NCBI GenBank assembly: GCA_019116025.1
Contig: DXCM01000085.1
Coordinates: forward strand, 1-45,484
Reading direction: 5' to 3'
Source of the DNA: Candidatus Companilactobacillus pullicola
GTDB taxonomy: Bacteria > Bacillota > Bacilli > Lactobacillales > Lactobacillaceae
Length of the DNA: 45,484 bases
Below, piece after piece: positions 1 through 45,484 of the stretch (position 1 is the first letter of the stretch; the number at the start of each line of letters is the position of its first letter). Made by a program: the position numbers and the translations under genes. The notes under the pieces were generated by a model. It was not told where the DNA came from and did not search any database. It saw nothing but the letters and a program-made list of their open reading frames with translations.

Positions 1-3000
1 GATAATATGGTTTACCTGGTGTAGTTACTTTTGTGAACGCACCCGTCGTTCCATCGATATTGTTCAAAGCATTAGTTGCACTAGTGAAGTATTGATCTCC
101 ATAACTTGTTTTTGTTGAATCAATGATTGAAGAACCTGTTCCATCATCTAACGTTATATTCGCTGCTCCATCATCTGTTAAATGATTTACAGTTTCGCCA
201 ACTTTAGCTTTGGCTCCTGTCATATTAGAAGTTACGGTTGGAACTGTCACTATTGGTGCTATCGTAACTTTTTGAAGATAAGTTACGGTATTATCATTCG
301 TATTAATTTGAGTATCAGTAGCACCATTGATTGTATAAGAATTCAAGGCACCTTCCGTCAAATGAAGAATAACCGTACGATAGTAAGTTCCCACTTTGCC
401 ATAAACTGTTCCATTTACTGGATCAGTTGTTGCACTTGTCTTTCCACTAAGAATATCAACTAAAGCCGCAGCTTCATCGGTATTATCAGCTGAATAATAA
501 TCTCCAAATGTTACTTTATCCACAAGTTTAGTGTCATTAATACCGGTAATCGTATTTGTTTCTTTACCTTGCTCTGAGGCAACATCAGAACCAGAATAAA
601 CTGTAACATCGCCATTAAGTTTTGGAGTTGCTTCTGCAGTACCTACAGTAACTGGTTGAGCAAATGTTACTGTGCCATCACCATTATCAATATAATCTGT
701 TCCGCTTGTACCATTTATTGCATAATCACGCAACGGTTTGCCATTAGCTAATGTTAACGTCACGAGACGATAGTATGGTTTATCCGGTGTGGTTACTGCT
801 GTAAATGAATCCGTTGTTCCATTTATATTGTTCAAAGCATTGGTTGCACTAGTAAAGTATTGATTTCCATAATTAGTTTTTGTTGCATCAATGATTGAAC
901 CCGTTCCGTCATCTAATGTTATATCTGTTGTCCCATTATTTTCACCTTTTAAATCACCTGCAGTTTCGCCAACCTTAGCAGTGGCTCCAGTTATTTTAGA
1001 TGTTACTTTTGGGACTGTTACAGTAACCTCTTGAAGATAAGTTACGGTATTATCATTCTTATTAATTTGGGCATCTGTAGCATCCTTGATTGTATAAGAA
1101 TTCAAGGCATCTTTCTTCAAATGAAGGATAACTGTACGATAGTAAGCTCCAGCTTTGCCATAAACTGTTCCATTTACTGGGTCAGTTGTTGCACTTGTCT
1201 TTCCATTTAGAATGTCTGCTAAAGCCGTAGCTTTATCGTCATTATCTGCTGGATAATAATCTCCGAATGTAACTTTATCCACGAGTGAAGTACCGTTAAC
1301 ACCTGTAATCGTATTAGTTTCTTCACCCTGCTCTGAAGAAATATCTTCACCAGAAGTAACTGTGACATCTCCTTTAAGTGTTGGAGTAACTTCAGCAGTA
1401 CCCACCATAACTGGTTGGGCAAATGTTACTGTGCCATCATCATTATCAATATAATCCGTTCCACTTGTTCCATTTATATTATAATCACGCAATTTACCAG
1501 TAATTAATGTAAGTGTTACGCGACGATAATATGGATCAGTGGCAGATGCAGTTGTAAATGGACCCTCTGTACCATCAGTGTTGCTCAAAGCATTAGTTGC
1601 ACTAGTAAAGTATTGATTTCCATAACTTGTTTTTGTTGAATCAATGATTGAACTTGTTTGAGTCGTTCCATCATCTAATGTTGTCTTTGTAGTTATATCT
1701 GTTGTTCCATTATCTGATACATTATCTGCCGTTTCGCCAACGCTAGCATTGGCTGCAGTTATACTAGACGTTACAGTTGGAGCTATTACATTGACCTTTT
1801 GAAGATAAGTAACTGTATTCCCTGTTGTATCAACACTGACAAAATTACTATCAGGATCATTATAATCAAAACCACTAGCCCATCCATCATATAGTGAGAT
1901 AGTTATTTCACGGTAGAAGCTTCCTGATTTGGCAAAGTTACCATTGTTGACCACACCGTCATCCACTTCGCCATTATTGAAAGCATCAACACTGTCGTAA
2001 AATTTACCCGAATAAGCAACTGCAGCGCCATCATCAAAACTGTAAGGTTTCGATGTGGCTATAGAAAATATTCCTGTAATATCGATAGACATCCCAGCAT
2101 CATCCGTGTTTTTTATCTCACTATCAGAAAGAACTGAGCCAATACTAACATCCTTATCAGGGATAGTTACTTCTGCTGTGCTAGAAATAAAATTAACTTT
2201 TTGAGCATAGGTAATTGTATCGCCGTTAATAGTATATTTCATGTCATTCGCATCAAATTGGATATTATCCCTTAAACTAGTTCCATCATTTAACGTGATA
2301 GTAACTTTACGATAAACTGCTTGTCCATTTAATCCAAATAGTTTTTTACTACCAGCTGGTTCATAAATATGGGAGGATGATCCTATACTAGTCCCATCAC
2401 TATTCAAAGCTTCTTCAGGGGTGTCATACCAACTTGTTTCATATGTAATACTTTTAATAAGATTATTGTTACCTTCCATTACAGTCGGAGCTATTTTATC
2501 AGCCGATGCCTTACTCGTAGCTGATTTACCCGACTTAACATTACTTTCCTTAAGTGTGGCAGTTGCATCAGCTTTGACTCCCTCCTTCACAGAGATAGAT
2601 TGCAAGAAGGTTACTGTGTTAGATGTTGAAGCAACTACTCCACTATTTGAAAAATCAATATTGGTAATATCTTTGTTTAAATAGAAGGTAATCTCTCTAT
2701 AACGCGTAGTATCAGCAGTATTCAAATCTCCAACTGAACTATCGATACTATTTTCAGTGTAATAAGTAGTACCAAATTTGACACCGTTAGTAAATCCGTC
2801 ATCATTTTTTGTTGTATCGATCAAACTAGTTACATCGCCGGCTGAATTTTTCAAACCTAATGTATCATTTGTTGTCGCTGCTAAATTTTTAACAGATTCG
2901 GCATCCTGTCCAGTTATATTTACAGTCACAGTCTCAATACTCTTAGTGACGTTGGCTGAAGGAGCTATATGAACCTTTTGAATATAAGTTACAGTGTTGT

Positions 3001-4963
3001 TATCTGTATTCAGACTATATGTTTGACCACTGGCCTCAAAATTATTGGTATCAATTGTACCCTTGACTAAGTAGAAGGTAATCGTACGTAGATAATCACC
3101 GGCTTTAGCAAAATTATTGTTGGCATCAACAACCCCAGGTTCAGCTTTGGCTTTACCATCTAGAATGTCACTATAAGTGCTGTTTCCATCATCAGCGTAA
3201 TAATCGGTTCCAAAACTAATTCCTTTATTACTACCTTGAGAAGGATCAATTAATGTCTCATCAGTTCCGTTACCTAATGTATCCCCTGAAACGTCACTGG
3301 TAGTACCCGATACTGGATTGCCAACTGTTGAACCTGGACTGGCAATATTAGCTGAGACACCATTTTGAACTGTAACTGGCTGTAAAAATGTAACAGTATT
3401 ATTGACACTATCGATTTTGCCATCTGTGGATGTAAGACCCTTTGTACTCCCACTAGCTAGGGTAAAAATCACTTTACGATAGTACGTTCCAGTCTTAGCA
3501 AATTTTCCATCAACAACTGCATCCTTTGCCACATTTTGTGCTGCATTATCAGAATAATAAGTTGGATCAATCTCAATTCCATTATTAGCAATTTCATTTC
3601 CTGATTCATCTTTTAATTCATCACCAGAGGTATCTGACAAAATAGAATTATCCGTTAAAGAAGCCGAAGAACCTATGGCAACTTTAGGGTTAGTTAAATC
3701 AGAACCAATAGTACCCTCAACAACAACTGGTCGAACGATAGTCAACATTCCGATATTTTGCTTGGTTGTCGGATTTGTTAACCTGTTGAAAGCATAGTCC
3801 TTACCATCTTTGGCCTGAGTATCACTGCCATTGATATATGTTTCATATGGTTGAATTACAGTACCTGTTAAATCATCATCTGCACCACTTAACATATATT
3901 CAATGGCTTTATCTTTTCCATTATCCAACTTAAAAGAAACAGTTTGATAATATGGTCCACCCGTAACAGCTTTACCATCTTTATCTACAGTGCCCTCTAC
4001 TTTGCTCGTAGAATCACTTGGATCAAAGGTATTACTTTGAGCATACCCTAAAGCAGCACTAGCTGAATTAAAGAGATGTTTTCCGTAAATAGCTTTTCTG
4101 CCCATATCTTCAGAATCACTAGTTAAATTAGAAAAATTATCAGTTACAGAAAGTGAATCATTTCCACTCTGTAATGGACTATTCTGATCCGAAATAGATG
4201 TACCATGCGATACCGACACTTGATTAGTATCTTTAGTTATATCAAATTTACTTGAATATACTTTGAAAGAAAAATCTGTTAAATCGCTCTTTACACCATA
4301 CAAAGAACCTTGTGGATAAGTTGTCCCATAACCATCTTTAGAATCTTTACTCTGAACTAAGTGAACCCCAACAGTTATAGGCAACTTAATATTTTTATTT
4401 TTAATTTCATATGCCAATTGTGCAAGACTATCAGGATCATTAGGGTCATTGGAATCATTAGAATTCGTACCAAGATGAGTAAGTGTTTCTGGGGAGTTTT
4501 TACCATCGACAGTAATTGATAAATAGCCCTTAATATCACGATAATAATAGTCTGTTAAATCCCAACTATCAGATGTCCCAAAATATCCAGGTGACGTGCC
4601 TAATTCCGTAACTTTATCTCGATCTTTTAATCCACTTATACCTTTATTATTTTGGATATCATAAAGATACTGTGGATTTTGGGGATTAAAGTAAAAGAAA
4701 CTAGTTCCCTTATCTGTATTTATCATATTTTGTAAAGCCGCTACCAAACTATCTGTACTTGAAATATATCTATCATCGAATTGGTTCCTAAAATTTGTCA
4801 GCATATCCTTTGCCGGTGCAGGTGCCTTATCTGGAGGAAGAATTTCTCCAGCTGCCTTAACGACAATTGTAGGCACCACATGATTAATAATAATTGGAGA
4901 ACCGGCGGCAAGCAGTGCGGCTGCGACGGCGCTACCTATATATTTAATATTCTTTTTTTTCAT
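1..4963 (-). CDS. Giant secreted surface repeat protein 1 (C-terminus outside window)
   Basis: The minus frame starting at ATG 4963 stays open for 1654 codons to the window edge, so the gene is cut at its 3' end. The ATG follows a GGAGGGGA ribosome binding site. Residues 1 to about 36 form a signal peptide: KKKNIKY basic start, an Ala/Leu core and a cleavage region near VVKA. A unique N-terminal region of roughly 300 residues follows (shared stretch NQFDDRY), then at least eleven repeats of about 125 residues. Each repeat carries a G.YYR.V.F.L-like strand and ends in a strand like TVTYLQKV.V. The signal peptide, N-terminal region and repeats all match the complete giant at 14025-23402, so the two are paralogues. 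By analogy it should end in wall-binding SLAP repeats, but that part is not visible. The repeat family is not one I can name. An adhesin or fibre role is inference. Confidence 0.9.
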   Translation of the reverse strand, partial: MKKKNIKYIGSAVAAALLAAGSPIIINHVVPTIVVKAAGEILPPDKAPAPAKDMLTNFRNQFDDRYISSTDSLVAALQNMINTDKGTSFFYFNPQNPQYLYDIQNNKGISGLKDRDKVTELGTSPGYFGTSDSWDLTDYYYRDIKGYLSITVDGKNSPETLTHLGTNSNDSNDPNDPDSLAQLAYEIKNKNIKLPITVGVHLVQSKDSKDGYGTTYPQGSLYGVKSDLTDFSFKVYSSKFDITKDTNQVSVSHGTSISDQNSPLQSGNDSLSVTDNFSNLTSDSEDMGRKAIYGKHLFNSASAALGYAQSNTFDPSDSTSKVEGTVDKDGKAVTGGPYYQTVSFKLDNGKDKAIEYMLSGADDDLTGTVIQPYETYINGSDTQAKDGKDYAFNRLTNPTTKQNIGMLTIVRPVVVEGTIGSDLTNPKVAIGSSASLTDNSILSDTSGDELKDESGNEIANNGIEIDPTYYSDNAAQNVAKDAVVDGKFAKTGTYYRKVIFTLASGSTKGLTSTDGKIDSVNNTVTFLQPVTVQNGVSANIASPGSTVGNPVSGTTSDVSGDTLGNGTDETLIDPSQGSNKGISFGTDYYADDGNSTYSDILDGKAKAEPGVVDANNNFAKAGDYLRTITFYLVKGTIDTNNFEASGQTYSLNTDNNTVTYIQKVHIAPSANVTKSIETVTVNITGQDAESVKNLAATTNDTLGLKNSAGDVTSLIDTTKNDDGFTNGVKFGTTYYTENSIDSSVGDLNTADTTRYREITFYLNKDITNIDFSNSGVVASTSNTVTFLQSISVKEGVKADATATLKESNVKSGKSATSKASADKIAPTVMEGNNNLIKSITYETSWYDTPEEALNSDGTSIGSSSHIYEPAGSKKLFGLNGQAVYRKVTITLNDGTSLRDNIQFDANDMKYTINGDTITYAQKVNFISSTAEVTIPDKDVSIGSVLSDSEIKNTDDAGMSIDITGIFSIATSKPYSFDDGAAVAYSGKFYDSVDAFNNGEVDDGVVNNGNFAKSGSFYREITISLYDGWASGFDYNDPDSNFVSVDTTGNTVTYLQKVNVIAPTVTSSITAANASVGETADNVSDNGTTDITTKTTLDDGTTQTSSIIDSTKTSYGNQYFTSATNALSNTDGTEGPFTTASATDPYYRRVTLTLITGKLRDYNINGTSGTDYIDNDDGTVTFAQPVMVGTAEVTPTLKGDVTVTSGEDISSEQGEETNTITGVNGTSLVDKVTFGDYYPADNDDKATALADILNGKTSATTDPVNGTVYGKAGAYYRTVILHLKKDALNSYTIKDATDAQINKNDNTVTYLQEVTVTVPKVTSKITGATAKVGETAGDLKGENNGTTDITLDDGTGSIIDATKTNYGNQYFTSATNALNNINGTTDSFTAVTTPDKPYYRLVTLTLANGKPLRDYAINGTSGTDYIDNGDGTVTFAQPVTVGTAEATPKLNGDVTVYSGSDVASEQGKETNTITGINDTKLVDKVTFGDYYSADNTDEAAALVDILSGKTSATTDPVNGTVYGKVGTYYRTVILHLTEGALNSYTINGATDTQINTNDNTVTYLQKVTIAPIVTVPTVTSNMTGAKAKVGETVNHLTDDGAANITLDDGTGSSIIDSTKTSYGDQYFTSATNALNNIDGTTGAFTKVTTPGKPYY
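15..1600 (-). repeat. Higher-order tandem repeat of about 760 bp inside giant 1
   Basis: Two alternating kinds of about 125-residue domain form a dimer of about 760 bp that recurs. The block starting with gttcaaagcatt occurs at 62 and 830, with a near copy at 1583. The block gaagataagttacggtat occurs at 274 and 1033. Matching stretches of 50-150 bp differ by only scattered substitutions, which indicates recent tandem duplication of the A-B pair. The array runs off the window edge, so the full copy number is unknown. Confidence 0.85.
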
Positions 4964-5024
4964 CACAAAATCCCCTCCGATTTTCGACGAGCAATTAATT
5001 AGCTTAATACCCTAAATTTTAGCA
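4964..5024 (-). promoter_or_regulatory. Promoter and ribosome binding site of giant 1
   Basis: Read on the minus strand, TGCTAAAAT (5024-5016) is an extended -10 box. A GGAGGGGA ribosome binding site sits 7-9 bases before ATG 4963, after a leader of about 50 bases. The same AGTGCTAAAAT box precedes the second giant at 23468-23460. No good -35 hexamer is visible in either, which is consistent with extended -10 promoters. Confidence 0.6.
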
Positions 5025-5332
5025 CTATAAAAATAAAAATAGCCCATATTTCGATAAACTTATATACTTCAAATGATTTAATTTATAAAATAAACGATGT
5101 TTTGACTTAATTGGAGTTTGAACACACCATTTTTTTGAAATCATTTTATTTTTTAATGATTTTCCTTCATTATTGATTGGAATATAAGCAAAAGTTATTA
5201 TTTTTAAATCATCACAATTTAAGAGCCTAATATAGAAAAAGAGGGATTTTGATTACCATCTATTTTTAAGATATGTGAAAAATTAATTGCATCAAAAAAA
5301 TCATCAATTAGATCAGCGTTAGTGGGTAATGT
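5025..5332. other. AT-rich intergenic region without a gene
   Basis: About 300 bases between the giant 1 promoter and the next terminator. No open frame with a ribosome binding site is seen. A small AT hairpin (gaaatcatt paired with aatgatttc, about 5138-5165) is the only structure noted. Upstream control sites for giant 1 may lie here, but none is recognisable. Confidence 0.5.
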
Positions 5333-5374
5333 AAATAAGGACGGTAACTCGATTTTGAGTTACCGTCCTTATTT
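5333..5374. terminator. Bidirectional intrinsic terminator after the GNAT gene
   Basis: A perfect 18-bp stem (AAATAAGGACGGTAACTC and its complement) with a 6-base loop, with A/T-rich tails on both sides. It lies 50 bases past the stop of the minus-strand acetyltransferase. Confidence 0.85.
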
Positions 5375-5422
5375 GGTTTAAGCGGAAGAAATTATGCTTT
5401 TATTCCGTGTTAAATAAATGTT

Positions 5423-6082
5423 TTAATCTTGATACTTTTTGACCATCTTAACTAACTTGTTAAATACTGGTTGAAGTTTCACTCCTGTCAGCTTTTCTTT
5501 CTCTGGAAATTGTTTATCAAATATTTCTGCTGCAGACTCATCAGCGACAAATGCTGGACTTTCAAAATACCTTCCAGTAATACCATCTAAGGCACCTGGA
5601 TAAAGTGGACAAACTTGATGTGCAGCCGCAAAATAATTGTCTGAAGTTCTAATCGTATAGTTTTCAGCAGGCACGAATCCTTGTCGAGAATAATAGTTAG
5701 GATCTCCAAATAAGAAAATTGCTCGGTAATCGTAATCCATTTCTCTAATTAGTTTTTTAGCATAATCGATCAGTGCTCCACCGATTCCTTCTTTTTGAAA
5801 GCTTGGCAACACTCCAATTGGTCCCAAACATAAGGTAGTGTATTTCTTCCCGTCATCGGAAATGATCATGCTTTTAGTAAAATCAATGTTAGCAATTATT
5901 TTCCCATTATAGGTTGCCACAATGTCTAATTCAGGTAAAAAGTCACTGCTATCGCGGATACTGTGTAACAGAAAATGTTCTATACAGCCTGGTGCAAACT
6001 GATTCCAAAAGGCTTCACGCAAGACAGTCTCCGTTTCTCTATAATCGGATTTTTCTTCAAGTCTAAATCTAATATCTTTCAT
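5423..6082 (-). CDS. GNAT family N-acetyltransferase
   Basis: The 219-residue protein has the GNAT acetyl-CoA site: the strand LCLGPIGV (85-91) leads into Q96-K-E-G-I-G-G102, the Q/R-x-x-G-x-G/A pyrophosphate loop of motif A. Further on, FLFGDPNYYSRQGFVPA matches the motif B region of YhbS-like acetyltransferases, with a tyrosine well placed for catalysis. The substrate cannot be told from sequence. A C-terminal extension of about 60 residues beyond the core is typical of YhbS-type members. ATG 6082 has AAAGGA upstream. It is transcribed alone, divergently from the cupin gene, and ends at the 5333-5374 terminator. Confidence 0.88.
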   Translation of the reverse strand: MKDIRFRLEEKSDYRETETVLREAFWNQFAPGCIEHFLLHSIRDSSDFLPELDIVATYNGKIIANIDFTKSMIISDDGKKYTTLCLGPIGVLPSFQKEGIGGALIDYAKKLIREMDYDYRAIFLFGDPNYYSRQGFVPAENYTIRTSDNYFAAAHQVCPLYPGALDGITGRYFESPAFVADESAAEIFDKQFPEKEKLTGVKLQPVFNKLVKMVKKYQD

Positions 6083-6206
6083 TATTTTTCCTTTGTATTA
6101 TAGTTCGGTTGTGGTTATTTCTAATCAATCATCAAGCGTTCCTCTACTTTAATTATTATTTGAAAAATATCATGTTATTTATTATTCGTCAACTTAGGAG
6201 GAAATC

Positions 6207-6608
6207 ATGAATATCACAGAACCTAAAAGTCAATTTGGTCTTGGTCAAAAAATCACCAACAATCCTTATTACAATGGAACTATATGGACCCATGAAATTC
6301 CTAACTTTGAGTATCCTATGATTGCCAGTTCCATAACTTTCTCTCCTGGTGTTCGCAACAACTGGCATTCTCAACCATCAGCACGGATCTTGATGGTTAC
6401 TGACGGAGAAGGCTGGTATCAGGAGCAAGGAAAAGCGGCTAAACATCTAACTGTTGGCGACATTGTTAAGGTTCCCGCTGGAGTCAAATATTGGCACGGT
6501 GCTACTAAGGATAGTTATTTCACTCATCTAATTCTTGAAGATTGGTCTAACAGTAAACCGATCTGGAGTGATCCAGTTAGTGATGCTGAATATAATCTTT
6601 TATCTTGA
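6207..6608 (+). CDS. Small cupin-domain protein
   Basis: A 133-residue single-domain cupin, close in pattern to carboxymuconolactone-decarboxylase-associated cupins (WH.HP..Q.L.VT.G.GW, then GD...P.GV.HWHGA). Cupin motif 2 is intact: G84-D-I-V-K-V-P90-A-G92 with H97. In motif 1 the usual metal ligands H-x-H-x3-Q read H54-x-Q56-x3-R60, so metal binding may be weakened or altered. AGGAGG lies just before ATG 6207. It is a monocistron divergent from the GNAT gene and ends at the terminator at 6625. Related cupins often sit beside aldo-keto and short-chain reductases, as here. The reaction is unknown. Confidence 0.85.
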   Translation: MNITEPKSQFGLGQKITNNPYYNGTIWTHEIPNFEYPMIASSITFSPGVRNNWHSQPSARILMVTDGEGWYQEQGKAAKHLTVGDIVKVPAGVKYWHGATKDSYFTHLILEDWSNSKPIWSDPVSDAEYNLLS

Positions 6609-6624
6609 AAAATATTTTTAAATC

Positions 6625-6673
6625 AAAAAACGTTCATATCAACCCGCAACATCGGTCAATATAAACGTTTTTT
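6625..6673. terminator. Bidirectional terminator between cupin and aldo-keto reductase
   Basis: The arms AAAAAACGTTCATATCAACC and GGTCAATATAAACGTTTTTT pair over 20 bases, with some G-U or mismatch positions, around a 9-base loop. The arm sequence is nearly the same as that of the terminator at 13712-13755. Confidence 0.85.
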
Positions 6674-6691
6674 TGTACTAATTGTTATATT

Positions 6692-7558
6692 TTAAATTTT
6701 TCCACCAAAGACTGGAAATACACTGGCATCGCCATATTCCATTTGGTCAAGTTTGGCCAAAGTCTTCATATCTTCTTCAGAAATTTCAAAGTCGATATCA
6801 GCGTTTGACTTCATATGATCTGGGTTGGCTGTCTTAGGTAAAACAACTACGTCCAATTGCCAATCGTAACGAATGCACAATTGTGGCACACTGACGTTAT
6901 ATTTAGCAGCCATCTTCTTGATTAGATCATTATTCATTGCGGCACCATGAGCAATTGGTGAGAATGCCTCAACGACAATCCCGTTATCTTGTGAATACTT
7001 GATAATATCAGTTGGTGTATCGCCAATATGAATTTGAACTTGATTGACAGCGGGTTTAGTATCACTATTCTTGATCAAATTATCTAAGTCTTCCTTTTGG
7101 AAACTTGATACACCGATAGTCTTTAACTTACCAGCTTTAACAGCGTCTTCCATTGCGCGCCATGTTTCCAAATTACCCTCAAAGTGACGGTCGTTGCCTT
7201 GATTAACCTCTTTCCAAGGTTGTGGATTGTGGATAATCATCATATCCAAGTAATCTAAGCCCATCTTATTCAAAGTTTCATCAATGGATTTCTTAGCCTC
7301 ATCATAATTCTTAATTTCAGCCGCAACCTTTGAATTAACGAAAAGTTGATCACGAGGTATTCCAGCATTGCGAACACCTTCACCGACGCCACGTTCATTG
7401 CCGTAAGCTTGAGCTGTATCGATATGTCTATAGCCTATCTTAACTGCATTCTTTACAGCGTCAGCTGTTTGATCATCAGGAATTTCCCAAACACCTAAAG
7501 CTAATTTAGGAATCTTAACACCATTATTCATCGTAAATGTTTCATCAAAAACTGTCAT
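6692..7558 (-). CDS. Aldo/keto reductase
   Basis: The 288-residue protein has the complete AKR catalytic tetrad: D47 and Y52 in the IDTAQAYGNE stretch, K77 in VNSKV and H110 in MIIHNP. It is an NADPH-dependent cytosolic carbonyl reductase of the AKR5/2,5-diketo-gluconate reductase-like type; the substrate is not predictable. ATG 7558 has AAGGAGGA seven bases upstream. It is the last gene of a minus-strand operon (acetyltransferase, SDR, AKR) and is 44 bases from the SDR. A second AKR of the same subfamily is at 30244. Confidence 0.92.
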   Translation of the reverse strand: MTVFDETFTMNNGVKIPKLALGVWEIPDDQTADAVKNAVKIGYRHIDTAQAYGNERGVGEGVRNAGIPRDQLFVNSKVAAEIKNYDEAKKSIDETLNKMGLDYLDMMIIHNPQPWKEVNQGNDRHFEGNLETWRAMEDAVKAGKLKTIGVSSFQKEDLDNLIKNSDTKPAVNQVQIHIGDTPTDIIKYSQDNGIVVEAFSPIAHGAAMNNDLIKKMAAKYNVSVPQLCIRYDWQLDVVVLPKTANPDHMKSNADIDFEISEEDMKTLAKLDQMEYGDASVFPVFGGKI

Positions 7559-7602
7559 TTAAAATCCTCCTTGTTTGTAACCGCTTCTATTATAGATTTA
7601 AA

Positions 7603-8352
7603 CTATACTTTTTGTCCTGTTGGACGAATTACCATTTCATTCACTGCCATGTTAGCTGGCGTATTAATCACAAAAGCCACTGCTGAAGCGATTTCTTCTG
7701 GTTGAAGAGCCATCATTTCTGAGCCCGGTTGTTTCATGGCATCTTTCAAACCATTACGTACTTCGTCATTGTTGATCGAATTAAAAAGTTCTGTTTTAAC
7801 GGAACCTGGGGCAATGATCGTGGTTTTAATATTATTCTGATGTTCCTCTTGGCGAAGTCCTTCCATGATTGCACGAACAGCGTACTTAGTACCTGAATAA
7901 GCCGCATATCCTGGCAAAACTTCATAGCCCAAAACTGATGATGTCGTAATCACATGACCACTTTTTTGCTTCTTCATAGTTGGTAAAACAGCTGCGATAC
8001 CATTTAGGACACCTTTAACATTAATGTCCATCATATTTTGCCATTCGTCGCGTGCAATTTGATCCAAATTATTAACTGGCATAATTCCAGCGTTATTGAA
8101 TAAGACATCGACACGTCCATACTTTTCAACGGTCTTATCAATCACATTTTGAACTTCATCAGCCTTAGTAACATCTGCTTCAACGGCCAGAATATCACCA
8201 TCTGGATTATCCTTTTTAATTTCTTCCAAGCGATTCATTCTTCGAGCAGCGATAGTTACCTTAGCACCCTCACTGGCTAAAAGTTTTGCGGTAGCGGCAC
8301 CAATACCACTAGAAGCTCCCATAATTACAACTACTTTATCTGTTAAACTCAT
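7603..8352 (-). CDS. Short-chain dehydrogenase/reductase
   Basis: A classical SDR of 249 residues. It has the cofactor loop G12-A-S-S-G-I-G18, NNAG at 86-89, and the triad S139, Y152 (YSGTK) and K156 with normal spacing. R37-R38 after the second beta strand suggests a preference for NADP(H). The closest general pattern is the YdfG/serine-3-dehydrogenase-like oxidoreductases; the substrate is unknown. Its ATG overlaps the TAA of the upstream acetyltransferase by one base (TAATG), so translation is probably coupled. Confidence 0.92.
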   Translation of the reverse strand: MSLTDKVVVIMGASSGIGAATAKLLASEGAKVTIAARRMNRLEEIKKDNPDGDILAVEADVTKADEVQNVIDKTVEKYGRVDVLFNNAGIMPVNNLDQIARDEWQNMMDINVKGVLNGIAAVLPTMKKQKSGHVITTSSVLGYEVLPGYAAYSGTKYAVRAIMEGLRQEEHQNNIKTTIIAPGSVKTELFNSINNDEVRNGLKDAMKQPGSEMMALQPEEIASAVAFVINTPANMAVNEMVIRPTGQKV

Positions 8353-8894
8353 TAATTTTCTACCTCAATTTTTCTAATAATCTTAGCTGGTACTCCAGCC
8401 ACAATCGTATTAGCGGGGACATCTTTGGTTACTACAGCTCCCGCACCAACGACTGAATTCTCTCCGATAACTACTCCCGGTGTAACTGTGACATTAGCAC
8501 CTAACCAAGCGTTATCGTGAATATGAACTGGTTTCAAATCTAAGTTACGTCTCTGACTGGGGTCAATTTGATGATTAACCGAAACAATCGTCACATTAGG
8601 ACCAATCAGAACGTTATCGCCTAGATAAATTCCACCTAAATCAGTGAAAGTTACACCAGCATTAATGAAGACATTCTTACCTATATGTAAATTACGTCCA
8701 TAATCAGTGTAAAAAGGTAAACGAATTTCAGTCGCTGAATCAACTTTCTCATTAGTGATTTGGCTGACTACTTTACGAACTTCATCAGTATCATGTGCAC
8801 CAGTATTCAGTTCTTGAACTAATCTCTGATTGATATCAATATACTTTTGAATCTCTTTATAAGCTGGTGTTTCTAAATCTAATTTCGATGCCAA
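8352..8894 (-). CDS. Sugar O-acetyltransferase, left-handed beta-helix (LacA/Maa-like)
   Basis: The 180-residue protein has hexapeptide repeats typical of galactoside/maltose O-acetyltransferases (LIGPNVTI, WLGANVTV, VVIGENSVVGAGAVV). H108 in the VNHQIDP motif is the expected catalytic base. The N-terminal helical Mac domain is present (to about residue 55). It transfers acetyl from acetyl-CoA to a sugar hydroxyl. The start is a TTG at 8894, seven bases after a clear GAGG; no ATG fits better. It is the first gene of the operon with the SDR and AKR, driven by the promoter at 8931-8959. Confidence 0.88.
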   Translation of the reverse strand: MASKLDLETPAYKEIQKYIDINQRLVQELNTGAHDTDEVRKVVSQITNEKVDSATEIRLPFYTDYGRNLHIGKNVFINAGVTFTDLGGIYLGDNVLIGPNVTIVSVNHQIDPSQRRNLDLKPVHIHDNAWLGANVTVTPGVVIGENSVVGAGAVVTKDVPANTIVAGVPAKIIRKIEVEN

Positions 8895-8930
8895 ACGACT
8901 ACCTCATTTCCTAACTCATTGATTGATTTC

Positions 8931-8959
8931 ATTATAGAGATTGATTATGATAATGTTAA
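8931..8959 (-). promoter_or_regulatory. Promoter of the acetyltransferase-SDR-AKR operon
   Basis: On the minus strand, TTAACA (8959-8954) and a perfect TATAAT (8936-8931) are separated by 17 bases. It lies about 40 bases before the TTG start at 8894, in the divergent region shared with the nitroreductase gene. Confidence 0.7.
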
Positions 8960-9014
8960 ATACTTATTAACAATGGCTTACTATAACTTTTAGTAATACC
9001 AGAAAGGAAACCAT

Positions 9015-9665
9015 ATGGAATTTAAAGATACCGTATCAAAACGTCATTCAGTGCGTGATTTCAAAGATCAGCCTGTTTCCAAATCTGATTTAACTGAAAT
9101 TATCAAATTAGCTCAACGTGCACCTTCATGGGTCAATTCGCAACCTTGGAAAGTTTACGTTGCTTCAGGTCAAACGTTACAAACGATTAAGGATATTTAT
9201 GTCGAACGAGAAGATGAAAAAGGTGATCCTGACTTTCCTGTCATGCATCGTGAAGACTGGAGCGCTGAAACACAAGCCAATATGAAGCAATGGCGTCATG
9301 AGATTGTGCATCACTTTGCAACTTTTAACGAAGCTCACGAAAAAATGAGTTCCGCCAGCACCAACTTATATCACGCACCAACCATAATTTTTCTAACGAT
9401 TCCTAAGAACTCTTCACTCTGGTCAATTTTTGACATCGGTTCTTTTGCCCAAACTTTAATGCTTGCGGCTAAAGATAAGGGACTTGATACCATTCCCACG
9501 TATAACAGTGTTCGTTTCCCTGAAGTTATCCGCCAAGAAATGGATATTCCCGACGATGAATCCTTAGTTATCGGTATTTCTATTGGTTATCCTAAAAACG
9601 CTACTATTAATACTTATAAATCCAAACGTGAATCAATTGAAAATATTCTTAATTTTAAGGACTAA
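9015..9665 (+). CDS. Nitroreductase family protein
   Basis: A 216-residue FMN-dependent nitroreductase-fold protein. It has the N-terminal RHSVRDF signature (about 10-16) that contacts the FMN phosphate, the APSWVNSQPW segment that stacks on the flavin (about 41-50), and the C-terminal VIGISIGYP strand. Family members reduce nitro compounds or quinones with NAD(P)H; the physiological substrate here is unknown. The start at 9015 has AAAGGAAA upstream. It is a monocistron divergent from the acetyltransferase operon, and a long palindromic repeat begins 12 bases past its stop. Confidence 0.9.
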   Translation: MEFKDTVSKRHSVRDFKDQPVSKSDLTEIIKLAQRAPSWVNSQPWKVYVASGQTLQTIKDIYVEREDEKGDPDFPVMHREDWSAETQANMKQWRHEIVHHFATFNEAHEKMSSASTNLYHAPTIIFLTIPKNSSLWSIFDIGSFAQTLMLAAKDKGLDTIPTYNSVRFPEVIRQEMDIPDDESLVIGISIGYPKNATINTYKSKRESIENILNFKD

Positions 9666-9677
9666 AACTGCCGTCCT

Positions 9678-9836
9678 CCACAACAAGGAAATTTGGCTGG
9701 AACGCCATGGGCCGACTAGAAGCTAATAATTTTCCACTTCGTGAAAAATCATGGATCTTCAAGTTCGACCTTTACCTAAGCGATAAATCGCTAAGGTAAA
9801 TCTCATGGCTGAGCCAATTTCCTTGTTGCTCCGGAC
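9678..9836. repeat. Long palindromic intergenic repeat, copy 1
   Basis: The outer arms CAACAAGGAAATTtGGCT (9681-9698) and AGCCAATTTCCTTGTTG (9812-9828) are complementary apart from one bulge. Weaker pairing extends outward. Inside lie two smaller hairpins (CACTTCGTG; taagcgataaatcgctaa). The core GAAGCTAATAATTTT (9719-9733) and about 40 following bases recur inverted in the element at 13829-13983, so the two are copies of one dispersed family. No coding frame is seen. Confidence 0.8.
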
Positions 9837-9882
9837 TAAATCCAACTCGTTTGCCAATCATTTCAAAATCTAAATACTAAAC

Positions 9883-9949
9883 AAAAACAGACTCTATTAA
9901 GAAATTCAAACACATTTATGTGTCTCGAATACTTAATGAGTCTGTTTTT
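9883..9949. terminator. Bidirectional terminator between nitroreductase and esterase
   Basis: AAAAACAGACTC and GAGTCTGTTTTT pair at the base. An inner hairpin ACACATTTATGTGT makes a compound structure. The T-rich right arm overlaps the stop codon of the minus-strand esterase gene. Confidence 0.75.
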
Positions 9950-10697
9950 ATTTTAGAAGAAAATCAGTCGTAATATTTAAAGCTTCTTGACGTGAGTTGC
10001 CTACTGAAAATCCATGATCGGCATCATCTAATAAGTGCAACTGATCATTTTGATAAACATCATCGTAACGAGTTGAAGCAATCTTATCAACAACGGTATC
10101 TTTCAAACCATGTACTAAACAAACTGGACCTTGATACTCTTTGGCAACGTCATAAATTGGCAAAGTTTGAGCTGTCCGTAGATAAAAGCCGCCTAACGTT
10201 AACCCTTTTTTGATTGGTAATGTATCCGGAATATTTTGCGGATCGTATGTGTATCCTTGAGTGCTGCCTTTCAAAGCATCATCTCGTAGGGTTGCGGCTG
10301 GCGCCAACAGTGCCAACTTATCAATTTTTTCATGGTAGTAACCAGCAATCATACTAGCGACCACTCCACCTTGAGAATGACCCACCAAATAGAGCTTCTT
10401 AACTCCTTTGATACTGCGGGCGTAATCCAAAATTGCCTTGCCATCGCTAATCTCATTCAAGACAGTCATATCTTGGAAACGACCGTCACTTTGACCATGA
10501 CCATTGAAATCAAAACGCAAAGTAGCCATCCCTTCGGCTTCAAAACGTTGTGCCAATTGATAAAGCAATTGATCTGGATCTATTCCCCGGTTGGAAGTAA
10601 ATCCATGCATCAAAACAACCAAATTAAATTCCTCAGTTTGCGGTTTAACCAGTGTCCCCCGCAAAGTTAAACCGTCACGTTTTATTTCAACATCCAT
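9948..10697 (-). CDS. Cinnamoyl/feruloyl esterase-like alpha/beta hydrolase
   Basis: The 249-residue alpha/beta hydrolase has the triad S108 (GHSQGG), D200 (HGLKD) and H228 (DADHGF). It also has the oxyanion stretch LMHGFTSNRG. From memory the pattern is very close to the Lactobacillus johnsonii cinnamoyl esterase LJ0536, including FDFNGHG.SDG, MTVLNEI, LAPAATL and the insertion subdomain GYTYDPQNIPDTLP. Such enzymes split hydroxycinnamate esters of plant material, releasing ferulic or chlorogenic-derived acids. There is no signal peptide, so it acts inside the cell. ATG 10697 has AAGGAGA upstream. It is divergent from the flavin oxidoreductase at 10839. I am confident of the family; the substrate is inferred from resemblance. 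Confidence 0.9.
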   Translation of the reverse strand: MDVEIKRDGLTLRGTLVKPQTEEFNLVVLMHGFTSNRGIDPDQLLYQLAQRFEAEGMATLRFDFNGHGQSDGRFQDMTVLNEISDGKAILDYARSIKGVKKLYLVGHSQGGVVASMIAGYYHEKIDKLALLAPAATLRDDALKGSTQGYTYDPQNIPDTLPIKKGLTLGGFYLRTAQTLPIYDVAKEYQGPVCLVHGLKDTVVDKIASTRYDDVYQNDQLHLLDDADHGFSVGNSRQEALNITTDFLLK

Positions 10698-10838
10698 TTC
10701 TGTTCTCCTTCTTTTTGATTATTTTAATACTGGGAAACTCATCTGACAAAAAAATCTTCGTAACCGCATACCATATTAATTGTCATGACATCAGAAATGC
10801 TTTACATTGGAAATATAAAATAATTTTGGAGGGATACT

Positions 10839-12173
10839 ATGTCAAAAAAATACGATTATGATGTGCTCTATATTGGTGCCGGACACGCAACATTCGATGG
10901 TGGTGCACCACTTGCCGCAACAGGTGTTTCCGTTGGTGTGATTGAAAGTGGACTCGTTGGTGGAACTTGTCCCAATCGTGGTTGTAATGCCAAGATCACA
11001 CTAGATGAACCAGTTAAAATGACCCGTGAAGCCCAACGTATGAACGGTATCCTTAAAGGTGAACTAAAAATTGATTGGACTAAAAATGTCGAACATAAAC
11101 AAGAAATCATCGACGCTTTGCCACAAGGTTTGACTAACCGTTTGGAAAGTTCTGGCGCCACTATCATTCATGGACACGCCGAATTCAAAGACAATCACAC
11201 CGTAATAGTCGACGGCAAAACTGAAATCACTGCCGAAAAAATCGTGATTGCGACCGGCCTCAAACCTCATCGTTTGGATATTCCCGGAACAGAACTCGCA
11301 CATGACAGTGAAGACTTCATGAATCTCAAGAATCTACCTAAAAAAATCACTATCGTCGGGTCTGGCTATATCGGGATGGAGTTCGCTACCATCGCCAACG
11401 AAGCTGGTGCTGACATCACCATGATGCTTCATTCGGACAAAGTGTTAAGAGACTTCTATCAACCATACGTTGAAAAAGTCGTCGCTGACTTGAAAGAACG
11501 TGGCGTAAAATTCATCGAAAATGCCAACGTTCAAGAATTTTCTAAAACTGACAGTGGTTATCAAGTAACATACGGCGACAACCAAACTCTCGATACCGAC
11601 TGGATTTTAGACGCAACCGGACGTATCCCTAATTTAGGTGGACTTGGTTTGGATAAAGTCGGCGTAGAATTCGACAAGACCGGAATTTTTGTTAACGATC
11701 ATCTACAAACAAACGTTGACAACATTTACGCAGCTGGGGATGTCCTTTCCAATGACCTACCAAAAGTCACACCAGCAGCCTACTTCGAATCCATGTATCT
11801 AATGAAACTATTCTCCGGACAAACAACCGATGCCATCAAGTATCCCGTTATCCCATCAGTAGTCTTCACCTCACCACGAATTGCCCAAGCAGGAATTTCC
11901 GTGGATGAAGCTAAAAAACAAGATTACAAGATCAGTACCAACGACCTAGCTGACTATTGGTATTACAAAGTTGATAAAGAACCAATTGCCGAAAGCAAAC
12001 AGATCCACGATAAAGACGGCCATTTACTTGGTGTAACAGAAGTCAGTGATCAAGCCCAAGATGCTGTGAATGCATTGTTACCAGCAATAGAGTTCCAACT
12101 CGACCGTGAACAAATTAACCGATTAATTGGAATTTTCCCAACAATAGGATACGCAGCTTGGCACAGGGCATAG
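10839..12173 (+). CDS. FAD-dependent pyridine nucleotide-disulfide oxidoreductase
   Basis: The 444-residue protein has the two-dinucleotide-domain fold of the glutathione reductase/dihydrolipoamide dehydrogenase family. The FAD loop GAGHATFDGG (13-22) is followed by redox cysteines C44 and C49 in GGTCPNRGC, the NAD(P) loop GSGYIG (about 175-180), and the FAD-binding YAAGDV. The C-terminal active-site dyad of glutathione reductase (HPTxxE) is not kept: the aligned stretch reads F433-P-T-I-G-Y438, so His and Glu are Phe and Tyr. The disulfide substrate and mechanism may therefore differ from those of glutathione reductase. ATG 10839 follows TGGAGGGA. A palindromic repeat starts just after its stop. 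Confidence 0.88.
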   Translation: MSKKYDYDVLYIGAGHATFDGGAPLAATGVSVGVIESGLVGGTCPNRGCNAKITLDEPVKMTREAQRMNGILKGELKIDWTKNVEHKQEIIDALPQGLTNRLESSGATIIHGHAEFKDNHTVIVDGKTEITAEKIVIATGLKPHRLDIPGTELAHDSEDFMNLKNLPKKITIVGSGYIGMEFATIANEAGADITMMLHSDKVLRDFYQPYVEKVVADLKERGVKFIENANVQEFSKTDSGYQVTYGDNQTLDTDWILDATGRIPNLGGLGLDKVGVEFDKTGIFVNDHLQTNVDNIYAAGDVLSNDLPKVTPAAYFESMYLMKLFSGQTTDAIKYPVIPSVVFTSPRIAQAGISVDEAKKQDYKISTNDLADYWYYKVDKEPIAESKQIHDKDGHLLGVTEVSDQAQDAVNALLPAIEFQLDREQINRLIGIFPTIGYAAWHRA

Positions 12174-12176
12174 AGA

Positions 12177-12290
12177 GCGGAACAGGCCTGGGAATTTCCG
12201 AGGATCAAGACTACTATCTCAGTCAGCAGCGAAGCGCTGGCAGAGATAGTTGACTTGACCGGAAGAAATTGGCCTGTGAAGCTCGTTTCC
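12177..12290. repeat. Long imperfect palindromic intergenic element
   Basis: About 115 bases fold into one long arm pair. GGAACAGGCC...GGAATTTC...GGATCAAG...ACTATCTC on the left pairs, with interruptions, with GAGATAGT...CTTGACC...GAAATTGGCCTGT...TTTCC on the right. A small GC hairpin (CAGCGAAGCGCTG) sits at the tip. It has the same design as the elements at 9678 and 13829 but lacks their shared core, so it is probably a different subfamily. It starts four bases past the oxidoreductase stop and may serve as its 3' hairpin. Confidence 0.7.
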
Positions 12291-12332
12291 ACTATATTGC
12301 AAAGAACCATGGTTATTAAAATAAGAAAGAAA

Positions 12333-12388
12333 AAAAGACCAGCAAACCAACCACACAAAAAAACAAATGGAAGGCAAACTGGTCTTTT
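12333..12388. terminator. Terminator after the small unknown gene
   Basis: AAAAGACCAG (12333-12342) pairs with CTGGTCTTTT (12379-12388) directly next to the stop of the minus-strand gene. The A-run to the left gives a T-tail on the minus strand. The loop is long (36 bases), so the hairpin is less compact than the others. Confidence 0.6.
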
Positions 12389-12754
12389 CTATTCCATCAT
12401 CTCAGTCATAAGATGTTCTTCCAAATAGTTATAACCACCATAGCCACTATAAACAAAAACATACTTCAAACCTTGATACATGAAACTCATTCGATTCCAG
12501 CTTTGATATTTACCCGATTCAATCCCACTGATTTGATCAGCCGGAATTTCAATAACACGTTTACGCAGATTTCCTTTCAAACCCGAAATAGAAAGTACAT
12601 TCTTAGCAAAAGAAAGATCAACATAACCATACGAAACATTATCCTTACCATCAAAAATCTGTACATATGCAAACATTACTGTCACTTTCCTTTCTTGATC
12701 CACGTATAATGTAGACCCTCGAACGCGTTTTATAGCAAGCGTTTTATTATCCAT
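12389..12754 (-). CDS. Small beta-rich protein of unknown function
   Basis: The frame encodes 121 residues with no signal peptide or membrane segment. I do not recognise the family. Alternating hydrophobic strands and a phrase like IEIPADQISGIE followed by a final helix (YNYLEEHLMTEMME) recall PH/GRAM-like domains of small Firmicute proteins; this is only a fold impression. The start is uncertain. ATG 12754 has no ribosome binding site, whereas an internal ATG at 12676 has AAGGAAAG about 11 bases upstream and would give 95 residues. It is transcribed alone, divergently from the NmrA-like gene. Confidence 0.55.
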   Translation of the reverse strand: MDNKTLAIKRVRGSTLYVDQERKVTVMFAYVQIFDGKDNVSYGYVDLSFAKNVLSISGLKGNLRKRVIEIPADQISGIESGKYQSWNRMSFMYQGLKYVFVYSGYGGYNYLEEHLMTEMME

Positions 12755-12823
12755 ATTGATAATTTTTTAAAAAGGACTATTGTTTGGTCGTACAAAAATA
12801 AATTACGTAAACGAGGCAAGATT

Positions 12824-13690
12824 ATGGAGAAAATATTAGTCATTGGTGGAAATGGTAATATCGGTTTTCCACTCATCAAATATCTATGTGCCACTCAAAA
12901 AGTTGAAGTCGTCGCTGGCGTACACAATTTAGCCAAAGATCTGCCTAAATTCGACGGCTTACCTAACTTAGAGATAGAACATTTTGATTTTTTAGACTCA
13001 TCAACCTTTCCAAAAGCATTCGATGGCGTATCCAAAGTATTCTTCGTCCGTCCTCCACAATTAGCTAATCCCAAAGTTGATATGTTGCCATTTTTGAAAT
13101 ATGCGCAGACCCAACAAATCGAACAAGTTGTTTTCGTTTCACTCTTAGGCGTCGAAAAGAACCCGAGAACCCCACATCATCAAATTGAAAACATGATTGA
13201 AGAATTGAACCTACCTTACACCTTTATCCGTCCTAGCTTCTTTATGCAAAACTTGAATACAACTCACTGTGAAGATATCGTCAAAAATCACGACCTCTTC
13301 ATCCCTGCTGGTAGATCACGGACCAGTTTCATCGATACCAGAGATATTGCCGAAGTGGCTGGAATTGTTTTGTTAAATGATAAATATCTTCATCAAAAAC
13401 TAAACATCACTGGCCCCGCTGCTTTGAATTACTATGAAATCGCTGAAGTTATGACTAAAGTTTTAGGCACTAAAATTACTTACAGCAAACCTAGTCTATT
13501 GAAATTTAGGAAAACGATGTTGCAACGTGGTCTACCAAAAAATTTCGTCAATGTTATGGTAATGCTCTATTTAATCACCCAACTCGGAAATGCGAAGACA
13601 GTTACTAACGAAACAGCGAAAATCCTAGGTCACGCACCTCGTACAATTACAAATTACGTTAAAGATTATCAAGATTACTTTGTTCAATAA
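12824..13690 (+). CDS. NmrA-like NAD(P)-binding protein (atypical SDR)
   Basis: The 288-residue protein starts with the Rossmann loop GGNGNIG (8-14). It keeps the NmrA/HSCARG-type pattern: FVRPP, VVFVSLLGVEKN, HHQIENMIEE, YTFIRPSFFMQN and SFIDTRDIAEV. These proteins bind NAD(P)H and act either as quinone reductases (QorB-like) or as redox sensors. No Tyr-x3-Lys SDR active site is evident, but K/H residues in the HHQIE region are typical. ATG 12824 has a modest CGAGG upstream. It is a single gene with its own terminator. Confidence 0.85.
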   Translation: MEKILVIGGNGNIGFPLIKYLCATQKVEVVAGVHNLAKDLPKFDGLPNLEIEHFDFLDSSTFPKAFDGVSKVFFVRPPQLANPKVDMLPFLKYAQTQQIEQVVFVSLLGVEKNPRTPHHQIENMIEELNLPYTFIRPSFFMQNLNTTHCEDIVKNHDLFIPAGRSRTSFIDTRDIAEVAGIVLLNDKYLHQKLNITGPAALNYYEIAEVMTKVLGTKITYSKPSLLKFRKTMLQRGLPKNFVNVMVMLYLITQLGNAKTVTNETAKILGHAPRTITNYVKDYQDYFVQ

Positions 13691-13711
13691 AAATAGGATC
13701 GCTCATACTAA

Positions 13712-13755
13712 AAAAGACGTCCATATTGACCCTACGGTTGATATGAACGTCTTTT
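13712..13755. terminator. Terminator after the NmrA-like gene
   Basis: AAAAGACGTCCATATTGACC and GGTTGATATGAACGTCTTTT pair, with three G-U positions, around a 3-base loop. The arm is nearly identical to that of the terminator at 6625-6673 (core ACGTTCATATCAACC), so it may be a member of a repeated terminator family. Confidence 0.85.
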
Positions 13756-13828
13756 ACTTTAAAAACAAAATATATCGAATATAATTATTTCTCTCTAACT
13801 AAACACTCTAAATACTATTTAGTATGGA

Positions 13829-13983
13829 ATAAAAATTGGGAATGCCTTCAGCTATGAAATCAATGTTAGTGGCTTTGCCACTTACATTGAGACCGACTTT
13901 GGAGATCCATAATTTTGCACAAAGTGTAAAATTATTAGCTTCAAATCGCGTCCATAGCGTTCCAATGCATTCCCAATTTTTAT
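13829..13983. repeat. Long palindromic intergenic repeat, copy 2
   Basis: Perfect 17-bp terminal inverted repeats, ATAAAAATTGGGAATGC (13829-13845) and its complement (13967-13983), enclose two inner hairpins (gtggctttgccac; gcacaaagtgt). The core AAAATTATTAGCTTC (13928-13942) is the exact complement of the core of the copy at 9678-9836, with similar flanks. Read on the minus strand the right end gives a GC arm followed by TTTTTAT, so the element may also stop transcription leaving giant 2. A further small hairpin (cgggaat/attcccg, 13990-14011) lies between it and the giant 2 stop. Confidence 0.8.
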
Positions 13984-14024
13984 GGAAGACGGGAATTTAA
14001 TCGCATTCCCGCTCTAAAAAAATT

Positions 14025-17000
14025 TTAATACCAAGCGTAGTTATTGAAGTGAACACCCTTTTCAGCCTTGATCCACTCATTGTCGCCAACGTGATAATAA
14101 GTATCGCCATTGACATCTTGAGCTTTATAATCAGTCTTCCAAGATGTTTCCTCGCCTAGAGAATAATCTTCGATAACCTCATTCTCTCTAGAATAGAGCG
14201 TATATAGAATATTCGTTCTATCGAGATTAATGATTCCACTAACCTTGCGGCCATCTCTGAAAATACCTGTATCAACAGCTTGTTCATAGACAACGTCGTT
14301 AGCATCGATCCATTCGCCAGTCGCAACGCGATATTGTTTAACCCCTTCTCGGTTAGTCCGATATTGATCAGTCTTCCAAGATGAGTCTTTAATCAAATCA
14401 CGGTTAGCAATTGCATTATTATTTTGATCATTCAATGGATAACTTGGTTGTTTTGATTCAACTGTAACGATTCCATTAACTGAAGTGTAAATCCAGCCTT
14501 CATCGTTAGTCTTACTACTATTTACAAAATCAACGTCATTAGCATCAATCCACTCGCCAGTTGCAACTCGATATTGTCTTACTCCCGCTTCATTAGTACG
14601 ATAGAGATCCGTCTTCCATGAAGTTTCTTCATCCAACTCACGATGTGCAATAGCTCTGTTTTCTTGATCATTCAATTGATATTCAGTTTGACCAGCTTTG
14701 GTCTTAACTACACCACTTACAGATGCGTAAGTCCAAAAATCAGCTTTAGCCTGATTGAAGTCAACATTACCGGCATCAATCCATTCACCAGTCGCAACTC
14801 GATATTGTTTGACACCCTCCTTGTTAGTCCGATAAAGATCAGTCTTCCATGAAGAGTTCTCTTTCAAATTACGATTTGCGATAGCTTCATTTTCTTGATT
14901 ATTCAATTGATATTGTTTTTGATCAGTCTTAGTTGTGACAATACCTTGAACTGGTGTGTAAGTCCAATCGCCATCTTCAGCGTTGTTTTGGTTAAGAACC
15001 ACATCGTCAGCGTAAATCCATTCGCCAGTTGCAACACGATATTCTGTGACACCAGCTTTATTAACACGAACTTGATCGACTTTCCAAGATGAATCCTTAC
15101 CCAATACACGATTAGGAATCTTCTCGTTATCTTGATTGTTCAAAGTGTAGTATGGATTATCACTCTTAGTTGTAACAACACCCTTAATGTCTGAGTAATT
15201 CCAATCATCATCAACAACATCAGTTCCATTACCAGTTTCTGTTGAAGAACCTGTGTTAGAACCTGTGTTAGAACCAGTATTGCCGCCGGTTGTACCACCT
15301 GTACTTCCACTATTACCACCAGTGTTGCCACCAGTAGAACTAGCAGGTTTAACGGTAACTGTACGGACATAAGATACTGTGTTATCAGCTTGATTTACTT
15401 TATAACCCTTACCAAATTTATAAGTACTTGCAGCACCAGCAATTAATTTAACGGTAATAACCTGACTGTAAGTTCCAGCATCTTTTAGACCAGTTACTGG
15501 TTGACCATCTGAATTGTAAAGCGTCGTATCAAAGTTAATACCACCGTCAGCAATGATTGACTTACCATTACTATCAACGATGTAAACATCATCAGGATTT
15601 TGCAAGGCCTTATCAGCAGTGTCAGTGCCATTGTCGACAGTCACATTATTGATTTTAGCAATCGCCATATTGGATTGGGCATCTGAAGCGTTAATCTTTT
15701 GAACAAATGTCACACTGTTGTCAGTTGCATCATAAGTTCCGCCGATGTTCTTGAATTCATTGGCATCATTAGCACCAGCAGTTAGATAGAACTTCACTGT
15801 ACGGTAATAAGTACCAGCTTTAGAAATTCTAGCACCATTAGCGTCGGCAGTCTTTTGAGTTAAATCACTGTCTGTAAAGAATTCTTGCCCAAGTTTAACG
15901 CCATATGTACCTTTAGTTTTATCAACCAATGAGTCACCAGCAGCATCTTTCAAGAAGTATTCCTTCGTATTGATCAAAGCTGGATTATCCTCATCAGGAT
16001 CAGCCTTTAGGTCCAATTTGTTAACTGAAGCATTGATATTAGCATCATTCTTTGTAACATTAACAGCTTGAACGTAGCTGATAGTTCCATCTGCATTCAC
16101 AATAGCATTTGGATCAGAAATACTATCCACGCTAATTGGTGTAGAAGGTGTGAACGTGATAATTCGGTAATAAGTGCCAGCCTTTGTGAATTGACCGTTC
16201 ACGTCAGCCAAACCATCGCTGTCCTGTTTCAAAGCATTTTGAACATCTGTGTAGTACTTATCTCCCGCAGAAACTGTGGCCGAAACAGCACCTAACTTAT
16301 TATTCAAAGTATATCCTGTTGTACCAGTCAATTTGGCATCATTAGTGGAAGTGCCAGCACTAACCGTGATAGGAGCAGCATTAATATCAACAGCTAAATT
16401 AGCCTTAGTATCGACTGAAACGGCTTGAACAAAGGATACGGTATTGCCAGAAATATGAGCTTCACTACCGAAGTCGTTTTGTGCAATAGCTTCAGGGCTG
16501 ACCGTGAAACTGATAACACGATAATACGTTTTAGCCTTAGTGAAGGCACCGTTGACGATATCTGCAGTCTTAGCAGCACCTGATGTAAAGACATCATCAT
16601 AATTATCGTAATAGTCCGTTCCATATGAAACAGCTGCATCAAGTTTGTTGCCAGCAGCATCCATCAAAGCATCACCAGTTGAAGTTACTGTGTCAGCTTG
16701 ATCGCCGACATTAGCCTTGGCATCTTCAACAATGTGTTTTGAAATGACACTATCACTGACATTGATTTGTTGCGCATAGATTACTGATCCATCTTTATAC
16801 ATGGCAAAGTCAGAGTCAGACCAACCATACTTATCAACAAAATCCGTACCAACTTTAAATATTACTTGACGATAATAAGTACCTTTATTGAAAGCACCAT
16901 CAGTTGCAGCATAAGGATCAACTTCTTCGCCATTTGATTTATCTAGAGCTCCTTTAGCATTCTTATAATAAGATATGCCTAATGTTGGATCAGTAAAACT

Positions 17001-20000
17001 ATCTTTACCAGCATTTAGGACGTAGCCCTTGTTGCTTGTTACAGATAGGTCATTTGTTCTAGTACCTGTCTTGATATTCAATGGTCCAACTGTAATTTGA
17101 ACAGCACCTGTATTCTCATTCTTAGCCACATTCACAGTTTGAACGAAGGATACCGTGTCACCAGAAACATGAGCATCTGTACCAAAATCATAATTCTTGG
17201 CATCTTCTGGATTAGTCAACTTGAAAATAATCTTACGATAATAGGTTCCAGCTTTAGTGAATTGTTTTTCAGAGTCAATACCTTCGGTTACTTTTCCAGT
17301 ACCTGAGAAAACATCATCTGCCTTATCATAGTAAGTCGATTCAGCAAAAACTGATGCTTTGATTTCGTTACCAGCGGTGTCAGTTAATGTACCAGTTGCA
17401 GTAGCTATTTTATCCGTTGACTCACCAATATTTGCATTAATATCTCCGAAGTTATGTGTTACAACTCCATTAGTTTTTACGTTGATCTTTTGAGCGTAAG
17501 TAACTGAACCATCATCATTTACTTTGGCATTTGGATCATTCAAAGTGTAATTCTTTGCAAAATCAGAAACCGTCTTAAACGTTACCAAACGATAGTAAGT
17601 TCCTTTATTAAAGAGGCCCTTAGTTGCTGCATTAGTATCTTCATTGGCACCATTCAACGCATCCTTAGCATTATCATAGAATTTACTATTATCTACGGTA
17701 GCTGTTCCTAATGATTTATTAGCTATATCCGTTAACGTATCTGTATTCTTAACCGAATCAACTGATGTTCCGACATTAACTGATATTGGATTTACATTGA
17801 TTCTGGCTGCATTTGGTTGTGAAACGACCACAGTTTGAACATAAGATACAGTGTTTTCTGTCGTATCAACTTTAGCATCAGTTCCAAAAGAATTATTAAC
17901 TATATCGGCATGACTTAGATGGAAGACAATCTCACGGTAATATGTATCTACTTTGACAAAATTTCCATCTTCAACTACTCCATCTATTGGTTCAGCGTTC
18001 TCATCAAAAACGTCTCCTGAATTAGCGTAATACTTATCTCCAAAAGTAACATTGGCAGATATTTCATTACCAGAATGATCAAATATTTGATTACCGTTTG
18101 AAGTTTCAGAGTCTTTTTCTGAAGAACCGATCGTCACTTTAGGTGTAGAAACATTATATTTCGAAACTGCATTTGCACTAGCATTGATTTCTTGAGCAAA
18201 TAGTATCTTGGTCCCATCTGCAGACCATGCCAAATTAGAGTTATTCAAACTATAATTTTCCTTATTTACTCCAGCATTTGGTGTAAAGACGAGTAGACGG
18301 TAATACTTACCTGCATTGAACTTACCACCACTAATGGCATTACTATCGGTTTTCGTACTTTGAGCTAACGCATCTGTTAAATCTCCATAATAAGCAATCT
18401 TGTCTGATGTTGACAAAGTTCCGACGCTATTATTATCGTCATCGGTTAATTTATAATTATTAGTCAATGTATTTTCGGCGGAACCAGCTGTTACATTAAC
18501 AGTTTCATCAGCATCTATATTGATATTAGTTTTATCAGCAACATTTACAGTCTGAACATAAGATACCGTATTACCAGAGATATGTGCATCTGTATCAAAG
18601 TTATTAGCTGCTAAAGCGTCATCAGTCAATGTAAAAGTGATTTTTCTATAGTAAGTTCCAGATTTGTCGAATTTTCCATCAACTACATAAGCTGACTTTG
18701 TGGCATCAACATCAAAAACATCGTCAAAATTATCATAATAATCTGACCCAAAGCTTGGGTTTTTTGAAATTAATATACCATTACTATCGAATAATTGATT
18801 TACTCCAGACTGCACGGTATTAATACTATTATTGACAATCGCCGTTCCATTAGTAATTTTAGGTTTTGCTACCGCAGTTGAATGACTAACGTTTACTGGT
18901 TGAGCATAAACCACCGTATGGGAATCGACTTTCTTCATATTATCGTCTGATACTTCATAATTGTTGAAGAAATCATCGTTGACTGTGAAGTATATTAGAC
19001 GGTACCAATCTCCCTCATTGAGGTAGTTTCCACTTATAGCATCAATTGCTATGAGTGACTTATCCTGTCCAGGGTTTAAAGCATCTTTCAATGCACCTTC
19101 TCGTGACTTGTAATATACATCCCCAACTTTAACAGACGTTGCCCCTACCAAAGTATAACTATCAGTTTGAGTTACCTTTTTATCTGTTATTGAAGTTTTT
19201 GCTTTTACATTTAAAGCTTTTACTGAGAACACCACATTAGTAGGTTCAACTTTGATTTGCTGAGCAAAAGTTACTGTATTGTGATCTTCATCAATATGGT
19301 AATCACCACTAAACGTATAAGAATCAACAGGATTCTTTAACGTAAAGGTTACTGCTCGATAATAAGTATCTGCAGTATTAGAAACTGTACCCAGTGGTTC
19401 ATTGCCATTTACTGCATTATCGGCAGTTTTATAATATTCGTTACCATACGTAATCTTGCCATCGGACATTATCGATCCCCCTCCATCACTGAGTATCAAG
19501 TCGACTTTTCCGTCTAAACTGTCAGAAGGTAAGGTTTCACCAACCTTTGTTACTCCCTGATCAATAACAGTCTCAACTTTACCAGTCGCAATATTCACTT
19601 TCTGAACGTACTCAACACTTTTACCATCACTAGACAATTTACCATTGCCAAAAGAATAATTACTAGAGGTTTCGTCAGACTTTAGTACAAATTTAATTAC
19701 TCGATAATAGGATCCAGATTTAGTGAATTTTTCACCATCTGTCACGTCCAAAATAGGTTTAACATTTTTATCTAAAATATCTTTCACATCATCAGAAATA
19801 TCATAATATTCTGTCCCATATGAGGTAGAACTAGTGTCTACAATCGATTTTCCTGATTCTTCACCTGAAGTTAAATCGTTATTACCAGCATCAACTGATT
19901 TTATGTCACTACCTACTTCGGAGAAAGCAGGATCAATATTCACCGTTACTGGATAACCTACATTAACTTTTTGAATATAATAACCTGCCGTAGTACCATC

Positions 20001-23000
20001 TGTTTTACCCGTCATATGTTCCAAACCATTATTAGCATTACCGAATGTATAATAGTCAGGTAAATTCTCAGCAGTAAACATAATCAAACGATAATATGTT
20101 CCGGGAGCCGTAAAGACTCGATTACCATCTTTAAACATCCATTGTTGATTTTGTATATCAGTTACTATATCTGTAAGACTCGAATCTTTGAAATAAAGAT
20201 CATTTCCATCTGTTTGAAATACGGATATCTTATCCGGATTAACTATTGGTTTATCAGTTTCATTTGATATGAAACTTATGCCGTCTGTATTATTATCAAT
20301 CGCCGACAATGGAGCATTAACGTCTATTGATATATCGGGTATCGTTACTATTACCCTAGGATCTATTACATTTATTTTTTGAGCGTAGGTAATGGTGTTG
20401 TTGCTTTTATCTATTGTATAGTCAACACCCTCCTCACCAGAAAACGAAGTATATCTACTTATATCACCCGGTAATTTGAAAGTAACTCTACGATAGTAAG
20501 GTTTAGCCTCCGTAAAAGTAGTACCACTCACCGGATTTTCATTTCTCACTGCATGAGTAACGTCATCAAAATATTCTTTTCCTACCGTTCCACTCGCTAT
20601 AATGTTCCCATTAGCGCTTAAAGAAGTAAGCATACTATCATCTATTACTTTGCTCATATCTTCATTAACAGTTACAACATCAGAAGGGAAATGATCAGTC
20701 TGCGGTATTAGTTTTGCTGAATTTATCACAATTTTTTGTAAATATTCAACCTTTGGAATTCTGCCATCAACTACCAGAGAGAATACTGGATCAAGATCAT
20801 TTACCTGAGGGAAAACAAAATTCTTTACATCCGTACCAGCACCTAAATGAAAACCAACTTTACGATAATACGTTCCTGGAACCGTAAGTACAGTGTGGAA
20901 CTGATTAAAAGTTATTCCGTTCTTTCCCTTTTGAGCATCATCTTCACTACTATAGAACTCGTCATCATCGCCCTCTAAACTTGCAATGCTTACTGAATCA
21001 GTCGTCAAACTTAAATTAGCATCAGCCGCTTTAAAAATTGTCTGATAATCTATACCTATTTGAGATGTAACATCAGGTACGGAAGCTTTCACTTCATTTG
21101 TAAGTACTCTAATTTTTTGAACAAACGTTACACTATTATTTTTCTCATCCTTTGCCCACGGAATATTATCACCAAAAGAAAGCGTATCAATATTGGCGGT
21201 AAGATAAAATGTGATTTTACGATAATAATTCCCTACCGTGGATAATCCAGTGGATGAAATAAAATTCTCCCCCAAACTAGGATCTGTATAGTATTCATTA
21301 CCAAAAACGATTCCGGTTACTTCTCCATCACTTAAGTCTTTACTTGGGTCCAACAACGAAGAGCTAGAATCCCCATTAGTGTTTATATCATCACCTGATC
21401 CTCTCTCTCTAGTCAGCGCCAATTGATCACTCTGATTTTTAGCTCCCAGATTTACAGTCAGATCACTAATACTAACTTTTACAGGTATTTGAGCGATATG
21501 AACTTTCTGTATATAAGTTATCGTATCGTTTCCTTTTGAATCTGTACCTAATTTATATTTAGAATTAGTCGTATCAAATGTATTCGTATCAATAGAATTA
21601 GCAATAAGGGTGTAAGTAATCGTTCTCAAGTAATCCCCTGATTTAGCAAATTCACCATTATTATCTACTACATCATCAGTGGCTGATAAACTATCACTAT
21701 TATTTAAAATGTCATCTTGTAATGTACTTTCTTGTTCAGGGATATATTGATAATATTCGTTGCCAAAACTTATGCCATTATCCTGTATTAGATCAGTGCT
21801 TAATCCAGTTGAAGAATCGACGCTTGTCAATGTATCATTTTTACTTATGGTATTACTTGTATCCCCAATTTTTGCATCTAATGGATTATCATAATTTGCT
21901 GTAGCGTCGTTTCTGACGTCAACTTCTTGAACATACGTTACAGTATTTCCATTGACATCTGAATCTATACTTTGGGGAAAAGCAGAGTAGTCACCAACAC
22001 TGCCATTACTCAATGTAAATTTGATTGTACGGTAATATTTACCGGGCTTAAGGAAATTAGTTGCAGATACTTCATCCTTTGTAGCCTTAAATTTTAAGTT
22101 TGAATCGGTGTAATACTCTGACCCTACTTCAACCTTACTTGTAGGAATGTTGTTTACAGCATCTTCGCCTGATTGATTGCTCAAATAATCATCTGCTGTT
22201 GGTTTTACATCACTTATCAAAGAGTTAACTTTAACTTGCGGAGTTGATAATTTGGCATTGATTGTTGCATTAGTAGACAACTTTCTAATTACCGTAATAG
22301 TCTTCGCATCACGATTCAAAACATAATCTTCTCCAGGAGTTGCTGCTGTATTACTTCCATTGATAAACGTTTGATAAGGGCTCACGGTAGTACCAGTTAC
22401 ATTAGATTTTTCACCCGTTAACATATCTTCAATAGCTGAATCTGCTCCACTAAGGTCATAAGAGACTGTCTGATAATAATCCCCAGATGATTTGATTTTG
22501 CCATCACTGAACTGATCTGCTGACGTATCACCTTCATCTGTAGCAGTCGGATCAAAATCTGATTCTGCTGCATATTCTGCAGCTCTTTTTGAGCTGACAA
22601 ACAAACTTTGACCAAATTTAGGTTTCTCAGCGAGAGCCAAGCTATTTTTATAATTAGAATCATTCGTATAGTTATCAGTGATCTTAAGTCCATTACCCTC
22701 CGTTGACAAAGATGCTAATGAAGAACCTACGGTAATTGGAACCATACTTTGATTTTTAGATATATCAAATCTACTTAAAGAAATCTTAAAACTAAATTCC
22801 AATAATGACGGATCAGTCACTGTAGCAATAGATGTCAGTGGGGCCAGATCGTTATCTTTACTTTCACTTATATGGATTGTTGCTGTTAATGGAAATTCAG
22901 AATCATTCATAGTTAAATTTTTTAACTTATCTGTATCGGAAATATCTATATTATTTCCATCTTTATCAGCTATAGTCATAGCAACCAACATATCGCGATA

Positions 23001-23402
23001 ATAGTAATTATCGTTACTTCCTGCATAAAAATAACTCGATGCTAATGGATTCTTCGCGTCCTTAAGCATTGCTATGTGACCGTTATTTTGAAAATCATGT
23101 ATATACTTAGGATTATTCAAATCAAAATAGTTGAAGTTATTTCCTGAATCTTCTGCCAAACTATTTAAAACCGTAGTAATACTTTCCGGACTAGCAACAT
23201 AGCGATCATCAAATTGATTTTTAAAAGCGGCTAACATACCACTGGGTGACAATTTATCATTCATGACATTGTGTCCCTTAATTATATCTGTATCCGCTTT
23301 AACAACTTTTATCGGATTCAACATAGGAACTATAATTGGTGAGCCCGCAGTAAGGAGTGCTACTGCAACAGCTCCACTTATATATTTTGTTTTTTTATTC
23401 AT
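14025..23402 (-). CDS. Giant SLAP-anchored surface repeat protein 2 (3125 aa)
   Basis: I place the start at ATG 23402, nine codons inside the longest frame, because GGGGGAGGG lies about 10 bases before it and nothing precedes ATG 23429. Residues 1 to about 37 form a signal peptide (NKKTKYISG, hydrophobic core, VVKA). A unique region follows to about residue 235 (shared NQFDDRY, NNPKYIHDFQNN), then 20 repeats averaging 122 residues, each with G.YYR.I.F.L and ending TVTYVQKV.V. Next comes a Gly/Asn/Ser/Thr linker and five repeats of about 78 residues with SSWKTD..R.N..GV.QYRVATGEWI, a SLAP-type wall-binding pattern (a DUF5776-like domain is the alternative name). There is no LPxTG motif, so attachment is probably non-covalent. 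The protein is acidic and almost lacks Cys, typical of an extended extracellular fibre. It is paralogous to giant 1. An adhesion or aggregation role is inference. Confidence 0.93.
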   Translation of the reverse strand: MNKKTKYISGAVAVALLTAGSPIIVPMLNPIKVVKADTDIIKGHNVMNDKLSPSGMLAAFKNQFDDRYVASPESITTVLNSLAEDSGNNFNYFDLNNPKYIHDFQNNGHIAMLKDAKNPLASSYFYAGSNDNYYYRDMLVAMTIADKDGNNIDISDTDKLKNLTMNDSEFPLTATIHISESKDNDLAPLTSIATVTDPSLLEFSFKISLSRFDISKNQSMVPITVGSSLASLSTEGNGLKITDNYTNDSNYKNSLALAEKPKFGQSLFVSSKRAAEYAAESDFDPTATDEGDTSADQFSDGKIKSSGDYYQTVSYDLSGADSAIEDMLTGEKSNVTGTTVSPYQTFINGSNTAATPGEDYVLNRDAKTITVIRKLSTNATINAKLSTPQVKVNSLISDVKPTADDYLSNQSGEDAVNNIPTSKVEVGSEYYTDSNLKFKATKDEVSATNFLKPGKYYRTIKFTLSNGSVGDYSAFPQSIDSDVNGNTVTYVQEVDVRNDATANYDNPLDAKIGDTSNTISKNDTLTSVDSSTGLSTDLIQDNGISFGNEYYQYIPEQESTLQDDILNNSDSLSATDDVVDNNGEFAKSGDYLRTITYTLIANSIDTNTFDTTNSKYKLGTDSKGNDTITYIQKVHIAQIPVKVSISDLTVNLGAKNQSDQLALTRERGSGDDINTNGDSSSSLLDPSKDLSDGEVTGIVFGNEYYTDPSLGENFISSTGLSTVGNYYRKITFYLTANIDTLSFGDNIPWAKDEKNNSVTFVQKIRVLTNEVKASVPDVTSQIGIDYQTIFKAADANLSLTTDSVSIASLEGDDDEFYSSEDDAQKGKNGITFNQFHTVLTVPGTYYRKVGFHLGAGTDVKNFVFPQVNDLDPVFSLVVDGRIPKVEYLQKIVINSAKLIPQTDHFPSDVVTVNEDMSKVIDDSMLTSLSANGNIIASGTVGKEYFDDVTHAVRNENPVSGTTFTEAKPYYRRVTFKLPGDISRYTSFSGEEGVDYTIDKSNNTITYAQKINVIDPRVIVTIPDISIDVNAPLSAIDNNTDGISFISNETDKPIVNPDKISVFQTDGNDLYFKDSSLTDIVTDIQNQQWMFKDGNRVFTAPGTYYRLIMFTAENLPDYYTFGNANNGLEHMTGKTDGTTAGYYIQKVNVGYPVTVNIDPAFSEVGSDIKSVDAGNNDLTSGEESGKSIVDTSSTSYGTEYYDISDDVKDILDKNVKPILDVTDGEKFTKSGSYYRVIKFVLKSDETSSNYSFGNGKLSSDGKSVEYVQKVNIATGKVETVIDQGVTKVGETLPSDSLDGKVDLILSDGGGSIMSDGKITYGNEYYKTADNAVNGNEPLGTVSNTADTYYRAVTFTLKNPVDSYTFSGDYHIDEDHNTVTFAQQIKVEPTNVVFSVKALNVKAKTSITDKKVTQTDSYTLVGATSVKVGDVYYKSREGALKDALNPGQDKSLIAIDAISGNYLNEGDWYRLIYFTVNDDFFNNYEVSDDNMKKVDSHTVVYAQPVNVSHSTAVAKPKITNGTAIVNNSINTVQSGVNQLFDSNGILISKNPSFGSDYYDNFDDVFDVDATKSAYVVDGKFDKSGTYYRKITFTLTDDALAANNFDTDAHISGNTVSYVQTVNVADKTNINIDADETVNVTAGSAENTLTNNYKLTDDDNNSVGTLSTSDKIAYYGDLTDALAQSTKTDSNAISGGKFNAGKYYRLLVFTPNAGVNKENYSLNNSNLAWSADGTKILFAQEINASANAVSKYNVSTPKVTIGSSEKDSETSNGNQIFDHSGNEISANVTFGDKYYANSGDVFDENAEPIDGVVEDGNFVKVDTYYREIVFHLSHADIVNNSFGTDAKVDTTENTVSYVQTVVVSQPNAARINVNPISVNVGTSVDSVKNTDTLTDIANKSLGTATVDNSKFYDNAKDALNGANEDTNAATKGLFNKGTYYRLVTFKTVSDFAKNYTLNDPNAKVNDDGSVTYAQKINVKTNGVVTHNFGDINANIGESTDKIATATGTLTDTAGNEIKASVFAESTYYDKADDVFSGTGKVTEGIDSEKQFTKAGTYYRKIIFKLTNPEDAKNYDFGTDAHVSGDTVSFVQTVNVAKNENTGAVQITVGPLNIKTGTRTNDLSVTSNKGYVLNAGKDSFTDPTLGISYYKNAKGALDKSNGEEVDPYAATDGAFNKGTYYRQVIFKVGTDFVDKYGWSDSDFAMYKDGSVIYAQQINVSDSVISKHIVEDAKANVGDQADTVTSTGDALMDAAGNKLDAAVSYGTDYYDNYDDVFTSGAAKTADIVNGAFTKAKTYYRVISFTVSPEAIAQNDFGSEAHISGNTVSFVQAVSVDTKANLAVDINAAPITVSAGTSTNDAKLTGTTGYTLNNKLGAVSATVSAGDKYYTDVQNALKQDSDGLADVNGQFTKAGTYYRIITFTPSTPISVDSISDPNAIVNADGTISYVQAVNVTKNDANINASVNKLDLKADPDEDNPALINTKEYFLKDAAGDSLVDKTKGTYGVKLGQEFFTDSDLTQKTADANGARISKAGTYYRTVKFYLTAGANDANEFKNIGGTYDATDNSVTFVQKINASDAQSNMAIAKINNVTVDNGTDTADKALQNPDDVYIVDSNGKSIIADGGINFDTTLYNSDGQPVTGLKDAGTYSQVITVKLIAGAASTYKFGKGYKVNQADNTVSYVRTVTVKPASSTGGNTGGNSGSTGGTTGGNTGSNTGSNTGSSTETGNGTDVVDDDWNYSDIKGVVTTKSDNPYYTLNNQDNEKIPNRVLGKDSSWKVDQVRVNKAGVTEYRVATGEWIYADDVVLNQNNAEDGDWTYTPVQGIVTTKTDQKQYQLNNQENEAIANRNLKENSSWKTDLYRTNKEGVKQYRVATGEWIDAGNVDFNQAKADFWTYASVSGVVKTKAGQTEYQLNDQENRAIAHRELDEETSWKTDLYRTNEAGVRQYRVATGEWIDANDVDFVNSSKTNDEGWIYTSVNGIVTVESKQPSYPLNDQNNNAIANRDLIKDSSWKTDQYRTNREGVKQYRVATGEWIDANDVVYEQAVDTGIFRDGRKVSGIINLDRTNILYTLYSRENEVIEDYSLGEETSWKTDYKAQDVNGDTYYHVGDNEWIKAEKGVHFNNYAWY
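14040..15215 (-). repeat. Five SLAP-like repeats of about 234 bp at the C-terminus of giant 2
   Basis: The phrase WxYxxVxGxVxTK recurs at about 15205, 14970, 14735 and 14490, with a diverged fifth unit near 14255, a spacing of about 235 bases. Units 1-4 are highly alike (YRVATGEWIDANDV). The last is degenerate (YYHVGDNEWIKAEKG) and ends the protein. The Gly/Ser/Thr linker just upstream (15220-15350) holds a 12-base tandem repeat encoding TGSN. Confidence 0.85.
15350..22700 (-). repeat. Array of 20 domain repeats of about 367 bp in giant 2
   Basis: Twenty copies of the YYR-type strand can be counted between the N-terminal region and the linker. The C-terminal half (about 15.7-18.7 kb) alternates two types. 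Type A ends FGTDAHISGNTVSYVQTVNV or similar. Type B carries a LNDPNA-like stretch before its last strand. A units recur near 16441, 17161, 17850 and 18571, so the A-B dimer period is about 700-720 bp. Repeats nearer the N-terminus are more diverged and do not alternate clearly. Confidence 0.85.
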
Positions 23403-23468
23403 GAATAAAAGACCCTCCCCCGAATTCAAATCAAACGCACAACCCTACATATACTCTTGATTTTAGCA
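23403..23468 (-). promoter_or_regulatory. Promoter and ribosome binding site of giant 2
   Basis: Minus-strand TGCTAAAAT (23468-23460) is an extended -10 box preceded by AAAG. GGGGGAGGG lies about 10 bases before ATG 23402. The box AGTGCTAAAAT and the downstream AG.GTAT are shared with giant 1 (5024-5016), which suggests the same control. Confidence 0.6.
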
Positions 23469-23541
23469 CTTTCAAAAAAATATTTTTGTGATTTATTATG
23501 TAATTTAATAATTGAAAAGCAGTATTATTTTAATAGAATCC

Positions 23542-23584
23542 AAAAAATAGAGATATCGTTTCGCCAACGATATCTCTATTTTTT
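23542..23584. terminator. Terminator after the DHFR-like gene
   Basis: A perfect 19-bp stem (AAAAAATAGAGATATCGTT and its complement) with a 5-base loop, 19 bases past the stop of the minus-strand gene. It also separates that gene from the giant 2 promoter. Confidence 0.88.
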
Positions 23585-23602
23585 ATAACATTTATTTAAC
23601 TT

Positions 23603-24142
23603 TTAACGTGTATATTCAACATACACAATCTCGTTCACTTTTTTGACAGATTCCAAACTTAATTCCTTAGGAACAACTCGGTCGGAAAACAATGGAATTC
23701 CTTTACCCAATACAATAGGTACAATTCCGATGTGATAGATATCGATCAAGTCGGCGTTGACTAATGGAGCAATCACATTGCTGCCACCGATGATCCAGAT
23801 ATCGCCTTTGGATGATTTTTCTTTCAAATCACTTACTAATTTGGCAACTTCTCCGTTGATAAAATGGATATTCTCGCTGTCTGGTAAGGGATGTGTCGTC
23901 ATTACATAATTCTCATATTCGGCATATGGATAACTATTAGACGGCAAGCCGTTGACGATCTGATTATATGTGTGCCGACCCATGATAACAGTATTAACCC
24001 GCTTAGATAATTTTTCATACTCACGGTCAATAACATTCCCCGTTGAAAACTTATCATTCCATAAAAAGTCAATTTTGCCATCAGAATTGGCAATATAGCC
24101 ATCTAGTGTTTGTGTAATAAATAGGATAACTTTACGTGCCAT
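23603..24142 (-). CDS. Dihydrofolate reductase/RibD C-terminal family protein
   Basis: A 179-residue protein of the RibD_C (YyaP/YwjB-like) group. It has the N-terminal strand KVILFITQTLDGYIA, then IDFLWND, VIMGRHTYNQI with the cofactor-binding GR.TY, IWIIGGSNVI with the second GG, and a C-terminal VPIVLGKGIPLF. Family members are NADPH-binding reductases, mostly with unknown substrates; it is not a classical FolA. The start at ATG 24142 is chosen over the longer frame at 24187 because GGGGGT lies just upstream and the conserved fold begins there. Confidence 0.85.
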   Translation of the reverse strand: MARKVILFITQTLDGYIANSDGKIDFLWNDKFSTGNVIDREYEKLSKRVNTVIMGRHTYNQIVNGLPSNSYPYAEYENYVMTTHPLPDSENIHFINGEVAKLVSDLKEKSSKGDIWIIGGSNVIAPLVNADLIDIYHIGIVPIVLGKGIPLFSDRVVPKELSLESVKKVNEIVYVEYTR

Positions 24143-24227
24143 ATTTCTGACCCCCGATTTATTTTCTACAATTATATATCTATCCACATAAATTAGTTAA
24201 TAAATGCGAAATATAATACAAAAAGTA

Positions 24228-24971
24228 TTAATAAACCTGAGTGAAAAAATAAATTGCTTGAATAAAAGCTAAAATGGCAACGATCCAACGAACAGCCTTA
24301 ACTGAGACATGTCGTAAAATTTTAGGACCTAAAAATCCTCCAATCAACATGCCAGCCGCCAAAAAGATTCCCTGTTGCCAATAAATCTTCGATCTAAAGA
24401 CAAATATAATGAATGCACTGATATTAGCTACGCCACAAATAACATTCTTTATTGCATTATTCACCAAGAAATCTTCATTAGTAAGATATTGTAAAACAGC
24501 TAGAACAATAACACCGTTGGCACCGCCAAAATAGCCTGTGTAACAACCCAAAAGAGCCATAATGACGATGATTCAGATATTTGAGTAAGTTTTCTTAGCA
24601 CCACTATTTTGCTTTTTTCCCCAAAGAAACATTACTCCAGAGATCACCAAAAAGATCGGTACTACTTTTTCAAAAACACTTGAGGGAAAAGCCAATAATA
24701 GATAGGTTCCGAATACGGCACCGATTGTCGCAGATATGGCATAGAAAAAAGCTTGTTTCCAATGTCCTTTTAATTCTTGAGCTGACGAGGCAACTGCCCC
24801 TAGGTAATCAAAAATCAAGGCCCCATGATTAGTAATATTGGCAAAAAGTGGAGGAACACCACTGATCAACAAAACTGGATATGAAACAATTGACGCTCCA
24901 CCGGCTACTGATGAAATAATTCCACCCACGATACCACCGAAAAAAACTAAAACTAAAGTAAAATTGAGCAT
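24228..24971 (-). pseudogene. TauE/SafE family transporter, interrupted by an in-frame TGA
   Basis: ATG 24971 (AGGAAG upstream) opens a frame with the TauE/SafE start GGIVGGIISSVAGGASIVSYPVL, written here only as its pattern G-G-x2-G-G-x2-S-x2-A-G-G. It runs to TGA 24575-24573 and the same frame then continues for 114 codons. The second half (IIVIMALLGCYTGYFGGANG...) is the expected second TauE repeat, with a further GYFGGANG motif. One nonsense change (for example TGG to TGA) thus splits a normal transporter of about 247 residues with about eight membrane segments. TauE/SafE proteins export sulfite or sulfonates or act as uncharacterised anion permeases. It is divergent from the likewise broken AraC gene. 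Confidence 0.85.
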
Positions 24972-25070
24972 AGTAACTTCCTTTCTACCCAATATCGTAT
25001 CGAATCTGGCTGTTCTATAATGATAGTAAAGTAGCAAAAAATATCATAATATCGTCAAAGAGGTGACATT

Positions 25071-25940
25071 ATGGCCAAAAAAGTAATCAATTCCATCAAT
25101 TTAAAGCAAAAAAGTAATTTCCCCTATCTTGTATTAAATGTAAAAGACGCACAGAGTTTTCCACTCAATCCCGGCTTCAAAGTTATGCATTGGCATGAGG
25201 ATTTACAATTTGTGTATGTCTCCTCTGGCAAAATAACCTTTTCCATATTAGGAAAAACTAATTTAGTTATACATGGCGGTGAGGGTCTTTTTATCAATAA
25301 AGAAGTTGCACATCTGATTATCCCTGCACCACATTCTCACTATCATAGTTTCATTTTTCCTGATTATTTTCTAGAATTCTATTTCAATAGTCCTGCTCAA
25401 ACTATTGTCAGTTCCGTACTCAATAACGAAGATTTCAATTTTTACATGTTTAAATCTGATGCTTAATGGAAAAAAGATATTCTTGAATTATTGAAAAAAT
25501 TAATTGGTTTCGAGAATAATAAGAACAATCTCTATTCTTATCAAGTTTTGGTCACTCTGGTCACTATTTGGTTAGATATGGCTCAACACATTCATCCTAT
25601 TCAAGATCAGAAAACTGATAAAGTAATTACCAAAAGAATGAATATTTTCCTAAACTATATTCAGAATCATTTTTCTGAAAAAATCACTTTAGAAACTTTG
25701 GCTGCTAGTGCTAATGTCAGCAAATCTGAATCTTTACGCTGTTTCAAAACAACTTTAAAGATAACTCCTTATGAATACTTGATTGAATACCGATTAAATC
25801 AAGCTACTAAATTGTTGCAGGAAACTGACTTACCGATTAACGTTATTGCACTTAAAGTAGGTTTCCCCCAAGCTAGTCACTTCACCGAAGTATTCAAAAG
25901 TAAAACTGGACTGACTCCTAGTAAATACCGGAATAGTTGA
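25071..25940 (+). pseudogene. AraC family regulator, interrupted by an in-frame TAA
   Basis: ATG 25071, after GAGGTGA, encodes an N-terminal cupin-type sensor (HWHEDLQFVYVSSGKITF, about residues 43-60). TAA 25464-25466 stops it at residue 131. The same frame then continues WKKDILELLKKL and 140 more codons, including both AraC helix-turn-helix units (LETLAASANVSKSESLRCFK and the pair NVIALKVGFPQASHFTEVFK). A single change (for example CAA to TAA) explains the break. Re-initiation at TTG 25491 could give an unregulated DNA-binding half of 149 residues, but no ribosome binding site is evident. It probably once controlled the adjacent transporter. Confidence 0.85.
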
Positions 25941-26029
25941 AAATAGATATATTTCTTTCATAAATTCTGTTATACTTAATTTGATACAGCATTTGTAGGT
26001 AACTATTCTCGGTTATCTTGTATCCAAAG

Positions 26030-26062
26030 AAGCGTTGGGTGTGGTCACCTAGCGCTTTTTTT
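26030..26062 (+). terminator. Terminator after the AraC-like gene
   Basis: AAGCGTTGGGTG pairs with CACCTAGCGCTT (two G-U pairs) around a 4-base loop, followed by a T-run. It lies about 90 bases past the stop at 25940. The rest of the 25941-26256 gap holds only this and the EIIC promoter region. Confidence 0.8.
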
Positions 26063-26188
26063 GTGCACTCAATTACTTTATTTCTTAAATTTAGAGGTAT
26101 ACCAATTTTCTTTAAAAAGAGATTCGAACGAGTCTTGACATCTTGATACAATTGGAGTATGTGGACTTTTTTGTTTAAAAAAATCCCA

Positions 26189-26227
26189 AAACCGGTTTAC
26201 TTTTGAAACCGTTTGCATTAGTATAAT
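26189..26227 (+). promoter_or_regulatory. cre-like operator and -10 box of the orphan EIIC gene
   Basis: TGAAACCGTTTGCA (26204-26217) matches the CcpA cre consensus TGWAANCGNTNWCA at all but one position. A perfect TATAAT follows at 26222-26227. The small palindrome AAACCGGTTT (26190-26199) just upstream resembles the arms of the cre and could be a second operator. Repression of the gene by CcpA is inferred. Confidence 0.65.
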
Positions 26228-26256
26228 AGACGTAACTTTTTGAAGGAGGGATTTAT

Positions 26257-27603
26257 ATGTCAAGTGAGGATACAGGTTCTTTTAAGGATCGAATGATTAA
26301 CCTTGCCGGTAAATTTGCGGCTACTAGATTTGTTAGAGCCATCATGGATGCTGGTTATAGTGTTATTCCATTCACCATTATTGGTTCCATTTTTCTTATT
26401 TTGAATGTTTTACCCCAGGCCTTTCCAATCCCTGGGTTTGCGGCAGTATATGCTAACAGTTTGGGTCGTTTTTCTAATTTATTCCAAACTGGCTATAACG
26501 CCACAATGGGTATTTTGGCTTTGATCTTCGCAGGTCAATTCACATTTTCTTATACTAAGATTTATGAAAAAGAAGAAAATTTGAATCTAGTTCCACTAAA
26601 TGCCCTATTCATGTTTCTTATGGCATTTTTCATCACCGTTCCACAATTAATTTGGAAAAACGGTGTTATTCAATTTCAACAATCTCTAAAACCAGATAAC
26701 ATTATCGGCGGTGGCTACGCCGTATCTACTGGTGGTATTACAAGAATCGCTGCTGTAGGTATTTTTACAGGTTTAGTTGTTGGTTGGATCACAGTTCAAG
26801 TTTATCGTTTTACTGTTAAACATAACTGGCAAATCAAGATGCCAGAATCAGTTCCAGCTGGTGTTTCTAACTCATTCAGTTCATTGATTCCTGGTGCTTG
26901 TGTTGCTATCGTCGTTATGGCACTTAACTTAATTCTCATTCTTATGGGAACAGATATATTCAAGGTATTATACGTTCCATTTTCATTTATCAGTGACATT
27001 ACAAACACATGGTGGGGATTCTTGATTATCATCTTCCTTATCCACTTCCTATGGTGGTTCGGTATTCACGGTGCTACAATCATGAGTTCATTCTACACAC
27101 CAATTATTTTGGCCAACATGGCTGCCAATGTTAAAGGTGCCAACAACTTCTTTGCTGGTGATCCAATGAACGCCTTCGTTATCATCGGTGGTTCAGGTGC
27201 TACTCTAGGTGTTGCCATTTGGTTAGCATTCTTCTCTAAATCAGCTCAACTAAAGGAAATTGGTAAAGTTGAACTAGTTCCAGCTATCTTCAATATCAAT
27301 GAACCTTTACTATTCGGTTTACCAATCGTTTATAACGTTGATTTGTTTATTCCATTCTTAGGAGCTCCATTAGTTTCCGGACTTGTTGGTTACTTCGCCA
27401 TTACATCGAAGTTAGTACCTAAGATCATCACACAACAACCATGGCCTACACCAGTTGGTTTGAGTGGATTTATCGGTACTGCAAGTTGGAAAGGTGCTGT
27501 TCTTTCAATCGTCTGTGCATTCGTCGCATTCCTAGTTTGGTTCCCATTTATCAAACGTTACGACAAGAGATTGCTCAAACAAGAACAAGAAGCAGCTGCA
27601 TAG
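26257..27603 (+). CDS. PTS lactose/cellobiose-family EIIC permease (orphan)
   Basis: A 448-residue polytopic membrane protein of the EIIC Lac/Cel type. Its N-terminus (FKDRMINLAGKFAATRFVRAIMDAG) and the conserved loops WWFGIHGATIMSSF (around residue 265) and FNINEPLLFGLP (around 346) are diagnostic. It translocates and, with EIIA/EIIB partners, phosphorylates a beta-glucoside or oligosaccharide. No EIIA or EIIB gene adjoins it, so it must borrow partners, possibly those at 36301/37935 or 41001/42643. GAAGGAGGGA lies before ATG 26257. It is preceded by a cre-like site and followed by a terminator at 27616. Confidence 0.92.
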   Translation: MSSEDTGSFKDRMINLAGKFAATRFVRAIMDAGYSVIPFTIIGSIFLILNVLPQAFPIPGFAAVYANSLGRFSNLFQTGYNATMGILALIFAGQFTFSYTKIYEKEENLNLVPLNALFMFLMAFFITVPQLIWKNGVIQFQQSLKPDNIIGGGYAVSTGGITRIAAVGIFTGLVVGWITVQVYRFTVKHNWQIKMPESVPAGVSNSFSSLIPGACVAIVVMALNLILILMGTDIFKVLYVPFSFISDITNTWWGFLIIIFLIHFLWWFGIHGATIMSSFYTPIILANMAANVKGANNFFAGDPMNAFVIIGGSGATLGVAIWLAFFSKSAQLKEIGKVELVPAIFNINEPLLFGLPIVYNVDLFIPFLGAPLVSGLVGYFAITSKLVPKIITQQPWPTPVGLSGFIGTASWKGAVLSIVCAFVAFLVWFPFIKRYDKRLLKQEQEAAA

Positions 27604-27615
27604 AACAATGGTATT

Positions 27616-27657
27616 AAAAAAGTCTTTCAATGAAATCAATCATCGAAAGACTTTTTT
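27616..27657. terminator. Bidirectional terminator between EIIC and the DUF389 gene
   Basis: A 13-bp perfect stem AAAAAAGTCTTTC/GAAAGACTTTTTT with a 16-base loop. On the minus strand it starts only 12 bases beyond the TAA that would end the DUF389 gene if its frameshift were repaired. Confidence 0.85.
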
Positions 27658-27669
27658 GTGTTCCAAATA

Positions 27670-28898
27670 TTAATCCTGAGTAAAGTGAACTGTCACATCA
27701 ATCCCCAATTTATCAGCTAAATTCTCCGCATACTTCTTAATTTCAGCCTGTTTAGATTCACTATTCTCGTTCAGTTTAATAAAACTAACGATTGTTTATT
27801 CTTAGACTTGCTTGCTAACTGTCCCACGTAAACTTTAGAAATATCGTCAGGATACTTCTTGGTTAATTGTTGTTTCAACTTCAATAAAGTTTTATCGCTG
27901 TTATCAGTGTTTGTAGTCTGAGCATTGTCGCTCTTTTCTTGGTCGACATACTTCTTAAAGGCATTCACACTGAGGTAATTTCCTTTAGAAAGCTGTTGAA
28001 ATTGTAATTTATAACTTCCCAATTGATAATCACTCAAGCGGTTGTCCAAGTTATTTATCTCGGAATTGCTCAAATGATTGCCGATTACCACTAATTTGAT
28101 TTTTCCATCAGTGATTTTTTTATTAACAACATACAATTCTGGCAACTCATTATCGATAAAACTCGTTAGTTGTGTCTCATTATAGGTCTGTTTAACCAAC
28201 GTTGAAGCCGAAATCAAACTAGGAATCGTGATAACAATTGCGGCCGCAATGATCAAAATTTGATTTTTTAGAGGTATACCAGTTGCTCGTTTGGTTCTGA
28301 AATTGAAGATCAATGTACAAATCATTGTTGCCAAAGCAATGAAAAAAGTATTGATCAAGAACAAATATCCAGCGCTAAAAACGATAGACCACTTGAATTG
28401 ACTTAGACCATATCCGACAGTCGACAGTGGTGGAATCAAAGCTGTTGCAATTGCTACTCCGGGTAAAATGTTGCCAGGATCCTTCTTGGCAGAACCGATA
28501 ATCCCAGCAACACCACCAAAGAAAGCCACTAGAACATCCCAAATTGCTGGCTGTGTTCTCGCAATAATCTGATCACTAGCATCTTTAATTGGTGACAAAG
28601 AAAAGTAAATCGTAGCCGCCAACAAGGCAACCACCAACTCAATAAGATAGAGTGTCGCTGCCTTTCTGATCAATTTCGTATCCCGAATCCCAAAACCATA
28701 TCCCATTCCGATGATCGGGTCCATAATTGGCGAAATCAACATAGCACCGATGACCACAGCCGTCGAATTCATATTTAAACCGACACAGGCAATGATTGTG
28801 GCACAAAATAACACCGCAAAGTTGAGCCAACTGAGTCCTAATCCCTGCCGCACATGACGGTCAATAATATCTGACTTTAAAAGTTCCTCACTATCCAT
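27670..28898 (-). pseudogene. DUF389 membrane protein with a 3'-terminal frameshift
   Basis: ATG 28898, after GGGGAAG, encodes a DUF389 (TIGR00341-like) integral membrane protein. The N-terminal half has five or six membrane segments with the signature NSTAVVIGAMLISPIMDPIIG and GVAIATALIPPL. A soluble C-terminal part follows. The current frame ends at TGA 27771 after 375 residues (QSLVLLN). Shifting frame at the A-run near 27795-27797 restores a sensible tail, TIVSFIKLNENSESKQ...LADKLGIDVTVHFTQD, ending at TAA 27670 just before the terminator. A one-base deletion is therefore likely, replacing the last 41 or so residues with seven. All membrane segments survive, so the product could still work. 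The function of the family is unknown. Confidence 0.82.
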
Positions 28899-28948
28899 CG
28901 TTTCTTCCCCACTTATTAATTTTCAGGTCTATTTTACCAAAGATTCCA

Positions 28949-28999
28949 CTAGTATGCTTTACATACTAGACGTTGCCGAGTAGTATGTATTACATAATA
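28949..28999 (+). promoter_or_regulatory. Double-palindrome operator/promoter of the padR gene
   Basis: CTAGTATG-cttta-CATACTAG (28949-28969) is a perfect 8-bp inverted repeat. TAGTATG-tatta-CATAaTA (28981-28999) is a near copy 31 bases on, about three helical turns. A putative -35 TTTACA (28958-28963) lies in the first and a -10 TAGTAT (28981-28986) in the second, 17 bases apart. Binding by the downstream PadR protein would cover both, which is the usual autoregulation in this family. Confidence 0.75.
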
Positions 29000-29014
29000 G
29001 TGAGGTCACAAACA

Positions 29015-29350
29015 ATGAACAATTCTCAATTACTCAAAGGAATTCTGGAAGGTTGCGTCTTATTTGTCATTTCCGATGGCGAAGTTTATGGATATGAATT
29101 GGTCCAAAAGCTAAATAAGTTAGGATTCACTGATTTGATTGGTGGTACCGTTTATCCGTTGCTACAAAAATTGGAAAAACGCGGTGATTTAAGTAGTCGC
29201 CTTAAGCCATCTTCAACGGGACCCTCTCGGAAATATTATGCTTTGACCGAACAAGGCAAGAAACAGATGACCGAATTTGCCAGCCAATGGCAGTCACTAG
29301 AATTGGTAGTTAACCAAATTATTTCGAAAAAAGGTGGACAAGATGACTAA
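29015..29350 (+). CDS. PadR family transcriptional regulator
   Basis: From ATG 29015 (GAGG ten bases upstream) the gene encodes 111 residues. The longer frame from 28973 would put the operator inside the gene and has no ribosome binding site. The winged helix shows the PadR pattern: LLKGILEGCVLFVISDGEVYGYELVQKL, GGTVYPLLQKLEKRGDL, then the wing GPSRKYYALTEQGKK (described as consecutive blocks). The C-terminus is short, as in PadR subfamily 2. It overlaps the next gene by eight bases (ATGACTAA), a hallmark of PadR-membrane protein pairs. It probably represses its own operon through the palindromes at 28949-28999; the inducer is unknown. Confidence 0.92.
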   Translation: MNNSQLLKGILEGCVLFVISDGEVYGYELVQKLNKLGFTDLIGGTVYPLLQKLEKRGDLSSRLKPSSTGPSRKYYALTEQGKKQMTEFASQWQSLELVVNQIISKKGGQDD

Positions 29351-30176
29351 ATCTGACGAAGTACAGGAACTAATTTCCAGTAACAATGATTTACGTAAAC
29401 AGCTTAATCCCGTTAACGAAAAATATTACAGTAGCCTACTGATTTATGTCCGCACTGCTGGCCTGTTCTATGATGACTATGAGGTCGAAAGTAAGTTGTT
29501 AGAGATTCTTCAAGATATTATCGACGCTCAAAATGATGGATCTAGCGCTGAAGAGTATTTTGGCCAGGCTCCCACTGATACTGCCAATCAATTGACTGCT
29601 AATTTTACCAAAGTCAGTTTCCGTGATCGTTTAAAGTTTTTCGGCGGACTCTTCGGTATTACAGCTATTTGGACGTTGATTATTCAACTTAATGGGCAGG
29701 AGCAACAACTAAATCTTGTTCCTTTCATCTTGAATGGTGTTTTCATGCTGCTTCTCATCTTTGGGGCTTTTTGGCTCATTCATCAAACCATCTACTCTAA
29801 AATTTTTGAACACAAAGCTATAGGTTTCATGAGTGCTTGGATTGTCAGCATTCTGTCCGTCGTTGTCTTTACCACTATTCAATTTACAAAGCCAGCTAAC
29901 TTCAACATCCCTATCACGATCAATGTCATCATCGTTATCAACAGTCTCATCATCATCGGTTCCGTCATTGCCTTATTTTTGATCAAAGCAAAATGGCGTC
30001 CGATTATGATTGCGGCTGGTCCGATGGTTTGGCTCATTGCTTTATCGAATATTTTCAAAGTCTGTTCACCTTCGAATATGAACAAACCCATTTTGATCAT
30101 AACTGCTATTTTGAGTGTACTCTGTTGTACCTGGTTCATCGGTTGTTTCTGGTGGAACAATCGCAAACGACAATAA
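29343..30176 (+). CDS. DUF1129-like membrane protein, PadR partner
   Basis: From ATG 29343 (AAAGGTGG upstream) 277 residues are encoded. The N-terminal soluble third (about 1-85) carries the pattern YYSSLLIYVRTAG, then E.KLLEILQDIIDAQNDG and AEEYFG, typical of DUF1129/DUF1048 proteins of lactobacilli. Five or six hydrophobic segments follow (about residues 95-270). Its start lies inside the padR stop region, so the two are translationally coupled. Such pairs are thought to sense or answer membrane stress, but the activity is unknown. The gene ends eight bases before a terminator. Confidence 0.82.
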   Translation: MTKSDEVQELISSNNDLRKQLNPVNEKYYSSLLIYVRTAGLFYDDYEVESKLLEILQDIIDAQNDGSSAEEYFGQAPTDTANQLTANFTKVSFRDRLKFFGGLFGITAIWTLIIQLNGQEQQLNLVPFILNGVFMLLLIFGAFWLIHQTIYSKIFEHKAIGFMSAWIVSILSVVVFTTIQFTKPANFNIPITINVIIVINSLIIIGSVIALFLIKAKWRPIMIAAGPMVWLIALSNIFKVCSPSNMNKPILIITAILSVLCCTWFIGCFWWNNRKRQ

Positions 30177-30183
30177 CTACCTA

Positions 30184-30221
30184 AAAAGGCGTTGCTAGAA
30201 TTTAATCTGGCAGCGCCTTTT
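30184..30221. terminator. Bidirectional terminator between padR operon and aldo-keto reductase
   Basis: AAAAGGCGTTGCTAG pairs with CTGGCAGCGCCTTTT (two G-U pairs) around an 8-base AT loop. Confidence 0.82.
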
Positions 30222-30243
30222 GTTTCGATTAATCCATTAATAA

Positions 30244-31089
30244 TTAACCTTCAAAATTATATTCATCTGGATCCGGACCTACTCGGAAATCTTGATTCAT
30301 ATTATTGATTGTTTCCATATCAGAATCATCCAATGTAAAATCGAATACATCCGCATTGCTTTGCATTCTTTCAGAACGAACTGATTTGACAGCCAATAAT
30401 ACATCTCTTTGAATATCCCATCTCAAAACTACTTGAGCTACGGTCTTATTGTGCTTGTCGGCAATTGCCTGTAAAGTTTCATCCTTCAAAATTTGGCCTT
30501 GCATAAGTGGTGACCAAGCTTGAATCTTGATATCTTGAGTTTTTGCATATTCATGCAACTTATCTTGATTCAATCTTGGATGTGACTCAACTTGATCCAA
30601 AACAGGAGTTATATCAGCGTATTCTGCCAATTCCTTCAAGTGATGAATTTCAAAGTTACTTACACCAATTGCCTTAATTTTTCCTGATTTATAGAGATCT
30701 TCTAGTGCTTGGTAAGATTCCTTAAATGAATTGTCACCCGGCCAATGAATCAAATATAAATCTAGATAATCCAAGCCTAATTTCTTCAAACTAGAATTAA
30801 AGGCTTCAACGGTTTGATCGTATGTCAAATGATCATTCCAAACTTTTGAAGTTACGAATAAGTCTTCACGTGATAAGCCTGTTTCTTTTAAGCCTTGACG
30901 AATGCCTTCACCAGTACCAACTTCATTGCCATATACTTGAGCGGTATCGATCAGACGATAACCATTTTTAATTCCTTCAGCTACAACTTTTGCTGTATCT
31001 TCATCTGGAATTTGGAAAACACCTAGTCCCAATCCTGGAATTTTTGTACCGTTATTTAGTGTTACACGGTCATTTATTGAGTTAATCAT
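30244..31089 (-). CDS. Aldo/keto reductase
   Basis: From ATG 31089, which has GGGAGGAAA upstream, 281 residues are encoded; the five codons before it are not needed. The AKR tetrad is complete: D48 and Y53 (LIDTAQVYGNE), K82 (VTSKVW) and H115 (YLIHWPG). C-terminal VLLAVKSVRSERMQSNADVFDF is the NADPH-binding region of AKR5-type 2,5-diketo-D-gluconate reductase-like enzymes. It shares an upstream motif with the aldehyde dehydrogenase next door, so both may answer the same carbonyl or electrophile signal. The substrate is unknown. Confidence 0.92.
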   Translation of the reverse strand: MINSINDRVTLNNGTKIPGLGLGVFQIPDEDTAKVVAEGIKNGYRLIDTAQVYGNEVGTGEGIRQGLKETGLSREDLFVTSKVWNDHLTYDQTVEAFNSSLKKLGLDYLDLYLIHWPGDNSFKESYQALEDLYKSGKIKAIGVSNFEIHHLKELAEYADITPVLDQVESHPRLNQDKLHEYAKTQDIKIQAWSPLMQGQILKDETLQAIADKHNKTVAQVVLRWDIQRDVLLAVKSVRSERMQSNADVFDFTLDDSDMETINNMNQDFRVGPDPDEYNFEG

Positions 31090-31155
31090 TTTGTTTCCTC
31101 CCAATTATCTGTAAAAAACATATTGTTAATATATACCCCGCTAAGTCATTAAAAC

Positions 31156-31195
31156 AGTACCCACTTTTTTGTTCGTCACTTACCAAAAAGTACCT
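31156..31195 (-). promoter_or_regulatory. Operator-like inverted repeat upstream of the aldo-keto reductase
   Basis: The 40-base stretch has imperfect inverted arms: GTACCCACTTTTTTG on one side, CAAAAAGTACC on the other. On the minus strand its part AACAAAAAAGTGGGTA resembles AACAAAAAGGTGGGTA upstream of the aldehyde dehydrogenase (32763-32798). The A/T pattern resembles operators of HxlR/MarR-type regulators, but none is encoded nearby. Confidence 0.5.
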
Positions 31196-31235
31196 ATTGA
31201 GTCATATCAACGATTTGGTCAATAGTATTTTTGAC

Positions 31236-31262
31236 AAAAAAATACCTGATCTCTCGATCAGG
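31236..31262 (-). terminator. Terminator after the aldehyde dehydrogenase gene
   Basis: CCTGATC/GATCAGG with a 4-base loop, followed on the minus strand by a T-run (complement of 31236-31242). It lies 14 bases past the dehydrogenase stop. Confidence 0.75.
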
Positions 31263-31275
31263 CATTAATTACTAA

Positions 31276-32694
31276 CTATTTCTTGAACACTGCTAGTCCA
31301 CCAGCTGGATTATTCCAATCTGGTTCTTGGGCAGTCACGACTAATTTTTCATTTGTGAAGGCTGTTAATCCTAATTGACTCATTTCACGACCATAGCCTG
31401 AGCCTTTAACACCACCAAATGGTAATTCAGGTAGAGAAACTAGGAATGAATTGACGAAAACCATTCCTGTTTCAATCTTCTCGGCAACAGCTTTTCCATG
31501 TTGTGGATCGGCTGAAACGACAATTCCACCTAATCCTAATTCGGAATCATTAGCTAAATCAATGGCTTCTTGATCAGAACTTACCTTGAAGACTTGGGCA
31601 ACTGGTCCAAACATTTCATCATAGAACTCTGGATTGTCATTATCTATATCGGTTAGGATAGTTGGTTGAAGAAATTGACCTGGTAAGTCGATTGGTTGAT
31701 TACCATAGTAAACTTTGGCACCACCGGCAACTGCTTTATCAATTTGACCTTGAAGTTTTTCTTTGGCACGTTTGGAGTTCATAGGAGCAATGGTAGTCTT
31801 AGGATCCATTGGATCCCCTGGAACCAACTTCTCAAAATTTTCTTTGAGTTTCTTCAAGAATTCGCCGTACAAATTATCAGCGACGATAAATCTCTTATCT
31901 GAAGTACATACTTGTCCAGCATTGTAGATACGAACTCTCCAGGCAAGATCAACAGCCTTATCAACATCAGCATCTGACAAGACGATAAAGGCATCAGAGC
32001 CACCTAATTCCATCGAATTCTTCTTAAGATTCTTACCAGCGGTTTCAGCAACTGATTGGCCGCCACGTTTTGAGCCAGTCAAAGCAACGCCTTGAACTCG
32101 AGGGTCAGCGATGATTTCACTAACTTGGTCATAGCTGGCAAAAAGATTCGTCAAACTCCCTTCAGGAGCTCCGGCTTCCAAAACAATTTTTTCAAAGGCA
32201 GCTGCGGAACCTGGGGTATTTGAGGCGTGCTTCAAGATCATCGGATTACCGACCATAAAGTTAGGTGCGAAGACACGCATGATTTGATAGTATGGGAAAT
32301 TCCATGGTTCAACCATCATCAAAACACCAGTGGCTTGGTGCAAAATTTCGGCATCACCGGTATTACGACTGCTAATTGGTGTTGGCTTCAATAAATCGGC
32401 ACCATTGTCAGCATAGTAATCAGCAATGATTGCACAGAGTTCGACTTCACCTTTTGATTCAGCGTAGAGTTTACCCATATCAATTGTAGCAATTTTGGCT
32501 AACTCATCTTCGTTCTCACGTAACAAGTCAGCGATTGTATGTAATGTGACAGCTCTACTGCTAACAGGTTCATCACGCCATTTCTTGTAGAGAGCATAGC
32601 CCGTACTCAAAGCGGATTGGATTTCTTCTTCAGTAGCATCAGGATAGGATTTTACTAATTCATTTGTATAAGGATTGACGGTTTTATAAGCCAT
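31276..32694 (-). CDS. Aldehyde dehydrogenase, succinate-semialdehyde dehydrogenase-like
   Basis: From ATG 32694, eight bases after AGGAGG, 472 residues are encoded; the upstream TTG two codons earlier is less likely. It has the aldehyde dehydrogenase residues N132 (EPWNFP), E229 (SMELGGSD) and catalytic C263 (NAGQVCTS). The N-terminus NPYTNELVKSYPDAT and the length fit GabD/YneI-type enzymes that oxidise succinate semialdehyde or similar short aldehydes with NAD(P). The SMELGGSDAF and VCTSDKRF phrases are typical of the Lactobacillaceae branch. It is a single gene with its own terminator, possibly co-regulated with the aldo-keto reductase at 30244. Confidence 0.9.
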   Translation of the reverse strand: MAYKTVNPYTNELVKSYPDATEEEIQSALSTGYALYKKWRDEPVSSRAVTLHTIADLLRENEDELAKIATIDMGKLYAESKGEVELCAIIADYYADNGADLLKPTPISSRNTGDAEILHQATGVLMMVEPWNFPYYQIMRVFAPNFMVGNPMILKHASNTPGSAAAFEKIVLEAGAPEGSLTNLFASYDQVSEIIADPRVQGVALTGSKRGGQSVAETAGKNLKKNSMELGGSDAFIVLSDADVDKAVDLAWRVRIYNAGQVCTSDKRFIVADNLYGEFLKKLKENFEKLVPGDPMDPKTTIAPMNSKRAKEKLQGQIDKAVAGGAKVYYGNQPIDLPGQFLQPTILTDIDNDNPEFYDEMFGPVAQVFKVSSDQEAIDLANDSELGLGGIVVSADPQHGKAVAEKIETGMVFVNSFLVSLPELPFGGVKGSGYGREMSQLGLTAFTNEKLVVTAQEPDWNNPAGGLAVFKK

Positions 32695-32762
32695 AATCAA
32701 TGCCTCCTAGGTTTATTTAATATCTCGCAATATCATTGTAAGCCCTATCATTTATAAAAGAA

Positions 32763-32798
32763 ATACCCACCTTTTTGTTACTTATGAACTTTTTGTAA
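32763..32798 (-). promoter_or_regulatory. Operator-like motif upstream of the aldehyde dehydrogenase
   Basis: Read on the minus strand, AAGTAACAAAAAGGTGGGTA lines up with the motif upstream of the aldo-keto reductase (31156-31195). A second AAAAAGTTC arm lies 10-15 bases away. The shared word is AAAAAxGTGGGTA. The regulator is unknown. Confidence 0.45.
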
Positions 32799-32847
32799 GA
32801 ATTGTATCGTACCAATGGTATTGCGATGAAAGTTTAGAATAAAAAAA

Positions 32848-32881
32848 TACACTTAATGGCATTCTCAACCATTAAGCGTAT
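32848..32881 (-). terminator. Terminator of PTS operon A
   Basis: ATACxCTTAATGG pairs with CCATTAAGxGTAT around an 8-base loop. On the minus strand a T-run follows (complement of 32841-32847). It lies ten bases past the regulator stop. Confidence 0.82.
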
Positions 32882-32890
32882 CTGTCATAA

Positions 32891-34813
32891 CTATAGTAGT
32901 TCAGTTAACTGTTTAATAAATTCATCGTATGTCTTTGCTTTAACCAATAAGGCAATGTTTTTAGGATCTACCGCTATTTGTGACAAATCATCAAAAATAT
33001 TCCGATATGCCTGCTTATTGCTTTCATTTATCGCTAACAGAAACATCAAATTAACATGATTATTATCTTTATCCCACCTTATTCCTTTAGGATCAATTAC
33101 AACATATCCCTGAGTCTTTAAAGCAACCATTTGTAAGGAATGGGGTATAGCGACGCTGCCAAAGGCAGTGCTAGACATTCTTTCTCTGGCTTCCAATCTG
33201 TTCTTGAAATCGGCTGTCACAATACCTTTTTGTTCTAGTTCTCCACAAATCACTTTAAATAATTCATCTCGGCTTGTTTCATCATTTATTATTTTAAAGT
33301 TTTCTTTTGGAAAAAATTTTTCCAAATTATTTGTAAAATTTATCTTTTCTTGCTTATGTTTTAAAGAAACTATTAGCTGATTGACCTCTTTATAATCAAC
33401 CTGTGTTAAGAATTGTGAAATATTAGCATGCCTTATACCAGACAATGAATATTCTGAATTAACCTGAATTACAAAATCTACCTTTCTTGGATAATCAACC
33501 TCATTTATCATATCTGGACTGTTAATTACCCTGCCTATTACTATATCCTGACTAAAGAGCCGTTCAAGTCTACTCATAAATTCATCGTTATCACTTTGAT
33601 AGTCCGGCATTAATACCACCACGTACAATTTATGCAAATCATTGATATACTCAGAAACCGCATTACCAATATGCATTGCTATATAAGCAATCTCATCATC
33701 TTCTAAAGTAATATTTTCAATTTCTTCCATACGATTAGAAATAAGCACTGCACATTCATATATTATCGGTGATGACTTTCTTATTTTTTCGGTCATTGGA
33801 TTACGTTCCACATAGCCATGCGATGAACGTTCCAACAATCTCTGAATATGAATTGCAAATTGCTCCCTAAAGTTCAATACTCTCAAATCAATATTAAGCA
33901 TTGAATTAACATATTTAATAAGATTATCCACTAAAACTATCGTACTGTGCTTAACATTATCCTCTAAGTCTCTATGTTTTCTGGTTATAGAAAACTGAAT
34001 GATCAATATTAAACTCTGTCTCTCAGATTTAGAAAAATGAATATCCTCTGTATTTTCTACAAAATCAATCAATTTATTCCCAAAGTTTTGTTCTTGGATG
34101 ATTTCTTTGTCATCATTATTATTAATAGTAATGTTTTCATTATTATCCTCTTCTGAATTTTGGGGCTGATAACCATTCTTAATTCGATGAGTAGCAATTG
34201 CAATATGTAACAAAATATTATTAAAATCGAATGTATTTAAATAAATATTTTCTAACATTGTTAACTTCTTTATAGCTTCTGAAATTTTCACTACATTTAT
34301 ATCTGAGAAACTATCTTGAATCGTATCATTACCAATAAATGTCTGTTTTGATTCTCTGTATAAAATATCACTGATCAATTTTCGCTTATCCATTTCACTA
34401 CCTAACAACGACCAATTGTCAGCATTCTGCTTTAAATCTAAATCAAAAGGCTTTACATAAAGCTGTATCTCTTTTAATAACTTCAATATTGTTGACTCAC
34501 TCAAGTAAAATTGATCTGCTAAATCATATAAATTTAACTGGTTCTGTTGAGTAAATTCATTAATTAAAACCCTTTTTATACTTTCATAATCTGAATTTCT
34601 TTTAGTAGTACTATTTACCTTTTTTTGGTTAGCTTTATAACCTTCATTACTTACAAAAATAGCTGCAGTATCGATTAAATCCTTTGCGTAGCGTTTAATA
34701 CTACGTTGAGATACACCAATTACCACAGCCAATTCACTAGAAGTATGCCATCCAGGGTTATTTTGTAAATAGTCCCATAGTTCTTTCTTATGGTCTTTAC
34801 GCAAATAACTCAT
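32891..34813 (-). CDS. PRD-containing PTS-controlled transcription regulator (LicR/MtlR-like)
   Basis: The 640-residue protein has two N-terminal helix-turn-helix units (about 1-55, SSELAVVIGVSQRSIKRYAKDL, and about 75-125, LYDLADQFYLSESTILKLL). Two PRD domains follow with candidate phospho-histidines (LLHIAIATHRI; AIHIQRLLERSSHG and AYIAMHIGNAV), then an EIIB-like domain and a C-terminal EIIA domain with the site AFGSVAIPHS. The EIIB-like domain starts VVVLMPDY and has no Cys where the phosphocysteine would sit. PRD1 contains an Asn/Asp/Glu-rich insert of about 25 residues. It is the last gene of operon A and presumably activates that operon when its cognate PTS is importing. The ATG abuts its only SD-like GGAG, so translation may depend on coupling to the GH1 gene 21 bases upstream. 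Confidence 0.9.
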   Translation of the reverse strand: MSYLRKDHKKELWDYLQNNPGWHTSSELAVVIGVSQRSIKRYAKDLIDTAAIFVSNEGYKANQKKVNSTTKRNSDYESIKRVLINEFTQQNQLNLYDLADQFYLSESTILKLLKEIQLYVKPFDLDLKQNADNWSLLGSEMDKRKLISDILYRESKQTFIGNDTIQDSFSDINVVKISEAIKKLTMLENIYLNTFDFNNILLHIAIATHRIKNGYQPQNSEEDNNENITINNNDDKEIIQEQNFGNKLIDFVENTEDIHFSKSERQSLILIIQFSITRKHRDLEDNVKHSTIVLVDNLIKYVNSMLNIDLRVLNFREQFAIHIQRLLERSSHGYVERNPMTEKIRKSSPIIYECAVLISNRMEEIENITLEDDEIAYIAMHIGNAVSEYINDLHKLYVVVLMPDYQSDNDEFMSRLERLFSQDIVIGRVINSPDMINEVDYPRKVDFVIQVNSEYSLSGIRHANISQFLTQVDYKEVNQLIVSLKHKQEKINFTNNLEKFFPKENFKIINDETSRDELFKVICGELEQKGIVTADFKNRLEARERMSSTAFGSVAIPHSLQMVALKTQGYVVIDPKGIRWDKDNNHVNLMFLLAINESNKQAYRNIFDDLSQIAVDPKNIALLVKAKTYDEFIKQLTELL

Positions 34814-34834
34814 CTCCGTATACGTCTTTTTTAT

Positions 34835-36292
<1,458 letters not shown>

Positions 36293-36300
36293 TTATCTCC

Positions 36301-36639
36301 TCATTTAGACTTTTGATCGCGTTTTTCAAATACAGTAATTAGATGTTTTGCCAAATTATATTCACTCATAATAGTCATTAAAGTATCCTGAGCATGTGTG
36401 AACAGAACCGAATACTGAACCTTATCTCCTTCGGCTTCTTCCTGCAGTTTCTTAGTTTGTAGACGATGTGCCACAACTAACTTAGCATCCGCTTTTTTTA
36501 TATTCTCTTTTGCTTCTTCATAATTAAAATCACCAACATCATCTAACGCTTCAGCAATAAATGCACGGGCATCACCAGCGTTAATAATAATATCCATTGT
36601 GTCTTTGACCGATTTATTATCAAATTCTTCTTCTGACAT
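36301..36639 (-). CDS. PTS lactose/cellobiose-family EIIA
   Basis: A 112-residue all-helical EIIA of the Lac family. It has the phosphorylation motif H82-A-Q-D85 (FTHAQDTLMT), equivalent to H78/D81 of lactococcal EIIA-Lac, and the helix VVAHRLQT ahead of it. It passes phosphate from HPr to the EIIB of the operon. There is an N-terminal extension of about ten acidic residues before the first helix. TAGGAGA lies before ATG 36639. It sits between EIIC and the GH1 gene. Confidence 0.93.
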   Translation of the reverse strand: MSEEEFDNKSVKDTMDIIINAGDARAFIAEALDDVGDFNYEEAKENIKKADAKLVVAHRLQTKKLQEEAEGDKVQYSVLFTHAQDTLMTIMSEYNLAKHLITVFEKRDQKSK

Positions 36640-36665
36640 ATGTCTCTTCTCCTAAACCCTTTAAA

Positions 36666-37901
36666 TTAATTTTGTGCCTCTTCTTTAACTACTTGTCCAT
36701 CGTAAACTTTGAAGAATGGGAACCAGATGACCCAAGCCACTACAAAGATAACTGCCATTAAAATAATTGCTCCAACAGAAGGACTAACAATCCATGTTGA
36801 AATTGGGAATGGGATGTACCACATTTGCATAAGAGCCTTTGGAATAGCGGCCAACCCCATCTTTAAACCTAACCATGTAATAATTGGAATTACAATACCG
36901 TTAATCCATAGCGGAATCATCAAATATGGATTCCAAACAACAGTACCAAAAACAAGTGGTTCATTAATATTAAATAATGACGGAACAATACATGCCTTTC
37001 CTAAAGCCTTTAAACGTTGAGACTTTGCCATTAATAACATCATTAGTGCCAATGGCATTGTGCATCCAACACCACCAATCCATGCCCAACCACTATAAAT
37101 AACTTCACTAGTAAAGACATGTGTTGCGGGATTTCCAGCTGCAACTGCAGCAACATTAGCAGCAATACCACCGAGCATTAGCGGTTGTGTTATTGGCGAT
37201 AGAACCCAGCCTGAAATACCCATTGAATAAATAAAACAATCTAGGAAAAGAATAAATGTAAATCCGTAAATCGTATCGGCACCTGTTGCCAATGGAGCAA
37301 ATATTGATTGAATTGCGTTATACATATTGAAATGAGCCACATCAACCAATAGCCAACCAATAATAATGATTATTCCAATTGGCAACATTGAATCAAACCA
37401 GGATGTAACAAAATCAGGAATTACTGTATCTTCACTAAAGAATGAAAATGTTCCAAATCCTTCCATAATCAAACTGACAAAGATAGCGACAATAATGGCA
37501 ACGAACATGCCACCGGCACCAAATTCACTAAAACTAAATGAAGCAGTAGCCCCGGAATTAGTGAATTTAGGATTAATCAGCATTAAGAATAAAGCGACTG
37601 ATGTTAATCCTGCAATAATTCTTTGTTTCTTTAATTTTTTAAACTCCATATAATTAAATGGAACTAAAAATGCTACAAATATAGACAATAATCCAAAAGT
37701 AAAATTACTTACTGGTGAGAAATCGGGCCACCATTTCCAAAAATTACCTGGGATATTTAATAAACTGACTACTGAACCGACTAAAATGAAAGGCAATACT
37801 TCAAGTACGGAATTCTTTAATGTTACGATCCATTGATTATTCCCAACAACTTGAGCTTTTGGTGCAAATTTATTATTGAGAAAATCCATAAATTTATTCA
37901 T
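36666..37901 (-). CDS. PTS lactose/cellobiose-family EIIC permease
   Basis: The 411-residue membrane protein has about ten hydrophobic segments and the EIIC signatures VLPFILVGSVVSLL near the N-terminus and FNINEPLVFGTVVWNP (around residue 310). It is shorter than the other two EIICs in the window and its middle loop is diverged. That suggests a different substrate, perhaps an unusual beta-glycoside. GGGGAG precedes ATG 37901. It is the second gene of operon A, after EIIB. Confidence 0.92.
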   Translation of the reverse strand: MNKFMDFLNNKFAPKAQVVGNNQWIVTLKNSVLEVLPFILVGSVVSLLNIPGNFWKWWPDFSPVSNFTFGLLSIFVAFLVPFNYMEFKKLKKQRIIAGLTSVALFLMLINPKFTNSGATASFSFSEFGAGGMFVAIIVAIFVSLIMEGFGTFSFFSEDTVIPDFVTSWFDSMLPIGIIIIIGWLLVDVAHFNMYNAIQSIFAPLATGADTIYGFTFILFLDCFIYSMGISGWVLSPITQPLMLGGIAANVAAVAAGNPATHVFTSEVIYSGWAWIGGVGCTMPLALMMLLMAKSQRLKALGKACIVPSLFNINEPLVFGTVVWNPYLMIPLWINGIVIPIITWLGLKMGLAAIPKALMQMWYIPFPISTWIVSPSVGAIILMAVIFVVAWVIWFPFFKVYDGQVVKEEAQN

Positions 37902-37934
37902 CTTGGCACACTCCCCAATTTTCTTTTTCCGCTA

Positions 37935-38243
37935 CTAATCTCCTAATTCTTCTTTCAGGTGCGCAATAGCACCTTTACCATCAAGAATTGAATAATAGTC
38001 AGAGTGCATTAAAACCACCGTTACGTTTTCTGGAACACGTGCCTTGATAGCATCAAATTCTGCCTTTAAATGTGGTCCAACCATTAAAGCATCAATATCA
38101 TCCATATAATCGCCTAGTTCTGATTCACTACGAGCCTTAATTTTATAATCAAGTCCCTCCTTTTTAGCAGCTTTTCTCATGTTAGCTGCCATAAAACCTG
38201 ATGATGCTCCTGAACCACAAATCAATAGAATACTTTTACTCAT
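37935..38243 (-). CDS. PTS lactose/cellobiose-family EIIB
   Basis: A 102-residue EIIB with phosphocysteine C9 in the loop LLICGSGASSGFMA and the conserved DALMVGPHLK. It carries phosphate from EIIA to the incoming sugar at EIIC. GGAGGT lies before ATG 38243. It is the first gene of operon A, downstream of a palindrome and a cre-like site. Confidence 0.94.
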   Translation of the reverse strand: MSKSILLICGSGASSGFMAANMRKAAKKEGLDYKIKARSESELGDYMDDIDALMVGPHLKAEFDAIKARVPENVTVVLMHSDYYSILDGKGAIAHLKEELGD

Positions 38244-38322
38244 AATACTTACCTCCGTAATATTTTTTAATTTATATGCTTTGTTATTCGTTTCTCTTTA
38301 CGGTTATATAGTAAGTTATTCT

Positions 38323-38367
38323 TGAATACGGTTACATTTAGTTTTGTCACCTCCCCAGTGACAAAAC
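38323..38367 (-). promoter_or_regulatory. cre-like site and 10-bp palindrome upstream of PTS operon A
   Basis: TGAATACGGTTACA (38323-38336) matches the cre consensus with one mismatch. GTTTTGTCAC-N7-GTGACAAAAC (38341-38367) is a perfect 10-bp inverted repeat with no T-tail, so it reads as an operator rather than a terminator. A weak promoter TTGTCA/CTAAAT with 17-base spacing overlaps it on the minus strand. The palindrome could bind the PRD regulator of this operon or the MurR/RpiR protein of the next. Confidence 0.55.
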
Positions 38368-38379
38368 ATTTTAGACGCA

Positions 38380-38415
38380 AAAAAACAGTTAGACTCTATT
38401 ATCTAACTGTTTTTT
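38380..38415 (-). terminator. Terminator of PTS operon B
   Basis: A 14-bp stem AAAAAACAGTTAGA/TCTAACTGTTTTTT with an 8-base loop, about ten bases past the stop of the MupG-like gene. Confidence 0.87.
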
Positions 38416-38425
38416 AATAATATTA

Positions 38426-39511
38426 TTAATCAGATTGTTCGAAATTAAAATGACTCCACGGTTTCAGATAATCCAACAAATAAACTTCTTCTGGAACAAT
38501 ATGTCCTACAACATTAATGAATCCATTATTTGGCATATCTGTTAGTGCTATCTGTGTCTCTCCTTTGTATTGTCCGTACTTATTATTATCAATAAGTATA
38601 TCTCCCTTATGGATATCAACAGTATCATGCTCTTCAAACGACTGTTCACGATACTTCACACGTGTCATAGTTGATCTAATCAGATAATCTGAAACATCAC
38701 CACGATAATAGTGCAAATTATTGAATAATACTTCTTTTTCCAATTCAGTCGTTGAATTTGATAATTGAACGTTAAAGACTGGATACAGTGAGGAGAATAA
38801 AGCACCAATTTTTTTCAGTTCATTTTCTGATGCAAATGCATTTCCAATCAAAACATCGTCTACTTGATTAGTTAATAAATAATATTTGAATTGGTCTTCT
38901 AACGGAATATCACGATGAATTTCAAGTGTTGGTAACCCTTCATTCATCAGTGAGGCACCTTGGTGTCCACTTTGAGAAGTAATAAAAGCTGCTGTATTGA
39001 CGCCCTTTGCTCTATAAATCTCATTACATTTTTCAAAATGTGATAATTTCAAACCAGTGAAACGATGTGGATAAAAATTATGTGAGCCCATTAAGTTTTC
39101 CACTTTTGGGTTGTACTGTAAAATTTGGTTGATTCTTCCCGGTGTAGAACTCATACCTATTTCAATTTTTAGATTGTAAGGATTATAAGTCATTTGAGCT
39201 TCTTCTTTACCTGTAAATCCTTGATCTAATCGTAGTCCCCATGCACCTAAATCTTTAAAGAAAGATAGATCATCATAGGAAACATTCAATTGTTTAAAAA
39301 GCCTTGGATTTATATCTACTTCTACTTCCATTCCAAGTTTTTTAGCAAATAGATTTATTTCCTTAAAATCATTAATCGTACTATTATCTTTTAGCTCTAA
39401 TAATGAAGTAAAAACTCGTTTGAATCCATATTTATGAGCCATACTTAAATATTTCTCATTTTCATCTAAAGTGGCTCTATTGGGATAAATGGAAATACCA
39501 ATTTTTTTCAA
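38426..39511 (-). CDS. mupG: MupG/DUF871 family TIM-barrel protein, 6-phospho-N-acetylmuramidase-like
   Basis: The 361-residue protein matches the DUF871/MupG family in length and landmarks: GISIYPN at the start, VFTSLLE, VDINPRLF, GLRLDQGF, GSHNFYPHRFTGL, FITSQSGHQGA, GLPTLEIHRD and a C-terminal beta domain (GDILIDNNKYGQYKGE). Staphylococcal MupG splits MurNAc-6-phosphate-GlcNAc into MurNAc-6P and GlcNAc in the cytoplasm. Linkage to a MurR-type regulator and a PTS supports a related role here, though the Lac/Cel-type PTS differs from MurP and the exact disaccharide is unknown. The start is TTG 39511, three bases after the regulator stop, with GGGGGA inside the end of that gene. It is the last gene of operon B. 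Confidence 0.85.
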   Translation of the reverse strand: MKKIGISIYPNRATLDENEKYLSMAHKYGFKRVFTSLLELKDNSTINDFKEINLFAKKLGMEVEVDINPRLFKQLNVSYDDLSFFKDLGAWGLRLDQGFTGKEEAQMTYNPYNLKIEIGMSSTPGRINQILQYNPKVENLMGSHNFYPHRFTGLKLSHFEKCNEIYRAKGVNTAAFITSQSGHQGASLMNEGLPTLEIHRDIPLEDQFKYYLLTNQVDDVLIGNAFASENELKKIGALFSSLYPVFNVQLSNSTTELEKEVLFNNLHYYRGDVSDYLIRSTMTRVKYREQSFEEHDTVDIHKGDILIDNNKYGQYKGETQIALTDMPNNGFINVVGHIVPEEVYLLDYLKPWSHFNFEQSD

Positions 39512-39514
39512 TCC

Positions 39515-40402
39515 CTATTTTCCCCCTTTGATATTAATTCCCTTCTTATAATCCGATAATGACCCATGGATATTTTTAAGAAACTCTGTATAGTCATCCT
39601 CAAATTTATTCACATAACGATAGAAAAGAACATTTATTATTAATGTTTGTGCCGACAATGCTGTGCTTTCCGCAATTCTGTACTCACTTTCAAAAGAAAG
39701 CGCCGTTTGTAACTGATAATCACTCATCTTGCAAAGAGTATTATTGGAAGGTTCCGTTAATGAAATCAAAGTTAGTCCACGTTCTTTAGCAAATTTAGCC
39801 ACATAGAGTAGTTCTGATGATTCACCAGAATTAGATATCAAAAATAAAACTGTATTTTTTTTTGCCGTAGATAAGGTCGTCAATAATGTATTTATATCAG
39901 CCGTATAGTTTATTCTTACACCTATACTGTTCCATTTTTGCATCATATTCATACAGGCAATAGATGAGAGTCCTACGCCGTATGCAAAAATCTCATTTGC
40001 TTTATGAAGTACTTTACAAACATCATCTACTAACACACTAGAAAGTCGATCAATTGTTTCTTGATAAGCTGCTACCGTATTGTCTACCAATTTTTTAGCA
40101 ATACCTTTTACTCCATCATCTTTTTCAAGGTCTTTGAATTTAACATCATCGATTTTCTTTTTACTGATTTTGCTATCAGCTATTACCATTGCCAGTTGTA
40201 CTCTAAATTCAGAAAAACTAGATTGATTCAAAGTCTTATAAAATCTGATTACTGTAGTTGTGCTGACATTTGCCCTTTGAGCCAGATTTTCTATTGTCAT
40301 TCTTTGAACCTCTTCTGGAGAATCCAGTACTATTTGTGCCACCCTCCATTCAGAAGCAGAAAATAATGATTTTGATTGTGCAATCAATCGTAGAATATTC
40401 AT
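39515..40402 (-). CDS. MurR/RpiR family transcriptional regulator
   Basis: A 295-residue protein with an N-terminal RpiR helix-turn-helix (RMTIENLAQRANVSTTTVIRFYK, about 34-56) and a C-terminal SIS sugar-phosphate domain (IFAYGVGLSSIA; LFLISNSGESSELL around 190-205). SIS-type regulators sense amino-sugar phosphates such as MurNAc-6P or GlcNAc-6P. It lies directly ahead of the MupG-like gene, three bases apart, in the same operon, so MurNAc-6P or a related sugar phosphate is the natural guess for its ligand. GAAGG precedes ATG 40402. Alternative: a general beta-glucoside RpiR regulator. Confidence 0.92.
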   Translation of the reverse strand: MNILRLIAQSKSLFSASEWRVAQIVLDSPEEVQRMTIENLAQRANVSTTTVIRFYKTLNQSSFSEFRVQLAMVIADSKISKKKIDDVKFKDLEKDDGVKGIAKKLVDNTVAAYQETIDRLSSVLVDDVCKVLHKANEIFAYGVGLSSIACMNMMQKWNSIGVRINYTADINTLLTTLSTAKKNTVLFLISNSGESSELLYVAKFAKERGLTLISLTEPSNNTLCKMSDYQLQTALSFESEYRIAESTALSAQTLIINVLFYRYVNKFEDDYTEFLKNIHGSLSDYKKGINIKGGK

Positions 40403-40417
40403 ACAACCTTCACGTCC

Positions 40418-40708
40418 TTATCGTTTTACATTTCCATGTTGTTCCATTATTTCTAACTTATGCTTAAATACACGATTAAGACGTAAGTAAAGGATTAATA
40501 ATGATATTGCCAACAAGAATGTCATTATATATTTTAGCAAAACTTGTTGAACTAATATTATTCCAAAACCATTTACTAGTACAGCCAAGGCAAATATTAG
40601 ATAAAATAACCAGTCATTTTTAATATTCTTCGTAATTAAACGATCTGCTTGTAAACCTACTACAAATATGGCACCAAAGAAGATTATCATTATCCAGAAT
40701 CTTAACAT
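40418..40708 (-). CDS. Small three-helix membrane protein of unknown function
   Basis: The 96-residue protein has three or four hydrophobic segments (about 2-20, 33-51, 55-77) and a basic C-terminal tail (RVFKHKLEIMEQHGNVKR) that should face the cytoplasm. I do not recognise the family. It is embedded in operon B between the acylphosphatase-like gene and the regulator, with spacings of 15 bases on each side, so it is co-transcribed with the PTS. It could assist the permease or act in the envelope. AGGA lies nine bases before the ATG. Confidence 0.75.
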   Translation of the reverse strand: MLRFWIMIIFFGAIFVVGLQADRLITKNIKNDWLFYLIFALAVLVNGFGIILVQQVLLKYIMTFLLAISLLILYLRLNRVFKHKLEIMEQHGNVKR

Positions 40709-40723
40709 TGTTCTCAGTCCTAA

Positions 40724-40987
40724 CTATTTAATTGCAAATGTTTTTTCTTTAGATACTTCATCAATATCTTTACTTTCTACCTTCGTTACTTTGAAAAATG
40801 GACTTCCTTTTGATACTTTCTTCAAGTATTTATCCAAAGTACTCTCTGGTCCTTGTACTTCGATTATAATTTTTTCCTTATCTTTCTTAGATAATCCTGT
40901 CAAATTAAGTGTCATTGCATTCTGTTGAGCAAAATATTTTGCACCACCAAATGAAGTATCTCCATATAAGTAAATTTCTTTTCTCAT
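40724..40987 (-). CDS. Acylphosphatase-like small protein lacking the catalytic residues
   Basis: From ATG 40987 (AGGTG six bases upstream; the longer frame begins at a GTG three codons earlier) 87 residues are encoded. The pattern follows acylphosphatase: strand EIYLYG, helix YFAQQNAMTLNLTG, strand KIIIEVQGP, helix STLDKYLKKVSKG, strand FFKVTKVE. The family loop G-R-V-Q-G-V-G-F-R reads G9-D-T-S-F-G-G-A-K17, so the essential Arg is Lys. The catalytic Asn after the first crossover is also absent (K34-K35). It is probably not an active acylphosphatase; a phosphate-binding or structural accessory role in the PTS operon is inference. I judge the fold likely but not certain. Confidence 0.7.
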   Translation of the reverse strand: MRKEIYLYGDTSFGGAKYFAQQNAMTLNLTGLSKKDKEKIIIEVQGPESTLDKYLKKVSKGSPFFKVTKVESKDIDEVSKEKTFAIK

Positions 40988-41000
40988 TATATTCACCTGA

Positions 41001-41312
41001 TTATTTCAGTGCGTCATGCACTTCCTTTAATAATTTCTTGCCACCCAATGGTGAATAAGCCATTGGTTCAATTTGAACTGCTGGAATATTATGTGCATCT
41101 GCATATTGTTTCATAATTGGATATCTATGCTTGATTTGCGGAGCTACTAATAATACTTGATATTGATTTGTATCTAGTGCTTTTTCTACAAGCTGTGTGC
41201 TAACCGCATTAGCATCCAATTCCACACTTTCTTTTTTAGCCTCATCAACTAAAGCTTTTTCGGCTATCGCACTGGACATTCCTTGTGAACAAACGAATAG
41301 TACTTTGATCAT
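41001..41312 (-). CDS. PTS lactose/cellobiose-family EIIB
   Basis: A 103-residue EIIB with phosphocysteine C8 in VLFVCSQGMSS and the conserved VLLVAPQIKHRYP. It is the third gene of operon B. GAGAGGAAG precedes ATG 41312, 21 bases after EIIC. It differs clearly from the operon A EIIB (CGSGASS), so the two systems should have separate partners. Confidence 0.93.
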   Translation of the reverse strand: MIKVLFVCSQGMSSAIAEKALVDEAKKESVELDANAVSTQLVEKALDTNQYQVLLVAPQIKHRYPIMKQYADAHNIPAVQIEPMAYSPLGGKKLLKEVHDALK

Positions 41313-41333
41313 CTTAAAAACTTCCTCTCCAAA

Positions 41334-42650
41334 CTAAATTTCTGCAGTTACTCCTTCAGCTTCTTCTTGTTCTTCTTTTTCATCTTGCTTTTCTTGAGCA
41401 ACCATTTGCTTGTCGTAAACCTTAACAAATGGGTAATAAAGACCCATATAAATGGCAAAGTTAATAATTACGATAATAATTGCACGCCAGTCACCATTTG
41501 TCATTAAGTAAACTTTGAACGGTGATGGAATGGTAAACGGAACTATTACTGAGGCATTATTTACTAAGTGCAAACTACATGCAATGTATGCCAATGTACC
41601 TGTAATAAATGGTCCAACAATAAATGGAATAGCTAAGATTGGATTTAGAACTGTAGGTGCACCAAACATAATAGGTTCATTAATATTGAATAATCCAGGT
41701 ACTAAAGATAAACGACCAATTTGTTTTAAATAACTGGATTTTGCACACATCATAAACAAAAGACAAAGTGCTAAGGTACCGCCGGCACCACCAATCCAGA
41801 TAAATGAATAGAATCCTTCAACACCAATATTAGGTGCCACTTTACCTGCAGCAACAGCATCCATGTTTTGTTGCAATAGTACAAGCCAAAACGGACGTAA
41901 AATAGACCCAATAACTGAAACTCCGTGAACACCAGCTGACCAAAGTAAAGCAATCAATAATGTTGGAATGATAACACCTAAGTAAGAATTCATACCTAAG
42001 TTCAAGATAGGCTTAAAGAAGTCCATAATAAGCTTATTCATATCAATACCTAGTAGAGCTACAATAACCCACATGATTGTTATTGAAATTGCTGCTGGAA
42101 TAATTGCAGCAAATGAACGAGAAACGGATTCTGGCACTTGTTCTGGCATCTTAATAGTAATGTTCTTAATCTTACAAAACCGCATTATTTCGACACCCAT
42201 AATTGCTGATAAAATAGCGATAAACATACCTGATCCACCAGTATATGTCATAGGTAATACAAATCCTAAAACTGTTTTAGGTGCTTCTGTTAATGAAGCT
42301 TGTACTGGTAAGTTAGACATTAAAAATGTTCCTAATGCTACAAAACCACCGGATAGTGCATCTAACTTGTAGGATTCGGCTAGATAATAACCAACACCAA
42401 ATGCAACAAAGACCGCCATAAGACCAACACTGATACGGTATGGCAACATTACCATTTGAACATGTGGAGCGATGAATTTTGTCCATGCTGCAATAGGAAA
42501 CTGAGCAATCATACAGAATAAACTTCCCAACATGATTAAAGGCATTGTAGAAACAATACCATCACGTATTGCTCTTAAATAACGTACTTCAGACAACTTA
42601 GCCATAGGCGGCATTAATTTATCTTCTACCCAACTCAATATATTATTCAT
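41334..42650 (-). CDS. PTS lactose/cellobiose-family EIIC permease
   Basis: From ATG 42650 (AAGGAGTGAG upstream, within the end of the EIIA gene) 438 residues are encoded; the alternative start four codons earlier is not supported. About ten membrane segments, SAGVHGVSVIGS (around residue 240) and FNINEPIMFGAP (around 329) identify the CelB-type EIIC. The C-terminus is a charged tail rich in Glu and Lys. With EIIA and EIIB it should import the disaccharide cleaved by the MupG-like enzyme. The gene overlaps the EIIA gene by eight bases. Confidence 0.93.
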   Translation of the reverse strand: MNNILSWVEDKLMPPMAKLSEVRYLRAIRDGIVSTMPLIMLGSLFCMIAQFPIAAWTKFIAPHVQMVMLPYRISVGLMAVFVAFGVGYYLAESYKLDALSGGFVALGTFLMSNLPVQASLTEAPKTVLGFVLPMTYTGGSGMFIAILSAIMGVEIMRFCKIKNITIKMPEQVPESVSRSFAAIIPAAISITIMWVIVALLGIDMNKLIMDFFKPILNLGMNSYLGVIIPTLLIALLWSAGVHGVSVIGSILRPFWLVLLQQNMDAVAAGKVAPNIGVEGFYSFIWIGGAGGTLALCLLFMMCAKSSYLKQIGRLSLVPGLFNINEPIMFGAPTVLNPILAIPFIVGPFITGTLAYIACSLHLVNNASVIVPFTIPSPFKVYLMTNGDWRAIIIVIINFAIYMGLYYPFVKVYDKQMVAQEKQDEKEEQEEAEGVTAEI

Positions 42651-42975
42651 GCTTATTCTCACTCCTTAGTTTTTGATACATATTGATAATAATTTCTGAT
42701 AAATTACGTACTTCTATTGCTGACATCAAATGATCCTGTGCATGAACATCAATTAAATTTATTTTTTTACTATCATCTCCGTTTACTAAATCTTGAATAT
42801 CGCCAACTTGAATATCATGAGTTTTACCAAGTATTTCATCAGATTGTTTTAAATCTTCTTTGGCACCATCATAATCCCCGTCGGCTGCTTTATTGATTGC
42901 ATCGTAGGCAAGAGATTTTGCTGTCCCCGCTAAAGAAATCAAATTAAATTGCTTCTCTAAATCAGCATTATCCAT
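42643..42975 (-). CDS. PTS lactose/cellobiose-family EIIA
   Basis: From ATG 42975, with GGAGGAG just upstream, 110 residues are encoded; the longer frame to 42987 begins with a weaker codon inside the ribosome binding site. The active motif H78-A-Q-D81 (VHAQDHLMS) falls at exactly the residue numbers of lactococcal EIIA-Lac. It is the first gene of operon B and lies 25 bases downstream of a cre-like site. Confidence 0.93.
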   Translation of the reverse strand: MDNADLEKQFNLISLAGTAKSLAYDAINKAADGDYDGAKEDLKQSDEILGKTHDIQVGDIQDLVNGDDSKKINLIDVHAQDHLMSAIEVRNLSEIIINMYQKLRSENKHE

Positions 42976-42999
42976 AAACTCCTCCACAAAAACTTTTTA

Positions 43000-43013
43000 T
43001 AAAAGCGCTTTCA
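43000..43013 (-). promoter_or_regulatory. cre-like site at the start of PTS operon B
   Basis: TGAAAGCGCTTTTA on the minus strand is a near-perfect palindrome and matches the cre consensus at all but one position. A weak promoter TTGTAT/TATTGT (16-base spacing) lies just upstream, which would place the cre around the transcription start, a repressing position for CcpA. Confidence 0.7.
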
Positions 43014-43161
43014 CTAATTAACAATATCACGAAGTAAAAAAAATACAAGTATCATTTAAAATTTATGTATAAAAAGTACAAAAATGGTTGTACTAGTCCT
43101 TTTTTGAGATTACTATGATAAATGTAAAAGCGTTTATCTTTATCCAATGGAGTTACTTTCA

Positions 43162-43863
43162 ATGACAACACTTAATACAGCCGAAATAGTATTGCGGCTT
43201 GTTTCAGCAACCTTTTTTGCTGGATTGATTGGATATGACAGAGAGCAAAAAAATCATCCTGCTGGCATAAGAACTCACATTCTAGTGTGTGTAGGAGCGT
43301 GTTTAATCGCATTAATCCAACAAGAAATTAGTTTACAAGTTATTAATACAGCACAAGTTTTACCAAAAATTAATGGAGTTATCAGAGCCGATCCAGCTAG
43401 ACTAATTGCACAAGTTGTTAGTGGAATTGGATTTTTAGGTGCAGGAACAATTGTTATTACTAGGCACTCTGTTACTGGTCTTACCACTGCTGCTTCCTTA
43501 TGGGCTACAGCAGGTATTGGATTAGCCATTGGTATGGGCTATTATCAGATTGCTCTTATTTCTGTGGTCATCGTATTACTTGTTCTTGTTATCTTAAAAC
43601 GTGTACTAAAAGTACATACTTACAAAAAAATAGAAATAAAGTATAAACAAAGAAATGAAACCAATTCTATGCTACAAAGTTACTTTGACACAAATCATAT
43701 AAGAATCGCCAACTGCAGTTTACGTACGGATACTCTAGAAACCAATCCAATTTATACCAACATATATACCGTAGATTTACCGAGAAGTTTAACTTATCCC
43801 AAGGTTATGTATCAATTGTCTAAGAATGACAATATCTTACAAATTCGGCTTATAACTGTTTAA
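43162..43863 (+). CDS. MgtC/SapB family membrane protein
   Basis: From ATG 43162 (GGAG nine bases upstream; the in-frame ATG at 43147 contains that site) 233 residues are encoded. The N-terminal half has four or five membrane segments with the MgtC signatures FAGLIGYDREQKNHPAGIRTHILV and GFLGAGTIV, TTAASLWATAGIG (given as blocks). A cytoplasmic C-terminal domain of about 85 residues follows, with an ACT-like strand pattern. MgtC proteins modulate membrane ATPase or ion balance at low Mg2+ rather than transport Mg2+ themselves. A possible promoter TTGTAC (43088-43093)/TACTAT (43111-43116) precedes it. It is a monocistron divergent from operon B. Confidence 0.9.
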   Translation: MTTLNTAEIVLRLVSATFFAGLIGYDREQKNHPAGIRTHILVCVGACLIALIQQEISLQVINTAQVLPKINGVIRADPARLIAQVVSGIGFLGAGTIVITRHSVTGLTTAASLWATAGIGLAIGMGYYQIALISVVIVLLVLVILKRVLKVHTYKKIEIKYKQRNETNSMLQSYFDTNHIRIANCSLRTDTLETNPIYTNIYTVDLPRSLTYPKVMYQLSKNDNILQIRLITV

Positions 43864-43878
43864 TAAAAATTCCATAAT

Positions 43879-43908
43879 AAAAAAGCCGAGAAGATTCTCG
43901 GCTTTTTT
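43879..43908. terminator. Bidirectional terminator between mgtC-like and serine hydrolase genes
   Basis: A perfect 14-bp stem AAAAAAGCCGAGAA/TTCTCGGCTTTTTT with a 2-base loop, just after the mgtC-like stop and touching the stop of the convergent gene. Confidence 0.88.
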
Positions 43909-44815
43909 AAGAATAATTTTCAATTTTAGTTCCTGCATCAGATCCATAAACAATCTTCTGCACATTCTTGGTGATTTCAGCAATTCTTGAGAATCCACTC
44001 AAACCACTTTGATTATGACCATTAGTCATGACAACTAGGATATATCTTTGACCATTTGGCAAAGTCACGATACCCGCATCGTTGTTAGTGTCATTCAAAA
44101 AACCAACCTTATCCTGTACGGTGGTTCCAGCATTGGCGGCGTTGGCACCAGTCGGAATTCCGGTTCGATAAATTTGTTGACCCATCAAATCCAAAATCTT
44201 AGTCTGATCGGATTTATTTTCAAACACACCGTTTCCCGTAGCTAAATCTTTCAATAACAGTTGCAAACTATAACTGGTTGTTTTAGCAGCTTGTCCCTCT
44301 TGGAAAACTGATGGATACCAACCTTGTTTCTTGATAAAGGAGCTGATCGTACTAGCACCATACTTTTCAAGTTGGGCCTCCGCAAAATCATTTTCACTGT
44401 TGACGATCATCTTACTAAAGGCATCTGTATTTTCAGCTGTCCAACTAAAATCACCATTTTGCTTCTGGTTCATAAGATAAGCTGTTAAATACAGTTTATA
44501 AGTACTAGCCGCTGTTTTAACTGCATGAGCGTTTGATTCAGTTTCCAAACTACCAGCTTGATAAAGTTTGGCATACTTGCTACTTGCAGCGGAACTGCCA
44601 CTTTCTGCGCCTAAATTGTAAAAACTGACACTCACAGTCCCATCTTTGGTAACGGTATTCAGATAGTTGGTCAGATTAGTTTTAATGATTTTTTGCTTCT
44701 TTTTGATTGCCTGTGTAGTTCTAAAATTCTCAATAATCGTTGATGCACTTGAATTGTTAAAGAGATAACTCAAACCACCAATGATCACTATCGTCGCAAT
44801 CAAAAGAATCCTCAA
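43907..44815 (-). CDS. Membrane-anchored serine hydrolase, class A beta-lactamase fold
   Basis: The protein has one N-terminal membrane segment (about residues 2-19) and an extracellular domain with the beta-lactamase/PBP motifs S104-T-Y-K107, S140-E-N142 and K236-V-G238. The lactam-hydrolysing Glu of true class A enzymes is not evident, so a peptidoglycan- or peptide-directed role is more likely. The start shown is TTG 44815, but the frame stays open upstream and encodes RVKRRKFKKYL, an ideal basic anchor. An ATA codon at 44848-44846 lies seven bases after GAGG and may be the true (mutated or non-standard) start, adding 11 residues. Confidence 0.87.
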   Translation of the reverse strand: MRILLIATIVIIGGLSYLFNNSSASTIIENFRTTQAIKKKQKIIKTNLTNYLNTVTKDGTVSVSFYNLGAESGSSAASSKYAKLYQAGSLETESNAHAVKTAASTYKLYLTAYLMNQKQNGDFSWTAENTDAFSKMIVNSENDFAEAQLEKYGASTISSFIKKQGWYPSVFQEGQAAKTTSYSLQLLLKDLATGNGVFENKSDQTKILDLMGQQIYRTGIPTGANAANAGTTVQDKVGFLNDTNNDAGIVTLPNGQRYILVVMTNGHNQSGLSGFSRIAEITKNVQKIVYGSDAGTKIENYS

Positions 44816-44954
44816 ATATTTTTTAAACTTCCTTCTTTTGACTCGTATAAGATTACCTCATCTCATTAATTGTAAAAATTTAATAACATCCATTATAAAA
44901 GGTAATTGTGAATTTTCTTTATACGTTTTCATTACATCTGTTTTAATATTTGGT

Positions 44955-44988
44955 TAAAAAAAAGAACCCTGAAATAAATCCAGAATTC
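44955..44988 (-). terminator. Terminator after the DUF47-like gene
   Basis: On the minus strand GAATTCTG pairs with CAGGGTTC (two G-U pairs) around a 9-base loop and is followed by a T-run of eight. It starts just past the stop at 44992. Confidence 0.75.
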
Positions 44989-44991
44989 CTA

Positions 44992-45484
44992 TCAACTATT
45001 TTTAATAACTAATCCGCCCATAACGTCAGCACAATCTTCGCAGGCATCGAGAACTTTCTCGAAACCACCGTAAATTTTTTGCCAACTAATAACGGTAATC
45101 GGGTCATTCTCTTCATCACAGAAAAGTGTTCGCAGATGTTGGGTATATAATTTATCGCCCAATGATTCAATTCTATTAGTATTATCAATATTTTGTACTA
45201 GTGTCTTAGAGTTTTTAAAATGAGAAAATTCGATCATTGACTGTTGAACTGACCGAATAGCTTCATTGATCAACTTCATAAATTTATCAGTATCCGGACG
45301 CATCTCCTGAATATTCAAATAGTGAAATTCATAGGTCAATCCGTTAATCCCATCAATAATATTATCCAGTTTATCCACTAACTGAACGATATCTTCACGA
45401 TCAATCGGCGTGATAAAGGCAACGTACAGTTCACCCATGATCTCTTTCACGTCATCGTCGCCATCAGTTTCAATTTTATTAATC
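44992..45484 (-). CDS. DUF47/PhoU-like protein (N-terminus outside window)
   Basis: The frame is open to the window edge, so the gene is truncated at its 5' end; 163 residues are visible. The phrase FITPIDREDIVQLVDKLDNIIDGI is the diagnostic segment of DUF47 (PhoU-like, Pit accessory) proteins, preceded by the acidic helix ETDGDDDVKEIMGELY that also fits the family. The rest is helical, with the usual CEDCADVMGGLVIKNS C-terminus. Such proteins usually pair with a Pit phosphate transporter and tune phosphate uptake; any Pit gene would have to lie outside this window, since the downstream gene is a serine hydrolase. A start at GTG 45450 would delete conserved residues and is rejected. Confidence 0.9.
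   Translation of the reverse strand, partial: INKIETDGDDDVKEIMGELYVAFITPIDREDIVQLVDKLDNIIDGINGLTYEFHYLNIQEMRPDTDKFMKLINEAIRSVQQSMIEFSHFKNSKTLVQNIDNTNRIESLGDKLYTQHLRTLFCDEENDPITVISWQKIYGGFEKVLDACEDCADVMGGLVIKNS

Follow-up and report, generated by a model that had tools for sequence, protein, structure and literature searches.

The window analysed here comprises 45,484 nucleotides of Candidatus Companilactobacillus pullicola and is one entire contig (C61) of a 2.93-Mb genome (G000). Two genes encoding giant surface proteins, designated giant A and giant B, are located on its reverse strand and are separated by ten open reading frames (ORFs). The following features were delimited (positions in the window).

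14025..23402, reverse strand: giant A, complete, 3125 residues, from the ATG at 23402
23295..23402, reverse strand: signal-type N-terminus of giant A (residues 10-45 of P0001), from sequence
22767..23294, reverse strand: N-terminal domain of giant A containing NQFDDRY, with relatives recognised in giants only
22260..22766, reverse strand: divergent, long first copy of the repeat domain in giant A (hmmsearch, 222-357), which aligns with the middle domain of short proteins
15345..22259, reverse strand: repeats A1 to A19, 19 in tandem, 112-140 residues each (delimited copies, profile, AlphaFold2 model of A12-A13)
15210..15344, reverse strand: Gly/Ser/Thr/Asn-rich linker between array and anchor in giant A, from sequence
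14028..15209, reverse strand: five SLAP-type wall-binding repeats of giant A (by eye, PF03217, SLAP-protein profile)
5423..13690, no strand assigned: ten ORFs between the giants, mostly of oxidoreductase, hydrolase or transferase type by Pfam
2..4963, reverse strand: giant B, N-terminal 1654 residues, running off the contig end (ORF 2-4966, open at the window edge)
4250..4846, reverse strand: N-terminal domain of giant B, 40% identical to its giant A counterpart
3725..4249, reverse strand: divergent long first repeat copy of giant B (hmmsearch, 240-371)
254..3724, reverse strand: repeats B1 to B9, nine in tandem, with a tenth cut at 2-253
23457..23472, reverse strand: upstream element AAAGTGCTAAAATNNA of giant A (weak)
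5013..5028, reverse strand: upstream element of giant B, one mismatch to the giant A copy (weak)

The ORF bearing giant A spans positions 14025-23429 (reverse strand), and GGGGGAGGG precedes the ATG at 23402. The initial annotation had reported two signal-bearing giants sharing the motif NQFDDRY and long tandem arrays; both are real, as both ORFs were recovered and their domains delimited. Its description of the N-terminal region as unique held for the NQFDDRY domain, whose recognised relatives are all in giants, and failed for residues ~222-390, which form the divergent long copy of the repeat. The model of the N-terminal part of giant A had a pLDDT of 78.9 and mixed helix and strand according to DSSP. 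Of the 13 giants listed, 12 have a similar signal-type N-terminus; C. paralimentarius is the exception, its ORF beginning downstream of the signal. In this giant A ORF (L068 near 5401; L054), which starts past the signal peptide, a stop occurs just before the mature part, so that either the gene is broken or the assembly is in error.

The five SLAP-like repeats, also reported previously, are plain by eye and were all recovered with a profile of SLAP proteins. The cut-off of PF03217 (23 bits) was passed by the last repeat alone when the C-terminal part was scanned (27.5 bits). Giant A scored 26.7 bits in a six-frame search and 19.4 bits, under the cut-off, when the whole protein was scanned. 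The reported absence of LPxTG was confirmed for the four sortase motif variants searched in giant A (LPQTG, LPKTG, LPETG, and LPHTG). Judging from the SLAP repeats, the proposed non-covalent anchoring would be of the SLAP type. The whole genome yielded 41 SLAP-domain matches (E up to 0.001), indicating that this anchor is in wide use there. Pfam and NCBIfam scans of the giants revealed no adhesive domain of a known kind, the part that a fibrillar adhesin would carry beside its repetitive stalk. Giant A DNA and the protein sequence of its N-terminal part had no match in plasmids, and the latter had none in phages.

Since the window is a whole contig, the truncation of giant B comes from the assembly. 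Contig C25 probably carries the C-terminal part of this protein: a piece of 1147 residues matches residues 1882-3014 of C. kimchii giant B at 68%, and a stretch further downstream matches as well. No sequence overlap was detected between the giant B contig and C25.

C. kimchii harbors both giants in the same order. Eight of the ten intervening ORFs (NmrA, orf121, oxidoreductase, hydrolase, nitroreductase, hexapeptide transferase, SDR, and AKR) are present there in order, with 78-97% identity; the two that adjoin giant B, GNAT and cupin, had no match in the C. kimchii locus (matches of 35% identity or more were kept). Judged by this gene order, the paired giants are a conserved arrangement. A RibD_C-type gene was present in 12 of the 15 loci compared, the exceptions being L050, L051, and L053. 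Pfam matches of the twenty ORFs scanned included no mobile-element family, in agreement with the earlier statement that no such element lies between the giants. Beyond giant A, a TauE/SafE-type transporter is split into two ORFs (24228-24560 and 24573-25037, reverse strand), as is a neighbouring AraC-type regulator (25071-25466 and 25491-25940, forward strand), as if both genes were broken.

Among 20 upstream regions, the element AGTGCTAAAAT was found before both window giants and those of C. suantsaicola and G004, and in a changed form before G013 and C. kimchii giant B. It was absent before C. kimchii giant A, G019, G031, G023, C. futsaii, and C. halodurans, as well as before six genes for short proteins and two other SLAP genes. 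The element was rejected as the mark of a regulon: when one mismatch was tolerated, the whole genome contained five matches to it and four to the reversed control. Rfam had no match in the window at gathering scores.

The repeat domain and its distribution

Repeat copies of giants A and B displayed a median pairwise identity of 25%, with one R and one Q almost invariant, indicating that the repeat is real but old. The repeat profile recovered its own copies with E values down to 1e-30, by construction. Copies A10, A12, A14, and A16 were 38-44% alike in all six pairs and copies A11, A13, A15, and A17 were 24-39% alike, against only 17-30% for adjacent copies from A10 to A17. This two-unit period in part of the array indicates that part of its growth went by pairs. 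In giant B, the pairs B6/B8 and B7/B9 were 75-77% identical, and five of 11 copies reached 74-77% identity to one another.

No described family was found for the repeat by sequence. For 28 repeats, the 2025 Pfam library gave scattered single matches (best E of 0.013); Rib was not among the 15 families listed (E up to 1), nor was Big_3 among the results. Besides SlpA, scans of the whole giants returned Cadherin_pro (E of 0.2) and, in the signal region of giant B, Myco_arth_vir_N (E of 0.14). The best NCBIfam match was unrelated (E of 0.039), and PDB sequences provided nothing useful (best E of 0.44 with the repeat profile and 0.12 with the whole protein). A confident match to a described adhesin family, which had been named as the observation that would speak against novelty, was thus not encountered in these sequence look-ups.

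The structure prediction that had been suggested for the repeat was performed on A12-A13 with AlphaFold2 and gave beta domains (pLDDT of 92.6), which in fold comparison lay near the broad Ig-like group. Each repeat is predicted to be a stable Ig-like beta domain. The structural match to SlpA had an rmsd of 15.5 over 188 residues, level with unrelated folds, and solved SlpA and SlpX chains gave no sequence match.

Among 60 relatives, the repeat profile matched 32 genomes, all within the 36 of the genus of the window (its own included), and 13 of these 36 contained five or more copies in total. In an order-wide draw, 8 of 395 genomes matched, six of the genus and two others. One of the latter (L073, G239) was discarded, as the match lies inside the sensor part of a histidine kinase and looks like chance; the other (L072) is a SLAP protein with one distant repeat copy. 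A phylum-wide draw of 398 genomes returned only the own genome. Restriction to the clade, which the initial annotation had named as a sign of novelty, is therefore apparent in the draws searched, samples from which rare relatives may escape, apart from a distant version in one other genus. Named records contained giants in C. suantsaicola, C. kimchii (two), C. paralimentarius, C. futsaii, C. halodurans, and one 'uncultured Lactobacillus' record; this search relied on a single-peptide pattern (7 loci), and others were hence missed. The giants compared had between 6 and 28 copies. At the giant locus, G020 (L061) and G015 (L062) contain three and two shorter proteins, respectively, with 1-3 copies each and no giant.

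Relationship with short S-layer-like proteins

Species of the genus also encode a short protein, of ~490 residues in its standard form, consisting of a signal peptide, an N-terminal domain, one middle domain, and two SLAP repeats. Five proteins from four congeners (L051, L074, L076, and two in L077) showed this layout, all with a signal peptide except one shortened ORF. Together with the L072 protein and N-terminal portions of two giants, these five served to build a profile. All 12 genus genomes drawn contained near full-length proteins detected by it; four of them were profile sources (G000, G027, G031, and G034), and eight had provided no sequence. One of these eight (G007) has the short form and no match to the repeat profile. 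In another genus (g38), near full-length matches were obtained in four of the five listed genomes, one of which (G404) was a profile source.

When the repeat profile was compared with the middle domains of seven short proteins, probabilities were 98.8-99.1 (E of 1e-17 to 5e-17); five g38 proteins gave moderate values (91-92). Ten column-shuffled controls, among them five for the comparison with the short proteins, were all at 0.2 or less. On this profile evidence, the repeat corresponds to the middle domain of the short S-layer-like protein present across the genus, and the giants probably derive from such a SLAP protein. The claim that the repeat cannot be assigned to a known family is accordingly retained for described families, although relatives do exist. 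A parallel idea, that the N-terminal domains of giants and short proteins are homologous (NQFDDRY and GDQFADRD), was not borne out (probability of 0.1; 6.8-7.7 over 11 columns, the latter still exceeding five shuffled controls). The repeat and the short form displayed no sequence relation to two Lactobacillus SLAP proteins, a weak test with two proteins only.

Two observations were made on the short genes. Six of them (L051:6333-7793, L074, L076, L086, L087, and L089) share a closely similar leader of ~90 bases that includes a stretch resembling a hairpin, together with a TTG start; this may point to strong expression from an mRNA that is stable or regulated. In a genome of 1.5 Mb, six S-layer-like matches lie side by side (G034:C2 249741-261419, L077 and beyond).

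The giants might be auxiliary S-layer proteins, with repeats making lattice contacts and strengthening the layer from within or across, and no protruding fibre. We consider this unlikely, since repeats that are 25% identical at the median are ill-suited to a regular lattice, the S-layer of this genus is itself putative, and the SlpA match was tied with unrelated folds at an rmsd of 15.5 over 188 residues. Moreover, the distal half of giant A has been swapped without the proximal half, as described below.

Segment replacement between species

Thirteen sequences were compared, leaving out G013 (array in two ORFs, with unread stretches) as well as G020 and G015, in which the locus encodes shorter SLAP proteins. 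The table of N-terminal identities lacks C. paralimentarius, whose ORF begins after the signal peptide. DNA was compared by dc-megablast, retaining matches of 200 bases or more. Identity profiles of C. kimchii A/C. futsaii, C. suantsaicola/G004, C. kimchii B/G031, and G023/C. futsaii were noisy, owing to differing copy numbers or lineages, and were not used.

Between giants A of C. paralimentarius and C. kimchii, identity was 88-98% in the 13 C-terminal windows (120 residues), 76% in the next, and 34-53% from there to the N-terminus. The DNA was 91.4% identical over positions 1244-3672 of L052 and 90.7% identical over 9145-16037; from 3672 to 9145, no match of at least 200 bases was obtained (the gene extends from 4026 to 14642). 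The DNA of the window broke against that of C. kimchii at 3672 and 9124, and its giant A matched that of C. paralimentarius without a break (69-96% throughout), with arrays collinear copy by copy. This indicates that C. kimchii probably carries the replaced segment. The N-terminal domain of its giant A was 68% identical to that of C. futsaii and 32% identical to that of the window giant A.

In G031 (L058), the DNA match to C. futsaii extended to 9390 and that to G023 to 9375, that is, 76-91 bases into the gene, which starts at 9299. The match thus covers upstream DNA, stops in the gene, and resumes at 13367 through the anchor. Repeats 1-4 of G031 were nearest to G019 (64-71%), and repeats 10-12 to G023 and C. 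futsaii (78-94%). Copies of G023 and C. futsaii mostly paired at 74-92%, with one C. futsaii copy unpaired, against 36% identity for the N-terminal domains and 45% for the first copies. In the trio formed by G031, G023, and C. futsaii, the last 150 residues were 97-98% identical and the N-terminal domains 29-38%. By these comparisons, two segment replacements appear clear (C. kimchii giant A and G031), and a third is likely (N-terminus in G023/C. futsaii).

Exposed tips of surface proteins often evolve fast. Distal divergence could in this manner have arisen gradually, in an exposed region and without recombination, and the replaced regions do still align as proteins (34-53%). This origin appears highly improbable: the DNA edges are sharp, with ~91% identity on either side, the G031 protein has a G019-like distal part on a base resembling those of G023 and C. 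futsaii, and the N-terminal domain of C. kimchii giant A is far closer to that of C. futsaii than to that of the window.

Recombination might instead act as in Periscope proteins, in which near-identical repeats recombine and alter the length, and hence the reach, of a conserved head (PMC8201768). The range of 6 to 28 copies and the likeness of five giant B copies (74-77%) are as expected for such a process. It is nonetheless improbable here, as any two copies of giant A are at most 48% identical, its array is collinear with that of C. paralimentarius, and the head and the distal half change, not length alone.

Replacement of segments by recombination remains our preferred reading of giant A. 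In giant B, comparison of C25 with C. kimchii gave 81-95% identity in the six windows closest to the C-terminus and 48-61% beyond them, and the first three copies of the window protein paired in order with those of C. kimchii (61-67%), unlike later ones. Since the middle changes most in this case, the rule that the distal part varies is not strict.

A proposed role and comparison with known proteins

Our leading proposal, which we hold somewhat more likely than not, is that the giants are fibre-like surface proteins related to, and probably derived from, a short SLAP protein, with an amplified middle domain forming a stalk on a SLAP anchor and an exposed outer half that is replaced. As read from the sequence layout, the middle domain of the short form is amplified to 6-28 copies in the giants, giant A having five SLAP repeats. 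Ig-like beta domains in series are predicted to form an elongated stalk. Such domains are 4-5 nm long each. We estimate a stalk of very roughly 80-100 nm for 20 domains. By analogy with work on SlpA (PMC11181022), the SLAP repeats would hold the protein non-covalently on teichoic acids, with the N-terminus farthest out. In giant A and at the G031 locus, sequences show that the cell-proximal array and the anchor have been kept between close species, and the distal array and N-terminal domain (with upstream DNA in one case) replaced, a pattern that recombination would best explain. The exposed half may then be the one that interacts, diversified by selection from binding partners (in adhesion or co-aggregation) or from phages. 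Domain amplification and the replacement of segments are what the sequences demonstrate; the shape of the stalk, its anchoring, and its role are inferred. A fibre whose base stays fixed and whose outer half can change is in keeping with an exposed surface serving recognition or escape. More tentatively, and with the balance of judgement somewhat against it, Companilactobacillus may have turned an S-layer assembly domain into a giant fibre whose outer half (N-terminal domain, distal repeats, and in some cases upstream DNA) is exchanged between lineages as a cassette, with base and anchor retained. Such an arrangement, based on an S-layer protein and a domain family not described to date, would give the cell a surface identity that serves recognition or escape from phages.

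These proteins represent a domain family without a Pfam match and illustrate how domain amplification may lead from a short S-layer-like protein to a giant fibre. Exchange of the outer half on a retained base also makes them a natural experiment. Sourdough and vegetable fermentations commonly harbour Companilactobacillus, so that adhesion to food matrices or yeast partners, or sensitivity to phages, could depend on the fibres. Titles and abstract openings of the open-licence literature contained no description of Companilactobacillus giants.

Ig-like domains are also present in a surface protein of acidophilus, which we take to be IgdA. This protein, linked to the S-layer, resembles the giants in the Ig-like character predicted for them; it contains a Big_3 domain and a GW anchor, whereas the giants have no Big_3 match (PMC7090030).

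The Lactobacillus S-layer proteins SlpA and SlpX share with the giants a signal type, N-terminal domains, and then C-terminal SLAP repeats, and their size and plan (signal, N-terminal domains, two-motif anchor) are those of the short relatives (PMC11181022). They have two domains before the anchor and two SLAP repeats, in contrast to up to 28 domains in the giants and five SLAP repeats in giant A. The giants differ from streptococcal Rib domain proteins by their SLAP anchor, by the absence of the four sortase motif variants, by repeats that are far less alike, and by the absence of Rib among the 15 Pfam families listed (PMC6936399).

The nearest published case is provided by Giant1-5 of Apilactobacillus kunkeei, extracellular proteins of 3000-8000 residues that are clustered and diversified by intragenic recombination (PMC12863079). 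The main text of their description does not contain the words Companilactobacillus, SLAP, Ig-like, or S-layer. Both sets are giant, recombining extracellular proteins of lactic acid bacteria, a kind that is thus already known. The A. kunkeei proteins combine an N-terminal beta-solenoid (Giant1-4) with alpha-helical repeats, whereas those described here combine beta repeats with a SLAP anchor.
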